Assembly (NCBI RefSeq): GCF_900157305.1
Contig: NZ_LS974202.1
Location: 2,542,001 to 2,606,000, forward strand
Length of the DNA stretch: 64,000 bases
From: Mesotoga infera
GTDB lineage: Bacteria > Thermotogota > Thermotogae > Petrotogales > Kosmotogaceae
Reading direction: 5' to 3'
Shown: piece by piece, positions 1 through 64,000 of the stretch
How positions within the stretch are numbered: the first letter of the stretch is position 1
Layout: every line of letters starts with the position of its first letter
Program-made: the position numbers and the translations under genes
Notes under the pieces: generated by a model
Database searches by the model: none
What the model saw: only the letters and a program-made list of their open reading frames with translations
What the model was told of the DNA's origin: nothing

Positions 1-1
1 G

Positions 2-715
2 GCTTTCGCGAGTTCCTTCTACGATCCGGCGAGAGGGGAGTTCATTTTTGCAAGAGTAACCCGGCTCTTCCAAGGAGAGTTGCCGCTAATAGGTACCTCA
101 CTGGCAAGAACTGTCTTCAATTCTCTATCGCTATCGACGGTCGCGTCGGTCACGACCGTGGGGATCACTTTTTATCTTGCATGGACGGCCAGGAAGATCC
201 GTGGGGGGGCCAAGCAGCTGAAGATAGTCTCTCTCCTGGCTCTCTCGGTTACGCCTTCCATGATGGCCATTTCCTATCTCACCACGTTCGACTTTCTCCC
301 CGTTCCTTTTTTGATGCTGCTGTTATACTCTCTGGTGGCGCTTCCCGTTTCGTTGAACTATATCAACGGTCAGGTGCAGAACGCCGAGCTGGACTTTCTG
401 GAAGCGGCCACCCTCGACGGAGCATCGAGGGTGGCGAAACTCAGATATATGATTCTCCCGTTTTTCAAAAACACGCTGTTTTATGCAGGAACGGTCGTTT
501 TCGCGATTTCGATGGGCGAATTCGGCGGCTCTTTGATTCTCGGCGCACAGGATTTCCCCACTTTTGCGGTCGCCATATACAGATTGAACGGGAGCCGCTA
601 CCTTTTGGAGGCCCGGTTTCTCAGCTCGATACTCGGGCTGATGGTCATCTTGGCCGTCGCTATTGCCGGATATCTTCTTTCGAGATCCGGCCGTAGTAAT
701 CGCAGCATCGGCTGA
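2..715 (+). CDS. ABC transporter permease, ThiP/FbpB-like, 3' part only
   Basis: The reading frame is open from base 2 and runs off the left edge, so only the last 237 residues are seen. The segment is strongly hydrophobic with several membrane helices. It carries the ABC permease EAA loop (EAATLDGASR, about residue 133 of the visible part), where the ATPase docks. The following GEFGGSLIL segment resembles the thiamine (ThiP) and ferric iron (FbpB) permease family. Substrate cannot be read from this part; the binding protein and ATPase would be outside the window. Its 3' end overlaps the convergent nth gene by 56 bp, which is unusual and leaves no room for a terminator. Confidence 0.8.
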   Translation, partial: AFASSFYDPARGEFIFARVTRLFQGELPLIGTSLARTVFNSLSLSTVASVTTVGITFYLAWTARKIRGGAKQLKIVSLLALSVTPSMMAISYLTTFDFLPVPFLMLLLYSLVALPVSLNYINGQVQNAELDFLEAATLDGASRVAKLRYMILPFFKNTLFYAGTVVFAISMGEFGGSLILGAQDFPTFAVAIYRLNGSRYLLEARFLSSILGLMVILAVAIAGYLLSRSGRSNRSIG

Positions 716-1304
716 TCGCGCAATCCCTGCATCTGGGACCTACGGGTCTGCATATCTGGCGGCCGAACTCCACCATTGAACCGTTGACCGGCCCCCAGAG
801 ATGCGGCGAAATGATCTTCATTAGCGCAAACTCAGTCTCTCCTGGGGTTTTGGTCTTGACCCAGCCAAGCCTATTGGATATTCTGTGGACGTGCGTATCG
901 ACTGCGAGAGCCTCTTTCCCGAAGGATATGTTCAGAACTATGTTCGCCGTTTTTCTCCCGACGCCGGGTATGGAGGTCAGTTCTTCGATGGTGTCGGGGA
1001 CGCGGCCGTCGAACTTTTCCAGAAGTATTCTGGCACAGTTCACTATCCGTTCGGCCTTCTGGCGGTACATGCCCGATCGCATGATAAGCCCGTAAAGTTC
1101 CTCCGGTTTCGCCGCGGCGATCGACTCCACAGTAGGAAAGACAGAAAAGAGCTTCCTGGAAGCTTCGTCTGTGTTCTCGTCCCGCGTTCTCTGGCTCAGT
1201 ATGGTGCTTATCAGAACCTTGAACGGTTCCCTGTAACCGTGATCATGCTTGAAGTTTTCGATCATCCAGCAAGAAATGGCATCCGGCGAGCAGTCCTCAG
1301 ACAT
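660..1304 (-). CDS. nth: Endonuclease III, DNA glycosylase/AP lyase
   Basis: A base excision repair enzyme that removes oxidised pyrimidines and nicks abasic sites. The 214-residue length is normal. The helix-hairpin-helix SIPGVGRKTA begins at residue 111 with the catalytic Lys118, and the catalytic Asp136 lies in VDTHVHR. The C-terminus has the [4Fe-4S] ligands C185-X6-C192-X2-C195-X5-C201. The ATG start has a GGAGGGGG ribosome binding site inside the end of the upstream aminopeptidase gene; the two overlap by 8 bp and are probably co-transcribed. Its 3' end overlaps the convergent permease gene. Confidence 0.95.
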   Translation of the reverse strand: MSEDCSPDAISCWMIENFKHDHGYREPFKVLISTILSQRTRDENTDEASRKLFSVFPTVESIAAAKPEELYGLIMRSGMYRQKAERIVNCARILLEKFDGRVPDTIEELTSIPGVGRKTANIVLNISFGKEALAVDTHVHRISNRLGWVKTKTPGETEFALMKIISPHLWGPVNGSMVEFGRQICRPVGPRCRDCAISRCCDYYGRISKEDIRQ

Positions 1305-2709
1305 CGTCCCCCTCCAGGAAGGCCTTGTAGGCCCTGTAAGTTTCGTAAAGATCGGCCTTGGAGATTATCTCGTACGGCGAGTGCATTCCTAGGACAGGGA
1401 CACCAGCATCAAGAACGGTAACGCCCTTTTCGGCGAAGAACTTGGCCACCGTACCGCCGCCCCCTTTATCGACCTCGCCAAGCATAGCGTTTTGCCAGTG
1501 TATCCCCTTTCTGTTGAACAGTGCCCTCACCTTGCCGACGAATTCGGCGCTGGCCTCGCTGGTAGCCGACTTCCCTCTTGAACCGGTGTACTTGGATATG
1601 GCGATGCCGTAACCGAGCTTCGCCGTATTGACCGGATCGTAAACGTCTTTGAAGGTCGGGTCGAAAGCTGCCGCAACATCTCCCGATAGCATTCTCGATC
1701 TTTCCAGCAGAAAATCTATGGAATACATTTCGTCGATCATTGAAAGGTTCAACAGCCTCTCTATGAAGGTCACCCAGAAGCGGCTTTTGGCACCCGTCAC
1801 GCCTTCGCTACCAATCTCTTCTCTGTCGAAAAGGAGTACCATCGTCGTCCTGGAAGGCACTGCCGATTCCACAAGGTCGGCAAGGGCCGTCAACGCAGTG
1901 TAGGAACAGACTCTGTCGTCATGTGCGTAGGCGCCGATCATCGATCTGTCCAGACCTATATCTCTGGCTTCGAAGGCCGGTACTAGCTGAAAGTCGGCCG
2001 AGTAGAAATCCTCCTCCACCATTCCGTACTTCTCGTTGAGGAGCTTCAGGAACGTCAACTTAACGGGGTTTTCGATTTCGCCTGGTTCCGTCGCAGGAAT
2101 TGAAGCCGAAAGAGCGTTCAGGTCCTTCCCCTGAAAGACTTTCCTGAAATCCCCCTCTCTACCGTCCAGGTGCGGAAGGAGATCGGATATGACGAAGACC
2201 GGGTCCCCACTGTCCAGGCCTATCGACACGTCTATTACGGTTCCGTCCTTCTTCACGACCGTTCCGACGAAGGCGAGGGGTATGTTCAGCCACTGGTACT
2301 TTTTCACGCCGCCGTAGTAATGTGTCTTCAGAATCGCCAGCTCGGAATCCTCGACCAGGGGATAGGGTTTCAGATCGAGTCTGGGGGCGTCGAGATGGGC
2401 CGTGACCATGTCGATCCCCTCGGCGAGGTTCTCGCCCAGGACGGCGGCCACCAGAGACTTCCCATCCCTGGTTATATAGACACGTTCGCCCTTCTCGACC
2501 CGGTCGAGACTTTCCAGGGGTTTGAAGCCCCTTTCCACAAGATACTCGACAAGGAAATCGACGGCAAGCCTCTCGGTTTTTGCCCTGTCGATGAATTTCA
2601 TATACTCCTTCGCGTAAGCGAAGACGTTTTCGCCCTCGAGCGATAACCACAAGTTCTTTCTTTTGTAAACCAGTTGTTCGGAGAGTTTCTTAGCTTCCTC
2701 TTTTTTCAA
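1297..2709 (-). CDS. M18-family aminopeptidase
   Basis: A cytoplasmic zinc aminopeptidase of 470 residues that trims N-terminal residues from peptides. Metal ligands typical of M18 are visible: His105 in TAHLDAPRLDLKP, the Asp of AYAHDDRVCSYTA, the Glu pair in LLFDREEIGSEG, and the His of the C-terminal GMHSPYEI. The start is TTG, chosen because GCGGAGGTG lies 5-6 bases upstream. It is followed by nth in the same direction with an 8-bp overlap. Family is clear; whether it prefers acidic residues (aspartyl type) is not shown by the sequence. Confidence 0.9.
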   Translation of the reverse strand: MKKEEAKKLSEQLVYKRKNLWLSLEGENVFAYAKEYMKFIDRAKTERLAVDFLVEYLVERGFKPLESLDRVEKGERVYITRDGKSLVAAVLGENLAEGIDMVTAHLDAPRLDLKPYPLVEDSELAILKTHYYGGVKKYQWLNIPLAFVGTVVKKDGTVIDVSIGLDSGDPVFVISDLLPHLDGREGDFRKVFQGKDLNALSASIPATEPGEIENPVKLTFLKLLNEKYGMVEEDFYSADFQLVPAFEARDIGLDRSMIGAYAHDDRVCSYTALTALADLVESAVPSRTTMVLLFDREEIGSEGVTGAKSRFWVTFIERLLNLSMIDEMYSIDFLLERSRMLSGDVAAAFDPTFKDVYDPVNTAKLGYGIAISKYTGSRGKSATSEASAEFVGKVRALFNRKGIHWQNAMLGEVDKGGGGTVAKFFAEKGVTVLDAGVPVLGMHSPYEIISKADLYETYRAYKAFLEGDDV

Positions 2710-2836
2710 AATCGCACCTCCGCAGGAAATTACAAAAATTATTGGTACCCTTTATAAATCTTCCAATTGATTTTAGCCTAAAGCTCTCGCGATTTCATCA
2801 CACAACGTTTGATTAACAAACTCTCAGGAGGTTTCT

Positions 2837-2866
2837 TTCGACTTTCCGACTAAAGATGAGTATAAT
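2837..2866 (+). promoter_or_regulatory. Candidate housekeeping sigma promoter for the ECF sigma operon
   Basis: TTCGAC (2837-2842) and a perfect TATAAT (2861-2866) are separated by 18 bp, about 65 bp before the sigma factor start. The -10 is convincing; the -35 is poor. Confidence 0.45.
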
Positions 2867-2882
2867 TGGTATGAGATTGTTT

Positions 2883-2910
2883 GAACCCCGAACGTCTTTG
2901 TGACGTCATA
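2883..2910 (+). promoter_or_regulatory. Candidate ECF-type (autoregulatory) promoter
   Basis: GAACC (2883-2887) and CGTCATA (2904-2910) are spaced by 16 bp, matching the usual ECF layout of GAAC at -35 and CGTC at -10. Transcription would start near 2917, directly before the TTG start at 2934. Autoregulation through such a site is usual for ECF sigma factors; here it is inferred only from the sequence. Confidence 0.45.
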
Positions 2911-2933
2911 TAAGACAGATTAGGGTGGTCTGG

Positions 2934-3497
2934 TTGGACGAGAAGAAGCTGATAGACGGTCTGAAGAAGAAAAAGGTTTGGGCATACGAGGTTCTGTACG
3001 ACGATTACGCTCCCAGACTGGGCAGTGTCATTAAGTCTTATCTAGGTTACGACGATGTTGAAGACGTAGTTCAGGAGGTCTTCATAAAGGTTTTCAGGAA
3101 CATTCGAAAGTTTCGCGGCGACGCCAAGCTCTCGACCTGGTTGTACAGAATTGCCGTCAACATTTGCAAAGATACTCTGTCCAAAAGAAAGAGAAACAAC
3201 GAATTTCTTACAGACTTTCTCGAGAGCGAGGACAAAGTATCGATCGAACCGCCGGCATCCACCAACGTTTTCAGAGAGGTCATGGACGAGATGTCTTTCG
3301 AAGAGCTCATGAGCGTCGTTTCGAAGCTCTCTGAAGACGACAGGTTGCTCATAAAGCTTAGAGACATCGACGATCTTTCGTACGAAGAGATCGCCGAGAT
3401 ACTGGATAAACCGGTAGGCACCGTTAAAAGCAGATTGCACTATGCCCGAAAGCGTCTTAAAGAGCTTCTCGAGGAGGTAGGGTACATTGGACAATGA
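2934..3497 (+). CDS. RNA polymerase ECF-type sigma factor
   Basis: A 187-residue sigma-70 family protein of the extracytoplasmic function group. Region 2 (about residues 17-85) contains YDDVEDVVQEVFIKVFRN and the STWLYRIAVN segment. Region 4 (about residues 125-180) contains LSYEEIAEILDKPVGTVKSR, the helix-turn-helix that reads the -35. The first possible codon, GTG at 2925, has no spaced ribosome binding site; TTG at 2934 has AGGGTGGT 4-5 bases upstream and is preferred. It overlaps the next gene by 11 bp, which suggests translational coupling with its likely anti-sigma factor. Confidence 0.92.
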   Translation: MDEKKLIDGLKKKKVWAYEVLYDDYAPRLGSVIKSYLGYDDVEDVVQEVFIKVFRNIRKFRGDAKLSTWLYRIAVNICKDTLSKRKRNNEFLTDFLESEDKVSIEPPASTNVFREVMDEMSFEELMSVVSKLSEDDRLLIKLRDIDDLSYEEIAEILDKPVGTVKSRLHYARKRLKELLEEVGYIGQ

Positions 3498-3978
3498 AAG
3501 ACTTGTGCGCGTCATGGATCGAGAGATCCCTATCGAGGAACTGAGGGTAGAAGAGAAAATGGAACTCAAAGAGTACGCGAAAGCCCTGATGATTTTCAGG
3601 GAAAAATGCTGCTACAAACCTTCCAACCAGTCCAGGGACAGGGTCATCGCGAAAATCAAGAAGATGAAGACGAAACCTTACAGAATGCTGGGAACCGTGG
3701 TGGCCTGCATGATCGTGGGCTTCTTCTCCGTCAACTTCTTCACCAACAACACGATCCTCGTGAAGAGAAAGGGAGACCTCTATCAACTGGCCAACGTACT
3801 GGGTTACAGCAGCGGTTTGAACGAGAGACTGAAGGTCAATCTTTTGGCGACGGTCGATACGCAGAATAGAAACTCTGTCGCTATGATGGAGAGCGAAATG
3901 GAAAGATCTCTGGGTTTCCTGAGCTCCAGGCCAGAGCAGAACAATTTCGAGGTTTCGGGTATAAACACCACTTATTGA
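3487..3978 (+). CDS. Single-pass membrane protein, probable anti-sigma factor
   Basis: A 163-residue protein with a charged cytoplasmic N-terminal part (residues 1-65, Lys/Glu rich, one CC pair), one membrane helix (about 67-86) and an extracytoplasmic tail. It starts at TTG 3487, inside the end of the sigma gene, with GAGGAGG 7 bases upstream. This gene order (ECF sigma, overlapping one-helix protein, exported protein) is the standard arrangement for sigma/anti-sigma pairs. No HxxxCxxC zinc motif is present, so it is not a classical ZAS anti-sigma factor. The function is inferred from position and topology only. Confidence 0.65.
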   Translation: MDNERLVRVMDREIPIEELRVEEKMELKEYAKALMIFREKCCYKPSNQSRDRVIAKIKKMKTKPYRMLGTVVACMIVGFFSVNFFTNNTILVKRKGDLYQLANVLGYSSGLNERLKVNLLATVDTQNRNSVAMMESEMERSLGFLSSRPEQNNFEVSGINTTY

Positions 3979-4016
3979 TTTGACACACCCTCGGACACAG
4001 AAGGAGTGAAATCACC

Positions 4017-4898
4017 ATGAAAAAGCTGTCCATCCTGATAGTTCTGTTGTTGCTGGTTGGGCTGGCCTTTGGAAAGGACGCGGTTGAAGAGCTGAGCAAA
4101 CTGATCAACAATCTGAAGAACTCTTCATACGAGGTCGAAAGGTTTGTTCAGGAGAGCGGCATAGTAACGTTGGCAAGAAGCGAAAAGGTGGTAAAATCCG
4201 GTCCGTACAAACTGGTTACTTCCTATTCCTCGATCAAAGGTGAATTCGGCTGGGTGAGAAACAACAACGGTCAGTTCGCGATATTTTCCGATGAAGAGGT
4301 GGCCTTCGAGCCTTTAACTAATCTCAAAGATTCGGAGGACAACCTTATAGATATCTTCAACAACAAAAATTACACTATCTCACTGTTTCTCGATCTTCCC
4401 AACAGCACCAAAATCACTCTCTCCTCCGGCGGGTTGACCATGGAGGTCACTTTCGACAGTGGCTATCGCCTTTTGAAGCTCGTAAAGTCCTACCCCTTCC
4501 ATACAGTCAGCGTGAGTTATCGCAACTACTCCGATCTTTCCGGCGAAGGACTTGCAAGACTCACGAACGCGACCAGAGGCATGATCCTGGTCAGACCTCC
4601 GGTCTATCTCTCCGAGGCGATGATGGAGGAGTATTTTTCGTGGTCCTCCATGGATTTCGCGACCGACGGAAGGTCATATCTGTACACCCTTCTGATGTAC
4701 TCTCCCAGTTACGGAAAAATGATCCTGTACTTCTCCTTCAACAGCGAACCGGAAAATCTGCAGCAGTTCTCCATAAAAATGGCAGAAAGCAACGGCTTCA
4801 GTTACGCTCTTGAAAAGATCTCCAGCACATCAGCCCTGAGCCTTCTGGGTATGGTGGACTCGGCCACGCTAAGAAAGATTCTCGATAACCTTCACTGA
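4017..4898 (+). CDS. Exported LolA/RseB-like protein, possible envelope sensor
   Basis: A 293-residue protein with a clear signal peptide (residues 1-19, ending LAFG). The rest is beta-rich with alternating hydrophobic residues, which resembles the LolA/RseB fold: helical start (VEELSKLINNLKNS), then strands containing FVQESGIVTLARSEKVVKSG. It is third in the sigma operon with a 38-bp gap and an AGGAG site. RseB-type proteins regulate release of sigma from its anti-sigma factor, so a sensing role fits the position. Similarity is judged from pattern, not a search; it might instead be a simple target gene of the sigma factor. Confidence 0.55.
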   Translation: MKKLSILIVLLLLVGLAFGKDAVEELSKLINNLKNSSYEVERFVQESGIVTLARSEKVVKSGPYKLVTSYSSIKGEFGWVRNNNGQFAIFSDEEVAFEPLTNLKDSEDNLIDIFNNKNYTISLFLDLPNSTKITLSSGGLTMEVTFDSGYRLLKLVKSYPFHTVSVSYRNYSDLSGEGLARLTNATRGMILVRPPVYLSEAMMEEYFSWSSMDFATDGRSYLYTLLMYSPSYGKMILYFSFNSEPENLQQFSIKMAESNGFSYALEKISSTSALSLLGMVDSATLRKILDNLH

Positions 4899-4972
4899 AA
4901 AAACTCCGGCAACATTTAGATATACCACACGATAAACCAGCTTTTCAAGAAGCTTTCTCATAATCTTCTGGA

Positions 4973-4994
4973 TTTTATTGTATAATCAATAAAA
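4973..4994. promoter_or_regulatory. Perfect inverted repeat over the fur -10 box (Fur/PerR box candidate)
   Basis: TTTTATTG (4973-4980) and its exact reverse complement CAATAAAA (4987-4994) flank TATAAT (4981-4986). The TATAAT is the likely -10 of the downstream regulator gene, whose GGAGG site and ATG follow. An AT-rich palindrome over the promoter of a Fur-family gene fits autoregulation. It deviates from the strict 7-1-7 Fur/PerR box. Confidence 0.5.
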
Positions 4995-5016
4995 CGTATT
5001 TTGGAGGTCCTGACTG

Positions 5017-5442
5017 ATGGAAATTGAAGAGACGATCGCTCTTCTGAAGAGTAGAGGTTACAGGATAACTCCTCAGAGGGTAGCGATTTTGAGGATACTG
5101 AAAGACAACACCTGCCACCCCAACGTGGAAGATGTCTTCAGATCGGTTATAAAGATTTATCCAAACATTTCCATGGCTACCGTTTATAATGTCATGGAAG
5201 TGCTTGAAAGAGAAGGCATCGTCAAAGAGATAGCTGTTAGCAACGTCTCAAGACGCTACGATCCTAATGTGAATCCTCACGGCCATTTCATATGCAGGGT
5301 TTGCGAAAAAGTCTTCGATGTATCTCTCTCAAACATGCGCAGTCTGGGAAAGTGTATTCCTCACGAATTTGACGAATTTGCGATTGAATCGCTTGAAGTG
5401 ATATACAGAGGAGTCTGCAAAGACTGCAAAGACAAGACCTGA
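5017..5442 (+). CDS. Fur-family transcriptional regulator (PerR-like)
   Basis: A 141-residue metal-dependent repressor. The N-terminal winged helix (residues 1-85) includes YRITPQRVAILRIL and the recognition segment ISMATVYNVMEVLEREG. The dimerisation domain holds HGHFICRVC and the C-terminal CKDC, the paired CxxC structural zinc site. The HGH motif and absence of the long Fur C-terminal His cluster favour a PerR- or Zur-type protein, but metal specificity cannot be read with certainty. A 26-bp gap separates it from pheS; a shared transcript is possible. Confidence 0.88.
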   Translation: MEIEETIALLKSRGYRITPQRVAILRILKDNTCHPNVEDVFRSVIKIYPNISMATVYNVMEVLEREGIVKEIAVSNVSRRYDPNVNPHGHFICRVCEKVFDVSLSNMRSLGKCIPHEFDEFAIESLEVIYRGVCKDCKDKT

Positions 5443-5468
5443 AATCCAGTCAATTCCGGGGGTGCGAT

Positions 5469-6503
5469 ATGTTCAACGGGCTAGAAGGGGGACTTGAAGA
5501 AGTCCTAAGACGGATAATGGAAACGGCCAGCCTGAACGATCTTCAAGAAGTGAAGGCACGGTATTTGGGGAAGCAGGGACTGGTAACTTCTCTGATGAAA
5601 AATATAAAGGAAATCCCTCCCGAAAAGAGAAAGGAATACGGTAGAGAGGTCAACGAACTCAAGAATTCCATAGAAGAGGCGATAGACAACAGAAAGAACG
5701 AATTGGAAGAGCTTGGGAGACTCGCAAGGGAAGGTGCCGAGAGACCCGATTTCACTGTGCCGGGCAAGAGAAGAGATATCGGCTCCTATCATCTGATAAC
5801 TCAGGTTATGGAAGAGGTTCAGGATATCTGGGTCAGTATGGGTTTCGAAGTCACCACCGGTCCGGAGATCGAAACCTCTTACTACAACTTCGAGGCTTTG
5901 AACACTCCTGAATGGCATCCGGCGAGGGATATGCACGATACCTTCTATACCTGTGACGGCCAGCTTCTCAGAACGCACACCTCTCCGGTGCAGATCAGGG
6001 TCATGGAGTCGAGAAAACCTCCGCTGGCCATATTTTCTCCGGGAACCTGCTACCGTAAAGATACACCCGATACCACCCATCTCCCCATGTTCCACCAGTT
6101 CGAAGTGCTCCTCGTCGATAGAGGAACCTCGGTAAGCCATCTAAAAGGGACCCTGAACCATTTCGCCAAAAGGCTTTTTGGAGCCGACAGAAGGATCAGG
6201 CTCAGACCGAGCTTCTTCCCCTTCACCGAACCGAGTTTCGAGGTTGACGTTAGCTGCGGTATCTGCGGCGGCCAAGGTTGCAGGAGCTGCAGGGGTTCCG
6301 GCTGGCTTGAGATTCTCGGCGCCGGGATGGTCCATCCGAACGTCTTCAGAAACGTGGGTTACGACCCCGAAATCTGGAGCGGTTTCGCGCTGGGAACGGG
6401 GCTAGAGAGGATAGCGATGCTGAAGTACGATCTCGAAGATATAAGAGACCTGCTGAGAAACGACCGGAGATTTTTGAAAGGCTACAGGAGGGCGATCATA
6501 TGA
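5469..6503 (+). CDS. pheS: Phenylalanine-tRNA ligase alpha subunit
   Basis: The catalytic subunit of the alpha2-beta2 PheRS, 344 residues. The N-terminal coiled coil (about 1-85) binds tRNA-Phe. Class II motif 2 is seen in GTCYRKDTPDTTHLPMFHQ and motif 3 in GTGLERIAMLKYDLEDIR. FTEPSFEVDV forms the phenylalanine pocket wall. A four-cysteine insert near residues 258-276 (CGICGGQGCRSC) probably binds zinc. The stop overlaps the pheT start (ATGA). Confidence 0.97.
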   Translation: MFNGLEGGLEEVLRRIMETASLNDLQEVKARYLGKQGLVTSLMKNIKEIPPEKRKEYGREVNELKNSIEEAIDNRKNELEELGRLAREGAERPDFTVPGKRRDIGSYHLITQVMEEVQDIWVSMGFEVTTGPEIETSYYNFEALNTPEWHPARDMHDTFYTCDGQLLRTHTSPVQIRVMESRKPPLAIFSPGTCYRKDTPDTTHLPMFHQFEVLLVDRGTSVSHLKGTLNHFAKRLFGADRRIRLRPSFFPFTEPSFEVDVSCGICGGQGCRSCRGSGWLEILGAGMVHPNVFRNVGYDPEIWSGFALGTGLERIAMLKYDLEDIRDLLRNDRRFLKGYRRAII

Positions 6504-8869
6504 GGGTATGCCTCGAGTGGCTCGGTGACTTCATCGATATTGGCGATAGATCTGCGGATAGTATAAGCCGCTCGCTTTCTTTGAGCGGTACGGAGGTTGA
6601 GAGGATCGAGTATCCGTGGGCCGGACTGGAAGGGGCCGTCGTTGGAATGATAGAGTCCGTCTCCGTCCATCCCACCAGCGAAAGGCTTCTCGTGACCGTT
6701 GCGAACACAGGTGAAAGAAGGTTATCAATAGTCACCTCCGATACGACCGTGAAGGCAGGAGAGATGGTGGCCGTTCTCCCTGAGGGTTCGCTCTTCGACG
6801 GAAAGGCGATCACGACCAGAGAGTTCTCCGGCGTAAAGTCCGAAGGGATGTTCCTCTCTCTCCAGGAACTCGAAATCGAGGATAAGTCGCTTCACATAAT
6901 GCGACTTGAACACGGAAAGGTCGGAGAGGATCTGAAATCTCTGCTCAGGCTCGACTCTCCGGTGATCGAGGTCGAACTGACGGCAAACCGGGGTGACTGT
7001 CTTTCCATGATAGGCCTTGCCAGAGAGGTTGGGGCCGTGCTCGGTCTGAAGACTAGAAGACCTGCGGTCGAAAACGATATCGACACCGGGGAAGATCCGG
7101 TTTTAAAAGTTGCGATCGACGATCCAGGCTGCAGACGATATTCGGCCCTCCTGCTGGATGATGTAAAGATAGCCTCCTCTCCTTTTTGGTTGAAGAGAAG
7201 ACTGGTTGCCGCCGGACTGAGACCTATAAACAACGTCGTGGACATCACCAATTACGTGATGCTGGAGACGGGGCATCCCGTTCACGCTTTCGACGTGGAT
7301 AGAATCGGATCGACGAAAATCCTCGTCAGAAAAGCCAAAAACGGCGAAGAACTGGAGCTTCTCGACGGGCGTAAAGTCGGGCTGAACGAAAGTGATCTGC
7401 TGATAACCAACGGCGAGACTCCCCTTGCCCTTGCAGGAATAATGGGTGGCGAAGACTCGGGAATAGATTCTACCACCAATAGGGTCCTTCTGGAAGTTGC
7501 CGTTTTTGATCCTGTGAGAATAAGGAAGACCGCCAGAAGGCTCGGCATATCGACAGACAGCTCCTACAGGTTCGAGCGCGGAGTGGATTACACCGATTCT
7601 ATATACGTTCTGAAGCGCCTGGCCGGACTGATGGAAGAATTATGCGGTGGCAGAGTCGCCTCTAAGATAGTGGATGTGGGGCTGATCGAGAATCCCAAAG
7701 GGATTTTGCTCCGGAAAACCTTCGTCACGGAACGTCTGGGCAAGGAACTCCTGGATGGGGAAATAGAGAGAATTCTTACCAGCCTCGAGTTCGGCATCGA
7801 ACGTCGTGACGGGGGATGGAAGGTGACACCACCGGCCTTCAGGGCTTACGACACCACCCAGGAGGTTGATCTCGTCGAGGAGATAGGAAGGATCTACGGC
7901 TACGATCGCATAGACGATGAGCTACCCAGGATACTACCCGTTTCGATCGGTGTTCCGGGATACCTCAAAAGGCAACGCAAGTTGAAGGAGCTCATGGTCG
8001 CGAACGGTTTCGACGAGATTGTCAGTTATAGCTTCATGAACCCCGACGAGATAAGGAAGGTCGATGAAGAGATCTCCTGCGTCGCCCTTCAGAACCCGCT
8101 TTCGATGGACATGGCCGTTATGAGGCCCTCCATGATCTTCGGTATGCTTTCGGCCGCTTCCTACAATTTTCGCAGACAGAACAGGGACCTGAAACTCTTT
8201 GAGATTGGCTCGATTTTCTCCCCTGAACCCGGAAGAAGAGAGAACACCGCATTGGGCTTTGCGGCGATGGGCAGGGAGAATCCCCTCGACTTCTCGGACA
8301 AGAGAGCGATAGACTTCTTTACCGTAAAGGGAATGATCGAGGAACTCTTCTCGCTCTTCGGAGCTTACCCGCAGTTCGGTCAGATATCCAGAAGGTGGCT
8401 GGAACAGGGAAAGGCCGTGTCGGTTATGATAGACGGCAGAGAAGCAGGTTTCTTCGGGGCCTTCAGCCGCGGACTCGCCGATTCCCTATACGATATCAAA
8501 TCGGGGGAGCTTTACGTGGGCGAGCTCAATCTCACTCTGATCGATTCGATGCGGAGGGAGTTCACGGGTTCCAGGAGAATTTCACCTTTCCCAAGAGTAT
8601 CGAGAGACCTGTCTTTCCTGGTTCCCTATTCGCTCACCTACTCCGAGCTCGAAGGGATCATCGAATCGAGTCTCGAAGGTACCAGTTTTAGCGAGATAAG
8701 GGTCTCGGACATATACCGGGGAAAGGGTGTCGAGCAGGGTTACACGAGCGTCACGGTTACACTCGAGTTCGAGAGTTACGAGAGGACGCTGACAGACGAT
8801 GAGGTCAACGATTGTATGGCTAAAGTACTGGATATGACATCCAGAGCCGGAGTAAAACTACGTGGATGA
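6500..8869 (+). CDS. pheT: Phenylalanine-tRNA ligase beta subunit
   Basis: The 789-residue large subunit. An N-terminal OB-fold tRNA-binding domain (about 40-150), the B3/4 editing domain (about 200-390), the B5 domain, the catalytic-like core and a C-terminal anticodon-binding FDX-ACB domain (about 700-789, starting FPRVSRDLSFLVP) are all in order. Length is normal for the bacterial form. It is coupled to pheS by a 4-bp overlap and overlaps the next gene by 8 bp. Confidence 0.97.
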   Translation: MRVCLEWLGDFIDIGDRSADSISRSLSLSGTEVERIEYPWAGLEGAVVGMIESVSVHPTSERLLVTVANTGERRLSIVTSDTTVKAGEMVAVLPEGSLFDGKAITTREFSGVKSEGMFLSLQELEIEDKSLHIMRLEHGKVGEDLKSLLRLDSPVIEVELTANRGDCLSMIGLAREVGAVLGLKTRRPAVENDIDTGEDPVLKVAIDDPGCRRYSALLLDDVKIASSPFWLKRRLVAAGLRPINNVVDITNYVMLETGHPVHAFDVDRIGSTKILVRKAKNGEELELLDGRKVGLNESDLLITNGETPLALAGIMGGEDSGIDSTTNRVLLEVAVFDPVRIRKTARRLGISTDSSYRFERGVDYTDSIYVLKRLAGLMEELCGGRVASKIVDVGLIENPKGILLRKTFVTERLGKELLDGEIERILTSLEFGIERRDGGWKVTPPAFRAYDTTQEVDLVEEIGRIYGYDRIDDELPRILPVSIGVPGYLKRQRKLKELMVANGFDEIVSYSFMNPDEIRKVDEEISCVALQNPLSMDMAVMRPSMIFGMLSAASYNFRRQNRDLKLFEIGSIFSPEPGRRENTALGFAAMGRENPLDFSDKRAIDFFTVKGMIEELFSLFGAYPQFGQISRRWLEQGKAVSVMIDGREAGFFGAFSRGLADSLYDIKSGELYVGELNLTLIDSMRREFTGSRRISPFPRVSRDLSFLVPYSLTYSELEGIIESSLEGTSFSEIRVSDIYRGKGVEQGYTSVTVTLEFESYERTLTDDEVNDCMAKVLDMTSRAGVKLRG

Positions 8870-9644
8870 CCTGATACTTAACTCCCTGAACAGGAAAATA
8901 CAGGCCTTTCTGCCCCAACTGTGGGCGGACATCGATACGGTAGGCTTTTCGGTTGCAAGAAAAAGCAGTTTCAAGGATATAGTGACCTCAATAGACATCG
9001 AAATAGAAAACAGACTGCGTCTCTTTCTCGAGAAACTCCTCCCCGGCGCCGGTTACCTCGGTGAGGAGTCCTCTTCGTCTGTCAGGTCGGCGTTGATGTG
9101 GATAGTCGATCCGGTGGACGGTACAACCAACTTTTCCAAGTCCAACCCGCATTACTGCACGCAGGTTGCGCTCTACAAAGACGCAAAGATTGTCCTGGCA
9201 GTCACTTACGACCACAACAGGAAAGAGATCTTTCACGCCATAGAGGGGCAGGGCGCTTATCTGAACAGCAAGAGGATCTGGGTGAGCAAAGTCGACGATG
9301 TGAGCGAAGCTTCCAGCCATGTGGGACTCCAGTATTCGTCCGAGCTCTCTTTCAAAAGAGTGACGGAGAGAATAAGCCGTGCCATCGAAGTTTGTCGGGC
9401 CGTGAGGATTACAGGCAGCGCCTGTCTTGACCTGGCCTATGTGGCCTGCGGGAGGGCCGACATTTTCTGGGAAGAGGCTCTGAAACCATGGGACGTGGCC
9501 GGCGGTATCCTTCTGGTCAGGGAGGCCGGAGGGGAAGTCACCGGCTGTCTCGACGAACGGTTCGATATGTTCAAACCGGATATCCTCGCCACGAACGGTT
9601 CGCGGAGACTTGCCCGGCAGTTCAAAGAAAGAGTTCTTTACTAG
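8862..9644 (+). CDS. Inositol monophosphatase family protein
   Basis: A 260-residue Mg-dependent sugar phosphatase. The family motifs are present in order: GEESSS (about 65), WIVDPVDGTTNF (about 80-91, metal and phosphate binding) and KPWDVAGGILLVREAGG (about 208-224). It starts at GTG inside the end of pheT. Members hydrolyse inositol-1-phosphate, and in Thermotogota also fructose-1,6-bisphosphate or NADP; the sequence alone does not decide. It probably belongs to the fur/pheST transcript. It converges on the lnt fusion gene with only 6 bp between stops. Confidence 0.88.
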   Translation: MDDLILNSLNRKIQAFLPQLWADIDTVGFSVARKSSFKDIVTSIDIEIENRLRLFLEKLLPGAGYLGEESSSSVRSALMWIVDPVDGTTNFSKSNPHYCTQVALYKDAKIVLAVTYDHNRKEIFHAIEGQGAYLNSKRIWVSKVDDVSEASSHVGLQYSSELSFKRVTERISRAIEVCRAVRITGSACLDLAYVACGRADIFWEEALKPWDVAGGILLVREAGGEVTGCLDERFDMFKPDILATNGSRRLARQFKERVLY

Positions 9645-9650
9645 ATTTCG

Positions 9651-11561
9651 TCAGGTGAAGAACCTCCTGTGCTCCACGTACATGCATTTGTCCTCTACAT
9701 AAAGCACAGATCTTTCAGAGGCCAGTTTTCTGGCCTTTTCGCTCCTGATGTCCTTTTGAAGCCAGACAGCCCGGGCGCCCAGTTCGATGGCCTCTATGGC
9801 TATCTCTTCCGCCTCGGCCGAAGGCCTGAAGATCTCGACCGCTTCTAAGTTCATGCCGTCGGCTATCACCGATTTCAGGTCGGGATAGACTTTCATGCCT
9901 TCGTACTCCTCCATCGTCGGATTGACGGGGATTATCTCGTAGCCCTTCTCTTTCAAATACATCGGAACATTGTTCGAAGGTTTGTCGGGATTCTTGGAAA
10001 AACCGACGACCACGATGCGTTTGAAAGTCGATAGAATCTCTTTCGCGTCGTCTTCATGTTTCACAGGAAAAACACCTCCCAGAATGGCGATAGCTATGCC
10101 CAGAACGAGCGAGAAGAAGAAGAACCAGTTTCCGAACCTTGTGTACGGTGTAATCTGTGTGCCCGGAAGGTACTGGAATGCGCCTATCACGTATTCAGTG
10201 TTCACCTCGTTAATCGTCGGCAGTCTCTTGAGTACTCTTCCGTACGGATCTATGATGGCTGTAATACCCGTATTGGATACCTGGAGAACGTATCTCCTGT
10301 TCTCTATGGCGCGGGCTATACCCTTGGAAAAGTGCTGCTGCAGCGCCGTTTCGATGTTGAACCAGCCGTCGTTCGTGGAAATCACGATAATTCCGGCGCC
10401 GTTGAGCGTCAGGTTCCTCGCCACCTCTGAGTAGAGAGAATCGAAACAGATCTGGGCGCCGATTTCATGCCCGTCAACGGAGAAGACGGCGAACTCCTCG
10501 CCGGCGTCGAAGTAATCGAGAAACTTCAAAAACTCGAATGCCCCGAAGATTTTAGGCCAGGGTAGAAACTCTACGAAGGGCGTGAGCTTAACCTTGGCGT
10601 AGAACTCCCCGGAAAAACCGTCTCCGTTCACGAACCTCACCTGGTTGTAGTTCTCGCCATTGTAAATCGGAAAGCCAACCAGTATCTCCAGGTTTCTCTC
10701 CTGCGCGAGCTCGACCAGCCGGGCCCCGGTGGGTGTAATCCTTATATCGCTCATGAAAGTGGCCTCAGGCATGATGACCGTCGAGCCTTCGGGTATCTCT
10801 TCAAGGCCCATCAGAACGACTTTCAAAGTCTCTTCCGGCGGAGCGTAGTATTTCAGCTGTTGAGAGATATTTGTCTGAAGCGCGTAGAGTGTTTTCTCAC
10901 TGCTTTCGTCGGTCGGCCGGAGGGGAATCGCGCTCTGGATAAGAGCGTTGACGAGCGCCACCATCGCTACGGCCGTTACGAGCAACGATATGCGACCGCC
11001 CTTTCGTCTGGTGCAGAGATCGGCCAGATAATGATTGACCAGAACAACAACGAAGACCAGAAGCAACGGTCCTCCCAGCGCCAGCAGTTGTGAAATGCCC
11101 AGCTGGCTGTTCAAGAGGGCGTCCGAGAGTCTGCCGTTGGTGAATCCCAGAGGTCCCAGCTCTCTCAGGCCCTCGAAGACCGTGAAAAGAGATGCCGCGA
11201 AAAGCGCTCCGGTGAATTTACGGGTCTGGAAAAAACTCCAGAAAATGGAGTAAACGAAGCCGAAACCGGCGAAAGGAACGGCTATGACCAGACACATCAG
11301 AACGTAAACGACGACTCCTATGAAATTCGGGAAGGAATCCAAAACCTCGGGAACGTTGAGGGCGAGGACGGGCAACTCCCAGTAGTGAGTTATCATCAAA
11401 TAGGCGAAACCGAAAAGAAAAGCCTTCAAAGCGCCCCCGAGCGGCCGGCTGGAACGCATTCCCAGGAAGAAGGGGATCAGCGCGATCCAGATCAGGTAAC
11501 CCCAGAGCATTCCGGGCATCGAAAGGGCCGTGAGAAGGGCCGACAATAGAATCAGTTTCAA
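9651..11561 (-). CDS. lnt: Apolipoprotein N-acyltransferase fused to a CoA-binding domain
   Basis: A 636-residue fusion. Residues 1-215 form several membrane helices. Residues about 225-480 are a nitrilase-like domain with the Lnt catalytic triad: Glu in VIMPEATF, Lys in YAKVKLTPF, Cys in GAQICFDSL. One more helix follows (about 490-507). The last 125 residues are a Rossmann-type CoA-binding domain of the YccU/COG1832 kind (FKRIVVVGFSKNPDKPSN, YEIIPVNP, AVWLQKDIRSEKA), normally a separate cytoplasmic protein. Lnt adds the third acyl chain to lipoproteins at the inner membrane. The start is TTG with GGAGGGA upstream, 1 bp after the HAD gene. No frame change occurs at the junction, so the fusion looks genuine. 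Confidence 0.88.
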   Translation of the reverse strand: MKLILLSALLTALSMPGMLWGYLIWIALIPFFLGMRSSRPLGGALKAFLFGFAYLMITHYWELPVLALNVPEVLDSFPNFIGVVVYVLMCLVIAVPFAGFGFVYSIFWSFFQTRKFTGALFAASLFTVFEGLRELGPLGFTNGRLSDALLNSQLGISQLLALGGPLLLVFVVVLVNHYLADLCTRRKGGRISLLVTAVAMVALVNALIQSAIPLRPTDESSEKTLYALQTNISQQLKYYAPPEETLKVVLMGLEEIPEGSTVIMPEATFMSDIRITPTGARLVELAQERNLEILVGFPIYNGENYNQVRFVNGDGFSGEFYAKVKLTPFVEFLPWPKIFGAFEFLKFLDYFDAGEEFAVFSVDGHEIGAQICFDSLYSEVARNLTLNGAGIIVISTNDGWFNIETALQQHFSKGIARAIENRRYVLQVSNTGITAIIDPYGRVLKRLPTINEVNTEYVIGAFQYLPGTQITPYTRFGNWFFFFSLVLGIAIAILGGVFPVKHEDDAKEILSTFKRIVVVGFSKNPDKPSNNVPMYLKEKGYEIIPVNPTMEEYEGMKVYPDLKSVIADGMNLEAVEIFRPSAEAEEIAIEAIELGARAVWLQKDIRSEKARKLASERSVLYVEDKCMYVEHRRFFT

Positions 11562-11562
11562 A

Positions 11563-12402
11563 CTAATCCCTCCGCCAGTTGAGAATGCGATCTATGGCCT
11601 CGGCAACCCCGCTTTCATCGTTGGTCTTCCCGGTCACGATCTTCGCATGTTTTTTAACCTGGTCGGGAGCGTTGGCCATAACTACCGGAAGGGGACATTT
11701 CTTCAGAATATCCAGATCGTTGTAATTGTCTCCTATGTAAGCCACCTCCTTCCAGTCGATTTCCAGGTGTTCCAGTATATGTTTAAGCCCGTTGCTCTTA
11801 CCCACACCCGGACCGAAGAATTCGTAGAATGCGTGTCTCTCCAGAGCATCGTTCTTCACCACAGTTACCCTGTCGAAACCGGGACGCATGGTACCGATCA
11901 TTTCTATTATCCTCTCTTCTTCACCCTCTATGGCTATCTCTGCTATCCCCGGTTCGCGTATCCTCTTCGAAGGGTCCTCTTCGAAAACGATCCTGTACGC
12001 ATTGTGGGCATAGTAGCCTCTGTAAGGGCTATCTGAGAGACCGGTCGTGGAAATGTCCGGCAGATTGAAAAAATCGAAAAAGACCAGGCAGTTAAAGCCC
12101 CTCTCGCGACCGCGATTGTAGATCGCCGTGGCCTCGGCCGTACCGAGCAGACACTGTGAGATTATCCTCATGGCTCCATCGTAACCATCTACCACCAGCG
12201 CACCGTTCTGATAGGATACGGGGACGCTTATGCCCAGCTGCTCGACGTACTTGTGGCCGGACACGTAACTCCTCCCGGTGGAAATCGATACATGGACACC
12301 GCGCTCCAGGGCTTCAATTATCGCTTCTTCGTTTTCTCTTGACACCGACTTGTCGCTGTTGAGAAGGGTTCCGTCGAGATCGATTACTATCAGTTTGATC
12401 AT
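11563..12402 (-). CDS. HAD-superfamily Cof-type phosphatase
   Basis: A 279-residue haloacid dehalogenase hydrolase with a C2B cap. Motif I DLDGTLLNSD (residues 8-17) carries the nucleophile Asp; motif II is SISTGRS; the end holds KSNGLKHIL and AYIGDNYNDLDIL (motifs III and IV), as in Cof/YidA proteins that dephosphorylate sugar phosphates or flavin precursors. It starts at ATG 3 bp after the PP-loop gene with GGAGG upstream, and the next gene begins 1 bp after its stop, so the three genes form one transcript. Confidence 0.9.
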   Translation of the reverse strand: MIKLIVIDLDGTLLNSDKSVSRENEEAIIEALERGVHVSISTGRSYVSGHKYVEQLGISVPVSYQNGALVVDGYDGAMRIISQCLLGTAEATAIYNRGRERGFNCLVFFDFFNLPDISTTGLSDSPYRGYYAHNAYRIVFEEDPSKRIREPGIAEIAIEGEEERIIEMIGTMRPGFDRVTVVKNDALERHAFYEFFGPGVGKSNGLKHILEHLEIDWKEVAYIGDNYNDLDILKKCPLPVVMANAPDQVKKHAKIVTGKTNDESGVAEAIDRILNWRRD

Positions 12403-12405
12403 AAT

Positions 12406-13383
12406 TCATAACCTCCAAGAATCGACTACCTGAAAAGTCTCCAGTCTGCGGTTGGTGGACCGTGCCCATTCGAATCTTACGGGGAAGGCGAATTCCGGAA
12501 CTAGCCGGCCGTGCTCTATCCAATAACGCGCTTCTCTGCTGTTGTAGATTCCGGGATTTGCCAGGATTTTTAGTTTCGTTTCACCGTCTATCCATCTGAT
12601 CTCGTCGATTTCCTTCACGCGTTCGAGCATTGCGGTGATTCTCTCTTTCAGATCCACAGGTGGAAGCGGAGAGACATTGACGAGGGCGATATTCTTCGAA
12701 AGTGGCCCGGTTATCTTCACGTTCGCCAGAGTGTGGGGGAAGGATTCCAGACAGTCCAGCAGGATCTCGTTGGAGATAGCCACGGCATAACCGTGATAAG
12801 AGGGATTGGCCATGATCTTGAGGAGATGTTTCAGCTTGCATCCTTCGCGCACCGGGGCCTCCCCTATTCTCGGAACATGAATGCCGAGTTCTTCGAGTGC
12901 CATTCCTATGAGCTTTTTGTCCCAGTCCCTTATAGGAGCATAGAAACCATCTTTCAACGCGATTCCCGTCTGTCCCCAAGTATCGGACCGATTGGCGCCG
13001 GTTGCGATTATGCCGAGAGTGCTGTTGCGCATCGAGGGAAGTTTCGCGTATCTCGTGCACCGGTTGCACGAAGGACCGTTTTTCCAGATAGCCTCCTGCG
13101 CTTCGTAACCGGGAGTGAATTCCAATCTCAAGCCGAGTCTGTCAGCCAGTTCAACGACAATTTCAAGACCCCTGCTGTAGCTGTAAGGACCGAAGCAGAC
13201 ATTCACCAGTTTCACACGATCGCTTCCGAGCGCCTCATTTGCCAGGGCCGCAACCAGCGTGCTGTCCTGTCCTCCGGAAAAGGCAACCGTCATCCTTTTC
13301 CCTCCGGAAACCGCCCTGATCTCCGCAATAGTCTTATCTATCAGATTACCTTCCATATCACGCACCAAATATACCGATCCCAT
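12406..13383 (-). CDS. PP-loop ATPase with CxxC motif (LarE/tRNA-thiolation-like)
   Basis: A 325-residue ATP pyrophosphatase. The PP-loop VAFSGGQDSTLVAAL (about residues 33-47) adenylates a substrate. A CNRCTRYAKLPSM segment (about 106-118) provides two cysteines close to the active site, as in sulfur-inserting PP-loop enzymes. The C-terminal 100 residues are basic and may bind nucleic acid. Candidate roles are sulfur transfer to tRNA or a LarE-type cofactor reaction. The exact subfamily is not recognised. First gene of the leftward HAD-lnt group. Confidence 0.65.
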   Translation of the reverse strand: MGSVYLVRDMEGNLIDKTIAEIRAVSGGKRMTVAFSGGQDSTLVAALANEALGSDRVKLVNVCFGPYSYSRGLEIVVELADRLGLRLEFTPGYEAQEAIWKNGPSCNRCTRYAKLPSMRNSTLGIIATGANRSDTWGQTGIALKDGFYAPIRDWDKKLIGMALEELGIHVPRIGEAPVREGCKLKHLLKIMANPSYHGYAVAISNEILLDCLESFPHTLANVKITGPLSKNIALVNVSPLPPVDLKERITAMLERVKEIDEIRWIDGETKLKILANPGIYNSREARYWIEHGRLVPEFAFPVRFEWARSTNRRLETFQVVDSWRL

Positions 13384-13496
13384 CTCGACGAAACCGGAAG
13401 CTCTATAACAGATATTCTAACAGACACTCGGCTCATGGTTGGTAAGTGTTGGTTAAGAAAGAGCAGAATAGTCGTCCCTGGAAAGAGCAAAGAGCC

Positions 13497-13533
13497 GTTC
13501 CTCGTTCCGACGCTGCGCGTCCAGGTTCCTGGT
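13497..13533 (+). repeat. 37-bp dispersed repeat, copy A
   Basis: Two short hairpins lie side by side: GACGC-TGC-GCGTC and CCAGG-TT-CCTGG. Copies B (24359-24395) and C (24743-24779, opposite strand) differ from it at three and one positions. It sits in the 203-bp gap between two leftward genes; I see nothing else in that gap. Confidence 0.85.
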
Positions 13534-13586
13534 AAACCCGATTACCTCTTAACTCCCTCTAACCTCTGTTCAGTTAAACGTTTCCG

Positions 13587-14690
13587 TCACCAGACGAAGC
13601 CCCTTTCGAACTTGGATTTCACGATTCGCAGTTTCCGCGGGACGTCCAGTCCGTAGGGACATCTCTGGCTGCAGATGCCGCAATCGGTACAGCTGTCGAT
13701 ACCCGGAGAGAGCGCTTCAAACTCCCTTCTGCCCTGTTCTTCGCTCGAAAACCAGTGGGCCAGTCTGTCTCTAAGGGCGTAATCGGGAGCATTACCGATC
13801 CTGCCATCTAACATCTGTCTGTCGTACCTGCCCTCGGACAAAAAGAAGCCCGGTATGTTTATGCCTTCGGGACAGGGGAGACATTTCATGCATTGGCGGC
13901 AGACGTAATCGGCCAGCTCTGGAGCTCCGGAAAAAAGTTCGTCCAGTTCGAAGGGTGTCATAGAGGGTCTGTCGAGGGCCAACAGGTCTTCATCGAGATG
14001 TTCCATGGAGTTCATGCCGCTGACTATACAGGAGACGGGCAGCGTTTTGACGTACCTGAAGGCCTCTTCCACGCTTCTCCAGAGATAGCCATCGGCCAGG
14101 GGTTTCATGGCCAGAATGCCTATACCGTTAGACAGAGCGTAAGGCAGGATCTTCATCTCTATCTCGGGAAAGTTGAATCTGTCGAAGTAATTGAAATGAG
14201 TCATGAAGAGATCGAAGGGATACTCTCTCAAAGCCCGGAAGAGGGTGCCTCCGTAGCCGTGGCTTGTGATGCCTGCGAATCTTATGAGCCCTTCGGTTTT
14301 CGCCCATTCTAGAGTCTTGAGAGCCCCGTCGGAAGAGGTTATCTTCTCCCAATCGCCATTTTCGGTCACCGCGTGGAGAAAGAGTATGTCTATGTGGTCT
14401 CTTCCAAGAGCTTTCAGACTTTCCATCAGCTGCCTTCGCGAACCTTCGAAGGTTCGCTCACCCGTTTTGGTGGCGACGATAACGCCTTCTTCGGGAAGAA
14501 AGTTCGAGAGTTTTCTTTCCGAATCCCCGTCGCCGTAAGATCTGGCCGTTTCAAAGTAGTTGCCTCCGGCATCGATATACTTTTTAACCATCTTTCCGAC
14601 GGTTTCGACACCGACCTCCAGAAGATGAAAGCCCCCCAGACCGAGCAGGGAAAGCTTAAGGCCTGTTTTTCCAAGACTCCTGTACTCCAC
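13587..14690 (-). CDS. Aldo/keto reductase with C-terminal ferredoxin-type cysteines
   Basis: A 367-residue protein. Residues 1-265 are a TIM-barrel aldo/keto reductase with the tetrad residues around NYFETARSYGDGDSERKL and the Lys of VIVATKTGER. Residues 275-367 add CRQCMKCLPCPEGINIPG and CTDCGICSQRCPYGLDVPRKL, which look like [4Fe-4S] ligands. This fused architecture is common in anaerobes, substrate unknown. The start codon is GTG with GGGGG upstream. It follows the cysteine desulfidase-like gene by 15 bp and is probably in its operon. Confidence 0.88.
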   Translation of the reverse strand: MEYRSLGKTGLKLSLLGLGGFHLLEVGVETVGKMVKKYIDAGGNYFETARSYGDGDSERKLSNFLPEEGVIVATKTGERTFEGSRRQLMESLKALGRDHIDILFLHAVTENGDWEKITSSDGALKTLEWAKTEGLIRFAGITSHGYGGTLFRALREYPFDLFMTHFNYFDRFNFPEIEMKILPYALSNGIGILAMKPLADGYLWRSVEEAFRYVKTLPVSCIVSGMNSMEHLDEDLLALDRPSMTPFELDELFSGAPELADYVCRQCMKCLPCPEGINIPGFFLSEGRYDRQMLDGRIGNAPDYALRDRLAHWFSSEEQGRREFEALSPGIDSCTDCGICSQRCPYGLDVPRKLRIVKSKFERGFVW

Positions 14691-14705
14691 GATACTACCC
14701 CCGGA

Positions 14706-15941
14706 TCACCTTCTCTTCTCGAGCAGTTCTATTATCGCGTTGTCTATCTCCGACATTCCCCTGCTCATGAGAAGCTGAATATTCTCGATTGACTTATCCA
14801 GCGTCGGCGCTATGAAACCCTGGGCCGAATCGATTCCCAACTCGTCGATCGCCAACAGGGCGCAACTGTAAGCCTCCTGACCACCCAGTCCCGCCTTCAG
14901 CGCGCAGCTCTCCTTCGCCCCATCGCACATCATACCGGTCGTATTGGAAAGCATGGTGATCATAGCCCTCTCCATGACTGATCTATCACCTCCCAGAAGA
15001 TAAGCGATACCGGCCGTCGCTCCGGTACCGGCCGTCGTCACGCAGCCACATATGGGGGCGATCCTTCCCAGCTTCCTCTTCAGGTAACTAGAAAAAAGGT
15101 GGCTGATGGCGACAGCCCTTGCTATTTCACCCCTTGATTTGCCGTGATGCACGCCCACGAGAACTACCGGGAGGGTGGCCACTATTCCCTGGTTGCCGCT
15201 GCCGCCGCTGCTCATAACCGGCAGAGGAGCTCCGGTCATCCGCGCGGCCGAAGCCGCGAGACAGTACTTGCGGATCCTGTATCCCAGACTCCCGCTTTCG
15301 CATATCTCCGCTTTCTCCCTGGGGGCGACTATCTTTTCAAGACCGTATCTGGCTATTTCGAGGTTCATGTTTATACCCTCGAAGATTCTGTCGATCTCGC
15401 TTTCGGTCATCTCATCGACCGCCTTGAAAATGTCCTCGACGGTGAAGTCGATGTCGCGGCTTTCGACGATCCCCTCGTCGCTCTCGATAGCCCTGCCATC
15501 CCTTTCTATGAGCACTACTCTTGTGTGGTGGTCCTTTATCACGACTCTGCTTGTGTGGACGGAGCCCTTCGCGATCGCTTCTATGTATATTCCTGTTCTT
15601 GAAGTGTCGCACCTGACCGTCACTCTTCCCGAATCGATCATCTCTCTAGCCAGCGCCACCGACTCTGCGCAGCAGGGCTTCAGCGCTTCCAGCTGGAGGG
15701 AAGAATCACCGCAAATCGCCCCCAGAGCGGCCGCTACTTCATTTCCTTTTTCGCCGGTTCCGGGTATGTAAACGTACATTCCGTTCTTGTAAACGTTCTT
15801 GCTTGTGATCACTTCGACTCTCTCGATTGAATCCCGCAAATGACTGACCGCAAGAGAAACACAGTAAGCTATCGCGCCGGGCTCGGTGCAACCGAGGGCC
15901 GGTTTCACCTCTTTGATAAGGTACTCCTCAAGAAAATGCAT
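14706..15941 (-). CDS. L-cysteine desulfidase / serine dehydratase alpha-like protein (UPF0597)
   Basis: A 411-residue protein of the UPF0597/CyuA (YhaM) family, which degrades cysteine to pyruvate, ammonia and sulfide with an oxygen-sensitive iron-sulfur cluster. Conserved features are the N-terminal PALGCTEPGAIAY, the glycine-rich SSGGSGNQGI, and cysteines in CGCVTTAGTGATAG and MMCDGAKESCALK that can hold the cluster. The start is ATG with GGAGG nearby. Cysteine versus serine or another substrate cannot be settled from sequence. Confidence 0.85.
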   Translation of the reverse strand: MHFLEEYLIKEVKPALGCTEPGAIAYCVSLAVSHLRDSIERVEVITSKNVYKNGMYVYIPGTGEKGNEVAAALGAICGDSSLQLEALKPCCAESVALAREMIDSGRVTVRCDTSRTGIYIEAIAKGSVHTSRVVIKDHHTRVVLIERDGRAIESDEGIVESRDIDFTVEDIFKAVDEMTESEIDRIFEGINMNLEIARYGLEKIVAPREKAEICESGSLGYRIRKYCLAASAARMTGAPLPVMSSGGSGNQGIVATLPVVLVGVHHGKSRGEIARAVAISHLFSSYLKRKLGRIAPICGCVTTAGTGATAGIAYLLGGDRSVMERAMITMLSNTTGMMCDGAKESCALKAGLGGQEAYSCALLAIDELGIDSAQGFIAPTLDKSIENIQLLMSRGMSEIDNAIIELLEKRR

Positions 15942-16160
15942 TTCGATCCTCCACTTGTTAAGTATCTGATAAAGTATAACACCGAGCGCGGCGATACACC
16001 TGAAAAACTGTGGAGTGGATTGAAACGCTTCTGTTCGCTGAAGTGACTTTCATTGAAGAGATCACTTTCAGACTCTCAGGGCGGAAGAGAGAGATCAATC
16101 GCACCGCGTCCACATAAATTTACAAAACCATAATTTTAGATCCTCGTTGGAGGAGTATGA
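15942..16160. other. Divergent intergenic region, 219 bp
   Basis: It separates the leftward desulfidase gene from the rightward radical SAM gene. It contains two similar stretches (AGTGACTTTCA near 16041 and GATCACTTTCA near 16060) and an AT-rich segment near 16115-16140 suited to a promoter. TATGAT at 16156-16161 is a possible -10 touching the palindrome described next. I see no gene. Confidence 0.4.
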
Positions 16161-16184
16161 TTTTTACCAACCGGTAAGTAAAAA
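16161..16184. promoter_or_regulatory. 24-bp near-perfect palindrome, probable TetR operator
   Basis: The half-sites TTTTTACCAACC and GGTAAGTAAAAA match as reverse complements at 10 of 12 positions, centred on ACCGGT. It lies directly after a possible -10 (TATGAT, 16156-16161) and before the ribosome binding site of the radical SAM gene. The TetR regulator encoded next but one is the natural ligand. Confidence 0.65.
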
Positions 16185-16203
16185 TCTTCTGGGGGTGTTT
16201 TTG

Positions 16204-17649
16204 ATGGGCATTGTAGAAAGTATGAAGGCTTCTATGTTGAGACAGGCTGGGAAGTTCGTCGGTTCTCTAGTCAAGAATTCTTCGACGGAAAATATAGCAC
16301 GTCTCTTCGGGACAGTCGCCGCGCTCAGTAAGGAACCGACCAAGAGCGGGCTGAAGAAGCTGACACAAATGGCCAAGGACGATCATCCGATGATCAAGTC
16401 CTGGCAAAGGGTTTTCCAGAGCGCGAGTCCAAAGGCCGTAGAAAAAGCGATGACCAACCTGGTGGTTAACGAATTCGCTCTGGGCGAAAAGATCCGGCAG
16501 GAAAAGATGCTCGAGCACGAAGTCGTTATTCCGAAGCTTCTGGTTCTGAGTCCCACTTATGCCTGCAACCTCAACTGCGTAGGCTGTTACGCCGGCCTCT
16601 ACGGACGGAAGTACCAGTTGTCTAAGGAAGAGGTCAGTTCCATCATCAGGCAGGCGAACGAACTGGGCATCTACTTCTTTATAATAACTGGCGGAGAACC
16701 TTTCGTCTGGCCACATTTGCTGGAGATCTTCGAGGAGTTCAACGACTCTTATTTCCAGGTCTATACCAACGGTACGTTGATCACCAAAGAAGTGGCCAAA
16801 AAGCTGGCCGAGCTGGGGAATGCCACCTTCGCGGTATCGGTGGAAGGTTTCGAAGGTGAAACCGACTGGAGAAGGGGTAGGGGTGTCTTCGAAAAGATCA
16901 AGACCGCCTGGGCCAATCTGAAGGAAGCCGGAGTGATTTACGGAACTTCTGTAACCGCGACACGTCTGAACCACGACGTCATGATGAAGGACGAATTCTG
17001 GCAGTTCCTCAAGGACAATGGCGTCGCGTACGCGTGGGTCTTCCAGTTCATGCCGGTCGGTATGAATCCGTCGATGGATCTCGTTCCGACTCCCGAACAG
17101 AGGTACGAACGTTTCTTCAAGACCGAAGAGCAGAGACTCGGTGGAGGTTTCGCGTTCGTTGCCGATTTCTGGAATCACGGCTTCCTGACCAACGGCTGTC
17201 TAGCCGCCGGAGCCAAATATCTTCACATCAACGCCAAGGGCTACGTGGAACCGTGCGTCTTCCAGCAGTTCGCGGTGGATAGCATAAGAGAGAAGAGCCT
17301 GATAGAGATACTCAAGTCTCCATTCTTCACCGCTTACAAGAGAATGGTTCCTTACAGCAACAACCTGTTCAGACCATGTCCGATAATCGACAATCCGAAA
17401 GTGCTTCGCGCCATGGTCAACAAATTCAACGCCATTCCGCAGCACGATGGAAGCGAAAACGTAGTAACGGAACTGGCGGGTCAACTCGATGAACTGGCCG
17501 AAAGCTGGAAGCAGTACGCCGACAAGCTGTATTACGAAGAGGGCTTCGCCGAAACCCATCCGGCTCACAGGGGCGTGTACGACTTCGAAGTGAGAATGAG
17601 GAAGTACGCCAACAACGAAGAAAAACTCGCTATCGATAAAAAACCCTGA
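16204..17649 (+). CDS. Radical SAM protein paired with a TetR regulator
   Basis: A 481-residue radical SAM enzyme. A helical N-terminal region of about 110 residues precedes the cluster motif CNLNCVGC (about residue 120), followed by FIITGGEPF and the SPASM-like tail with a cysteine pair region (NGCLAAGAKYLHIN, YVEPCVFQQF, RPCPIID). The ATG at 16204 is chosen because GGGGGTG lies 6-7 bases upstream and the palindromic operator would otherwise be inside the gene; an upstream TTG at 16147 is in frame. The substrate is unknown. One candidate is lipid chemistry, because Thermotogota make membrane-spanning fatty acids by a radical SAM reaction, but I cannot show that this is that enzyme. Confidence 0.8.
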   Translation: MGIVESMKASMLRQAGKFVGSLVKNSSTENIARLFGTVAALSKEPTKSGLKKLTQMAKDDHPMIKSWQRVFQSASPKAVEKAMTNLVVNEFALGEKIRQEKMLEHEVVIPKLLVLSPTYACNLNCVGCYAGLYGRKYQLSKEEVSSIIRQANELGIYFFIITGGEPFVWPHLLEIFEEFNDSYFQVYTNGTLITKEVAKKLAELGNATFAVSVEGFEGETDWRRGRGVFEKIKTAWANLKEAGVIYGTSVTATRLNHDVMMKDEFWQFLKDNGVAYAWVFQFMPVGMNPSMDLVPTPEQRYERFFKTEEQRLGGGFAFVADFWNHGFLTNGCLAAGAKYLHINAKGYVEPCVFQQFAVDSIREKSLIEILKSPFFTAYKRMVPYSNNLFRPCPIIDNPKVLRAMVNKFNAIPQHDGSENVVTELAGQLDELAESWKQYADKLYYEEGFAETHPAHRGVYDFEVRMRKYANNEEKLAIDKKP

Positions 17650-17671
17650 TGGATGAAGGTGGTGAAATCCG

Positions 17672-18241
17672 GTGCGAGCCAGGTTGTCTTCAAAGGAGAG
17701 AATCGTCAGAGCCGCCCGGAAGGCCTTCGCGGATAGAGGCCGCGATGGAGTGAGCATGTCGGAAATAGCCGGTATCGCCGGAGTCAAAAAGGCCTTGATC
17801 TATTATTACTTTCCAAGCAAAGAGGATCTTTTCTACGAAGTCTGGCGATACTCGATCGATGAACTCGAAGACCACATTTTTTCTGAAGCCGATGGAGAAA
17901 ATGTCTATCTCTCGAAGATAAAGAAAATCCTCCGGTCGTACATAGATTTCATAACCAGCAAGAACGAAGTCAAAAAGATAATGGACCAGGAGAGGGCCAA
18001 TCTTACCAGAGAAGACATAGAATCCTGGAAAAGGGTACGGGACAGGTACCTGTCGCTGAAAAACAGATTGTCCACAGTGATCAACGACGCAAAAACGGCC
18101 AGAGAGATTTCGAACCATGTCGATCCCGACAGCACCGCGGACCTTATCTTGAACGGTTTCAGCATCACCGAAGACCCCGAGGGACTCGAAAGTATAAGAG
18201 AGATAATATGGAGAGGTCTAGTAAGTAATTCAGGAGAATGA
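17672..18241 (+). CDS. TetR/AcrR-family transcriptional regulator
   Basis: A 189-residue repressor. The N-terminal helix-turn-helix (residues 5-52) reads IVRAARKAFADRGRDGVSMS then KALIYYYFPSKEDLF, a textbook TetR pattern. The C-terminal ligand domain is variable and rich in charged residues. GTG start with GGTGGTG upstream, 22 bp after the radical SAM gene, so the two are co-transcribed and likely autoregulated through the palindrome at 16161-16184. Its stop codon is the first part of the following terminator stem. Confidence 0.92.
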   Translation: MRARLSSKERIVRAARKAFADRGRDGVSMSEIAGIAGVKKALIYYYFPSKEDLFYEVWRYSIDELEDHIFSEADGENVYLSKIKKILRSYIDFITSKNEVKKIMDQERANLTREDIESWKRVRDRYLSLKNRLSTVINDAKTAREISNHVDPDSTADLILNGFSITEDPEGLESIREIIWRGLVSNSGE

Positions 18242-18269
18242 GAGGGACTGAAGTCCCTCTCATTTTTTT
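18237..18269 (+). terminator. Intrinsic terminator overlapping both convergent stop codons
   Basis: A 12-13 bp stem (AATGAGAGGGACT against AGTCCCTCTCATT) with a tight loop, followed by a T-run at 18263-18269. The T-run is also the lysine codons at the end of the convergent rpiR gene, and both stop codons lie in the stem. Confidence 0.85.
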
Positions 18270-19090
18270 CTTCTCTTGTAATCAAGCGCCTCTTTAAACT
18301 TCCTGTATCTCTCCTCGAATTCTTCACCGCACAGCTCCAGAAATCTCATGTAAAGAATGTCCACTATCAAAAGCTGAACGATCCGTGTGATCAACCCGCC
18401 TTCGGGAAAGACGAGGCGCGAGTAATAGCTTTCGAGGTTGACGTCTGAATAATTGCAGAGCTTTGAGTTCTCCGGAGCGACCGTTATCACGCCAGCTCCG
18501 GATTTTCTGGCGAACTCAAGCGCGTCCGCAAGATCGCCGGACATGCCAGTGCCGGAGATGGCCACTACGATTGAGTCGCGATAGAGGTTCGATGCCGAAA
18601 TGATCTGTTCATAGCCGTTCTCCAGATGGCGGACCCTTTTGCCGCTCTGGAGCATTTTCAGGTACAGATCGTATCCGGCCACAGAGTCGAAGCCGAAAGA
18701 GTAGATATCGATGTTTTCGGCCTCTTTGAGAGAGGCGGCAGCAAGAGAAAGCCTATCCTCGCTGAGGTGTGAATAGGCCTCCCTTATAGTTTCCGAAGAC
18801 AGCTCTTCGTATGACCGGAGGTCTTTAAGCAGAACGGGTGATTTTTCGCGACGGACAAGAATGTTCAACTCCCCGGCGATGACGAGCTTGAGACCGGTGA
18901 AACCAGAATACCCGAGTTTTCGGGCGGCTTTGACGATCATGGACTGGGAGACTTTCAGAATCTTAGACAGCTCGTTTATCGTACACTCCAGACACTTCTC
19001 GGGGTTGGATATCATGTAGTCGAGTATCCTCTCCTCGGTCGGCGTTAAGAGATGGAGATTTTCATTGTAAGACTGCAACAGATTTCCCAT
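18260..19090 (-). CDS. RpiR-family transcriptional regulator
   Basis: A 276-residue regulator with an N-terminal HTH_6 domain (residues 1-77; TINELSKILKVSQSMIVKAARKLG is seen around 37-60, shortened here to ELSKILKVSQSMIVKAARK) and a SIS sugar-phosphate-binding domain (about 105-245; SFGFDSVAGYDLYLK, VVAISGTGMSGDLADALEFA). The C-terminus ends in Arg/Lys. It starts 3 bp after the BMP-family gene and is probably co-transcribed with it. The SIS domain suggests that a phosphosugar is the inducer. Confidence 0.92.
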   Translation of the reverse strand: MGNLLQSYNENLHLLTPTEERILDYMISNPEKCLECTINELSKILKVSQSMIVKAARKLGYSGFTGLKLVIAGELNILVRREKSPVLLKDLRSYEELSSETIREAYSHLSEDRLSLAAASLKEAENIDIYSFGFDSVAGYDLYLKMLQSGKRVRHLENGYEQIISASNLYRDSIVVAISGTGMSGDLADALEFARKSGAGVITVAPENSKLCNYSDVNLESYYSRLVFPEGGLITRIVQLLIVDILYMRFLELCGEEFEERYRKFKEALDYKRRKK

Positions 19091-19093
19091 GTC

Positions 19094-20077
19094 TCAAAAG
19101 TCCGGCAGTCCGCCGCTCTTTATTCTTTCGTACCACTGGAATATCCTCTCCCGGATCTCCCCGGGCACGTATTTTATAAATAGAGGATCGTCGCGTGTAT
19201 AATCGACCATGCCTTCGGAAATGCCCACCCTGGAATTGGAACCGAAAGGCAGAGAACCTTCGAAGGCCTTTATTATCGTTTCATAAACAAGTAGATCTAT
19301 GTGCTTGAGGAAGCTGGCCAGTATAACGCCCGGTTTCATCGCCAGAGCGTTGGAATCTACGGTAATTACGTACTTGCCCCTGCTGGCGGCCTCCTCGATC
19401 GAGCCCATTCCGCTTCCGCCGGCGATCAACAGTATTATGTCGGCCTTGCCTTCGAACTGTCTGGACGCCAACTCCCTTCCCCTGGCGGGGTCCGACCAGC
19501 TGCCCACGATGCCGAAGAGCACTACCGCTTCAGGCTCTATACTTTTTACTCCGGCTTCGTACGCCGGTTTCATCGTGTTTATCATCGCCGGATACGTGTC
19601 GCCCGCGATCAGCCCCACGATCTTTTCAAGATTGGTTCCTTCGATGCCCGAGGTGGTTATCATACCGGCGAGAACACCGGCCAGAAAGGTCATTTCGTCA
19701 TCTTTGAAGGCCACGGAATAAACGTTCGGCAATGGTTCGGGAACGATGCCGTCGAGAAGAACGAATTTCTGGTTCGGGAAGGCCCGGGCGACCTTCGCGA
19801 CACTCGCCGGCATCCCCTCAGTGAAAGTCATAATCAGGTCGTATTTCCCCGTAGCGGCCATGCTAAGCAGGAGCGGCTCCCACTTCGACTGATTGTAACC
19901 GCCTTCGACGATTCTTATTTCTATGGCATCGCTAGCCGCTCTCAGCGCTCCCTGTTGAACCAGTTCATATATGGCGTTGCCGCCAATTTCGCCGGTGATC
20001 AAAATTCCCACGCCGAAAGGAGCCGCCAGGGACAGAACGCAACCGAGCAACACGATTGCCAGAAGAAAGCCTCTCAT
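19094..20077 (-). CDS. BMP/PnrA-family substrate-binding protein
   Basis: A 327-residue periplasmic binding protein of the BMP (basic membrane protein) family. A signal peptide covers residues 1-20. Domain signatures include GILITGEIGGNAIYELVQQG, YDLIMTFTEGMPASV, NVYSVAFKDDEMTFLAGVLAG and KADIILLIAGGSGMG. Family members bind nucleosides or related ligands for ABC import. The ATG at 20077 follows GGGAGTGAT; an in-frame codon 21 bp upstream is less likely. No permease or ATPase genes adjoin it, so the partner transporter must be elsewhere, or the protein works only as a sensor for the co-transcribed RpiR regulator. Confidence 0.85.
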   Translation of the reverse strand: MRGFLLAIVLLGCVLSLAAPFGVGILITGEIGGNAIYELVQQGALRAASDAIEIRIVEGGYNQSKWEPLLLSMAATGKYDLIMTFTEGMPASVAKVARAFPNQKFVLLDGIVPEPLPNVYSVAFKDDEMTFLAGVLAGMITTSGIEGTNLEKIVGLIAGDTYPAMINTMKPAYEAGVKSIEPEAVVLFGIVGSWSDPARGRELASRQFEGKADIILLIAGGSGMGSIEEAASRGKYVITVDSNALAMKPGVILASFLKHIDLLVYETIIKAFEGSLPFGSNSRVGISEGMVDYTRDDPLFIKYVPGEIRERIFQWYERIKSGGLPDF

Positions 20078-20118
20078 ACTATCACTCCCGAAAATCAAGA
20101 TAATACGAGTATATATTG

Positions 20119-20195
20119 TGAGAAATAATTTCTCAAGTCTGAGAATATTATTCTTGAAACAGAGAATTGTTCTACATATTGGGAATTATATTCCC
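20119..20195. promoter_or_regulatory. Four phased AT-rich palindromes, probable RpiR operator array
   Basis: Palindromes are centred at 20127 (TGAGAAATAATTTCTCA, perfect), 20148 (AGAATATTATTCT, perfect), 20168 (AGAATTGTTCT) and 20188 (GGGAATTATATTCCC). Centre spacing is 21, 20 and 20 bp, two helical turns each. The array ends inside the stop region of the upstream gene and lies just before the BMP gene start at 20077. Confidence 0.65.
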
Positions 20196-21224
20196 GTAGG
20201 GTTTCCTCATAACGTATCCCACATAATCGCTTATGTTCAGGTCAATCACTTTCACCAGCTCCACGGGCTCTATCAGCCAGTCCAGCGAGTATTCTTCCAC
20301 CAGCTCGCTGACGGTTTCCTGAATCACCGCCAGTTCTACTCCGGCCATATAAGAGTGGTAAGCGAAAGACCAGACGAAAGGCGTTCTAGGGCTCTTCGCG
20401 GAGACATCGTCGAGGTTCTGGAGAGAAAGTTCCGCATACTCGCCCGGAAAATCTCCCGGCTTATCTACAATCCATCCGTCGGGAGTCCATTTGAAGAAAC
20501 GTGTGAATTCCGAAAGCTCGGTTACTTCGAGCGATTTGACCATATGATCGTCCAGCACACGGAGCTCTTTGGTTCCGTCGCCGTCGATATCCACGATATT
20601 TCTCACCTGACCGGGGCTGATCGCGACTGTGAGCGTATAGATGCCCCTTTCGGTTTGAGTGATGTAGAAGGCTCCCATGGGAGTTGCGTAATCGCCCGTG
20701 AGAAAGAGGAACACGGCGGTCTCGCTTTCGACCGTCGGCGTGTCGAGGGCTATGATCGGTCTGAGTATAGTCTTTCCCGAAAGTGTATCTATCAATACCC
20801 CATCTTTATAGAACTCTATCACATCGGGAAGACCCAAGCCCGGGTCTCCAGGTTCGAAGTGGAATTCCACCCCTCCGGGTAGAGGTCCACCGCCGTATTC
20901 GACGTATACCGTTTCGGTGGCCGCGAACGGGCGAACCGGCTCGAGAAGAGACTCAATCCGGGTAGCGACCTGTGTTGTTGCCGGAATGGAAACGGGATTT
21001 TCCTTTGTTGTTTCTATAGGCTGCTCCCGCGGGTCATCGACGAAAAAGCCTTCGAGCTTCAACAAATCTTCGAAAGAATCCAATTTCAGTATCTCTCTGG
21101 CTATATCTTCGAAATACGCGGTTGCGGTAGCAGAATGGATATCGGCGGGATCGCTGGCCACCAGACCGACAGATAAAAAGACAATTAAAAATAGGGAAAA
21201 AAACCCTCTAGAAATCAAATTCAT
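20172..21224 (-). CDS. Exported protein of unknown function
   Basis: A 350-residue protein with a signal peptide (residues 1-23). I do not recognise a family. A segment IVDIDGDGTKELRVLDD (about 214-230) has the DxDxDG calcium-loop pattern of FG-GAP/dockerin-like repeats, but occurs once. Two acidic amphipathic helices lie at the ends. Start ATG with GGGTGAGG upstream; TATAAT on the minus strand at 21239-21244 is a possible -10. It is upstream of the BMP/RpiR genes with a 94-bp gap carrying the palindrome array. Confidence 0.65.
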   Translation of the reverse strand: MNLISRGFFSLFLIVFLSVGLVASDPADIHSATATAYFEDIAREILKLDSFEDLLKLEGFFVDDPREQPIETTKENPVSIPATTQVATRIESLLEPVRPFAATETVYVEYGGGPLPGGVEFHFEPGDPGLGLPDVIEFYKDGVLIDTLSGKTILRPIIALDTPTVESETAVFLFLTGDYATPMGAFYITQTERGIYTLTVAISPGQVRNIVDIDGDGTKELRVLDDHMVKSLEVTELSEFTRFFKWTPDGWIVDKPGDFPGEYAELSLQNLDDVSAKSPRTPFVWSFAYHSYMAGVELAVIQETVSELVEEYSLDWLIEPVELVKVIDLNISDYVGYVMRKPYGNIIPNM

Positions 21225-21273
21225 CTCAACCTCACCCGATTATACACATCAATTATATACTCAAAACGGCCGT

Positions 21274-21303
21274 TTGGAAAAACGGCGAGGCTTGTTGTAT
21301 AAT
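21274..21303 (+). promoter_or_regulatory. Sigma-70-type promoter of the rsgA leader
   Basis: TTGGAA (21274-21279), 18-bp spacer, perfect TATAAT (21298-21303). A perfect palindrome AAACGGCCGTTT (21264-21275) touches the -35, a possible repressor site. Confidence 0.75.
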
Positions 21304-21334
21304 AAATCGATCTGTCGAAAGGAGGTGGTGCAGA

Positions 21335-21409
21335 ATGAAGGATAATTTTACGATGTTCCTTAACCCCACGGGTTCCGGCACCGCCATCCAGACGGCTCGC
21401 ATAAGCTGA
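21335..21409 (+). CDS. Upstream ORF / leader peptide of 24 residues
   Basis: An ATG with an excellent AAAGGAGGTGG ribosome binding site opens a 24-codon frame (MKDNFTMF...TARIS, then TGA). It has four threonine codons, which is notable but not a clear starvation-sensing run. It lies between a strong promoter and an intrinsic terminator that precedes rsgA, the geometry of a transcription attenuator. It could also be an independent small protein. No family is recognised. Confidence 0.55.
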   Translation: MKDNFTMFLNPTGSGTAIQTARIS

Positions 21410-21433
21410 CGTCATCGACAGTCCGATTATTGT

Positions 21434-21470
21434 GACCACAGGCGTTTCCGGAGCCTGTGGTCTTTGTTTA
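21434..21470 (+). terminator. Intrinsic terminator between leader ORF and rsgA
   Basis: Perfect 10-bp stem GACCACAGGC / GCCTGTGGTC (21434-21443 and 21453-21462), 9-base loop, then TTTGTTTA. The terminator is enclosed by a second inverted repeat: CCGATTATTGT (21423-21433) and ACAATAATCGG (21494-21504), an 11-bp exact match whose right arm enters the rsgA ribosome binding site (CGGAGG). Confidence 0.8.
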
Positions 21471-21513
21471 ATGCAGTCTTTTCAAAATCAAAAACAATAA
21501 TCGGAGGTTATCG

Positions 21514-22410
21514 ATGAAAGGTGAAGTAGTAAACGTTCAAAAGGGAATGTACCATGTGAGGTCCGAAGACGGGGATTTTTTCCGCTGCCTTCTGAGAGGA
21601 AATCTCCTCAAGCTTGAAAGGGAAGAAAAGAGCATTCTCGCCGTCGGAGACGAAGTACTTTTTGAAAGACTTCAAAAAGATCAGGGCATAATCACGGCGA
21701 TAGAGGAAAGGCGCAGCAGTCTCGTCCGAAAGGGTGCCGGCAAGAAGGGAAGGCATCTTGAACAGGTGATCGCCGCCAACATAGATCAGCTTCTTGTCGT
21801 AGTTGCCGTCAAGGATCCCCCCTACAAAAAAAGTCTGATAGAGCGATACATAACTTCGGCCAGGAGTTCCGGTCTGGACGTGATAATAGCCTTCAACAAG
21901 GCCGATCTTGGATTTTCGGAAAGAACGATCGAAGATTCGAAGGTTTACAGTGAACTCGGGTACACCGTGAAATTCACGAGCGCGCTGACCGGAACGGGTA
22001 TAGATGAACTCGCAGGCTTGCTGAGGAAAAAATCGACCGTGCTGACCGGCATTTCAGGCGTTGGCAAATCTTCTCTCGTAAACGCACTGCTGAACTGCGA
22101 CTTGGCAAAGACAGGCGAGGTTAGCCTGTCAACCCACAAAGGAAAGCACACGACTACCTCTTCGAGTGTTTACTATCTACCCGGAGGAGGAAAGTTAATA
22201 GACGTGCCAGGGACGAGGGAGTTCGCCGTGAGCGATACTGAAGGACTCGACGAAGCCTTCGACGACATAACCGAACTCTCAAGGGACTGTCGCTTCAATG
22301 ATTGCACCCACACGGTGGAACCGGGCTGCGCAGTCCTCAAAGCCGTCGAAGAGGGAAGACTCGAGAAAAGAAGACTGAGAAACTATCTGAGGATCAAACA
22401 ATACGAATAA
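21514..22410 (+). CDS. rsgA: Ribosome small subunit-dependent GTPase A
   Basis: A 298-residue circularly permuted GTPase that assists late 30S subunit assembly. An OB domain (1-70) is followed by the permuted G motifs: NKAD (G4, near 130), GISGVGKSS (G1, near 184), DVPGTREF (G3, near 231). The C-terminal zinc motif is CRFNDCTHTVEPGC. ATG start with CGGAGG 8 bases upstream. Expression is probably controlled by the leader region described above. Confidence 0.96.
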   Translation: MKGEVVNVQKGMYHVRSEDGDFFRCLLRGNLLKLEREEKSILAVGDEVLFERLQKDQGIITAIEERRSSLVRKGAGKKGRHLEQVIAANIDQLLVVVAVKDPPYKKSLIERYITSARSSGLDVIIAFNKADLGFSERTIEDSKVYSELGYTVKFTSALTGTGIDELAGLLRKKSTVLTGISGVGKSSLVNALLNCDLAKTGEVSLSTHKGKHTTTSSSVYYLPGGGKLIDVPGTREFAVSDTEGLDEAFDDITELSRDCRFNDCTHTVEPGCAVLKAVEEGRLEKRRLRNYLRIKQYE

Positions 22411-22436
22411 GGCCCGGATGCCCGGGCCTTTTCTTT
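22409..22436 (+). terminator. Intrinsic terminator after rsgA
   Basis: AAGGCCCGG-ATG-CCCGGGCCTT stem-loop followed by TTCTTTG, directly after the stop codon. Confidence 0.85.
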
Positions 22437-22475
22437 GAAATTACGAGAGATACCGTTCACCTCCTCGGGGCTGTA

Positions 22476-22504
22476 TTGACAGTTCATAAGGCAACAAGTA
22501 TTAT
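22476..22504 (+). promoter_or_regulatory. Consensus promoter of the abrB-ABC operon
   Basis: TTGACA (22476-22481), 17-bp spacer, TATTAT (22499-22504). Confidence 0.85.
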
Positions 22505-22510
22505 TGGTAA

Positions 22511-22546
22511 TACAAGTCATACAAGTCATACAAATCGTACGTGTCG
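22511..22546 (+). repeat. Four 9-bp direct repeats, probable AbrB operator
   Basis: TACAAGTCA, TACAAGTCA, TACAAATCG and TACGTGTCG follow each other without gaps, just downstream of the promoter. AbrB/MraZ-fold regulators commonly bind direct repeats, so the encoded AbrB-like protein is a likely ligand. Confidence 0.6.
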
Positions 22547-22581
22547 ACAACGATGGCAAGTGAAGAGGGGGCTGATGAACC

Positions 22582-22884
22582 ATGAAGGCAAAATCCGAAA
22601 GCAAAGGCAAGTACATGGGCACGGTTAAAGTCGGCCAAAAAGGTCAGATTGTGATTCCAAAAGAGGTCAGAGAGATGTTCGAGATCTCCCCGGGAGACAC
22701 TCTGGTGCTTCTGGCAGACTCAGAGAAGGGAATAGCCATAGAACGCTACAGCGTTTTTGCCGGGATCGCGGACAGAATACTGTCGGGCAGGGCAAAAGAA
22801 GTCTATCCAGATAACAGCGAAGAGGACTCGATAAAGTTTGCAAGAGCCATAAAGTCGATCGAAGATGAAGATGATGAGAAATGA
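22582..22884 (+). CDS. AbrB/SpoVT-type DNA-binding protein
   Basis: A 100-residue regulator. Residues 12-55 are a swapped-hairpin AbrB domain (VKVGQKGQIVIPKEVREMF, then SPGDTLVLLAD). The tail is acidic and ends EDEDDEK. Its stop overlaps the ATPase start (ATGA), so it is translationally coupled to the ABC genes and probably regulates them through the direct repeats upstream. It is not next to a toxin gene, so an antitoxin role is unlikely. Confidence 0.88.
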   Translation: MKAKSESKGKYMGTVKVGQKGQIVIPKEVREMFEISPGDTLVLLADSEKGIAIERYSVFAGIADRILSGRAKEVYPDNSEEDSIKFARAIKSIEDEDDEK

Positions 22885-23621
22885 CGGCTATAGAGACAAA
22901 GGGCCTGTCAAAGACATACAAGGCAACGAGAGCGGTTGAAGATCTCAACCTTACGATTGAGAATGGGGAACTGTTCGCCTTACTTGGGGTCAACGGCGCG
23001 GGAAAGACTACGACTATCAAAATGCTCTCCTGCATTATAAAACCGAGCAGCGGTGATGCAACTCTAATGGGAAACAGCGTTGTAACCTCGCCGCTCAAGG
23101 TGAAGGAAATCATAAACGTATCGCCTCAAGAAACGGCGGTGGCTCCCAATCTGTCCGTGCGTGAGAATCTCGAACTCATGTGCGGGATTTACGGTTACGA
23201 CTCGAAAACCGCAAGGGAGAAGACCGACAAGACGATCAAGGACTTCTCACTTTCGGAGATCGAGAAGAGCAGAGCGAGGATACTATCCGGAGGCTGGCAG
23301 CGCAGGCTTTCCATAGCCATGGCTATAATAACGGAACCGGAAATACTCTTCCTGGACGAACCTACGCTTGGTCTTGACGTGCTTGCGCGCCGTGAACTCT
23401 GGCGCATTATAGAAAAGATGAAAGGGAAAATCACGATTGTCCTTACTACACATTACCTTGAGGAAGCGGAGGCCCTGGCCGATAGAATCGCGATCATGTC
23501 CCGCGGAAAGCTGGTCGCTATCGGAACGGCCGGAGAGCTGAAAACACTGGCAAACGCCGGTAACTTTGAAGATGCCTTTGTTGCCCTTTGCGGGGGAGAA
23601 AAGACTTATGAAAATGAGTAG
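22881..23621 (+). CDS. ABC-2 type exporter ATPase
   Basis: A 246-residue ATP-binding subunit with Walker A GVNGAGKTTT (about 36-45), signature LSGGWQRR (about 133-140), Walker B ILFLDEPTLGLD and the switch His in LTTHYLEEAE. It belongs to the drug/lipid exporter (DrrA/CcmA-like) group, partnered by an ABC-2 permease. The permease start lies within its last codons. The substrate is unknown. Confidence 0.93.
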   Translation: MTAIETKGLSKTYKATRAVEDLNLTIENGELFALLGVNGAGKTTTIKMLSCIIKPSSGDATLMGNSVVTSPLKVKEIINVSPQETAVAPNLSVRENLELMCGIYGYDSKTAREKTDKTIKDFSLSEIEKSRARILSGGWQRRLSIAMAIITEPEILFLDEPTLGLDVLARRELWRIIEKMKGKITIVLTTHYLEEAEALADRIAIMSRGKLVAIGTAGELKTLANAGNFEDAFVALCGGEKTYENE

Positions 23622-24344
23622 TTTTGCAATCAGGAATGCGAAGAGTTAATCAGAGACAGACTCAATCTGGCTTTCGGCATAGGTTTTCCCGTGATTATTC
23701 TGCTTCTGCTTACCCTGATTCAGTCCAACGTGCCAGTGGAACTCTTCGCCATCAAGAATCTCACTCCCGGCATCGCGGTCTTTGGACTTTCGTTCATATC
23801 TTTGTTCTCGGGAATGATCATTGCGAAGGATCGAACGAGTTCTTTCATGTTGAGGCTTTTAACCTCTCCCATGAGAGCTGGAGACTACATACTGGGATAT
23901 ACCCTGCCTTTGATTCCCATGGCGGCGCTGCAAATACTCGTTTGTTTTATCGTAGCCGTGCCGCTGGGATTGGAAATCAATATCAATATGCTTCTGGCGC
24001 TGATCGTATTGATGCCGGCGGCGTTGCTGTACATCGCGATAGGCTTGCTTTGTGGTAGCCTGTTCACAGACAAACAGGTCGGCGGGGTTTGCGGAGCGCT
24101 GCTTAACAACGGATCTGCATGGCTTTCCGGCGCATGGTTCGATGTTGAGCTGGTCGGAGGAGCTTTCAAGGCAATCGCAAAAGCTCTTCCTTTTTTACAC
24201 GCGGTCAATGCCGGTCGATACGCTTTGAACGGGGAATACGGCAGAATAATGCCGGAACTGTACTGGGTGATTGGTTACACAGTGGCTCTCACTGTACTGG
24301 CGATCATCGCTTTCACGAAAAAAATGAACAGCGACAATCCGTGA
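23608..24344 (+). pseudogene. ABC-2 permease, broken by one frameshift
   Basis: The frame opens at ATG 23608 (MKMSSFAIRNAK) and meets TAA at 23647. Stepping back one base at 23643 restores a continuous frame (ELIRDRLNLAFGIGF) through six membrane helices to 24344, the expected size for the partner of the preceding ATPase. A GG pair reduced to a single G near 23643 explains the break. It may be a sequencing error, a recent mutation, or very inefficient frameshifting; there is no classical slippery heptamer. The downstream part alone could start at GTG 23691. Confidence 0.8.
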
Positions 24345-24358
24345 AGAGCGAAAGAGCG

Positions 24359-24395
24359 GTTCTTTGTTCCGACGCTTCGCGTCCAGGTTCCTGGT
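24359..24395 (+). repeat. 37-bp dispersed repeat, copy B
   Basis: Matches copy A (13497-13533) at 34 of 37 positions and keeps both hairpins (GACGC-TTC-GCGTC and CCAGG-TT-CCTGG). Confidence 0.85.
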
Positions 24396-24458
24396 TCAAG
24401 ACAGAGGAAAGATCGGAGATGCCGGATCAGGTCCGGCATGATGGAAAGGAGGAAAGAC

Positions 24459-24508
24459 CGCGAAAATGGGGACTGACGGGCTCCTGACGTCTGTCCCCGT
24501 TTTTCGCG
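24459..24508. repeat. 50-bp imperfect palindrome (MITE-like)
   Basis: The outer arms are CGCGAAAATGGGGAC and GTCCCCGTTTTTCGCG. The inner segment with CTCCTGACGTCTG recurs at 24983-25008 without the outer arms. Confidence 0.7.
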
Positions 24509-24742
24509 AAGACCGGGATCCACTCCTTAGAAAACCGTGATTCTGAGTCAAGCTCAGAATGACGGGAAGGGAGTAAGACTGTCATCCCGTGTTGTCACCG
24601 TACTGTCATCCCGTAGTGCTCTTATACGGGATCTCGCTCTTGCTCTTTCGAGGGAGCGGAGATGCCGGATCGGGGTCCGGCATGACGGGAAGGGAGGAAA
24701 GGACGGGTTTTCTCTCCTCTCTCTCTTCCTCTCGAGTCTTTT

Positions 24743-24779
24743 ACCAAGAACCTGGACGCGCAGCGTCGGAACGAGGAAC
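24743..24779 (-). repeat. 37-bp dispersed repeat, copy C
   Basis: On the minus strand it matches copy A at 36 of 37 positions. Next to it (about 24780-24830) is a more degenerate related stretch. Confidence 0.85.
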
Positions 24780-25011
24780 TTGGGCGCAACGCGCCGGAAC
24801 CGTTCTTTCCAAGGACGGGTCCACGCTCCTGGACGAAGGACCAAGTACGGCTCTTCCCGTTTTCTCCTCTCTCTTCCTCTCTCCTCCTCTCGAATCTTTA
24901 ACCAGGAACGTGAAGTGTGGAGAGTGGAGAGAAAAAACGTCGATATTTCGCTCCGTTCATGAGAAGGGGAGAGCGAAAGTGAAGACTGACGATTCTCCTG
25001 ACGTCTGTTGA

Positions 25012-25422
25012 ATTCTTCCATTCGAGATTGCAGGCTGGAAGAAAGCTGTAATAATGGATGCCTCATCGCATATGGTAAGAGTCCTCGATCCGCTTCCGGT
25101 AGTTTAGAGACTGATGGATACTTCTCCATCAGAAGGGGTCATTTTTAAGATAAAGGATCGATTGCTGCAGGAAAATAATGTGAAAGTCGTGATCGAAAAC
25201 GGGAAGGCAGAGATAAGAGAAGCAGATGAGAGTTTTGAGATAGAGATCTCGGATCTCACCACTCTCCTTACCGGAAGGCTTTCGCCAATGAGACTGTGGA
25301 GGCTCGGAAAGCTGCGGGCCGGCTCCTGGAAGAACGTTCCGTGGGGAATTTCCGAACCGCCCGGGAAAGTTCGAATTCTGGAATCCATATTTCCCGGATT
25401 GATTATGCACAACGCTATCTGA
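25012..25422 (+). pseudogene. Remnant of an Eis-like GNAT acetyltransferase
   Basis: The last 102 codons (from 25114) encode FEIEISDLTTLLTGRLSPMRLW and end in ESIFPGLIMHNAI, which fits the C-terminal sterol-carrier-like domain of Eis-type acetyltransferases. The same frame continues upstream (MVRVLDPLPVV) but is cut by TAG at 25105-25107 and ends at TGA 25009. The N-terminal acetyltransferase domains are missing and the repeat cluster begins there, so the gene was truncated and is dead. Confidence 0.6.
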
Positions 25423-25568
25423 CCGGTTGGCCACCTTTTTCTATCAAGCCGACTCGACACTAAATCGGATATATGAAGAGCTACCAGCCGATATCCTTCG
25501 ACATTTATGAACGATGAGGCCCATCAATTTTGTAAACCATGGCAAAACGTATCTGTCACACTTTTGAG

Positions 25569-25599
25569 TGGACAAAAACTGTCTGCTTTATGCTACAAT
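25569..25599 (+). promoter_or_regulatory. Promoter of the HMA/SafE-cupredoxin gene
   Basis: TGGACA (25569-25574) and TACAAT (25594-25599) preceded by TGC, an extended -10. The 19-bp spacer is long but the extended -10 can compensate. Confidence 0.45.
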
Positions 25600-25649
25600 C
25601 AGACAATTATTGTTGGTTTTATTCACTCTTCATCTGCGAGGCGACCAAG

Positions 25650-25775
25650 TTGAGTTCGAAATCCTCTTCATCAAAGACGTTTTTCGTGCAAGGCATGCAT
25701 TGTCAGAACTGCCAGTTCTTTGTCGAAAGTAAACTGGAGGAAGTTGAAGGAATAAAAGGGCCAGAGCCTCCCTGA
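25650..25775 (+). CDS. N-terminal half of a heavy-metal-associated domain (frame-shifted from the next ORF)
   Basis: From TTG 25650 (GCGAGG 8-13 bases upstream) the frame reads FFVQGMHCQNCQFFVESKLE, the CxxC metal-binding loop of an HMA domain. It ends at TGA after GIKGPEPP. Slipping one base back in the AAAA run at 25754-25757 gives the remaining half of the domain (RASLKDSSVEIEFLG, then the next ORF). One missing A explains the split. Probably one gene with the following feature. Confidence 0.7.
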   Translation: MSSKSSSSKTFFVQGMHCQNCQFFVESKLEEVEGIKGPEPP

Positions 25776-25840
25776 AAGATTCCTCGGTCGAGATTGAATT
25801 CCTGGGAAAGGTTTTTACGGTCAAAAGTATCAACAAGATC

Positions 25841-27145
25841 TTGAGCGGAACGGGCTACAGTGTCGCTGAGGCGAAGCCGGAAAAGTCTACTGGAAAAGCA
25901 GTAAAGGTACTCGTTGCCGCTTCTATGGCCATTGTCGTCTTTTTCACCGTGGAGAAATTCGCAATAGGCGGCTTGATAAACGTCGATTCAAATTCGTCGC
26001 TGGTAGGCTTCTTCCTTTTCGGGCTGGTCGCAGGGATATCGAGCTGCGCTGCTCTTGTGGGAGGGCTGATCTTTTCTGTTTCCAAACAGTGGTATTCGCT
26101 TTATAGTAATGAGGATTCCTTTCTTCAAAAGCTGCGGCCTCATCTGATTTTTCATGCCGGACGGCTGGTCTTTTATAGCCTTTTCGGATTCTTGCTGGGC
26201 TGGCTTGGCCAGAGTCTGAAAATCTCTCTGACCTTTTCTTCGATCCTTGTGATAGCAGTCTCGATCGTTATGTTTTTAATTGCACTGCAAATGCTGGGAA
26301 TCCACACGGTGAGTTTATCGATACCTCCCTTTTTACGTAAAGCGCTTACAGTAGATAAATCCAGACGTGGACGAATGATGCCCTTCATACTGGGCGCTAC
26401 AACCTTTTTCCTTCCCTGTGGCTTCACGATAACGGCTCAGGCTCTGGCGCTACTATCGGGCTCTCCCTTCCATAGCTCGTTGATAATGCTCTTTTTCGCG
26501 CTTGGCACCTTTTTCCCGCTCATCGCCATCGGTGCTTCATCAATCAAGTTCTTCGCCATGAAGACCTTCTCGGAAGTCTTCACGAAAATAGCGGCGGTTC
26601 TGATAATATTTTTCGTCATCTACAACGTGAACAGCCAGCTAAACGTTCTGGGACTGCCAAGCCTGAACGATCTGACCATCGGAACCGGCAAGCAGGTTTC
26701 ATTTATTCCCGATGATTCGCCGACCGTACCGGCAACGGCCGGTGACAGAGAAGAGATAGTTATGGATGAAGCCGGTCGGAAGGAAACGGGAGAGAACATA
26801 GACATCGAAGAAAAATTTGAAATTCAGGAAGTTGCAGAAGAACAGCCTTTAGATATCGTCCAGAGTGGACAGGAGATACAGGTTATAAGGACTGTAGCCA
26901 ACGCGAGAGGTTATACGCCCGATTACTACCAGGTGAAAGCCGGCGTTCCCGTCAGGTGGGAGATCGAAGATGTCGGCACCAGCGGTTGCACCAACGCTAT
27001 CATCTCACGTAACCTCTTTCCCCAACGTGTAGAGCTCACCAGGGGCAACACTAGCGTTGTAGAATTCACCCCGCAGCTTCCCGGCCAGTATAAATTCAGC
27101 TGCTGGATGGGCCACTACACAGGGATAATAGAAGTCGTGAACTGA
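25841..27145 (+). CDS. SafE/TauE-like membrane protein with C-terminal cupredoxin domain
   Basis: The frame is open from before 25757; 25841 is the first TTG. After the end of an HMA domain (TGYSVAEA) come about six membrane helices of the COG2836 sulfite-exporter/CcdA-like fold with cysteines in AGISSCAALVGG and FFLPCGFTITAQAL. A charged linker (about 280-335) leads to a cupredoxin domain (about 340-434) with ligands in GTSGCTNAI and YKFSCWMGHYTG. The combination suggests copper or thiol-redox handling at the membrane. The N-terminal half of the HMA domain is in another frame (previous feature). Confidence 0.8.
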   Translation: MSGTGYSVAEAKPEKSTGKAVKVLVAASMAIVVFFTVEKFAIGGLINVDSNSSLVGFFLFGLVAGISSCAALVGGLIFSVSKQWYSLYSNEDSFLQKLRPHLIFHAGRLVFYSLFGFLLGWLGQSLKISLTFSSILVIAVSIVMFLIALQMLGIHTVSLSIPPFLRKALTVDKSRRGRMMPFILGATTFFLPCGFTITAQALALLSGSPFHSSLIMLFFALGTFFPLIAIGASSIKFFAMKTFSEVFTKIAAVLIIFFVIYNVNSQLNVLGLPSLNDLTIGTGKQVSFIPDDSPTVPATAGDREEIVMDEAGRKETGENIDIEEKFEIQEVAEEQPLDIVQSGQEIQVIRTVANARGYTPDYYQVKAGVPVRWEIEDVGTSGCTNAIISRNLFPQRVELTRGNTSVVEFTPQLPGQYKFSCWMGHYTGIIEVVN

Positions 27146-27251
27146 CCACGTCCCACACAAAAGGTTGCAAAGAGATGACTTTCCAGGCGATAGCAGCCAG
27201 ACCCGTGGTATCATTTACGCAGTATTTCAATCAGTCTGGAGGTCAAGAGGT

Positions 27252-28424
27252 ATGAAGAGCATAGAAGCGTTCGATTATTTTCTTCCAACAAGAATAATCT
27301 TCGGCTGTGGAACTATCGGCAGGGCAGGACAGTATTCCAGGAGACTGGGCAGGAAAGCGCTCATAGTTACTGGAAGGCACAGCACGAAGAAGACTGGTCT
27401 GCTGGATAAAGTGATAGGACTGTTGAAAGAGGAAGGGATCTCCTCGGTAGTGTTTGACGAGATAGTACCCAACCCTCTCTCTACCAGTATCGACAGAGGG
27501 GCTTCAATAGCCGTCAAGGAGAACTGCGATTTCATCATAGGATTGGGCGGCGGTAGTCCGATCGATTCCTCCAAGTTGATTGCCCTCGTGGCGAAGGACG
27601 GAGGAAAGTGCTGGGATTACACCGGTGTCGGTGGAGGCAGAAAGCCGAAAGCGGCCTTGCCCGTAATAGCGATCCCCACGACCCACGGAACGGGGACCGA
27701 GGCCGACCCCTTTGCGGTAGTCACCAACCCGGAGACCAACGAGAAGATCGGCGTGGGTTTCGACGAGATCTTTCCGGCCGTTTCGATAGTCGATCCAGAA
27801 CTGATGCTGTCGCTTCCTCCCGAACAGACGGCAGCGACGGGTATGGATGCCTTCTACCATTCAATAGAATCTTATATCAATTTGAATCATCAACCGACCT
27901 CCGATCTTCTGGCTCTGGAATCGATGTCGCTTATAAACTATTATCTGCCTCTAGCATATGAAAACCCGAACGACCTGGACGCAAGAGTAGCCCTCGCGTG
28001 GGCGAGCACTGCGGCCGGCATATGCGAAACGCTTTCGGGTTGTGTGGCCAATCACTCGCTGGAACACCCCATTAGCGGCCACTACAATGTAACGCACGGC
28101 GCCGGGCTCTGCGCGACCGGCCCCTCGCTGCTCGAATACATCCGTCCATATATCGCGGAGAGACTGGCAGAAGTCGCGAGGGTGATGGGAGCTCCCGAGA
28201 GTGTCATCGGCGTGGAAGAGCTTTCAAAGATGGCCGTAGTCTTGCTCCGGAGACTTCAGAAGAATGTCGGTCTCGATATTTCCCTCGGCGAACTGGGAGT
28301 GGAGAGCTCCATGCTTTCAATCCTGGCTGAAGACGCCATGAGAACGATGGGAGGGCTTGTAAGCGTAACTCCAGGAAACCTGAAAACCGAGGATCTGAGG
28401 AACATCTACCAGATGTCGATGTAA
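27252..28424 (+). CDS. Iron-containing alcohol dehydrogenase
   Basis: A 390-residue group III alcohol dehydrogenase. An N-terminal NAD(P)-binding part holds the FIIGLGGGSPIDSSKLIAL signature (about 93-111). The metal ligands are in GMDAFYHSIESYI (Asp, His) and HPISGHYNVTHG (His, His). The ATG at 27252 has GGAGG 12 bases and AGAGG 5 bases upstream; a longer in-frame ORF from 27165 has no such signal. It follows the cupredoxin gene by 106 bp and stands alone. Substrate could be a primary alcohol, 1,3-propanediol or butanol. Confidence 0.92.
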   Translation: MKSIEAFDYFLPTRIIFGCGTIGRAGQYSRRLGRKALIVTGRHSTKKTGLLDKVIGLLKEEGISSVVFDEIVPNPLSTSIDRGASIAVKENCDFIIGLGGGSPIDSSKLIALVAKDGGKCWDYTGVGGGRKPKAALPVIAIPTTHGTGTEADPFAVVTNPETNEKIGVGFDEIFPAVSIVDPELMLSLPPEQTAATGMDAFYHSIESYINLNHQPTSDLLALESMSLINYYLPLAYENPNDLDARVALAWASTAAGICETLSGCVANHSLEHPISGHYNVTHGAGLCATGPSLLEYIRPYIAERLAEVARVMGAPESVIGVEELSKMAVVLLRRLQKNVGLDISLGELGVESSMLSILAEDAMRTMGGLVSVTPGNLKTEDLRNIYQMSM

Positions 28425-28569
28425 CTTTTCAGTCGAGGATATGAGGGAGATACTTGGAGATAACAAACTCAGCAGACGGAAACTGTGCAGGACGTCTTTT
28501 TTCATAAATGCGAAAGTTTGAAAACCTGGAAGTGTATTTCGAGCGTGATTTCGGAAATATGTACCATGT

Positions 28570-28575
28570 TATAAT
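28570..28575 (+). promoter_or_regulatory. -10 box of the sensor kinase operon
   Basis: A perfect TATAAT 52 bp before the ATG at 28627, preceded by a weak -35 (GATTTC, 17 bp upstream). Confidence 0.45.
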
Positions 28576-28626
28576 GTTTTTGTCAGTTGCAGAAATCAAT
28601 CCCATCTGACAATCAGGGGGTTTCTT

Positions 28627-29796
28627 ATGAGTCACGAAAGATCAAGTCTTGACCGGACGGAGCGTGACTTACGCCCTTCTGCGGAGGTCGAAAGGAACCT
28701 GAACCCTATTCTCGACATCGATATCGACGGAAAAATAACCTACCAGAACGCTGCGGCTACATCATTTTTGAATTCGAGTGGATTGAAAAATCCGGGTATA
28801 TTTCTGCCAGAGGAGCTTCCGCCGGGTTTTTGGAAGTCGGAAGAACCTTCTTCCTTCAATTATGAAAAGACCATAGGAGAAAAGATCTTCTTTATATCTC
28901 TGAACCCTCTTCCCGGAGCCAGTATAGCCAGAATCTACGCCTTCGATATTACTCAAAAAAAGGCCCTGGAAAGACAGCAGCTCGAGACCAAGGAACTCCT
29001 TGCGAAGGTTACCGGAAGCGTGACGGACATGCTTTATGCTCTCGATAAAGAGCTGAGATACATATACTGGAACAGCGCCTGCAAAGTTATGATCGGACTC
29101 AAGTCCATAGATGTTATAGGAAAGCAAGTGGCGGATATCTTCCCCGAAGATGAAACCACTGAAAAAGCTATGGCCTCCTACCGAAGAGTACTCCAGAATG
29201 GGAAACCGGAATCTTCGCTCTTCGAATACAGAGGCAGAGGAAAGACCTCGATACTAGAGATAAACATCTATCCGCTAGGCGAAGGGGTATCGGTCTTCGC
29301 CAGGGATATCACCGAACAGAAGAACGCCGAGAGAAAATTCGAGATCGAAAGAAAAAAACTCCGTCAGATACTGGACTATATACCTGAAGGCATCTATATG
29401 GTTAGCGAGAACTACGACATCGAGTACGTGAATCCTGTTCTCATAGAAAAATACGGCCCAATAGAGGGTAAGAAGTGCTATGAATTCTTTCAAGAATTCG
29501 ACGCTCCATGCCCATGGCGCAAAAACGATCAAATTCATTCCGGCCAACCGATCCGCTGGGAACGCAGGTCCGAAAGAAGCGGCCGCATTTACGACCTGAT
29601 CGACATACCGGTTTTCAACGACGACGGAAGCATATCGAAGTTGCAGGTCGTCCACGATATCACCGACATGCGTGCCTACCAGGAAAAAGTAGAGCAACTG
29701 AACGTCGAGCTCGAGGCAAGGGTTGCCGAAAGGACAGCGCAATTGGAGGCGGTCAACAAAGAACTCGAGGCTTTTTGCCTACTCGGTTTCCCATGA
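28627..29796 (+). CDS. Multi-PAS sensor kinase, N-terminal part (frameshifted)
   Basis: Residues 1-380 hold three PAS-like domains (about 15-105, 120-235 and 245-350; the segments ending FDITQKKALERQ, FARDITEQKNAER and VHDITDMRAYQEK mark domain ends) and then a coiled coil (VAERTAQLEAVNKELEAF). No membrane helix, so it is a cytoplasmic sensor. The frame ends at 29796 just before the histidine box. An extra T in the run TTTTT at 29772-29776 accounts for the break: dropping it gives [22 protein letters not shown] start with CAGGGGG 6 bases upstream. Confidence 0.85.
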   Translation: MSHERSSLDRTERDLRPSAEVERNLNPILDIDIDGKITYQNAAATSFLNSSGLKNPGIFLPEELPPGFWKSEEPSSFNYEKTIGEKIFFISLNPLPGASIARIYAFDITQKKALERQQLETKELLAKVTGSVTDMLYALDKELRYIYWNSACKVMIGLKSIDVIGKQVADIFPEDETTEKAMASYRRVLQNGKPESSLFEYRGRGKTSILEINIYPLGEGVSVFARDITEQKNAERKFEIERKKLRQILDYIPEGIYMVSENYDIEYVNPVLIEKYGPIEGKKCYEFFQEFDAPCPWRKNDQIHSGQPIRWERRSERSGRIYDLIDIPVFNDDGSISKLQVVHDITDMRAYQEKVEQLNVELEARVAERTAQLEAVNKELEAFCLLGFP

Positions 29797-30436
29797 CTTG
29801 CGAGCACCTTTGCGGGCAGTGGATGGGTATTCTAGAATAATCGAGGAAGATTACGCGAACGTGCTCGACGGTGAAGGGTTGAGGCTACTGGATGTAATAA
29901 AGCGCAATATAAAGAAGATGGACCAGTTGATTCTAGAGCTATTGGCCCTGTCCAGGTTGAACAGGGCCGAACTTGTGAAGTCGAAGATAGACATGGTCGC
30001 GATGGTAAATTCGATATTCAATGAAGTGGCTACTGTCCAAATTCGCGAGAAAGTTAGATTCACGCTGCAGAACCTTCCGGAGGTCTATGGAGACAGCGTC
30101 ATGATGAAACAGGTATGGATAAATCTGCTTTCAAACGCCTTGAAGTTCTCAGCTCCCAGGGAGGTTATAACCATAGAAGTCGGTGGCTATTCTGAGAATG
30201 GAATCAACACATACTACGTGAAGGACAACGGTGTAGGGTTCAACCAGAAATACGAGAACAAAGTCTTCGAAGTCTTTCAGAGGCTTCACAGCTCCAAGGA
30301 GTTTGAAGGAACTGGTGTTGGCCTTTCGACAGTTCAGAGGATAATTCACAGGCATGGAGGTACCGTAAGGGCCGAAAGCGAAGAGGGTCAAGGAGCGACT
30401 TTCTATTTCTCCATCCCCGAGAGGTGGAAGCGATGA
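29777..30436 (+). CDS. Histidine kinase catalytic part (continuation of the PAS kinase)
   Basis: The H box [19 protein letters not shown] carries the phosphorylated His. The ATPase domain has the N box [14 protein letters not shown]1 VKDNGVGFN, the F box VFEVFQRLH and G2 [12 protein letters not shown]. In this frame no convincing start lies near 29777, so it is the C-terminal half of the preceding gene. The stop overlaps the ATG of the response regulator. Confidence 0.85.
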
Positions 30437-30876
30437 ACGATAGCGTAGTCGAGATACTTCTGGTGGAAGACAACCCCGAGGATATCGAACTCACACTGAG
30501 AGCCCTCAAAAAGAACAAACTGGCAAACAATATAGTGGTCGCCGAAGACGGAGAGGAGGCGCTCGATTTCATATTTGCCCGGGGCAAGTATAGAGATCGT
30601 AGCGTCATTTGCTCTCCCAAGGTGATCTTACTGGACTTGAAACTTCCGAAAGTCAGCGGTATAGAAGTCCTCAGGGAAATCAAGAAAGATCCGAGGACAA
30701 GCATGATACCGGTCGTTATTCTTACCTCTTCCACCCAGGAGGAAGATATCGAAGAATCTTACAAACTCGGGGCGAACAGTTATATCGTGAAGCCTGTTAA
30801 TTTTGAGAACTTCATTCAGTCATTGAGACAGATGAACGATTACTGGCTGGTGCTTAACAGGCTTCCATCGAGGTGA
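30433..30876 (+). CDS. Stand-alone response regulator receiver (Rcp1-like)
   Basis: A 147-residue single-domain receiver. The acidic pair is in [13 protein letters not shown], the phospho-acceptor Asp in [13 protein letters not shown], the Thr/Ser in [12 protein letters not shown], and the Lys in [12 protein letters not shown]. No output domain. The ATG at 30433 overlaps the kinase stop (ATGA) with AGAGGTGG upstream. It is likely phosphorylated by the preceding kinase and passes the signal on to other proteins, possibly to the next gene product. Confidence 0.92.
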
Positions 30877-32282
30877 GTTTGAAGATGATTAAAAAAGGCA
30901 AGATAAAAATCCTTTTCGCAGAAGATCTATCGACGGACGTCGATCTGGCCAAATGGGAGATCGCCAGAGTGTTTCCAGAAATTGAAGTCGCCGTAGTAGA
31001 CACGGAACGTGATTTCATTGAAAAACTGAGGGGGTTCTCACCCGACCTCGTTATCTCGGACTACCTTATGCCAGGCTTTGACGGAATGAGGGTGATCGAG
31101 CTGGTACTCAAAAACGCCCCAGAGCTTCCGGTTATCATCTTGACAGGTTCAATGAACGAAGATACCGCTGCCGAATGCATGAAGGCCGGAGCGATCGATT
31201 ATGTGATAAAAGAGCACATGGCAAGACTGCCATACGCGGTCGTTGAGGCGTTGGAGAAAAAAGAGATCAAAATTGCCAAAGAGAAAGCCGAAAAGGCTTT
31301 GATCGAGAGCGAGAGGAAGTTCAGGCTGCTGGCCGAAAAGGCTAACGATTTAATTTACAGGTATGAGCTCTATCCAGAAGAAGGATTCAGCTATGTCAGT
31401 CCTGCATCGGTACGCATCACAGGCTATTCACCAGATAATTTCTACAAAGATCCCGATCTGATAACCAGAATCGTTCATCCCGAAGATAGAGAAAGGCTCT
31501 TGAATCTTACGAATTCTAGCGCTACCTCCCAACAGAGTGAAACATTGACTATGAGGTGGGTGAGGAAGGATGGAAAGATCGTCTGGATCGAGCAACAGAA
31601 TGTCCGCATCTTCGACGACAACGGGAGGCTGACCGCTTTCGAAGGCATAGCCCGTGATGTCACCGAAAGACATGAGGCAGCCGAAAGGATCAGAGAGGCC
31701 TTTTACTCCATAATAACCGTGGTTTCCGATATACTAACGGCGAGAGATCCTTACATCGAATACCATCATCGCAATGTGAGCAGGCTATCCTCCAAGATAG
31801 CCGAGAAAATCGGCCTGAACGGCACCAGCATTGAGGCCGTTAAAGTCGCCGGACTACTACACGATATAGGAAAGATAGCCATACCTGCCGAAATCCTCTC
31901 CAAACCGGGCAAGTTGAACGACAAAGAGTTCAGCCTGATTCAGCAGCACAGCACAATTGGTTACAACATACTAAGAAACACTCGCCTTCCCTGGCCAGTC
32001 GCGGAAATAATTCACCAACATCACGAAAGACTCGACGGCTCCGGCTATCCCGGTAAGCTCAAGGGAAATGAAATATGCGTCGAGGCCAGAATTATCGCCG
32101 TTGCGGACGTAGTTGAAGCGATGACCTCTCACAGACCGTACAGGCCGGCCTACAAAATGGAGACGGCATTAGAAGAGATTCGTGACAAATCCGGTACAGC
32201 CTTCGATTCTAGGATCGTAGAGGTCTGCATCGAATTGATAGAAGGTGGCTTCGACTTTAAACAGGACGCATCGAAGAACTAG
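30873..32282 (+). CDS. Receiver-PAS-HD-GYP protein, probable c-di-GMP phosphodiesterase
   Basis: A 469-residue protein: receiver (1-125; [12 protein letters not shown] has the phospho-Asp, ILTGSMNED and YVIKEH follow), PAS (about 145-265) and HD-GYP (about 275-465). The HD-GYP catalytic residues are in [11 protein letters not shown] and [16 protein letters not shown]. It breaks down cyclic di-GMP. GTG start overlapping the previous stop (GTGA); ATG at 30885 is also possible. Third gene of the signalling operon, closed by a strong terminator. Confidence 0.92.
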
Positions 32283-32311
32283 CCATCGCTCTGGCTTTCC
32301 ACCCGAAACGA

Positions 32312-32347
32312 GAATCCGGGTACGGGCTTTCCGTACCCGGATTCTTT
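32312..32347 (+). terminator. Strong intrinsic terminator of the signalling operon
   Basis: Perfect 14-bp stem GAATCCGGGTACGG / CCGTACCCGGATTC with loop GCTTT, followed by TTTAAA. The hairpin may serve the convergent membrane protein gene as well. Confidence 0.85.
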
Positions 32348-32379
32348 AAAGAAAACGGCGAGGTTCGTTGATTCTTCTT

Positions 32380-32919
32380 TCAGACAAGATCGCGTGGTCC
32401 GAAGAAAGCCAGTACCAGATGCTGGATACCTGATGCCATAAGTGCGATGCCGATTATTATAGGTATGGAGATTCCCACTATCCAGGGGTGCAGGGCTATT
32501 ATGATACCGCCTACCAGCAGTAAAAGGTTGAGGACGATGCTGAGAAAATAAATACCCTTTCCGGCGGGTTTTATGCGATCGATGTTGATCAGGTTGTTGA
32601 CAGCATCGACTATGAACCAGACGGCAACCATTATTGCGAAGACAACCGCGGCGAAGGCCGGTCTGAAAAGAAAGATTATGCCGAGGATCGTGAGCAAGAT
32701 GCCGACTATGAGAAAAAACCACACCTTGATGGTCGTTCTGTCGTTAACCCTGAAAAAGGCTATTATCAGCATGAGACCACGGACAACTGCGACGATGCCG
32801 AGCATGATAGCCAGAGTCAGGAAAGTGGCGACCGGGTTCATAAACGCAAAAACACTACCCACGATCAAAACGATTCCGACCAGTAGCGAGATCCAGTTGA
32901 AACTCTTTTTTTCTGCCAT
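32380..32919 (-). CDS. HdeD/DUF308-family membrane protein
   Basis: A 179-residue protein with six membrane helices in the HdeD pattern of three repeated pairs (FNWISLLVGIVLIVGSVFAF, VVRGLMLIIAFF, VWFFLIVGILLTILGII). Function in the family is poorly known; E. coli HdeD relates to acid resistance. ATG 32919 is chosen because GGGGTGG lies 6 bases upstream; an upstream ATG at 32943 is in frame. A separate gene with about 110 bp of AT-rich sequence upstream. Confidence 0.85.
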   Translation of the reverse strand: MAEKKSFNWISLLVGIVLIVGSVFAFMNPVATFLTLAIMLGIVAVVRGLMLIIAFFRVNDRTTIKVWFFLIVGILLTILGIIFLFRPAFAAVVFAIMVAVWFIVDAVNNLINIDRIKPAGKGIYFLSIVLNLLLLVGGIIIALHPWIVGISIPIIIGIALMASGIQHLVLAFFGPRDLV

Positions 32920-33060
32920 AGAAACCACCCCTTTTGGTGCCACGTTTTTTGACCGGAAAATCTTTCAGTTCACCTGGTTCAGTAAATCGACATTGCTCTT
33001 AAATAGGATGATTATATATATTTAGGCCCTTTCAAGTCAAGTTTTTGAAGGGCGATTCAT

Positions 33061-33222
33061 TTGCCGAAGTTAAAGCAATCATCGGCAAGGATCGCGATAG
33101 TCATCAGAGACCTTTACGAGAGCATCGAAATGGGAGAGTTCCAAAAGTGGATGATGTCCATACGGGTCATGACTAAGGGCGTAGCGGTGGCCACATGTAT
33201 ATCTCTTGATGAGGTGAAATAG
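33061..33222 (+). CDS. Possible small protein of 53 residues
   Basis: TTG at 33061 with GAAGGG upstream opens a frame with natural-looking composition (RIAIVIRDLYESIEMGEFQK, then KGVAVATCISLDEVK). I do not recognise it. It fills most of the 320-bp gap between the HdeD gene and the flavodoxin gene. It could equally be a gene remnant. Confidence 0.25.
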   Translation: MPKLKQSSARIAIVIRDLYESIEMGEFQKWMMSIRVMTKGVAVATCISLDEVK

Positions 33223-33241
33223 AAACTCGACCGGATAGATG

Positions 33242-33688
33242 CTACCGGCTTTGCAGTGCGCCACTCTTTAGAAAAGATGCGACGCTTTCTACGGCCTCTC
33301 TTATCTGAACGCTTCGCTTGAGGCTCCACCAGCCAACGCTCGCAACACCGCAAACCGTGGCGCCTTTCGATTCGCAAAGCCTCTTCATGCTCTCCAGAGT
33401 TTTGTTTCTACCCATACCCGCCGGAAAGACGCCAGTTGCAATGCAGGCCGCTTTTTTCCCTTCCAAAGAGGGGATACGATTCAAATAGTCCTTGATCTGT
33501 TGGGCTGGTTCACCGCCGTGTACGGGCGAACAGAAGATGACGGCCTCGAACTCGTCGATTTTGAAATCTTCACCCTCCAGCCTCTTCAAAGAAGTTCTGT
33601 GTCCCAGAGATGAGAGCTTCTCGGCTAATTTTGATGCCACCGACAGTGTATGCCCCATCTGCGAGTAAACGACGATGCCTATATTCAC
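33242..33688 (-). CDS. Flavodoxin-family protein
   Basis: A 148-residue protein. The FMN phosphate loop is at the N-terminus (VVYSQMGHTLSVASKLAE, residues 6-23), followed by AVIFCSPVHGGEPAQQIKDY and CIATGVFPAGMGRNKTLESM. This is a short-chain flavodoxin or flavoprotein WrbA-like fold, for electron transfer. Starts at ATG with GGAGGTGATG upstream; 46 bp after the lipA start side boundary, same direction as lipB-lipA, so possibly the last gene of that transcript. Confidence 0.85.
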   Translation of the reverse strand: MNIGIVVYSQMGHTLSVASKLAEKLSSLGHRTSLKRLEGEDFKIDEFEAVIFCSPVHGGEPAQQIKDYLNRIPSLEGKKAACIATGVFPAGMGRNKTLESMKRLCESKGATVCGVASVGWWSLKRSVQIREAVESVASFLKSGALQSR

Positions 33689-33734
33689 GACCCATCACCT
33701 CCCGTGTCGTATACTGATGCGTTGCCATTTTCCT

Positions 33735-34616
33735 TTACTTATGCGTTTTTGATTCCGCGAAAAGTTCGGCAGCATGATACGAACTCCTTACAAGTGGCCC
33801 GGACGACACGAATGAAAAGCCCTTTTCGAGGGCCTTTTCCCTGTAAAATTCGAACTTTTCCGGCCTCACGTACTCCACAACGGGTAGATGTTCAAGAGAT
33901 GGACGCAAATACTGCCCAATCGTGAGCAAGCAGCAACCGGCCTCAAGAAGATCGTCCATCACCCCGAGCACTTCTTCATCCTTCTCTCCCAGTCCAACCA
34001 TGATTCCGGATTTGGTGATTAGCGTACTGTCCATCTCTTTCGCGCTCTTCAAAAGCTTTATCGAACGCCCATAATCGGCCTGAGGACGAACGGAATCGTA
34101 TAGGGACGGTACGGTTTCGAGGTTGTGGTTCAACAAGTCCGGGTGTTCTTCCACTATTTCTGCAAGCGCTTTCCAGTCTCCACGTAGGTCGGGTATCAGA
34201 ACCTCCACCGTTGTACCCGGGCACTCCCTTTTGAGAGTTCGAATCACTTCTTTGAACTGATGTGCGCCGCCGTCCGGAAGATCGTCCCTGGTTACCGAAG
34301 TCACAACGATATGCTTCAAACCCATCAAATTGGCAGCTTTTGCGATATTCTCAGGCTCACGTTTATCGGGCAAAGCGGGAATCCCCTTCTTCACCGCACA
34401 GAAACGGCAGTTTCTGGTACACGTATCGCCCAGTATCATGAAAGTGGCAGTTTTCGAGGTGAAGCATTCCCCGATATTCGGACATCTTGCCCCCTCGCAT
34501 ACCGAATGCAGATTCAACCCGCGAAGCGTAAGCTTCACTTCTCTCAAGTCTTTTCTGTCAAGCGCGATCATATCTTTAAGCCAGTCGGGTTTTCTCTCAC
34601 GCATTTGCATCACCAT
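33735..34616 (-). CDS. lipA: Lipoyl synthase
   Basis: A 293-residue radical SAM enzyme that inserts two sulfurs into octanoyl groups on lipoyl domains. Both clusters are seen: the auxiliary one in CEGARCPNIGEC (C-X4-C-X5-C) and the radical SAM motif CTRNCRFC. The C-terminal RSSYHAAE closes the auxiliary cluster with its Ser. Start ATG within the end of lipB (20-bp overlap), with AGAGGATGG upstream; later in-frame ATGs exist at 34610 and 34604. Confidence 0.97.
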   Translation of the reverse strand: MVMQMRERKPDWLKDMIALDRKDLREVKLTLRGLNLHSVCEGARCPNIGECFTSKTATFMILGDTCTRNCRFCAVKKGIPALPDKREPENIAKAANLMGLKHIVVTSVTRDDLPDGGAHQFKEVIRTLKRECPGTTVEVLIPDLRGDWKALAEIVEEHPDLLNHNLETVPSLYDSVRPQADYGRSIKLLKSAKEMDSTLITKSGIMVGLGEKDEEVLGVMDDLLEAGCCLLTIGQYLRPSLEHLPVVEYVRPEKFEFYREKALEKGFSFVSSGPLVRSSYHAAELFAESKTHK

Positions 34617-35283
34617 CCAGCCATCCTCTGGAGACCTTTATGAACTTTGTATCGAAGACCAGTGAGAACTTCTCCTCCATTTTATCCACCACTTCGGAAA
34701 AACACACAGGTGAGATCAAATCGTTTAGCGAGGAGACGGACAATCCCTTCAAACCACAGGGATTGATGAGTTCGAAGTGACTTTTATTCACTTCTATGTT
34801 GAAAGCCAGTCCGTGCGTGGTTATCCACCTTTTGACGGCGATGCCGACGGCCGCGATCTTTCTTTCGCCTACCCACACTCCCCTGTATTTGGGTTTCCTC
34901 AACGCTTCGATGCCATAATCCGACAGAACCTGAATCACGACCTCTTCGAGAGAAGAAACGTACCAGGGAAGATCCTTTCTCCACTTTCCCAGGTTGAATA
35001 CCGGATAAGCCACAAGCTGCCCCGGTCCATGATATGTGATGTTCCCTCCCCTGTCGGCACGGTGTAACTCTATGCCCAGCCGCGTGAGCTCATCGCTATC
35101 GACGAGAAGGTTTTCCACACCTCCGGACCTGCCGGTAGTGAAAACCGGTCTGTGTTCAAGCATGATTATCACACCATCTACTTCAGATGATTCAACTCTT
35201 TCCAGGGCTCTTTTTTGTAGAGACAGCCCCTCGCCGTAACCGGTTAAACCCTCGATTCTAATTTCCATGCAATTTCGATGCAT
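34597..35283 (-). CDS. lipB: Octanoyltransferase
   Basis: A 228-residue enzyme that moves octanoate from acyl carrier protein to lipoyl domains. Conserved parts are MLEHRPVFTTGR, RGGNITYHGPGQLVAYPV (substrate pocket), KYRGVWVGERKIAAVGI with the catalytic Lys, and THGLAFNIEV; the catalytic Cys is in NPCGLKG. The frame is open far upstream, but the ATG at 35283 has GGTGGAGG just before it and begins the conserved region. First gene of lipB-lipA, with its own promoter. Confidence 0.95.
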   Translation of the reverse strand: MHRNCMEIRIEGLTGYGEGLSLQKRALERVESSEVDGVIIMLEHRPVFTTGRSGGVENLLVDSDELTRLGIELHRADRGGNITYHGPGQLVAYPVFNLGKWRKDLPWYVSSLEEVVIQVLSDYGIEALRKPKYRGVWVGERKIAAVGIAVKRWITTHGLAFNIEVNKSHFELINPCGLKGLSVSSLNDLISPVCFSEVVDKMEEKFSLVFDTKFIKVSRGWLDGDANA

Positions 35284-35302
35284 AAGACCTCCACCTTTTG
35301 AA

Positions 35303-35333
35303 ATTGTAGCACCGTTCGGGGTTATTGTTTCAA
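35303..35333 (-). promoter_or_regulatory. Promoter of lipB-lipA
   Basis: On the minus strand TTGAAA (35333-35328) and TACAAT (35308-35303) are 19 bp apart, with TGC before the -10. The same extended TGCTACAAT box occurs at 25591-25599. Confidence 0.5.
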
Positions 35334-35669
35334 AGCGCTTCGGATATCGTGAATTCCAGAGATTTCTTCGATTGCTTGAAACTGCGAGAAATATTGTAAT
35401 ATCAGATAGTAAAACGATGACCTTTGTCTCCTCAAAACAAATATTATCGACTCTGAACACTCTTGAGAGGAGATCCTTTTCATGGACGAATATGTTTTCA
35501 TATTTACGTGTAATGTTTAAAGCTAGAAACCGATCGCAAATTGAACAGTTCTGTACACTCTTTACATAAAAATAGATGAAAACTCCAACCAGTCGCAACC
35601 TGCGATCGTCAGGACTTGCGATTGCAGCACAGGTTTTAGGTTTTACTTGCAGTCTAAAAGGAGGTATCG
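35334..35669. other. Divergent intergenic region lipB / decarboxylase-like gene
   Basis: AT-rich, no supported gene. It contains a 12-codon ORF with GAGAGGAG before its ATG (35482-35520) and, near 35595-35630, two TGCGAT motifs (TGCGATCGTC, TGCGATTGCA). No known riboswitch pattern is seen. Confidence 0.4.
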
Positions 35670-36476
35670 ATGTCAAGTAGAGGGAAATTCAAACTGAAGG
35701 ACGATTACGTTTACAAAATGCCGGTCCATTTCGGTGGAGATCCTTTCTACCCGGTGAGAACCATTTACCGAGACATGACGGGTATCAGTATTCAATTCGA
35801 AACGGATCAAGAAGCCTTGCTGGAAATCATCCCGCATGATTTCGAGCTTCTGGAACCAGTGGTCAACGTTCAGTATTCGAATTGTCGCGATGTAGATTGG
35901 ATGGCTGGCGGCGAGTACAGATTGATACAGGTCGGTTCACCTGTGAGATATATGGGCAATTCCGAGGGCCTGGAAGGCCAATATGTCTTTGTAATCTGGG
36001 AAAACAAAACCTGTCCGATAATCGGTGGACGGGAAGAGGATGGAATGCCCAAGGTCTTCGCAGATATCTGCTGTGAGCGGCACCTAGAAGATCATTGGTT
36101 CACGGCCGCCAGTTACGAAAGCTACACCTTTTTGAAGCTCGATTTCGTTAAGACCGGCGAACTCGATGATGAAGCTGTAAAAGAGGCAAACAAGAACCCA
36201 AAGATCAATTTCTTCGGCTGGCGTTACATACCCAATCTCGGCAAAGCCGGGGCGAGTCTGAGCCATGTCACTTTATACCCGCAAGAGGCCTACTTTAGCA
36301 AAATATGGACTGGTAATGGCTATTTGGAGTGGACAAAGCTGAATTACGAGAAACATCCCCTTCAATTCAGAATAATTTCCGCTCTGGCCGAATTGCCTGT
36401 CGTCAGATACACCGAAGCGAAAATGTCCAAAAACTCTGCCAGATTGAACGTTGGCGATTCTAGAATTCTACCCTGA
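35670..36476 (+). CDS. Acetoacetate decarboxylase-family protein
   Basis: A 268-residue member of the ADC fold. Family landmarks include an N-terminal PFYPVRTIYRDM region, YVFVIWENKTCPIIGGREEDG, then MPKVFADI. In the clostridial enzyme the active site has two adjacent lysines after a proline (PKK); here the aligned residues are PKV, so the Schiff-base Lys is kept and the neighbour that lowers its pKa is lost. The reaction may therefore differ from acetoacetate decarboxylation. Strong AAAGGAGG site before the ATG. Followed by an SDR gene with 14 bp between. Confidence 0.75.
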   Translation: MSSRGKFKLKDDYVYKMPVHFGGDPFYPVRTIYRDMTGISIQFETDQEALLEIIPHDFELLEPVVNVQYSNCRDVDWMAGGEYRLIQVGSPVRYMGNSEGLEGQYVFVIWENKTCPIIGGREEDGMPKVFADICCERHLEDHWFTAASYESYTFLKLDFVKTGELDDEAVKEANKNPKINFFGWRYIPNLGKAGASLSHVTLYPQEAYFSKIWTGNGYLEWTKLNYEKHPLQFRIISALAELPVVRYTEAKMSKNSARLNVGDSRILP

Positions 36477-36490
36477 AAGGAGGGAGATTG

Positions 36491-37297
36491 ATGAGCGAAT
36501 ACTTCGAAAACAAAGTTGCGGTTGTAACCGGCGCAGCCTCGGGTATCGGCCTGGGCCTGACGGAGCATCTTCTCTCCAGAGGCGCCATGGCCGTGTTTAT
36601 GAGCGACATCAAGATGGAGAACCTCGATAAGGAAGCCAAAAGACTGGAGTCGAACTTCCCCGGAAAGGTCTTTCCGGTGCTTTCCGATGTGACGAAGTTG
36701 GAACAAATCGAAGCGTGCATAAACAAGGCCAGGGATTTCGACGGCCATCTCGACTTCCTTTTCAACAACGCTGGTATCGGTATGACTCTGCCCACCGAGC
36801 AGGTCAACTTCGATATCTGGAAATATGTCATCGATATCAATCTGATGGGTGTTATCTACGGCACTTACACGGCTATTCCGATCATGAGAAAACAGGGTTC
36901 GGGCCATATAGTAAACACCGCTTCTATCGCAGGTCTGGTTCCCGTGCCATACCAGGCATTGTACGCCGCTACCAAGAGCGCCGTGAAGGTGATGAGTGAA
37001 TCGCTGCAGTACGAACTCGAAACGGAGGGCCTTCAGTTCAGCGTGGTCTGTCCCGGCAACGTCCGTACGGCTATATTTGGCAACCTTACACCTCCACCCG
37101 ATTCGATAAGCGTCGATGAGGCTGTTCAATACATTCTCGACGAGATGGAGAAAAAGTCTCTTTTGATAGTACTGCCCCAGGCAGCTAGAGATATCGACAT
37201 TGCCTACAGAACAAACAGGGAAAAATTCGATGAATTCGCCCGCCAGCTGGGCGCCGAAAGACGTGAAAACTACCGAACGAAGGGAACCTATTATTGA
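36491..37297 (+). CDS. Short-chain dehydrogenase/reductase
   Basis: A 268-residue NAD(P)-dependent oxidoreductase. The cofactor loop is TGAASGIGLG (about 13-22), then FNNAGIG, the catalytic Ser in NTASIAG and the YAATK pair (Tyr, Lys). A C-terminal extension of about 60 charged residues is present. ATG at 36491 with AAAGGAGGGAG upstream; a TTG one codon earlier is possible. It sits between the decarboxylase-like gene and a membrane protein gene that begins one base after its stop, so the three act together. Confidence 0.9.
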   Translation: MSEYFENKVAVVTGAASGIGLGLTEHLLSRGAMAVFMSDIKMENLDKEAKRLESNFPGKVFPVLSDVTKLEQIEACINKARDFDGHLDFLFNNAGIGMTLPTEQVNFDIWKYVIDINLMGVIYGTYTAIPIMRKQGSGHIVNTASIAGLVPVPYQALYAATKSAVKVMSESLQYELETEGLQFSVVCPGNVRTAIFGNLTPPPDSISVDEAVQYILDEMEKKSLLIVLPQAARDIDIAYRTNREKFDEFARQLGAERRENYRTKGTYY

Positions 37298-37298
37298 T

Positions 37299-38501
37299 AT
37301 GAGCAAATCCCTGTTGTTTAACAAGGCCGATCTCCAGCTGGAGGTAGTTATCCTGATAATCGCGGGATTGATCGTGTCGATAACGGGCATTTTGCTTTTT
37401 CCCGTTGCCACAGGATCACTTCCTTATTACGAAAACGGCCTGTACGGTTTGCTTCTGGTGATGTTTGCACTCCAGATAGTTTCGCTGGGGAAGACTCCCT
37501 TCGGCGATATGAAGCGCACATGGCTGCTTATTGCCGCCGGTGTCATCGTCGCCGCCGTGGGAATAGTGACCTGTTTCGTTCCAGATATCTTCAACGAAAC
37601 ACCACGACTGCTCCTCATGCTTTTTTTCGGCCCGGGAGGTTTTTTACTGTTCATGCAAATGATCCTTTCCAGGGACAGACTGATGAACTGGTTGAAATAC
37701 GGTGGGATCTTTCGTCATTTAATTGCCGGTTGCTCACTGGTCTATCTTCTGTCGATGGTAATAGCTTTGCTTCTGTTGAACCGGAACTTGCTCACAACTC
37801 AGGTAACCGCGGCGGTCGTGCTGACCTACGGAGTGTCCATAATCTATCTGGCCCTCGTTCTGCGCAAAATCTATCTGGCTTACCCCCAGGCCGAGAAAAG
37901 AGGCGGGGAAAGCGTCGATCTTCCTATGGACAGGGCGATTATTTTGCTTATCGGCGTTTTCATGGTACTGCTGGGTCTGTTACTCATTCCCGTAAACCTC
38001 CGTATGTTGCCCTTTTCAGGAAGCGCCCAGCTTGGATTGCTTATGGTCTTCTTTTCGGTTCAGATGCTGGCCTCCGGTAGCACGCCGATAGGTCCCTTCC
38101 CCCGCACCTGGCTCATGGTTCTCTTCGGACTCCTGTTCGCATCATTGGGAACCGTCTCGTGCGTGATCCCCGAAATCCTCGTTTTCCCTTTGACAGTCCT
38201 TATAGGTATTCTAAACATCCTTGGAGGGCTGCTCAACCTGGGAAAGTTTGTTTTTCAGAGCCTGAAAGGCAGAGGAAAGCCTCGGGCTTCGCTACCTCCG
38301 ATCGTACACAGACTTGTGCTAACACAGCTTGTTCTGAGCCTTCTTTCGATAGTGTTCGGGACTTCGATGTTGATTTCATCTCTCCTTCCAGGCCTCGTTA
38401 TAGGAATAGTATTGACGGCCAACGGAGTGGTGCTTCTGTATCTGCTGTACATTCTCTCGGTCATCGACAGGATGAGCAAAACTATGGAAAACACCAGATA
38501 G
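37299..38501 (+). CDS. Membrane protein with internal duplication
   Basis: A 400-residue integral membrane protein with about 12 hydrophobic segments. It contains two similar halves: the first has LLFPVATGSLPYYENGLYGL, then KTPFGDMKRTWLL and VTCFVPDIF; the second has LLIPVNLRMLPFSGSAQLGL, then STPIGPFPRTWLM and VSCVIPEIL. The family is not recognised. ATG at 37299 follows the SDR stop by one base, so translation is coupled. A strong terminator follows. Confidence 0.75.
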   Translation: MSKSLLFNKADLQLEVVILIIAGLIVSITGILLFPVATGSLPYYENGLYGLLLVMFALQIVSLGKTPFGDMKRTWLLIAAGVIVAAVGIVTCFVPDIFNETPRLLLMLFFGPGGFLLFMQMILSRDRLMNWLKYGGIFRHLIAGCSLVYLLSMVIALLLLNRNLLTTQVTAAVVLTYGVSIIYLALVLRKIYLAYPQAEKRGGESVDLPMDRAIILLIGVFMVLLGLLLIPVNLRMLPFSGSAQLGLLMVFFSVQMLASGSTPIGPFPRTWLMVLFGLLFASLGTVSCVIPEILVFPLTVLIGILNILGGLLNLGKFVFQSLKGRGKPRASLPPIVHRLVLTQLVLSLLSIVFGTSMLISSLLPGLVIGIVLTANGVVLLYLLYILSVIDRMSKTMENTR

Positions 38502-38544
38502 CTTCATTTCCAGTCGAACCACCGTATTGTATATATTTAACCGT

Positions 38545-38581
38545 AAAAAAGCATACCGCCTTAGCGGTATGCTTTTTTTTG
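38545..38581. terminator. Bidirectional intrinsic terminator
   Basis: AAAAAAGCATACCGC, loop CTTA, GCGGTATGCTTTTTTTT. A T-run follows the stem on both strands, so it serves the cassette on the left and the convergent lipoprotein gene on the right. Confidence 0.9.
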
Positions 38582-38590
38582 TGTTCCATA

Positions 38591-39850
38591 TTATCTGGTT
38601 GATGAATCGGCCGAGCCGGAGAACTCCTCGAACCACGCTTCCTCGGACGTCGTGTAGCCCGGCTGCAGTGCAGTGATAACCACGTTGTCAATGTCGGCCC
38701 AGTCGCAAACCTCGTTCGAAAAAGTCAAGAATGATAGATTGGTCACACTGAAGGTGCCGGTGATATTCTCCGTCCTTCTCAAAACATCGTTGACATAGAC
38801 CCGGAAGTAATTCTGACCGGCGTTAAGGTCGAAATAGATATAAATGTCGTACCAGGTGTTCGCCGTCACATTCATGATCTTGGTAAATAGACCTGTGCTT
38901 TCGTTCCAGGAATACAGGCCGTAACCGCTTCCCATATCGCCCAAAAGTATGTATGGAAGCCAGCTTACGTTGTCTCTAAACCCGATACTGCCATTGGCGG
39001 CGGCCCTGAGATAGAACTGGACAGAGCCCTTCTTCAAAGCCGAAATATCTCGTGATATCTTCGAATTGCCTGCACTATTAGGGTCTACGAACGTGAGTCC
39101 TTTCGAGTTGCCGTAGCCGAAACTGGCGGAAATATACGAGTATCCCGGATCGACTTTTGAGTATGTAGCCCAGGGAAGAGTCGCAGCGCTCAAATTTCCC
39201 AGCGGACGCGATTCGAAGTTGTCGTTGACTATCGTGTAGGGCTTTGTAGTAAAAGCCCATACGGGGCCGGTCGTGGTGTTGACGCCGTCCTTGGCCACTA
39301 TCTTCCAGTAGTAAGTTGTGTTACTCAGTAACCCGGTCTTGTTGTAAGTGGTCGAAGTCAGGTTTGAAGCAAAGAGCGGCGGGTTTGAAATAATTCCGAA
39401 ATAAAGATCGTACGTTACCGCATCGCCGTCGGGATCTCCGCCGGTCCACGAAAGCGTGAGGTTGGGATAATTCTGGTTGGTTGCGTTGTTCGCCGGCGAT
39501 GGATTGGATGGAGTGTTTGGTGCCCCTTTGACAGTGATCGTGAAACTCGTGCTTACCTGCCCTTTTCCGTCAGAGGCGCTTATGGTAATTGTGACCACAC
39601 CTATCGGCGCACTGACCGTCCAGCTGTAAGTACTTCCCGATATCGTTCCCGGTCCGCTTAATAAAGTGAAGACAAGTGGATCGCCGTCGGGATCGGAACA
39701 GTAAGTCAAAAGATTTATGTTTACCACCTGCCCGATATTTCTAACTATGTTGGGGATCAAAGTCCATACCGGCAGTTTGTTCAGAAAGGGGCATCCAGTA
39801 AGCATTATCAAAAGCGGAATTACCAGTAGAACCAGATATCTTCTCTTCAT
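38591..39850 (-). CDS. Surface lipoprotein with Ig-like and fibronectin type III domains
   Basis: A 419-residue lipoprotein: signal with lipobox LTGC (Cys19), then an Ig-like domain (about 25-105, YCSDPDGDPLVFTLLSGPG), a fibronectin type III domain (about 108-205, NPSPANNATNQNYPNLTLSW) and a C-terminal jelly-roll-like region (about 210-400) ending in an aspartate loop WADIDNVVITAL, typical of carbohydrate-binding lectin-like modules. No catalytic site is seen. A surface binding or adhesion role is inferred. ATG start with AGGAGGTG. Confidence 0.8.
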   Translation of the reverse strand: MKRRYLVLLVIPLLIMLTGCPFLNKLPVWTLIPNIVRNIGQVVNINLLTYCSDPDGDPLVFTLLSGPGTISGSTYSWTVSAPIGVVTITISASDGKGQVSTSFTITVKGAPNTPSNPSPANNATNQNYPNLTLSWTGGDPDGDAVTYDLYFGIISNPPLFASNLTSTTYNKTGLLSNTTYYWKIVAKDGVNTTTGPVWAFTTKPYTIVNDNFESRPLGNLSAATLPWATYSKVDPGYSYISASFGYGNSKGLTFVDPNSAGNSKISRDISALKKGSVQFYLRAAANGSIGFRDNVSWLPYILLGDMGSGYGLYSWNESTGLFTKIMNVTANTWYDIYIYFDLNAGQNYFRVYVNDVLRRTENITGTFSVTNLSFLTFSNEVCDWADIDNVVITALQPGYTTSEEAWFEEFSGSADSSTR

Positions 39851-40073
39851 ACCAACACCTCCTCTCGAATGTGTTAAGCGAGTAATTCCAATATTCTCTC
39901 CTTGTGTCTTCCTTTTATATGATAGATTCTAAACCCAAACTATCAATACTGACGTTCTTTTTTAGAGTGTTCATTCCACCCGACCAAAAACTATTCGGAC
40001 CCGGCGCTTATGAAATCTGAGAAGGATAAAATATGAAAAGATAATGATTCGCAGGGTCGATCATCTAAACGGG
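39851..40073. other. Intergenic region, 223 bp
   Basis: Contains the ribosome binding site and presumably the promoter of the lipoprotein gene to its left. I see nothing else. Confidence 0.3.
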
Positions 40074-40883
40074 CTACCAGTCCACAATGGCCTCAAAGAG
40101 ATCTGTGTTGCCGGGTACGATTCCCATCAAAGTCCCGTGGAAGGCGTAAGCGCTCGAAATGGCGACGACCTTGCCCCCGTTGACACTGGACGCCGCGACG
40201 ATAGGTATCGGATCGGAAACCTGTGGAATCGGAGCCTGTCCTTCAAGCGATGAAACATACGTCAGGAAAACGGCAGAGTCCTCTGCATAGACAACAGCGG
40301 TGGCATTTCCTCCCACTGTGAGCTTCGTAGTGAAGGTCATCGCGATTTTGCTCGATAAAGATGAAGCAATAGGATGGGTACCAAAGTTATCGGACGCTAT
40401 CACTAACTTGTTGCCGCCGATGTTGTTTACAGTATCCGTTACCAGCCCCCACACGAAGCCTATACAGGTGTTCAGCCCGTCTGAAAGGGCATCGAGGAAG
40501 AAAGTGCTTGCCGGCGGTACTTCGACGAGCATATCGATTATTATTTTGCCTTTCTAGCTTAGCTGACTATTGAGAGCGGCTATCTCGGTAGGTGTGTAGG
40601 CCTGGAGGGGTATCGACAGAATCACAATTGCGTAGTTCTGAGGAGTGAATCCTACTTCAGATGCGTACGCCACTTCGTAGCCCTTCGAATAGAGGATAGT
40701 CACTATGCCTTCGAATTAACCGGCAAGCTCGTTTGTAGCATATTCTTCGATTGAACTGATGGAAATATTGTTGTGGACGTCGTCTATCAGCACTATTTTC
40801 GGAAGCGGTTTATCTCTGGGAAAGCAGCCTGAGATTGTCAACAGCATTACTGTACATACTACAACTACCAGTAATCGTTTCAT
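40074..40883 (-). pseudogene. Lipoprotein broken by two in-frame stop codons
   Basis: ATG 40883 with GGAGGTG upstream starts a lipoprotein (MKRLLVVVVC, lipobox ISGC). The frame is interrupted by TAA at 40718-40716 and TAG at 40556-40554 but continues without any shift to 40074 (KIVLIDDVHNN before the first stop; EGIVTILYSKGYEVAYASEV, then YAIVILSIP between the stops; KGKIIIDMLVE after). The pattern resembles a DUF4350/GATase-like fold. Length would be 269 codons. The intact frame and composition argue for recent inactivation. Confidence 0.65.
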
Positions 40884-40907
40884 TTTTTCACCTCCTATCG
40901 AGATCAT

Positions 40908-41217
40908 AGCAGGAGAAGGGAAGAGAGATTAAATACGGATCGAAGTATAGAAAATTAAGCCGGTCAAACAACAACTTGTTTGTAGGCGAAAGAATTGCAA
41001 AATTCGCACGGAAAATAGTCTAAACGACAAGTAATGTTTATTTTGGAAGATGATTAGATATATACCCGGATTTCATTATCTAATAGACACAACATAGAAT
41101 TAAAATGCATGATCAGAAACACAACGAAGCCACTTAGTACAGAACCTAACTCTCACTGCTTGAATACTAATGAAGAGCTTTCGCAGGTCCTTTGCATCGA
41201 GTATAGCCGAGAGAAGA
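40908..41217. other. Intergenic region, about 310 bp
   Basis: AT-rich and without a supported gene. It holds the upstream region of the broken lipoprotein gene. A short ORF on the minus strand (41100-41360) overlaps the next gene and lacks a ribosome binding site. Confidence 0.3.
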
Positions 41218-41592
41218 TCAAAACCGCTCTTTGATGTAATGAACTGTCGCGGGGCAGCCTTCGCATCTAGTTCTGTAAAGAGGACACTCTGGGCAGTAGC
41301 TCTTGCAGGGCGATATTTCGAGCGTCGGTGATGTCTCGCCCCGGGAGAATTCGCTCTCACCGGTTAGTTTTTCAGGAAACAGGAGCTCGATTGATTCCAG
41401 TCCTACCGTGCCGGCCGGGTCTTTTTCCGCCGCTTCCAGCCACCAGAGGTGATTTTCTGGCAATCTGAAATGGGACCACACATATCCTCCACAGGTAGAG
41501 CAGGTTACAGTGTAAGGGCAGCTCCGGAAGACCTCCGCGATGTTGACCGACTCTCCGCCCTTTCCATACAAAATCACATCGATGTTTCCCAT
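41218..41592 (-). CDS. Cysteine-rich small protein of unknown function
   Basis: A 124-residue soluble protein with ten cysteines in two groups: CPYTVTCSTCGGYVW near residue 25 and CKSYCPECPLYRTRCEGCPA near residue 98. The second group resembles the zinc or iron-sulfur pattern of DUF3795-like proteins. No membrane or signal segment. ATG start with a good GGAGGT site. Function unknown; metal binding is inferred. Confidence 0.65.
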   Translation of the reverse strand: MGNIDVILYGKGGESVNIAEVFRSCPYTVTCSTCGGYVWSHFRLPENHLWWLEAAEKDPAGTVGLESIELLFPEKLTGESEFSRGETSPTLEISPCKSYCPECPLYRTRCEGCPATVHYIKERF

Positions 41593-41647
41593 TTAATTAC
41601 CTCCAGAGATATATATTTTTGTATAGAGCTATTATCGCATCTTTCAA

Positions 41648-41676
41648 CCAAAAAATAACGGCGGGAAAACCCGCCG
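41648..41676 (-). terminator. Terminator of the DUF2202 gene
   Basis: On the minus strand CGGCGGG-TTTT-CCCGCCG is followed by TTATTTTTTGG. Confidence 0.8.
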
Positions 41677-41699
41677 CCAGGTAGTCAGTTATCTGATAC

Positions 41700-42260
41700 T
41701 TATTTCGAGAGAATCTCCATGGCCCTTTCAAAATCCAGCACCGACCAGCTGTAATCGCCGCCGAGTTTTTCGAGCTGTCTGTAGAAGGCCCTTAGGTGAT
41801 TCTCCGAGCCCGCGAGAAGGTTTCTGTATACTCTTTCGGTTCTCGCGTCGAGTTTGCCTTCGAGAAGTTCTTCAAGATCCTTTATATCTGTCTCTTCTAC
41901 CAGCAGGCCGACTTTCACGGCCCCCAGGAGAGATTCGCTTCCCATCTCGACGAGATAGTCGTACAGAGCCTGCAACTCCTCGTTTTTGAAAACGCCGATT
42001 TCGTTTTCGCCTGCCGGATCTTCGTAACCGAACCCTTCGATCAGCGAGAGAACTGCGCCGGTGTGCCTGGCTTCGGCCTGGGCTATGTTCTTAAATACTT
42101 TAAGTCCCCATATTTCATACAGAACGTTATATACATCTTGCGCCAGTTTTTCTTCTTCTCTCATATATGCTATCCCAGCTTCTTCACTCATAGTGGAACT
42201 CGCAGTCGCTGTTGCTATAAATACAATCAGTACCAGAAATACGTTCATTGCTCTTTTCAT
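41700..42260 (-). CDS. Exported ferritin-like DUF2202 protein
   Basis: A 186-residue protein with a signal peptide (residues 1-20). The DUF2202 pattern is clear: GIAYMREEEKLAQDVYNVLYE, QAEARHTGAVLSLIE, then a later Glu and His in LAGSENHLRAFYRQLEKLGG. These Glu/His residues form the di-metal site of a four-helix ferritin-like bundle. Role in the family is unclear; metal or oxygen handling in the periplasm is likely. ATG with AAGGAGGGGG. A single gene with its own terminator. Confidence 0.9.
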   Translation of the reverse strand: MKRAMNVFLVLIVFIATATASSTMSEEAGIAYMREEEKLAQDVYNVLYEIWGLKVFKNIAQAEARHTGAVLSLIEGFGYEDPAGENEIGVFKNEELQALYDYLVEMGSESLLGAVKVGLLVEETDIKDLEELLEGKLDARTERVYRNLLAGSENHLRAFYRQLEKLGGDYSWSVLDFERAMEILSK

Positions 42261-42339
42261 TTTTGCCCCCTCCTTTGTATGCTTTCATACAGATGTTAGT
42301 CCCTCAATCTTAGAGGTTGCTGAGAAGAGCCTTAAAATT

Positions 42340-42373
42340 TCATGAGAAAGACCGGCCATGCTGGGCCGGTCTT
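42340..42373 (-). terminator. Terminator of the leftward mannoside operon
   Basis: On the minus strand AAGACCGGCC and GGCCGGTCTT form a 10-bp stem, followed by TCTCAT with few Ts. Confidence 0.6.
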
Positions 42374-42389
42374 CGCGAGTATGTAGAGT

Positions 42390-43772
42390 TTACAGGTCCT
42401 TAGATATTTTGAACCCGTAGAAAGCCAGAGCCGGTAGATGACTCATCGCATCGATGATCGAAAGATAGCCGGGATTGGCGCCGTACTGGTTGTGGACTAC
42501 CCCATGAACACCGGGCTCTCTTGAAAGACGGAGGAGTATCATATTGTCCTCGATCGAATAGTCTTCTATTTCGATCTCTCCAGATTCGTCGAAAATGGAG
42601 AGTGGAAGGTCTCCGGGTTTTAGGTCGAAGGCGTACAGTCTGGAACTGACGTTGTCGAAGATAAGACGAAGTTCTCTCCCTCCAGTCGCCAGGGCAGCGG
42701 CTATATCTGGCGCGTCGGCCTGGAGATCTCTTGAGAACAGGTGTTTGAGAACGCTTTTGGCGAGTCGCTCCCCGAGCATCACGTTGCCGTAAGAGCTGTT
42801 GTGGATATTGTCCGAAAGTGGCAGATCTATCGCCGGTACTACGAAGATTCCCGGAAGTTCCTTTGCTGCACATCTCTGGGCCTCCCTTACTCTCGACCAG
42901 CCTTCGTCGCCCATTCCCCAGGGTCCGGGATCGGCCACGAAACGGTTGAGCTGCACAGTGAAGAAGGGCAGGTTCGGAGTTGCTAGGTCCCGCCTGAGAG
43001 ATTTAACGAAATTGGCGAATCTTTCGCCATAAGTTTGACTTAGAGTAATTGTGGTATCGGAGCAACCCTGATACCAGAGCACACCCCTGAGTCTTCCGCA
43101 GCTTTTAACGATTTCCAGAAGGTTTCCGTATAGTTCTCCGCTCTCAGCCGGGTTCCATTGACCGAGACTCGAGCCTCCCAGCGAGGCCTGGATCAGGCCA
43201 ATTGGACTGTTCAACTCTCTTTTCAGGTATTTGGCAAAGCTCAGATAAGGCGAATGGCCGGGGTTGATCATCTCCGCGTTGATCGGATGGATCGATCCGG
43301 TAGAGTCGTTTAGAGGATGAGTTGCCAGGTCCCACTTCCCGTTGTTTCTAAGCACATGGACTCCGAGCTCGGGCGGATCGAAAATCGGGTCCTTACCGTA
43401 ACCGGCCGAGTTGCTTTGACCTGTTATGACGAAGAGTTCGCCCACGCCGATATGGTGTACCATGTCTCCCCTGAAGGCATATTCTATGCCAAGACCGTCG
43501 GGTTTCAAAGAGGTCTCTATCCTGTAGAGTCCACCGACAGGAAGCTCGAGCGATATCTCCCATCTTTGGCCCTCATGTATCGTGGCCGGAAGCCATGGCA
43601 GCACGGTATCGGAGCTTTCCTCGCGCACCACCCTGACGAAGACTATCTGTCTATCCGGTATCTCGCCGGAGGGGAGATACCTTCCCGCGAGCCCGACCTT
43701 CGCACTCCCGTTTTCCTGCTGGATTATCTGCCAGTCACAAGGACCGCTGTCGATATAACAACCCGGTTTCAT
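42390..43772 (-). CDS. SGNH-type esterase (sialate O-acetylesterase-like)
   Basis: A 460-residue protein. The SGNH block I is FVITGQSNSAGYG (catalytic Ser, about residue 117). ASLGGSSLGQW gives the oxyanion Gly, GVLWYQGCSD the Asn-like block, and DNIHNSSYGNVMLGERLA the catalytic Asp/His. There is an N-terminal beta domain of about 100 residues and no signal peptide, so it acts in the cytoplasm. Position as last gene of the leftward mannoside operon suggests that it removes acetyl groups from imported glycosides. ATG 43772 with GAGAGGGGGG upstream, overlapping the ROK gene by 4 bp. Confidence 0.82.
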   Translation of the reverse strand: MKPGCYIDSGPCDWQIIQQENGSAKVGLAGRYLPSGEIPDRQIVFVRVVREESSDTVLPWLPATIHEGQRWEISLELPVGGLYRIETSLKPDGLGIEYAFRGDMVHHIGVGELFVITGQSNSAGYGKDPIFDPPELGVHVLRNNGKWDLATHPLNDSTGSIHPINAEMINPGHSPYLSFAKYLKRELNSPIGLIQASLGGSSLGQWNPAESGELYGNLLEIVKSCGRLRGVLWYQGCSDTTITLSQTYGERFANFVKSLRRDLATPNLPFFTVQLNRFVADPGPWGMGDEGWSRVREAQRCAAKELPGIFVVPAIDLPLSDNIHNSSYGNVMLGERLAKSVLKHLFSRDLQADAPDIAAALATGGRELRLIFDNVSSRLYAFDLKPGDLPLSIFDESGEIEIEDYSIEDNMILLRLSREPGVHGVVHNQYGANPGYLSIIDAMSHLPALAFYGFKISKDL

Positions 43773-44713
43773 ACATTCCCCCCTCTCATGTATCTCTCGA
43801 CAAAGTATAACGCCAACCCTGAGAGGGTGCATCTCTCAGGATCTGTAGCCTTCAAAACCCCGGGAAGTCCAGCAATTCCCGGCACTTTCAAGGCTTTTTC
43901 AAGTTCCTCTTTTAGTGAGGGTGCTATGAAATCGAAAGCGCCGGAGATCTCCCCCCCGATTACTACGAGGTCGGGTTGAAAGAGCTCGACAAAAGGAACG
44001 AGTGCCTTTCCTAGAAGGCTTCCAGTTTCGCAAAAGAGTTCTATGCAGAGAGGATCGTTTTTCAAGGCCAGTTCGAAAAGATCCTTCACATCCAGATTGC
44101 CCGTGGAAGAGTTCGAAAATTCTCTATATCTTGCAAGTATTCCCCTCCGGGAGATCCTGTCGTCGAGTATGCCCTTCCCGCAGGGGAGGAACCCTATCCA
44201 GCCGTAGGGAGGCACTCCCCTTTCATTCTCTATTATCCTGCCATCCTCAACGAAAGCCGAACCCAGCCCCGTTCCTATCGTCAGTCCTATTACTTTCTTA
44301 GCTCCGCGCGCGGCGCCTTCAAGACATTGGCCCCGGGTGAAAGCCCAAGAGTCTGCATCAAAGAACACTGGAATCCTGTTGGCGAGGACTTCGTCACGGA
44401 AGAAGCTCTTAATATCGATCCCGTAGAGCGCTTCGTACTTTCCCACACCTTTGATGAGGCAGATTCCCCTTTCGTAATCGAAAGGCCCTGGAAAGGCAAG
44501 AACGAGACCGGATGGTTGGGAGCCCATTTCGTCGGCTTTTGCGAGAAGATCTATCACGATTTTGGAAAACACATTCAGGATGGTGCTTCTGGAGCCCCTG
44601 GAATCAATGGGAGTGTAGTCTATATTCGAAAGAAGACGCCCCTCGAAGTCGCAAAGGACCGATTTCACGGTCGTTCCCCCAATGTCGAGAGCGATTATCA
44701 CACCGAGATTCAT
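43769..44713 (-). CDS. ROK-family sugar kinase
   Basis: A 314-residue protein of the ROK family: ATP loop ALDIGGTTVKSVLCD, sugar site FDADSWAFTRGQCLEG with the catalytic Asp, and IGLTIGTGLGSAFVEDG. The usual zinc motif CxCGxxGCxE is not present; only LPCGKGIL stands in its place. No DNA-binding domain, so it is an enzyme. In this context mannokinase activity (mannose to mannose-6-phosphate) is likely. ATG overlaps the isomerase stop (ATGA). Confidence 0.85.
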   Translation of the reverse strand: MNLGVIIALDIGGTTVKSVLCDFEGRLLSNIDYTPIDSRGSRSTILNVFSKIVIDLLAKADEMGSQPSGLVLAFPGPFDYERGICLIKGVGKYEALYGIDIKSFFRDEVLANRIPVFFDADSWAFTRGQCLEGAARGAKKVIGLTIGTGLGSAFVEDGRIIENERGVPPYGWIGFLPCGKGILDDRISRRGILARYREFSNSSTGNLDVKDLFELALKNDPLCIELFCETGSLLGKALVPFVELFQPDLVVIGGEISGAFDFIAPSLKEELEKALKVPGIAGLPGVLKATDPERCTLSGLALYFVERYMRGGNV

Positions 44714-46464
44714 TTCAGGCGTGCCTTCACTATTACACACCTTTCCCCACCCCCGGCCTCGATCGTGTAACGAATTGCACTGGCTGGAACTATAACTGTC
44801 TCGGAATAGCCGAGCCTCAACTCCTTACCGCCCGAGATAATCTTCACGCTCTCTCCACCAACGAGCGTGAGTATGTGAAAGCGGCCACCGGTTTCGAAGG
44901 TGACACCCGTCTCAAGTTCGAGTCTGTAAACCTCATGGAAAAAGCTTCTGTCGGTCGCAATCAGGTATTCGGCCCAGCCTTCTCCGCAGGCTTTCAGCGA
45001 TGGCTTCGGTTTCAATTGTCTTTCCACCCGTTTTCCGCGTCTGTACGTTCTGATTACCTTGAAGGCGTGATCGATGTGGATAGGTCTCATAACGCCGTTC
45101 AAGTCCGGTCTGAGATGGTCGTAAATCTTGAAGGTGTATCTGTAAGTTGTCGCGCTGATCTCCAAAACCACCAGCCCTTCTCTGGAGCCGTGAACCGTGC
45201 CTGGGGGGATCATGAGGATATCGTGTCTGGCTACCGGGATGCTGTGAACGTATTGAGTATAATCGAAGGCGATGCCTTCTCTTTCGGCCTTAACGGCCGC
45301 AGCTCTGAATTGGTCGATGCTGGCGTTATCTCTCAGACCGAGGTTAACACGCCTATCGCTCTTGCAATCGACGATGTAGTACATCTCTCCCTGGTGGTAC
45401 CTCTCGTTGAAATTGAGTTTTATGTAGCCGGTCGGCGGATGGACCTGAATCGAGAGATCTCCACCGTCCATTGTGTCCAGATAATCGAATCTTATCGGGA
45501 ACTCTCCACCGAAAAGATCTCTGCTCACCTCGCCCATCACATTCTCGTGTGCGAGATCGAAGAAGAGGTTCCAGGGCAGTTCCAGCGTAGTTTCGTGGTT
45601 CTTGACCAGAAGCGACATCTCGGGAGCGATCACCTCGTAGCTCCAGGCGCAGTTAGGCCATTCTTCGGGAAGATGTCGCACTCTTTTCAACCACTGTCCT
45701 CCCCAGGGTCCCGGTTCGTAAATCGGTTTCAACCTGAAGGGCTTGGAGGAGATTTCACGCGCGATTTCTCTCAGATCTTCTACACCGAGTAAAACCGGAG
45801 TGTCTTCCATACCGGCATCGACATAGAAGTCGAGAGAGTCGAGGAGCCTTCTCCTGTGTTTTTCCGAAACTGGAAAGTCTATGTAGTACAGTCTTTTAGG
45901 ACCGATGCTCTGGGTTCCAAAAGCCGGCCCGGTCATTTTATAACGCCTTAAAGCCTCTTCCCTGGTTAGGTCGAAGTAAACGGTCAGATCGTACTCACCA
46001 CGCATGGCCACCTGTGCACAACCCCAGCCTACAACGAGTATCGCGTCCAACCGCTTCGATTCTCTCTCCCGTCCGATGTCGGCCTTGAGGACTGCGATAC
46101 TCTCACTCGAGAAAAGCGTCGCAATGTCGCGCCTGAAGACTTTGCCAAAAACAGCGTCCTCACCCAGATAACTGGCAAGAAGGCTTTCGATCTTTTCGTC
46201 GCTTCTTCTGCATTTATCGAAGTCGTAGATCTTTACCGCGAGAAGATTTCGGCCGGCAAACTCCTCGATACTTTCCATTAGTCTCTTCCAGTCGTTTCCT
46301 GTGAAACCGTCGATCGCGATAACGAAAGTCCCCTCCGGCCTCTTTCTCCGCCTCGCGAACAGAAACTCCAATATTCTCTCCATACCTTTCACGGCAAAAA
46401 TGTTCGCCGCCATGGAGATGTTGATCGCACCGGAAAAATCGATGGAAGAACTCAAATGTCTCAC
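44710..46464 (-). CDS. Mannose-6-phosphate isomerase with N-terminal kinase-like domain
   Basis: A 584-residue protein. Residues about 250-584 are a class I mannose-6-phosphate isomerase: zinc ligands in DLSIQVHPPTGY and ARHDILMIPPGTVHGSREG, with a C-terminal cupin (GGRFHILTLVGGESV). The first 230 residues look like a uridine kinase/P-loop fold, but the loop is VIAIDGFTGNDWKRL and lacks the GKS/T needed for nucleotide phosphate binding, so it is probably inactive or structural. Its start is GTG (GTGA overlap) or, with a better GGAGGGA spacing, TTG at 46455. Converts mannose-6-phosphate to fructose-6-phosphate. Confidence 0.85.
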   Translation of the reverse strand: MRHLSSSIDFSGAINISMAANIFAVKGMERILEFLFARRRKRPEGTFVIAIDGFTGNDWKRLMESIEEFAGRNLLAVKIYDFDKCRRSDEKIESLLASYLGEDAVFGKVFRRDIATLFSSESIAVLKADIGRERESKRLDAILVVGWGCAQVAMRGEYDLTVYFDLTREEALRRYKMTGPAFGTQSIGPKRLYYIDFPVSEKHRRRLLDSLDFYVDAGMEDTPVLLGVEDLREIAREISSKPFRLKPIYEPGPWGGQWLKRVRHLPEEWPNCAWSYEVIAPEMSLLVKNHETTLELPWNLFFDLAHENVMGEVSRDLFGGEFPIRFDYLDTMDGGDLSIQVHPPTGYIKLNFNERYHQGEMYYIVDCKSDRRVNLGLRDNASIDQFRAAAVKAEREGIAFDYTQYVHSIPVARHDILMIPPGTVHGSREGLVVLEISATTYRYTFKIYDHLRPDLNGVMRPIHIDHAFKVIRTYRRGKRVERQLKPKPSLKACGEGWAEYLIATDRSFFHEVYRLELETGVTFETGGRFHILTLVGGESVKIISGGKELRLGYSETVIVPASAIRYTIEAGGGERCVIVKARLK

Positions 46465-48317
46465 TCCCTCCGAATATCTCCGCTTCTTTTGAGCAGTCTG
46501 ACGAATCTGACCAGTTCATGGGGCTTCAAAATAAAGAGCCGCCCGCTCTCGCCTCCGGACAAAACATACTTCATGGCCCGAACCAGCTTGGTGAGATCCA
46601 GCCCCTTCGATGCTTCGCCGAAATAGCAGGGCGTCATTCCCCAGAAGGGTGAATCCAGACCTATTATGGCCCAAACACCTGATGGAACGTTATCGAAACT
46701 TCTTTCCCATTTTTTCACATCACTCATGGGCTCGAAACTCCAGTGAACCGTCTGCTGGTTCAACACCAAAAAGTCACCATCATCGTACAGTACGCGGGGC
46801 CACTCTCCCTCCTCCCTATAACTCACAGCATATTCGAAGCCAGCCTCTTTCAAGACGGTGAAGTCGGGCTCGGCACTTCTGTGCCTGTACTCCGGGCAGG
46901 CGTCCTGGAAAGAATAGTGGCCAACCGGTACGTTCGCCTCACCACAGTGCTTTGATATGATCTGCCTGGCTTTCAGCAGGGAATCAATGTAAACCTTACG
47001 CGGAAGGTAGCCTTTGGCCTCGGTGGCCACACCCAAACCGGCGCTGCTGAGAAGGATTTCACCCGAAGGAAAGATACCTCCCCTATCGCGTGGAATAAAG
47101 AACTGTTCGAGCGTCTCACCTGCGAAGTCCCACCAGTTCGCCGGGAAGGCTATTCCATCTCTTATCCCCTCGATAGAGTGTAGATCTAGATACCGGGGAA
47201 GTACAGGTAGATGACCAAGATCGGCCGCGTAGTTTATGAAGACGAAGGGTATGCCTCCCTCTTCTAGTTTCTTCTGGAGGTATTCGTCGGAAACCTCCTC
47301 CTTCCAGGGTGCCTTCGCCTTTTTTAGCCAGAGAGATGGTAGTTTTACTTTATCCTTCACGGTCAGACCAACTTCGACATCGTGCGCCAGAACAAGAATC
47401 ACCCCTCTCTTCGAGAGAGCCGATATCACACCATCGTCGTAAATCTGGCTTCCCCATACAATATTGTTCCCCGTCTTTTCTACCAGCTCCGAAATGACTG
47501 GAACGCTATCTCTCAGAGTCTTGAGGGCAGCAATCGGTAGTGTATCCTCTCTCAGGTATCTGGCCATCCAGCGTAGGGTGATCGGGTCGTTTCCCAGAGC
47601 CACACCCCGCCCTTTCCCGGCCCAGCGTCGGGATATTCTGCCAGTCAGATCTAGCAGTGTCTCTCCATCTTTCAGCTCCTCTATCGTATCTGTTTCAAAA
47701 CCCATACGGTCGAATTTCTCGGCCGCTTCATCGCCACAGCAGGCGAGGAAGAGCCGTTTCACCCCAAGCCCGCGAAGTTTTTCGAACTGCCTCTCTCCGG
47801 CTTCGAGGTGAATCGCGAGCGCTTCGCGATAGAGTATTTCCGGGTACAGGAAGCTGTCTATTCTTGAGCGGCCCGGTATCTTGAACGAGCCGAGATCTAC
47901 GGCCTCCAGAGGAAGATCCCTCTCGCGAGAGGGATAGACGACGGCCTCGGCCGGCAGAGGTTCATCGAAGCTATCGAAAAGCTCGACATACAGTTCCAAT
48001 AGTTCGTCAGAAGAGCGCACGAGAGACTGACAATTCCTAGCTTTGAAGAACCTCTCGAAGGGTATTTCTTCGCCCTCACCCATGGAGACGAAAAGTATCC
48101 TTTCGTAGAAATTGCTCAAAAAATAAAGCTGCTCCTCATGTCTGTTTCCGGCGAAAGGAAGGAAGTCGCCGATCCCGGCGAGACTGGGCCTTACCGAGAA
48201 GTAACCGTCGAAATCTATCTCTCTCTTCCTGCATAACCAGGCGATGACCGGAAGGGGCGCGACCCTGGCCGGGCAGCTTTCATGGCTGTAATAGAGGACG
48301 AGCTGAGGGATTTTCAT
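46461..48317 (-). CDS. Uncharacterised protein of 618 residues, first in the mannoside operon
   Basis: I do not recognise a family with confidence. The protein has no signal peptide or membrane helix. The C-terminal part contains GHYSFQDACPEYRHRSAEPD and a following EAGFEYAVSY segment, which reminds one of NodB/polysaccharide deacetylase-like barrels, though the standard metal-binding HxxxH is not seen. A middle segment has GVILVLAHDVEVG and FPANWWDFAGETLEQFF. Its position as the first gene after the divergent promoter and coupling to the isomerase gene (4-bp overlap) tie it to mannoside metabolism. ATG 48317 with AAGGAGG upstream. Confidence 0.7.
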   Translation of the reverse strand: MKIPQLVLYYSHESCPARVAPLPVIAWLCRKREIDFDGYFSVRPSLAGIGDFLPFAGNRHEEQLYFLSNFYERILFVSMGEGEEIPFERFFKARNCQSLVRSSDELLELYVELFDSFDEPLPAEAVVYPSRERDLPLEAVDLGSFKIPGRSRIDSFLYPEILYREALAIHLEAGERQFEKLRGLGVKRLFLACCGDEAAEKFDRMGFETDTIEELKDGETLLDLTGRISRRWAGKGRGVALGNDPITLRWMARYLREDTLPIAALKTLRDSVPVISELVEKTGNNIVWGSQIYDDGVISALSKRGVILVLAHDVEVGLTVKDKVKLPSLWLKKAKAPWKEEVSDEYLQKKLEEGGIPFVFINYAADLGHLPVLPRYLDLHSIEGIRDGIAFPANWWDFAGETLEQFFIPRDRGGIFPSGEILLSSAGLGVATEAKGYLPRKVYIDSLLKARQIISKHCGEANVPVGHYSFQDACPEYRHRSAEPDFTVLKEAGFEYAVSYREEGEWPRVLYDDGDFLVLNQQTVHWSFEPMSDVKKWERSFDNVPSGVWAIIGLDSPFWGMTPCYFGEASKGLDLTKLVRAMKYVLSGGESGRLFILKPHELVRFVRLLKRSGDIRRE

Positions 48318-48340
48318 GCACACCTCCTTAAAACGCTCAT

Positions 48341-48354
48341 TACAAGCATTTGCA
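48341..48354. promoter_or_regulatory. LacI-type operator, left copy
   Basis: TACAAGCATTTGCA matches 12 of 14 bases of the right copy core TGCAAGCGTTTGCA. It lies just before the start of the leftward operon. Confidence 0.55.
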
Positions 48355-48447
48355 AATAATGATGAATTTTAGAAGACTAGAAATAATTAATACGTCTATA
48401 CTATACAACAGAAGAGATTTATAAGATATATAAACTAGAGCAAGAAA

Positions 48448-48467
48448 AAATGCAAGCGTTTGCATTT
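48448..48467. promoter_or_regulatory. LacI-type operator, right copy
   Basis: AAATGCAAGCGTTTGCATTT is a palindrome with a central CG and one mismatched pair, the usual form for LacI/GalR regulators. The two operators are about 110 bp apart and flank an AT-rich promoter region (TATACTATAC near 48400, TATATAAAC near 48427). The lacI gene in this locus is the obvious partner. Confidence 0.75.
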
Positions 48468-48601
48468 ATAACCAATAATCGCATTTCATTTGCCGTGAAG
48501 CACCGAAAGTGGAGATTACCGGGTTCGAATAAGAAACTTCCGAAATGATAGAGTTTGTCAGGCAACACGGGCACCGAACGTATTCCGGGGAGGGATTTAA
48601 G

Positions 48602-49861
48602 GTGAAAAGACCATTACTGATTCTTTTTTTGATCACGTTGATGGTAGCCGTTGCCCTAGGGGCAGCTACGAAGGTGAAGTTCTGGCACATGTATCTTTCC
48701 GGTCCATCTAAGGAGATCATGGACGAAATCATCGCACAGTTCAACGAAACACACAAAGGGTCGATCGAGGTCGAGGATCTGGCAATATCCTTCTGGGACT
48801 ACTGGGACAAAATCAGGGTCGCGATGGCTGCGAAACAGGAGCCGGATGTCTTCTTGCACGATCTGGGCAACGTGGGCATGAGGGCCTCGACGGGTATTCT
48901 GTTAGATCTGAAGCCCTATCTGGTGGCAGCAGGTTTCGAACCTGATGAAATCTTTTTCGAAGGACCTCTGGAGATGTGTTCCTATCGCGGCGGCATCTAT
49001 GCTCTTCCGCTCGAGACGGACGTAAGGCTTCTCTTCTACAACAAAGGGCTTTTCAGGCAGGCGGGTCTCGATCCAGACAAACCGCCAACAAGCTGGGAAG
49101 AACTGCTCTCCTTTGCCGAGAAGCTCAATGTTCTCGACAAGAACGGTGAATACGAAATCGTCGGTTTCAACCCGCTTTACGGTCAGTCTTACTTCTGGAT
49201 GTACGTCTGGGGTAAGGGTGAGGATTTCATCACAGAAGACGGAAAAGTCGTCGTCAACAGCCCGGGTATAGTGCAAGCCCTTCAGGAGTGGGTCGCATTG
49301 ATCAACAAACTGGGGCTCGAAAAGCTTCTGGCTTTCGGTGCCAACTTTGGCTGGGGCGCGGCCGATGCCTTCATCGCAGGCAAGGTAGGAATGGGAATCC
49401 AGGTCGGCAATTTCATAACCGATCTTGCGACCTACGCGCCGGACCTTGATTATGGAATCGTCCAGATACCTTACCCTGTTCAGAACGCGACATGGTCCAA
49501 TGGCTTCTCCCTCGAGCTCTCATCAAGATCCAGGAACAAGATCGAAGCCGTCGAGTTCGCCCTTTACCTGTTGAGCGACGAGGTGCAACTGAAGCTCGCC
49601 CATGGGCTCTCTTCACTCATAGGCAACAAGAAAGCCGCGTACAAATCAGATCTTCTCGAAGACTCCCGGTGGAAGATGCAGATCGATGCTCTCGAGTTCA
49701 CGAAATTCAGACCCTTCGTTCTCGAAGCACCACTCTGGTACGAAACTTTGCAGGTCGCCACCGAGGAGGCCATCTATGGCAAAAAGACTCCCGAACAGGC
49801 TCTCAACGACGCACAGAAACTCATAGAAGCAGAGATTCAAAAATACAAAATGACTCACTGA
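48602..49861 (+). CDS. Sugar ABC transporter substrate-binding protein
   Basis: A 419-residue extracellular solute-binding protein (family 1). A signal peptide covers residues 1-22. Motifs include VKFWHMYLSGPSKEIMDEI, PDVFLHDLGNVG, YALPLETDVRLLFYNKGLF and GKVGMGIQVGNFI. The GTG at 48602 has GGGGAGGG 6-8 bases upstream; the frame is open further left without such a signal. It binds the glycoside for the two permeases that follow; no ATPase is in the locus, so a shared MsmK-type ATPase is likely. Confidence 0.93.
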   Translation: MKRPLLILFLITLMVAVALGAATKVKFWHMYLSGPSKEIMDEIIAQFNETHKGSIEVEDLAISFWDYWDKIRVAMAAKQEPDVFLHDLGNVGMRASTGILLDLKPYLVAAGFEPDEIFFEGPLEMCSYRGGIYALPLETDVRLLFYNKGLFRQAGLDPDKPPTSWEELLSFAEKLNVLDKNGEYEIVGFNPLYGQSYFWMYVWGKGEDFITEDGKVVVNSPGIVQALQEWVALINKLGLEKLLAFGANFGWGAADAFIAGKVGMGIQVGNFITDLATYAPDLDYGIVQIPYPVQNATWSNGFSLELSSRSRNKIEAVEFALYLLSDEVQLKLAHGLSSLIGNKKAAYKSDLLEDSRWKMQIDALEFTKFRPFVLEAPLWYETLQVATEEAIYGKKTPEQALNDAQKLIEAEIQKYKMTH

Positions 49862-49871
49862 GAGTGATCAC

Positions 49872-49920
49872 GGGTAGCGGGACACGGCATTTCCGAAGTC
49901 CCGCTACCCTTCATTTTTCT
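49872..49920 (+). promoter_or_regulatory. Stem-loop between binding protein and permease genes
   Basis: A perfect 12-bp stem GGGTAGCGGGAC / GTCCCGCTACCC (49872-49883, 49898-49909) followed by TTCATTTTTCT. It can act as a leaky terminator or protect the upstream mRNA, giving more binding protein than permease. Confidence 0.7.
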
Positions 49921-49938
49921 GAAGGGAGAGCCTGAAAG

Positions 49939-50826
49939 ATGGGAAAAAAGCGAAGCAAGTACTTCAGAAGAAAAAATCTGGCCGGCTACCTCTTCGCAGC
50001 GCCCTGGCTGATTGGGCTGTCGGTCTTCGTTCTAGCTCCAATACTGGCGACACTCTTTCTAAGTTTCACGAGTTACGATATGATCAACGCTCCACGCTGG
50101 ATAGGATTGACCAACTACAAAATACTTTTCACGCTCGATCCCGGCTTCTGGAAGGCCCTGGGCAACACTTTCTACTACATGTTCGGCTCGGTCTTTCTAA
50201 AGGTCTTCGCCGGCCTCGTCTTCGCCCTGCTTCTGAGCAGCGCTCTCAAGGGAATGAGGATATTCAGGACTATATACTTCCTGCCGGTAGTCCTTCCCTC
50301 TATCCCTGTTATGTTTCTCTGGATGATGATGTTCAATCCCAGGAGTGGCCTAATAAATCAGTTGCTGGGACTGGTGGGGATAAAGGGTCCTCTCTGGCTG
50401 AACTCGCCCCAGTGGTCCAAACCGGCGATGATCCTCATGAGCCTCTGGGGGATAGGCGGAATAATAGTCATCTTTCTGGCCGGTCTTCAGGATGTTCCCG
50501 AGTATCTCTACGAAGCGGCCGAACTCGATGGGGCTAACAAGCTCCAGATGTTCTGGCGTATCACCGTTCCAATGATAATGCCCGTGATCTTCTTCAACGT
50601 GGTAACCGGTCTCATAGCGGCCTCTCAGGTTTTCGCGGAATCTTACATAATGACGGCCGGTGGTCCTCTTGAATCGACTACCTTCGTCAATCTGAAGATC
50701 TACCTGCTCGCCTTCAAGGATGTGAGGATGGGTTATGCCTCGGCGATGTCCTGGGTGATGTTTATGATACTCGTACCGATGACTATCCTTCTTTTCAGGA
50801 TCTCAAGAAGATGGATGGACTACTGA
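49939..50826 (+). CDS. Sugar ABC transporter permease, MalF/UgpA type
   Basis: A 295-residue permease with six membrane helices. The EAA loop is EAAELDGANKLQMFWRITVP (about residues 193-212). ATG with GAAGGGAGAG upstream. It pairs with the next gene product. Confidence 0.93.
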   Translation: MGKKRSKYFRRKNLAGYLFAAPWLIGLSVFVLAPILATLFLSFTSYDMINAPRWIGLTNYKILFTLDPGFWKALGNTFYYMFGSVFLKVFAGLVFALLLSSALKGMRIFRTIYFLPVVLPSIPVMFLWMMMFNPRSGLINQLLGLVGIKGPLWLNSPQWSKPAMILMSLWGIGGIIVIFLAGLQDVPEYLYEAAELDGANKLQMFWRITVPMIMPVIFFNVVTGLIAASQVFAESYIMTAGGPLESTTFVNLKIYLLAFKDVRMGYASAMSWVMFMILVPMTILLFRISRRWMDY

Positions 50827-50839
50827 CGGGAGGTGACCC

Positions 50840-51682
50840 ATGAAAAGCCTCAACAGAATGAAATCAATAAGGAGTATCACTATATACGGGATTCTTGGTT
50901 TTTTCAGCGTGGTCTATCTGATACCTCTCTTCTGGATGGTATCGACTTCGCTCAAGCCTGACCCACAGATCATGTCTATACCGATGCGGTGGCTGCCAGA
51001 CCCTCCCCAGTGGAGCAACTACGCCAAGGCGGTCAACAGTTTTCCTTTCTTGAGGTACTTCCTCAACACGCTTTTTCTGACGGTGATGAATGTTCTGGGT
51101 AACACTCTCACGGCTTCTCTGGTGGCTTACAGCTTTTCCAAATTGCAGTGGAGGGGCAGAAACCTCATCTTCTACCTGACAATAGCCACCATGTTCATTC
51201 CAGGACAGGTACTCATAATACCGGTCTATATACTCTTTACGCAGTTAGGATGGGTTAATAGTTACCTGCCTCTGATCGTGCCAGCTTTCTGCGGGGGCGG
51301 TGCCTTCAATATCTTCTTGCTGAGGCAGTTCTTCATCTCCATTCCTGACGAGTTGATGGAATCGGCCAGAATTGACGGCGCATCGGAACTGAGGATCTTC
51401 ACCAAGATAATCCTGCCGCTCTCCAAACCGGCGCTTTTCACTGTGGCGCTCTTCACGGTCGTTTTCACATGGAACGATTTCTTCGGGCCGCTGATCTATC
51501 TCCACGATCCTTCGATGTGGACTCTGGCGATAGGATTGCGTGGTTTCCAGCAGCAGTATTCGACCAACTGGAACCTTTTGATGGCCGCCTCGACTCTCAC
51601 GGCCCTACCGTTGATAATCCTTTATTTCACGGCTCAGGACAAGATGATGCGCGGCTTCACTTTGAGGGCAGGAATAAGATGA
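50840..51682 (+). CDS. Sugar ABC transporter permease, MalG/UgpE type
   Basis: A 280-residue permease with six membrane helices and the EAA loop ESARIDGASELRIFTKIILP (about 174-193). The ATG has GGGAGGTGA upstream and lies 13 bp after the partner gene. Confidence 0.93.
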   Translation: MKSLNRMKSIRSITIYGILGFFSVVYLIPLFWMVSTSLKPDPQIMSIPMRWLPDPPQWSNYAKAVNSFPFLRYFLNTLFLTVMNVLGNTLTASLVAYSFSKLQWRGRNLIFYLTIATMFIPGQVLIIPVYILFTQLGWVNSYLPLIVPAFCGGGAFNIFLLRQFFISIPDELMESARIDGASELRIFTKIILPLSKPALFTVALFTVVFTWNDFFGPLIYLHDPSMWTLAIGLRGFQQQYSTNWNLLMAASTLTALPLIILYFTAQDKMMRGFTLRAGIR

Positions 51683-51701
51683 GAAACGGGGGAATCGAAG
51701 C

Positions 51702-53867
51702 ATGAAAAGAATCGTGGCAACTTTGGCCGTCCTGTTGCTGGTGGTAGTGTCTGTGGCAAAGATCGAGAAAGTTCACCTCATACCCTTCAGTCACCAGGAT
51801 ATAGGGTTCACCGGAACGCAGCTCGAAGTCGAAAGTTATTACGTTCAGATGTACAACGATCTCCCCGACTTTATGGAGAGTTTCCCCGATTTCAGGTTCA
51901 CGGTGGAGACCTTCTGGCAATTTGAATGCTGGTTAAAATCCTCTCCCGAACCAGATCTAATCGAGTTGTACAGGAACTACGCTCGGGAGGGAAGAATAGA
52001 GTTTGGGGCGGCTTATGGCTCGATGCACACAGGTTTTGCGAACGACTATGTGCTCTCGAAGGCTTTAGAGAGCTCCATGAATTTCGCCCGTGAAAGCGGG
52101 TTTCCCCTCACGGTCTGCCTAATGAACGATGTTCCAGGTTATACGGCCGATCTGCCGGACATACTTGCCGGAAGTGGGATAGGTTACTTCATGAGCGGAA
52201 TTAACGACGCCTACCCACCGGCACTGGCCCTGGAAGAAAGCCACAACCTTTTTTACTGGGAGGGCCCGCTTGGGAAGCGAGTTCTTTGTTGGGTAAGCAA
52301 AGACAGCTACGCCGAGGGATACTTTCTCAAAAGCCCCTCGTTGCTGCGCAACTATATTAATAACCTAGAGATATCAGGCTATCCGTACTCGGATGTGGCT
52401 GTGATGGTCGCCTTCGATAACGCGGGATATTTCCCCGGAGCGGTCGCGTATCTGGAACTCTACCGGGGATGGGACGACAACACGGGAGTCGAGCTGGTCG
52501 TCTCGACACCCTACCAATTCATGAGAACGATGGAAGAGAAGTACGGTCGGGATCTGAAAGTTTACAGGGGCGACTGGTCGGGCTGGTGGGAAATCGTTAA
52601 AAGCGGCGGACCCTATTCGGCGGGTGCGATCAGACGCGTCCAGAGGTTCGCCAGGGAACTCGATGGAGATCTTGAGAGAGTCGATCCAGAATTGAAAAGC
52701 AGTATGGATCTTGATCTGGTGCTGTACGGCGAGCACACTTCGACTGTAACGGCTGGCTGGCCTGGCAAACTTACCCTTGCGGAGAACATCACCTCGAATG
52801 CGAGTGTCGTGGGCTTCGCAACCGATGCTTACTCTACACTCGAAAGACTTCTGAAGAAGATGAGGGACACGGAATCTCCCCATGAACTCTTCCTTGTCTC
52901 TCTGAGAGATGGCCAGTACCACGTAGAGATACCGGCGCAGGTACGCGAAGGCGAGTCGCTGCTACTGGAGATCGGGGGCGAGGTCTTCGCCGGACACGCC
53001 TTCTCTCGAGAATACAGGGATCTGTGGAATGTCCACACCCAGGGGTACTACTTCCTGCTACCGCTTAAGAAAGGACTCAACTCGGCCACTCTGAAAGGTT
53101 ATATGACGGAAACGGAAATGAAAACTGACTTTGACAAACTTACACGGCTCGACTGGAGAGAGACCGGAAACGGATCGATAAATGTGACCGTCCATCGTGA
53201 CGGCGGCAGCGATTTACATCTCGACCTGTGTCTGGAATCTTATTTGACCGGAAGCCCCGAAGAATTTTCACAGATAGATGCTAGGATCTCATCGTACGAG
53301 AGGTCTTTCGACGGTTTGAAGGAAGTCGTTACTCTGGACTACGACGATCGGCCGCTTTCGCAGATAATTCTGACCGCCGTTTCGCACGGTGGCCTGGAGA
53401 TAACTCTCGTGGTCGACAGAACTGGTCTGCCAAAAGTACCGTACAGGGATCATTCGATAAACTATGTTCTTTCGCTGGGCCTTGACGGTATCACCGGTCT
53501 GGAGTACATGGGAGCGAGATCCTTCCTTAAAATAGAGAGCGAGCTGGCTGGGGCGAGGCCGCCCTTCATACCCTTCGACAGCTTTGTGATACTCGATAGA
53601 TCCGGAGAGAAAACCGTTCTTGCCAGCCGCCAGAGCTTTTCCTTCAATCTAGATGGAAGATTGAGGTTCCAGCTCCTGAGGCATTACACCTACAGCGCCA
53701 CATCGGACTGCGGGATAGTGCCGCTGGGAGAAAACGAGCCTGGTGCCCCAGATTTATTGACCTTTTCGTTCTACATAGATACACTCGAGAACGGTGGATT
53801 CGACAGGGCCGTTGCCTTTGTCGATACCCCATTCGTACTCCCAGCTGCGAACGACGAAGAAAGGTGA
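51702..53867 (+). CDS. Secreted divergent GH38-like protein (DUF5054-like)
   Basis: A 721-residue protein with a signal peptide (residues 1-19). The start of the mature part, IPFSHQDIGFTGTQ, matches the GH38 zinc site HxD. NDVPGYTADLPDIL supplies the third ligand/nucleophile Asp and YGEHTSTVTAGWPG the last His. All four positions of a GH38 metal site are thus present, although the canonical HTHWD and PDxFG wording is not. It probably cleaves alpha-mannosidic or related bonds outside the cytoplasm, but activity is unproven. 19 bp after the permease gene; overlaps the region before lacI. Confidence 0.75.
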   Translation: MKRIVATLAVLLLVVVSVAKIEKVHLIPFSHQDIGFTGTQLEVESYYVQMYNDLPDFMESFPDFRFTVETFWQFECWLKSSPEPDLIELYRNYAREGRIEFGAAYGSMHTGFANDYVLSKALESSMNFARESGFPLTVCLMNDVPGYTADLPDILAGSGIGYFMSGINDAYPPALALEESHNLFYWEGPLGKRVLCWVSKDSYAEGYFLKSPSLLRNYINNLEISGYPYSDVAVMVAFDNAGYFPGAVAYLELYRGWDDNTGVELVVSTPYQFMRTMEEKYGRDLKVYRGDWSGWWEIVKSGGPYSAGAIRRVQRFARELDGDLERVDPELKSSMDLDLVLYGEHTSTVTAGWPGKLTLAENITSNASVVGFATDAYSTLERLLKKMRDTESPHELFLVSLRDGQYHVEIPAQVREGESLLLEIGGEVFAGHAFSREYRDLWNVHTQGYYFLLPLKKGLNSATLKGYMTETEMKTDFDKLTRLDWRETGNGSINVTVHRDGGSDLHLDLCLESYLTGSPEEFSQIDARISSYERSFDGLKEVVTLDYDDRPLSQIILTAVSHGGLEITLVVDRTGLPKVPYRDHSINYVLSLGLDGITGLEYMGARSFLKIESELAGARPPFIPFDSFVILDRSGEKTVLASRQSFSFNLDGRLRFQLLRHYTYSATSDCGIVPLGENEPGAPDLLTFSFYIDTLENGGFDRAVAFVDTPFVLPAANDEER

Positions 53868-53872
53868 TTGCT

Positions 53873-54859
53873 ATGAGTATCGGTCTGAAGGAGATCGCAG
53901 AACTAGTTGGAGTATCGGTTTCCACGGTTTCCAGGGCTTTGAGGGATGATCCGAGAGTCAACAGAAAGACTAAAGAGAGGATCGTCTCCATAGCCAAAAA
54001 TATGAACTATCTGCCCAACCAGGCCGCCAAGAGTCTGGTAACGAAGAAAACGATGACGATAGGTCTGGTCCTACCGAACCTGAGGTCTTTCATGCACGAT
54101 ATATTCGACGGACTCGAGAGTGTTTGCTCGCCGGCCGGCTACAACATCCTGCTCGGCGTCTCCGACAACGACCCAGCTAAGGAGATGCGTGAGCTCAAGC
54201 TACTTCTGGAAAAACGCGTGGACGGTCTGATCCTCTTCTACGTGGGAGGAATCTTCAACCAGGCATCCATAAGGTTTCTCAGCAGTATAAGCGTTCCGAT
54301 AGTCCTCCTGGACAGGTACATACCCCGTTCCCGTTTCGATTTCGTGGTGAGTGACAACCGCAACGGCTCAAAAATGCTCGTTGAACACCTCGTTTCGAAG
54401 GGGAAGGATAAGATCGCTTTCATCTCACAGAAAGAGGATGCGTCGGCCATAAAGGAGAGGATGGACGGTTTTGTCGATGGAGTACTCGAGTGCGGGATAA
54501 GTCTGCATCCGAAGTACATGGTCTGCGGGGAACTGTTGAGAATGGAAAACGGCTACGAAAGCACAAAAAAACTGATGGCGCTTGACGATCCGCCACAGGC
54601 AATAGTCGCAAGCACCGGAGACATAACGCTGGGCGTTGTCAAATACCTTCTGGAGAATCCGGAGCTGGAGAGTAAAATCACGGTCTGCGGATTCGACGAC
54701 TTCGATTTTCTCTCCTTCCTGAAGATTCCAGTGACAACCGTGGCTCAGAAGACCAGAGAAATGGGCCGGCAGGCGGCGACGATTCTCCTTGAAAGGTTGA
54801 ACGGAGACCGGGGCGAACAGAGAAGGATCTTCCTTGAGACTGTACTCGTCGAGCGATAG
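53873..54859 (+). CDS. LacI-family transcriptional regulator
   Basis: A 328-residue repressor. The helix-turn-helix is at the N-terminus (LKEIAELVGVSVSTVSRALR) with hinge YLPNQAAKSL near residue 50. The ligand domain includes IGLVLPNLRSFMHDIFDG, DGLILFYVGG and TVCGFDDFDFLSFL. ATG at 53873 with GAAAGGTGA upstream; GTG at 53864 also in frame. It lies within the operon it likely controls through the two operators at 48341-48467. Confidence 0.93.
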   Translation: MSIGLKEIAELVGVSVSTVSRALRDDPRVNRKTKERIVSIAKNMNYLPNQAAKSLVTKKTMTIGLVLPNLRSFMHDIFDGLESVCSPAGYNILLGVSDNDPAKEMRELKLLLEKRVDGLILFYVGGIFNQASIRFLSSISVPIVLLDRYIPRSRFDFVVSDNRNGSKMLVEHLVSKGKDKIAFISQKEDASAIKERMDGFVDGVLECGISLHPKYMVCGELLRMENGYESTKKLMALDDPPQAIVASTGDITLGVVKYLLENPELESKITVCGFDDFDFLSFLKIPVTTVAQKTREMGRQAATILLERLNGDRGEQRRIFLETVLVER

Positions 54860-54877
54860 GATTTGTGAGGCGATTCC

Positions 54878-57562
54878 ATGAGAGTAGTTTCGATGGGAGG
54901 AGACTTTAAATTAGAGATACTCTTCACCGATCTGTTGAGGAGGGCCGGCAATGCGCCGAGGCTGGTGGTGGTGCGTAACCTTTCCGGAAAAGCCTGCGAA
55001 ATCTCTCTTTCACAGGCCGATACAAGGTGTGAAGCAACCGTCGCCCCGGGCCAATCGACATGGCTGTTCTCTGTCGAAAGAGGCCCCGTGAAAATCGTCG
55101 TTTTGTCTGATCGAAAGATGTTGGAAAAATGCCTGGAGCTTGAGCCACCGAGGACTGTGGAGTTCGATCTCATTATGTTCTCGCACGTTGATCTGGGCTA
55201 CACTGCCTCTATAAGTGAAGTAGAGAAGCTCCAGGCCGTCTATACAGCTAAGGCTCTGGAGTATCACCGCAACAGTCTGGCCTTCCCGGAAGAGTCCCGG
55301 TTCAGGTGGAATATAGAGACCACATGGGCACTGTCGTGCTTCGAGAAGGTTCATGGTCCCGACCAGACGCAGAAAGTCCACGACCTGTTGAAAGTGGGCG
55401 AGTTCGGCATAGGCGCTCTCTTCCTTCACCATTACGCCGACAGAGCGGAATTCGAAGAACTCTTCCACTCTCTGAGAAAGGTAAGATCTCTGAAGGCGGC
55501 GGGTATATCTATCAAGAGCGCCTTTCTAAGCGACGTGCCGGGAATGAGCACCGGTCTTCTCGAACTGCTCGCCGAAAGCGGTGTAGAAAATCTCTTCATG
55601 TCGATAAACAACTTCGTGGCACCCTTCAAAGAGTATACGAACCTGCGATCACCCTTCTGGTGGAAACTCCCTGGAGGAAAGAGAATACTAACATGGTTCA
55701 CGGATGATCCAAAATGGGCATATATAGAAGGTTACAGGTTCTTCGGATCGGATTTAAAGACGCTCGAAGGCGAAATTCTGGAAAAACTAGTCGCGATGGA
55801 TGGCAGGGGATACGGACTGCCCGTCTTTGCCATTCCAATGGCGATCGACAACAGGGAACCGGTCTTCATCCCGGTCGAACTGATAAAAGAGTGGAACCTG
55901 ATCTGGCGAAATCCCCGCATTACAACGGCTACCATCGACGGCTTTTTCGAAAGGCTGAGATCCTTCGCTTCAAATCTTCCGGAAATAGAGGGTGAATTCA
56001 ACGGCTGGTGGACTTCGAATGTTCTGGCCTATCCACGTGAGAACTCTCTCTCTTCGATCACTTTCTCCATGCTACACGAGGCTGCTCTGCTGAACCACGT
56101 TTCGGGTGGCGGTCATGAGGAGGAAATCAAGGAAGGTTTCGAGCTGCTGAGCGGGTTCAACGAGCATTCAGGTGGTGGCGGTCTTTATCTGTCTAAAGAC
56201 CCGGAAGCGATCCTGGAGGCGGTCTCCCAGGGTTTCGGCTGGATCTTCCGGGCCAGCCGCCTGTCAGGTAGAATACTCGTTGAACTTCGAGAAAGCCTGT
56301 TCGGCTCCGGCAGATACATCACAGTATTAAACCCGACCGGTGTAGCCAGAAACGATTTCTGTGTCATGGACTGCGATGATCCAGATCTTGGTTTGAAGGC
56401 GTCCGATGGCACCTATGTTCCTTCGCTCTTTTACAGCGGTAAGCTTTACTTCTACCCGGGGAGACTGGAAGCCTTCGAACACCGGAGCTTTCTGCCTGGT
56501 AAAGTTGTGAGAGGCGCCAGAGAGACATCCCATTCGAAAGGCGGTCTCGATATCACGACCTGCGACTACGAGCTCTCCTTCAACGACAGGGGTGAACTGT
56601 GTTCGGTCGTGGTCAGAGAAAGCGACCGGGAACTTCTCTCTCCTCCTCTGACTGCCGGAAGGTTGAAGATCGTCCGTCTGCCCGTAAACCCTGTCGATAA
56701 CCTGTCCGACGCCATCAACCACGACGAGCTTTACACAGGAAGGACGCCCCCGGGTAGCGAGGAGGATTATCTGCCTCTGGAATGTGGTCACAGGGTCTTT
56801 GAATCTGCCTGGGGTACGATAGTAGAGTTCGAACCGCTCGATCTCTACTGCAGACCCTTCAGAAAGACGTATCTCCTGCCGGCGAAGTCCGGGGAGATAA
56901 TTCTAGCCGTCAGATTCAACTATGTATATGGCGTCGGTCCGTCGGACTTTCTCTTCCTCGAAGTACCTCTCGGAATGGAGCGGCCGAAGATAAGCTACCG
57001 CACCTCCGGAAGAATTGCGAGGCTCGAAGACCTAATAAGCGGCAGTGGTACGGATACTTTGACGGTCCTGGGAGCTTTGAGAATAGAAAGCCCGAATGAT
57101 CGCGATTGCTCGCTCAACATCGGCCTGGAAGGCATCAACCTTGTAGATTTCGAATCTCCCTCGCCACTGCAGTTCAGACCGATCCATCAGGCCAGCGGCA
57201 GGCTTTTCTTCAGGCTCTTCAGCGGAAATCTTCAAAATCGTTTTGCCAGCCCCTTCCTAAACGGTGAACCTATGGAATTCGCGGTAAGACTGTCGATCAA
57301 ATCGTCAGGGCTATGCCGATACTCTGCCGCGATCAGACACCCCCTCTCGGTCTTCAGGAGCGACCTCAGAAAGGAACCGTTACTGGCAGGCTTGAGGGCG
57401 AGCGAGAACGTCGAATTGTTTTTCGGGCGCGACAATTCGACGAAGACAGCTCTCTTCGCCAAGGAAATTGCGGGAGAGACGGGTTATCTCTACACAGGCG
57501 AGGGGATCAGATATACTCTGGAACCTTACAGTTTCATACGAGTTAGAGGAGCGGAGGGATGA
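54878..57562 (+). CDS. Divergent GH38-like protein, cytoplasmic
   Basis: An 894-residue protein without a signal peptide. After about 100 residues of beta-rich N-terminal domain, IMFSHVDLGYTASISEVEKL carries the HxD of GH38. FLSDVPGMSTGLLELL provides the Asp and GFNEHSGGGGLYLS the His. The C-terminal half is beta-rich, as in GH38 C-terminal domains. It differs strongly from the canonical alpha-mannosidase encoded downstream and may have another linkage or sugar as substrate. It follows lacI by 18 bp. Confidence 0.72.
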   Translation: MRVVSMGGDFKLEILFTDLLRRAGNAPRLVVVRNLSGKACEISLSQADTRCEATVAPGQSTWLFSVERGPVKIVVLSDRKMLEKCLELEPPRTVEFDLIMFSHVDLGYTASISEVEKLQAVYTAKALEYHRNSLAFPEESRFRWNIETTWALSCFEKVHGPDQTQKVHDLLKVGEFGIGALFLHHYADRAEFEELFHSLRKVRSLKAAGISIKSAFLSDVPGMSTGLLELLAESGVENLFMSINNFVAPFKEYTNLRSPFWWKLPGGKRILTWFTDDPKWAYIEGYRFFGSDLKTLEGEILEKLVAMDGRGYGLPVFAIPMAIDNREPVFIPVELIKEWNLIWRNPRITTATIDGFFERLRSFASNLPEIEGEFNGWWTSNVLAYPRENSLSSITFSMLHEAALLNHVSGGGHEEEIKEGFELLSGFNEHSGGGGLYLSKDPEAILEAVSQGFGWIFRASRLSGRILVELRESLFGSGRYITVLNPTGVARNDFCVMDCDDPDLGLKASDGTYVPSLFYSGKLYFYPGRLEAFEHRSFLPGKVVRGARETSHSKGGLDITTCDYELSFNDRGELCSVVVRESDRELLSPPLTAGRLKIVRLPVNPVDNLSDAINHDELYTGRTPPGSEEDYLPLECGHRVFESAWGTIVEFEPLDLYCRPFRKTYLLPAKSGEIILAVRFNYVYGVGPSDFLFLEVPLGMERPKISYRTSGRIARLEDLISGSGTDTLTVLGALRIESPNDRDCSLNIGLEGINLVDFESPSPLQFRPIHQASGRLFFRLFSGNLQNRFASPFLNGEPMEFAVRLSIKSSGLCRYSAAIRHPLSVFRSDLRKEPLLAGLRASENVELFFGRDNSTKTALFAKEIAGETGYLYTGEGIRYTLEPYSFIRVRGAEG

Positions 57563-57563
57563 A

Positions 57564-58796
57564 ATGACTTCAAGAGAGAGAATAATCGAAGCACTCAATC
57601 ACAGAGAAGCCGACCGGGTTCCCCTGGATCTTGGGGGCATGAGATCGACTGGTATACACGCAATAGCTTACGGAAAGCTCAAAGAATACATGGGACTTTC
57701 CGATAGGTCGGTTAAGATCTTCGACGTCTTCCAGCAGCTGGCGCTCGTCGAGGAAGAAGTGAGGCGGCGCGTCCATTCGGATGTAGTTGAACTCAAGAGG
57801 CTTGACGGTGGATTCGATACAAGAATAGATAAATGGAAAGAGTACGATATGTTCAAAGACGGCGGAAGGTATCTTTTGCCCGACGGTTTCGATCCCGTGA
57901 CGATGCCTGACGGCTCCAGGGCGATAGTCAGGGAGGGTAGGATCGTCGCCAGCATGCCGAAGGGCGGATTCTATTTCGATGGGAAGTACTTTCCGCTGAC
58001 CGGTGTGCAGGACAGAAAAGCGATCGACGAAGCCGTCTATCCAGACCTTACTGAAAGAGAGATCGCTTTTTTGAAGGACCAGCTGGGAGAATTGAGGAGC
58101 TCTACCGACTGTGCCGTGATAGGAACTTTCGGCGGGAACTTTCTTGAGGCCGGCCATAGCTACTTCGGCTACCAGGAATTCATGGAAAGAATGATAACGG
58201 ACCGGAAGCTGGTTGAGTACTTTCTCGACAGACTTCTCGAGAAGTACACGATCGAACTCGAGAGATACCTCTTAGAAGTCGGCGGTGATATCGACCTTAT
58301 ACAAATCGGTGACGACTACGGGACACAGGAAAACACTCAGATCTCGCCACAGGCATTCAAATCGCTCTTCAAGCCACGCCTGAAGGCCCTCTGTGATTTC
58401 ATTCATTCGAAGAGACCCAACCTTTTCATCTTTCTCCATTCCTGCGGATCGATCTATCCCTTCATAAGAGATTTCATAGAAGCCGGTGTTCAGGTTCTCA
58501 ACCCCATCCAGACAAACGCGAAGAACATGGATCCTACCCTGCTCAAACGGGAGTTCGGGAACGAAATAGTTCTCTGGGGAGGAGGTTGCGATACGCAGCA
58601 CCTGTTGCCATTCGGGACTCTAGAAGAGATCGAAGAGGATGTCAAGAAACGCATAGACATACTCGCCCCTGGAGGTGGGTTCGTTTTCGCCTCGATCCAC
58701 AATATACAGATGGAGATACCACCGGAAAAGATTCTTCGGCTCTTTGACACGGCTTACGAATACGGAAGAGGTGTGTACGGTGGCCGGAAAAGATAG
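57564..58796 (+). CDS. Uroporphyrinogen decarboxylase-family protein
   Basis: A 410-residue URO-D/MtaA-superfamily TIM barrel. It begins TSRERIIEALNHREADRVPLD, typical of the family, and has FLHSCGSIYPFIRDFIEAGV with the His/Cys pair that binds zinc in methyltransferases of the MtaA/CmuA kind. Haem synthesis genes are not near, so true HemE function is unlikely. It is translationally bound between two GH38 genes (1-bp gap before, 17-bp overlap after). A role in sugar or methyl-group chemistry is inferred. ATG 57564 with GGAGGG upstream. Confidence 0.8.
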   Translation: MTSRERIIEALNHREADRVPLDLGGMRSTGIHAIAYGKLKEYMGLSDRSVKIFDVFQQLALVEEEVRRRVHSDVVELKRLDGGFDTRIDKWKEYDMFKDGGRYLLPDGFDPVTMPDGSRAIVREGRIVASMPKGGFYFDGKYFPLTGVQDRKAIDEAVYPDLTEREIAFLKDQLGELRSSTDCAVIGTFGGNFLEAGHSYFGYQEFMERMITDRKLVEYFLDRLLEKYTIELERYLLEVGGDIDLIQIGDDYGTQENTQISPQAFKSLFKPRLKALCDFIHSKRPNLFIFLHSCGSIYPFIRDFIEAGVQVLNPIQTNAKNMDPTLLKREFGNEIVLWGGGCDTQHLLPFGTLEEIEEDVKKRIDILAPGGGFVFASIHNIQMEIPPEKILRLFDTAYEYGRGVYGGRKR

Positions 58797-61440
58797 AGTC
58801 GTCCTCGTTATCTCCCATACTCACTGGGACAGAGAGTGGTACGAGTCTTTCCAATCTTTCAGGTACAGACTCGTAAAGGCTATAGACAGACTCATAGAGG
58901 TTCTCCAGGAGAACGCCGATTACGGCTGCTTCAACCTCGACGGTCAGGTAGTCGTACTGGAAGACTATCTGGAAATAAGGCCAGAAATGCGGCCGGTCCT
59001 GCAAAGACTGGTGAAATCGGGGAAAATCGGCATAGGGCCGTGGTACGTTCAGACCGATGAGTTTCTTTCCGATGGAGAAGCCCTGATACGAAACCTCCTG
59101 CTGGGTGCTCAATTGGCCGAAGAGTTCGGTGAGGTGCAGAGACTGGCCTATCTTCCCGACACTTTCGGTCACAACTCCCAGATGCCGCAGATAGCGAGGC
59201 AGTTCGGTATATCATCTTCGCTTATATGGCGCGGTGTGTCCGGTGACGATTGGCCGTGGGAGTTTATATGGAAGGGTGCCGATGGCAGCTGTCTCTACAC
59301 TTATAGACTTCCCGAGAGGCAGGGGTATTGCAACATGGCCTTCACTCCCGAGGGAAAGCCTATAGATTCGGCTTTTTTCATCGGTTCAGCCACGGAGTTC
59401 ATGAAGAATTCGCTCACTGGCCTAGTCGTTCTTATGGATGGATGCGATCACGTGCAGCCCGATGGGTCTATTCTTCCACTCATAGATTTCCTGGCAGGCG
59501 CTGAGGATTCTCTTTCCTGCAGACAGGTTCTCTTCAACGATCTGTCTGAAGAACTCGAAAGAAGGATACCACTCTGCGAAGGGATAGAGGTTCTTCGGGG
59601 CGAGTTGAGGGGGGTGAACACTTCCAGGAGGGGATACTTCAACTTCATTCTGCCTAACGTTCTCTCTTCAAGGTGCAACAACAAGCGGGAAAACTTTGAC
59701 ACGCTCAACTGGCTTGAAAGCTACGCCGAACCACTGGCTTCTCTGGCCTGGCTCAACGGCAAGAAGTACCCCAGTGGTTTCCTACGCGAAGCCTGGAAAC
59801 TGCTTCTCCAGAACCTCGCCCATGACAGCATCGGTGGTTGCAGCATCGATGAGGTCCATCTGGACATGTCGCGCAGATACTCACACTCAGTGGAGATAGC
59901 CAGAAATGTCGCCTTCGATTCTCTGGCAGCTCTCTGTTCTGTCACACCTGAAGGATCAAACGGCTCTTTCGTTGTTTTCAACTCTTCGCAGTATTCCAGG
60001 GATGAGATCGAGATACATCTCGACCTTCCGGCGATGGTTATCGGAAATCCCCCGAGAAGGCCGGTGATGATAGACGAGAAGGGCGAAGAGGTAGAGTTCC
60101 AGATCTCTTCGATGAATGAAGTCGTGAAAGCCCTAAATTACCTCGGTAAATCGGCGCCCATCGAGAAAGTAGTCTCCGTTAAGTTCTACATAAAATCGAA
60201 GATAGAAGGGCTTTCCTTTAAAAGGTTCTACATCTCTCCTTCAGAGATGCCAGTGAGTCACAGCCACTCCGGGACGGATAACTCTCTCCGGTTGGAAAAC
60301 GAGCACATGAGCGTGAACGTTCTGCCAGATGGAACAATCGAAGTCCTCAACAGGGTAACAGGTGAAAAGCTCTTCACAAACCTCTTCGAGGATGGCGGGG
60401 ACTGCGGAGATGGGTACGTTTACTCAAAGCCGCTTTTCGATACACTTGTCACGAGTTCCGGTTGTCTTAAGGCTATAGAAGTAATCGAAAATGGGCCTCT
60501 GGAGAAGGCAATAAGGTTGCGGTACTCCCTGCCAGTTCCGGCAGGCCTGTCGGAAAATGGCCGGAAAAGGAGCTATGACAGGAAAGAGATGCCCATCCAG
60601 TGTGTCCTGAAACTCATAAAGACAAACGGTGTTCTGGAGATCGAGACCGAAATCGAAAACAATTGCGAGAACCACAGGGTTCAGGTTAATTTCTGGAGTG
60701 AGAGACCTGGAAAGGCTCTTTTCTACAAAACCCCCTTCGACATAGTAAAGGCTGCAAAGGATGAAATCTCTCGATTCAACCCAAACTGGATAGAGGACGA
60801 GCCGGTTGCGAGGCCCAACAACGGTCTCTTCGGAGAGATAGAAAGCATCGACAATTTCAAGGGATTTGCCGTGAGCGCCAGGGGGATCAACGAATTCGAA
60901 GGTTCGGTGCATGGCCTCAGGCTGACTCTTTTCAGGGCCGTCGGTCATATCGCCTCTCCATATCCACTCTCGAACATGAAAAGACCTGCCGGCCCGAAGA
61001 TAGAGACTCCCGGGGCGCAGATGAAAGGACGGTTGTTCTTCAATTATTCGGTCTTTTTCATAGATTCGCTAGAAGAGGCACTGAAGAAAAGTTCTCTGTA
61101 CCTGAAAAAACCTCTGGCACTCGCTTTCACTGGAAGGCTTCCCGAAGCCCCTCTTACTGTTGATAGCTCAACAACAGAAATTACGGCAATGAAGAAGTCA
61201 GAAAGCAGGGAGAGTTTCATCCTGAGACTGGCCAACCTTTCTACGGAAAAGGACCGGGTAGAAATAAGGCTGAGAGAGGGGCTCTTCAGGAAGGCCTTTC
61301 TTTGCACGGCCAACGAGAAGAGAAGCGGAGAAGTTCCAATCGAGAACGGTGTGGTATGCATTGCTTGCGGACCGAAAAAGGTCGTAACACTCGAACTGGA
61401 GGTCAACGGCAGACTGACACTCTCCGATTGGCAGGAGTAA
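58780..61440 (+). CDS. Alpha-mannosidase, glycoside hydrolase family 38
   Basis: An 886-residue cytoplasmic enzyme. The GH38 signature is canonical: ISHTHWDREWYESF (zinc ligands His, Asp), LPDTFGHNSQMPQI (nucleophile Asp) and LAHDSIGGCSIDEVH (His ligand). The middle helical domain and C-terminal beta sandwich have normal length. GTG at 58780 has AGAGGTG 7 bases upstream and overlaps the previous gene by 17 bp; an upstream in-frame ATG at 58675 is less likely because it lies deep in that gene. It hydrolyses alpha-mannosides to mannose for the ROK kinase and isomerase in the divergent operon. Confidence 0.95.
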   Translation: MAGKDRVVLVISHTHWDREWYESFQSFRYRLVKAIDRLIEVLQENADYGCFNLDGQVVVLEDYLEIRPEMRPVLQRLVKSGKIGIGPWYVQTDEFLSDGEALIRNLLLGAQLAEEFGEVQRLAYLPDTFGHNSQMPQIARQFGISSSLIWRGVSGDDWPWEFIWKGADGSCLYTYRLPERQGYCNMAFTPEGKPIDSAFFIGSATEFMKNSLTGLVVLMDGCDHVQPDGSILPLIDFLAGAEDSLSCRQVLFNDLSEELERRIPLCEGIEVLRGELRGVNTSRRGYFNFILPNVLSSRCNNKRENFDTLNWLESYAEPLASLAWLNGKKYPSGFLREAWKLLLQNLAHDSIGGCSIDEVHLDMSRRYSHSVEIARNVAFDSLAALCSVTPEGSNGSFVVFNSSQYSRDEIEIHLDLPAMVIGNPPRRPVMIDEKGEEVEFQISSMNEVVKALNYLGKSAPIEKVVSVKFYIKSKIEGLSFKRFYISPSEMPVSHSHSGTDNSLRLENEHMSVNVLPDGTIEVLNRVTGEKLFTNLFEDGGDCGDGYVYSKPLFDTLVTSSGCLKAIEVIENGPLEKAIRLRYSLPVPAGLSENGRKRSYDRKEMPIQCVLKLIKTNGVLEIETEIENNCENHRVQVNFWSERPGKALFYKTPFDIVKAAKDEISRFNPNWIEDEPVARPNNGLFGEIESIDNFKGFAVSARGINEFEGSVHGLRLTLFRAVGHIASPYPLSNMKRPAGPKIETPGAQMKGRLFFNYSVFFIDSLEEALKKSSLYLKKPLALAFTGRLPEAPLTVDSSTTEITAMKKSESRESFILRLANLSTEKDRVEIRLREGLFRKAFLCTANEKRSGEVPIENGVVCIACGPKKVVTLELEVNGRLTLSDWQE

Positions 61441-61462
61441 GGTCCGGACGTGTTATCCTTTG

Positions 61463-61468
61463 TATAAT
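61463..61468 (+). promoter_or_regulatory. -10 box before the cytochrome-b5-like gene
   Basis: A perfect TATAAT 20 bp before the ATG at 61488; no good -35 seen. Confidence 0.35.
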
Positions 61469-61487
61469 TTCAAATGGAGGTGTCTCG

Positions 61488-62489
61488 ATGGGTAGAACAC
61501 GTTCGATCACTCTAACGATCCTCTTTATTCTGATCGCTTTCGCGGCTACAGCCGTGACTGCATTGAAGGATTTTTCTCTGGCGAGCATAGATATGAAAGA
61601 GTTCCAGGCCGTTCAGCCGATGTACACGATATCGGCCCTGTCCAGGTTCAACGGCAGGTCAGGATCCCCCGCCTACGTCTCGGTCGAGGGCGCCATATAC
61701 GATTTCTCCCAGCTGAGACGCTGGACAGGGGGTAACCACATGTCTCAACACTCGGCCGGCACCGAACTGACATACGAATTGAAAAGTCTTTCTCCTCACA
61801 GGGAGGGGAAGATCGCGGACATAGAGCCGGTCGGCGTTCTGGTGATCACTCTAGAAGAGTTGAAAAAATTTGACGGAAAGAGTGGAAGGAAAGGTTACGT
61901 CGCTGCCTGGGGAAAGGTGTACGATTTCTCGCGGCTGGGCAGATGGCGAAACGGTTCACACCAGGGAGGCATTCATCTGGCTGGAGAGGAATTGACTTCC
62001 GAGCTCACGAAGGACTCCCCTCACGGAGTACGCAAGATCGAAGGGGTCGATGCCGTTGCCATATTTGGTATGACCATCGACGAGTTGAAAACGATGAACG
62101 GGAATGGTGGAAAGAAGACCTATGTGGCCGTAGAAGGGAGGGTTTACGACGTGAGCGCTCTCGCTTCATGGAAGGGTGGAAACCACCAGTGTGGACTTCA
62201 TATGGCCGGTAATGAGCTAACCGTGGAAATACTTCACGACTCGCCCCATGGAGCGGCAAGCCTTGACAAGGCTTACCTTATAGGCATACTGGTCTTTACG
62301 CTGGAACAGCTGAAGAGATACGACGGTGTCGCGGATAACCGTAAGCTCGTCTCGTACGAAGGCGTGGTTTACGATGTGGCCGACATCGACTGGACTGCCG
62401 GTTACGGAATCGAGGTCGGAACCTCGCTGGGCAATGAACTCTCGAAGCTCGAAAATGCGCATATTATCGGATATATAGTGCGAAACTGA
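61488..62489 (+). CDS. Exported protein with four tandem cytochrome-b5-like domains
   Basis: A 333-residue protein with an N-terminal signal or anchor (residues 8-25). It consists of four units of about 72 residues with the pattern L..F.G..G...YV.V.G.VYD.S.L..W.GG.H....H.AG.ELT.EL...SPHG, the short bacterial cytochrome b5/steroid-binding fold. Units 1-3 have two His four residues apart (GGNHMSQH, GSHQGGIH, GGNHQCGLH), possible haem ligands. Unit 4 (WTAGYGIEVGTSLGNEL) lacks them. Electron transfer or haem binding outside the cytoplasm is inferred. ATG with GGAGGTG. Confidence 0.8.
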   Translation: MGRTRSITLTILFILIAFAATAVTALKDFSLASIDMKEFQAVQPMYTISALSRFNGRSGSPAYVSVEGAIYDFSQLRRWTGGNHMSQHSAGTELTYELKSLSPHREGKIADIEPVGVLVITLEELKKFDGKSGRKGYVAAWGKVYDFSRLGRWRNGSHQGGIHLAGEELTSELTKDSPHGVRKIEGVDAVAIFGMTIDELKTMNGNGGKKTYVAVEGRVYDVSALASWKGGNHQCGLHMAGNELTVEILHDSPHGAASLDKAYLIGILVFTLEQLKRYDGVADNRKLVSYEGVVYDVADIDWTAGYGIEVGTSLGNELSKLENAHIIGYIVRN

Positions 62490-62673
62490 AAGATCCACGT
62501 TTTTTATCGTGTTCAGAACAAAGAGAAAAAAGGCTAGAACGATTTCGTGAGACTACCCGCCGGTTCGATGGTATGATGGTATTGAAGACGCGTGGACGGG
62601 TCCTACACATTTTTGCCACAGGCTTTTCAAAGAACATTTTCAAAAATCTTATGGAGATGGGGGTAGTGTTTGG
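62490..62673. other. Intergenic region, 184 bp
   Basis: No gene. TATGAT at about 62571 is a possible -10 for the aldolase-kinase pair. I see no operator like those at 48.4 kb. Confidence 0.3.
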
Positions 62674-63303
62674 ATGTTTCAAAGACTCATAGAAGGCAGG
62701 CTTCTGATAGTCATAAGAGGACTGGATACCGGAAGAACTATCGATCTATGCGGTTTGCTCCACGATGCGGGAGTTCTATTTGCCGAAGTTAGCTTTTCCG
62801 ACCGGTGGGCCTACGAATCACTCAAGGAACTCAAAAAACACTTCGGCGACAGGTTGTTTCTGGGGGCGGGTACGATCTTCAACACAGATGATTATTCGAA
62901 GGCGTTGCGTGCCGGCGCCGATTACCTACTCAGCCCCGGTTTCAGTCACGAGGTCGCCTCACTTTCGTTGAAAGATGGTATCCCATATATACCGGGAGTT
63001 TATACCTCTACGGAGATCCAGACGGCTTTGAACATGGGCTTTACACTTCTGAAACTCTTTCCGGGGGAACTTGAAGGGCTCAGACTTTTGAAAGCCTACA
63101 GGGGACCGTTCCCGCAGGCCAGATTCATGCCATTTGGAGGCGTCACGCCCGATAACGCGGCTACCTTCATCCAGGAGGGTGCAGCAGCCCTCGGTGTGGG
63201 GAGTTATATAGCCAACGCGGAGCTCCTCGAAGAGAGGAAATACGGAGAGATTTCGGAGAGAATTTCCAGAATGAAGACCGCGGTGGGGATAATCGATGAC
63301 TGA
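62674..63303 (+). CDS. KDPG/KHG aldolase-family protein
   Basis: A 209-residue class I aldolase. VIRGLDTG supplies the phosphate/substrate Arg, FAEVSFSD the Glu, LLKLFPGE the Schiff-base Lys and MPFGGVTPDNAATFI the phosphate loop. It cleaves 2-keto-3-deoxy-6-phosphogluconate or a similar keto-deoxy sugar acid. ATG with GGGGGTAG upstream. The next gene, a ROK kinase, overlaps its last 8 bases, so the two act in one pathway, for example phosphorylation of a sugar acid followed by cleavage. Confidence 0.9.
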   Translation: MFQRLIEGRLLIVIRGLDTGRTIDLCGLLHDAGVLFAEVSFSDRWAYESLKELKKHFGDRLFLGAGTIFNTDDYSKALRAGADYLLSPGFSHEVASLSLKDGIPYIPGVYTSTEIQTALNMGFTLLKLFPGELEGLRLLKAYRGPFPQARFMPFGGVTPDNAATFIQEGAAALGVGSYIANAELLEERKYGEISERISRMKTAVGIIDD

Positions 63304-64000
63304 TCTTGCGATAGATGTCGGTGGGACCAAGACGCTGGTAGCGGTCTTCGAAGATGACTCTGTAAAACCGTCGGAAGTGGACAGATTTCCAACCGATCCC
63401 TACGCCGGGCTGGAGAACTTCATAACCAGATTATCGAAGGTCTGCGCGAAATACGTTGATCCTTCGAATGTGAGGTACTGGGGACTTTGCACGGCCGGGG
63501 CGGTCGATGTTTCGACCGGCAGGTTGATATGGTCTCCCAACCTCGGCTGGAAGGATGTAAATCTCTACGAAAGGCTCAGTCAGCTTTTCGGAAATCAAGG
63601 AATCGTTGAAAACGACTGCAATGCGGCCGCCTATGGCGAGTGGTCTGCCCGACCGGGTATAGATTCTCTAGTTTACGTTACCGTCAGCACGGGCATCGGT
63701 ATGGGGATAGTATCGTCGGGCCGGATAATACGAGGCTCCCATGGTGCGGCAGGAGAGATAGGCCACACTACGGTGCTTCCTGACGGGCCGGAATGTACCT
63801 GCGGACGCAGGGGCTGTCTTCAGGCTATCGCCGGGGGAAGGGGTCTTTCCAGCCAGGTAGAGAGACTCCTGGGGAAGCGTCTTTCCACAGAGGAGATAAT
63901 CGACCTCGCCAGAGAGGGGGAACCGGAGTACGTCGAGATCGTTGTAAAGGGGGCCATGTTCCTGGGGCGTTTTCTCGCCAACATGATCGATGCGCTCGAC
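63296..64000 (+). CDS. ROK-family sugar kinase, 5' part only
   Basis: ATG 63296 opens a frame that leaves the window at the right edge, 235 codons visible. It shows LAIDVGGTKTLVAVF (ATP loop), the catalytic Asp in VENDCNAAAYGEW, VTVSTGIGMGIV, GAAGEIGHTT and a complete zinc motif CTCGRRGCLQ. Unlike the ROK protein of the mannoside locus it keeps the zinc site. Coupled to the aldolase gene by an 8-bp overlap. Confidence 0.9.
   Translation, partial: MTDLAIDVGGTKTLVAVFEDDSVKPSEVDRFPTDPYAGLENFITRLSKVCAKYVDPSNVRYWGLCTAGAVDVSTGRLIWSPNLGWKDVNLYERLSQLFGNQGIVENDCNAAAYGEWSARPGIDSLVYVTVSTGIGMGIVSSGRIIRGSHGAAGEIGHTTVLPDGPECTCGRRGCLQAIAGGRGLSSQVERLLGKRLSTEEIIDLAREGEPEYVEIVVKGAMFLGRFLANMIDALD

Follow-up and report, generated by a model that had tools for sequence, protein, structure and literature searches.

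Described relatives of the locus

The corrinoid O-demethylases of acetogens (MtvB, OdmB and VdmB) are three- or four-component systems in which a methyltransferase I of the UroD superfamily is joined by a corrinoid protein, a methyltransferase II and a RACo-type activating enzyme. The known UroD O-demethylases work on methoxylated aromatics (PMC13222342). In the type 1 mlp clusters of Kountz and Balskus, too, a corrinoid protein and a Ram/RACE activator accompany several UroD-family proteins; in this family a His-Cys-Cys zinc site marks sulfur/selenium transferases, whereas at least one of the two cysteines is missing from O-type enzymes (PMC10418091).

On the carbohydrate side, a reduced alpha-mannan core of GH38-like, isomerase, ROK and sugar transporter genes is found on plasmids of Deinococcus, Streptomyces, "Arthrobacter" and Parabacteroides, and two of these modules adjoin the alpha-mannan families GH76 and GH92. 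To our knowledge, no role has been assigned to the UroD-family proteins encoded in sugar loci. No characterised UroD-family enzyme that demethylates a sugar was found in the literature searched, which covered few subscription journals. Likewise, titles and abstracts, mostly from outside the subscription journals, held nothing relevant on corrinoid-dependent sugar demethylation or on corrinoid proteins together with mannosidases, and no earlier description of a demethylation route for methylated mannosides was found. O-methylated mannose itself is reported from Chlorella and mollusc N-glycans and from an O antigen (PMC6344472, PMC8699351, PMC9445017).

Layout and regulation of the locus

The window is a stretch of 64,000 nucleotides from Mesotoga infera (genome G000), and the locus occupies positions 42390-61440. 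A sequence-only reading had described it as a divergent, LacI-controlled alpha-mannoside locus. Gene calls and Pfam recovered every gene which that reading had named, and the Pfam families, together with operator-like palindromes in the central gap, bear out the description. Its features are the following.

42390..43772, minus strand: SASA-family carbohydrate O-acetylesterase, lacking a signal peptide (PF03629, 160.7 bits; orthologs in related genomes)
43769..44740, minus strand: ROK-family sugar kinase, probable mannokinase (PF00480, 81.9 bits)
44710..46464, minus strand: long class-I mannose-6-phosphate isomerase with an extra N-terminal part (manA TIGR00218, 38.7 bits, below cut-off)
46461..48323, minus strand: U618, a protein of 618-620 aa of unknown function (no Pfam, NCBIfam or PDB match)
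48340..48355, no strand: LacI-type operator on the side of the minus operon (TTACAAGCATTTGCAA)
48450..48465, no strand: LacI-type operator on the side of the plus operon (ATGCAAGCGTTTGCAT; similar sites in three relatives)
48599..49861, plus strand: sugar-binding protein of an ABC importer (PF01547, 120.6 bits)
49939..50826, plus strand: ABC importer permease 1 (PF00528; orthologs at 86-97% identity)
50840..51682, plus strand: ABC importer permease 2 (PF00528)
51702..53867, plus strand: GH38a, an exported divergent GH38-type protein (PF01074, 85.6 bits; HxD, D and H kept)
53864..54859, plus strand: LacI-family regulator (PF00356 and PF13377)
54878..57562, plus strand: GH38b, a cytoplasmic divergent GH38-type protein (PF01074, 32.4 bits; same catalytic residues)
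57564..58796, plus strand: URO-D/MtaA-superfamily protein, proposed methyltransferase I (PF01208, 82.8 bits; alignment with 4ay7; neighbours of relatives)
58783..61440, plus strand: GH38c, a full-length cytoplasmic GH38 alpha-mannosidase (PF01074, PF09261, PF07748 and PF17677)

Several starts were corrected: that of URO-D is most likely 57564, and those of GH38c and the esterase lie near 58783 and 43772, respectively. The reading frame of the sugar-binding protein is listed from 48545, and a GTG start at 48599 follows the Shine-Dalgarno-like GGGGAGGG. No importer ATPase is encoded within the locus. The esterase, earlier termed an SGNH esterase, is a SASA-family protein by its PF03629 score, well above the gathering score of 24.8 bits.

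The two palindromic LacI-type sites lie between the divergent operons, at 48340 and 48450. In G005 and G015 the corresponding intergenic region holds comparable sites; those of G004 are degenerate. In a search of the whole genome, the stronger site, on the side of the plus operon, has a single exact match, which is the one here. Apart from its own sequence read in reverse, the near matches are two copies in a CRISPR array, and no further regulon members were found.

Conservation in related genomes

Gene order and content are kept in G004, G005 and G015 at 43-97% identity, and one of these three fully syntenic genomes belongs to another genus. In G007 the locus is present as pieces spread over small contigs. 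This conservation indicates that the organisation is not due to chance. The genes whose co-occurrence elsewhere had been put forward as the check, U618, URO-D and the GH38 genes, occur together in five genomes, so that this check did not refute the sequence-only reading.

A less likely reading is that of an ordinary alpha-mannan or N-glycan locus whose substrate is decorated by acetylation alone and in which URO-D is a passenger or serves some unrelated function. The plasmid modules fit this view, as they share the functional core of the Mesotoga locus, often in similar gene order, but contain neither URO-D, U618 nor any corrinoid gene. G003, whose decayed locus has lost most of its genes but retains URO-D and the SASA esterase, also fits, since URO-D may then serve another purpose. 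Against this view, GH38b and GH38c flank URO-D in four genomes (G000, G004, G005 and G007), in G015 GH38c immediately follows it, and two further observations on corrinoid genes, given below, speak against it as well.

GH38 proteins and the proposed mannose route

GH38c carries the middle and C-terminal GH38 domains in addition to the N-terminal one (119.7 bits), whereas for GH38a and GH38b the N-terminal model is the sole match. The best PDB relatives of GH38c are the GH38 alpha-mannosidases 3lvt, 5kbp and 2wyh, all strong matches, with the same full domain set and similarity over most of the length. The zinc-binding HxD, the nucleophile Asp and the later His of these enzymes are kept in GH38a, GH38b and GH38c and in distant relatives. 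As compared to the known enzymes, GH38a and GH38b have altered motif surroundings (FSHxDxGxT and EHS/EHT); they are related to each other (hhalign, 99.4%). By eye, GH38a has a signal peptide from the 51702 start, and GH38b and GH38c have none.

The isomerase scores weakly (Pfam, 18 bits, under the cut-off; NCBIfam manA, 38.7 bits where the cut-off is 116.2). Elsewhere, the same form, of about 580 aa, adjoins ROK and GH38-like genes and is annotated as "class I mannose-6-phosphate isomerase". The proposed route from mannosides to fructose-6-phosphate through GH38, ROK and isomerase is well supported, since phyla far from the Thermotogota have the same module, in two cases with GH76 or GH92 as a neighbour.

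The substrate might instead be mannosylglycerate or another alpha-mannoside with the methyl group on its aglycone; methyl glycosides and mannosides of methoxylated aromatics would be examples. The only NCBIfam match of GH38c is mannosylglycerate hydrolase, and the known UroD O-demethylases act on the methoxylated aromatics mentioned above. However, the match of 428.8 bits is far under the equivalog cut-off of 1138, which leaves GH38c outside MngB, the strong structural matches are to GH38 alpha-mannosidases, homologous modules contain GH76 or GH92, and the locus has no glycerate or aromatic genes. We consider this reading very improbable.

The UroD-superfamily protein

The sequence matches of URO-D place it in the UroD superfamily, with a putative catalytic role: its PF01208 score is 82.8 bits, its matches to MtaA-subfamily NCBIfam models are below cut-off, and its best PDB match is the MtaA-type 4ay7. 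It is not recognised as a uroporphyrinogen decarboxylase (HemE): no TIGR01464 match appeared up to E = 0.1.

Alignment with 4ay7 indicates that two of the three zinc ligands of the MtaA site, His293 and Cys295, are kept. At the place of the third, a Cys, each of the 11 aligned clade members has Gly, with LHSCGS retained, so that the site is not of the His-Cys-Cys type. This loss argues against a sulfur/selenium methyltransferase.

The clade comprises 13 proteins. Eight are encoded together with genes of a corrinoid system, in six clusters of the Mesotoga type, in G041 and in G015; the other five lie in a mannoside locus and have their corrinoid partners elsewhere in the genome. A separate origin of the mannoside-locus copies is unsupported, as they are intermixed with the cluster copies on the tree. 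The G041 cluster adjoins a ROK regulator, ABC transporter genes and an SIS protein. The six Mesotoga clusters have no obvious sugar genes nearby, which counts against a role in demethylating mannosides.

These six clusters also furnish the case for a sulfur or selenium methyltransferase of the type 1 mlp kind. They contain several URO-D-family proteins, RACo and a corrinoid protein, as described for mlp clusters (PMC10418091), and their MtaA-like protein carries HIC and SSGC motifs, that is, His-Cys-Cys. Conversely, besides the missing Cys of the window clade, the second URO-D of G015 has Asp for Cys (HSD), sugar genes surround the G015 and G041 clusters, and no sulfur or selenium genes were seen in the mannoside loci. 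This function is accordingly improbable for URO-D.

Candidate corrinoid partners

In G015, the mannoside locus itself holds a complete set: a corrinoid protein (PF02310, 106 bits; PF02607, 71 bits), an MtaA-like transferase, a RACo activator (PF14574, 220 bits) and the second URO-D. The methyltransferase I, corrinoid protein and activator of the acetogen systems have predicted counterparts there, but within an alpha-mannoside operon rather than among genes for aromatic methyl ethers, and the candidate methyltransferase II is MtaA-like, not of the folate type. This set inside the locus is the first of the two observations that weigh against an ordinary mannan locus. The second is a RACo gene 8-12 bp upstream of another, canonical GH38 gene in G000 (12 bp), G003 and G007, and this adjacency is a second link between mannosidases and corrinoid genes. 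In genus g3, G011 and G016 lack the locus and also lack RACo and MtaA.

In the window genome, the partners are encoded outside the locus: a corrinoid protein at C1:509750-510376, an MtaA-like protein at C1:2881704-2882792 and a RACo-type activator at C1:527231-528958. The corrinoid protein and the activator are 73% and 42% identical to their counterparts, and their cognate pairing with URO-D is presumed. An MtaA-like protein, partly thioredoxin-fused, is the only candidate methyl-acceptor partner found, and no MttB-type methyltransferase is present in the genome. Some details count against demethylation: in G000 the partner genes lie away from the locus and have no copies of its operator, and, with regard to the proposed acceptor step, the MtaA-like protein of G015 lacks the zinc-site His and that of G000 is fused to a thioredoxin-like domain.

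Comparison with relatives shows, at the level of genes, that URO-D belongs to a predicted vitamin-B12-dependent methyl-removal system; the gene set therefore probably evolved for methylated mannosides. Of the decorations suggested by the sequence-only reading, methylation, offered there as a "perhaps", has gained direct genomic support from the tie between the URO-D clade and corrinoid methyltransferase genes, inside the locus in G015. Acetylation is probable, the esterase being the one gene that points to it.

Proposed pathway

We lean slightly towards a locus that is induced by its substrate and serves alpha-mannosides carrying O-methyl and probably also O-acetyl groups; URO-D would be the methyltransferase I that demethylates them. 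Gene content, synteny, the GH38 catalytic residues, the operator-like sites and the presence and linkage of the corrinoid genes are read from the sequences. All of the reactions, methylation of the substrate and the partnership of URO-D with these proteins in G000 are our inferences. GH38a would act outside the cytoplasm, and the binding protein and permeases would import oligomannosides with a shared ATPase. Inside the cell, the esterase would strip acyl groups, and GH38b and GH38c would release mannose units. From a methoxy-mannose unit, URO-D would transfer the methyl group to the cob(I)alamin protein, whose gene lies outside the locus, the MtaA-like protein would take it off the corrinoid protein, and the RACo-type activator would re-reduce the cofactor. 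ROK would phosphorylate the mannose, the isomerase would convert the product into fructose-6-phosphate, and the LacI protein would repress both operons.

A broader formulation, that anaerobic B12-dependent demethylation of methylated sugars takes place within a polysaccharide-utilisation locus, where UroD-family proteins would act as O-demethylases of sugars and U618 would be an extra enzyme, is given a little less than an even chance. If URO-D does demethylate sugars, UroD-family proteins of sugar loci would acquire a testable function, and sugars would join the substrates of corrinoid O-demethylases. It would also explain how anaerobes could, in the absence of oxygen, use the methylated mannose of algae, molluscs and O-antigens. 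With all parts together in one compact locus, G015 makes the pathway directly testable.

The U618 protein

U618 (618/620 aa) occurs in five of 103 Thermotogota genomes. Its AlphaFold model, built on a two-sequence alignment, gave a pLDDT of 35 and no usable fold. A deacetylase function was dropped, as the U618 profile has no similarity to CE4 deacetylases in the test that linked GH38a to GH38b; nor is it similar to any of the three GH38 groups. A scan of genome contigs returned one relative, already known. Outside Thermotogota, where plasmids were the sequences covered, distant relatives (26%) lie in Azospirillum exopolysaccharide operons.

Organisation and conservation of the mannoside locus

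The genome holding the window (G000) is a single contig of 2.97 Mb. Within the window, two diverging operons start from the intergenic region 48324-48598.

Leftward operon, with overlapping gene ends: U618 (618-620 aa), isomerase, ROK, SASA esterase
Rightward operon: SBP, two permeases, GH38a (with signal peptide), LacI, GH38b, URO-D, GH38c

The URO-D gene starts at 57564, just downstream of the GH38b stop at 57562, and GH38c starts at about 58783, within the 3′ end of the URO-D gene. From this adjacency and overlap, the three genes are probably translationally coupled. The isomerase (44710-46464) has a long N-terminal part (residues 1-240) without a Pfam match, and isomerases of similar length are also found in distant mannoside modules.

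The intergenic region holds two LacI-type sites. Comparable sites occupy the equivalent gap in G005 and G015; in G004 the sites there are degenerate. Across the whole G000 genome, an exact match to the strong site is unique to this gap; the other near matches are its own reverse reading and CRISPR spacer copies. The latter lie in the arrays at G000:C1:1305000-1308600 (L092; repeat GTTTCGAATCAACCAAAGAGGGATATAAAC), where two identical spacers carry the near-operator sequence.

The locus noted in the sequence-only reading is confirmed. Its 12 genes all recur in unchanged order in three genomes: G004 and G005, both of the same genus, and G015, from another genus of the family. G007 carries the locus on small contigs, as the pieces U618-to-SASA and LacI-to-GH38c. 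U618 is found in 5 of 103 Thermotogota genomes; outside the phylum, where plasmids were searched, its sole relative is distant (26%) and belongs to exopolysaccharide biosynthesis operons of Azospirillum (L017:14992-17136, L018:11992-14136). That U618 acts on a polysaccharide is a guess.

The locus is decayed in G003:C56 (L056:14474-17614). SASA and URO-D are intact there, separated only by a 71-residue C-terminal fragment of ROK and a 42-residue C-terminal fragment of GH38b, and GH38c is absent; it is a remnant left by internal deletions.

A protein with three cytochrome-b5-like domains (61488-62489), probably secreted, adjoins a KDPG aldolase gene; its G003 counterpart, an 86% match, borders the decayed locus. 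The repeats read GGNHxxxHxAGxEL instead of the classic HPGG, which makes heme binding uncertain.

Probable use of alpha-mannosides

GH38c is a complete GH38 whose closest solved structures are GH38 enzymes. GH38a and GH38b keep all the expected active-site residues (HxD, D, H), as do their plasmid-borne relatives, which adjoin a class-I mannose-6-phosphate isomerase, ROK and a sugar transporter.

Plasmid modules with GH38a/GH38b relatives
Deinococcus: two modules
'Arthrobacter citreus': one module
Streptomyces: with GH76
Parabacteroides: with GH92 and an MFS transporter

Alpha-mannoside utilisation, taken broadly, is very probably the role of this locus.

The URO-D protein and its candidate corrinoid partners

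The extra enzymes had earlier been taken to indicate a decorated mannoside, acetylated, perhaps methylated or of unusual linkage. This interpretation is partly supported and can be sharpened: the locus would combine two known kinds, an alpha-mannan locus and a putative corrinoid O-demethylase.

For URO-D, model matching ruled out HemE, and the best alignment is to methylcobalamin:coenzyme M methyltransferase. Within the Thermotogota, the protein belongs to a tight clade (n=13) with invariant His293 and Cys295 and Gly at the third zinc ligand of MtaA; in the second URO-D of G015, Asp replaces the first Cys. His-Cys-Cys marks S/Se transferases, and O-type enzymes are without one or both Cys (Kountz and Balskus, PMC10418091); PMC13222342 describes both the haloalkane enzyme CdmB and the O-demethylase of Moorella as zinc-free. 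In light of these reports, the zinc-site losses make an ether oxygen the more likely target. Given the mannosidases all around URO-D, the simplest methyl donor would be a methoxy group on mannose. Methylated mannose is reported from an O antigen and from N-glycans of algae and molluscs (PMC6344472, PMC8699351, PMC9445017).

In six Mesotoga-type genomes, a clade member is clustered with an MtaA-like protein and RACo (reductive activator of corrinoid protein). The G001 cluster also encodes a further URO-D, a corrinoid protein and a methionine-synthase-activation-like protein, all within 10 kb. In G041, a corrinoid protein gene lies on one side of the clade member and a ROK regulator gene on the other; RACo, an MtaA-like protein and an ABC transporter are encoded there too. 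The G015 mannoside locus itself has RACo at one end, the second URO-D ahead of URO-D, and a corrinoid protein and an MtaA-like protein downstream of GH38c. RACo and MtaA were not found in G011 and G016, which belong to the genus of G015 and have no mannoside locus (G016 is 83% complete). G000 has one clear match to each partner.

Candidate corrinoid partners in G000
C1:509750-510376, corrinoid protein, 73%
C1:527231-528958, RACo, 42%
C1:2881704-2882792, MtaA-like protein, 56%; a CobW-type GTPase comes next, as it does in G015

The RACo gene is followed after 12 bp by a fourth GH38 gene, of canonical type; this pair also occurs in G003 and G007.

Several observations weaken the demethylation reading: the G000 partners are unlinked to the mannoside locus; its operator was not found at these partner genes; six clusters with a same-clade URO-D have no obvious sugar genes nearby; the zinc-site His is missing from the G015 MtaA-like protein, and that of G000 carries a thioredoxin-like tail; and G003 keeps URO-D in the absence of the importer and GH38a-c, although it also retains the RACo-GH38 pair. 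Because the compared genomes are mostly of one family, the linkage cases are not all independent.

The CobW-type GTPase gene follows the MtaA-like gene in G007 as well. MtaA-like methyltransferases with a C-terminal thioredoxin-like extension are encoded in G000 (L077:9683-11056; Thioredoxin_3 match) and G041 (L064:11838-13223), and the extension may serve a protein-thiol step in methyl transfer. At G000:C1:672105-675372 (L076:4104-7371), three genes overlap that code for a B12-binding protein, a URO-D and a GGDEF protein. They may form a corrinoid-methyl or B12-linked signalling unit.
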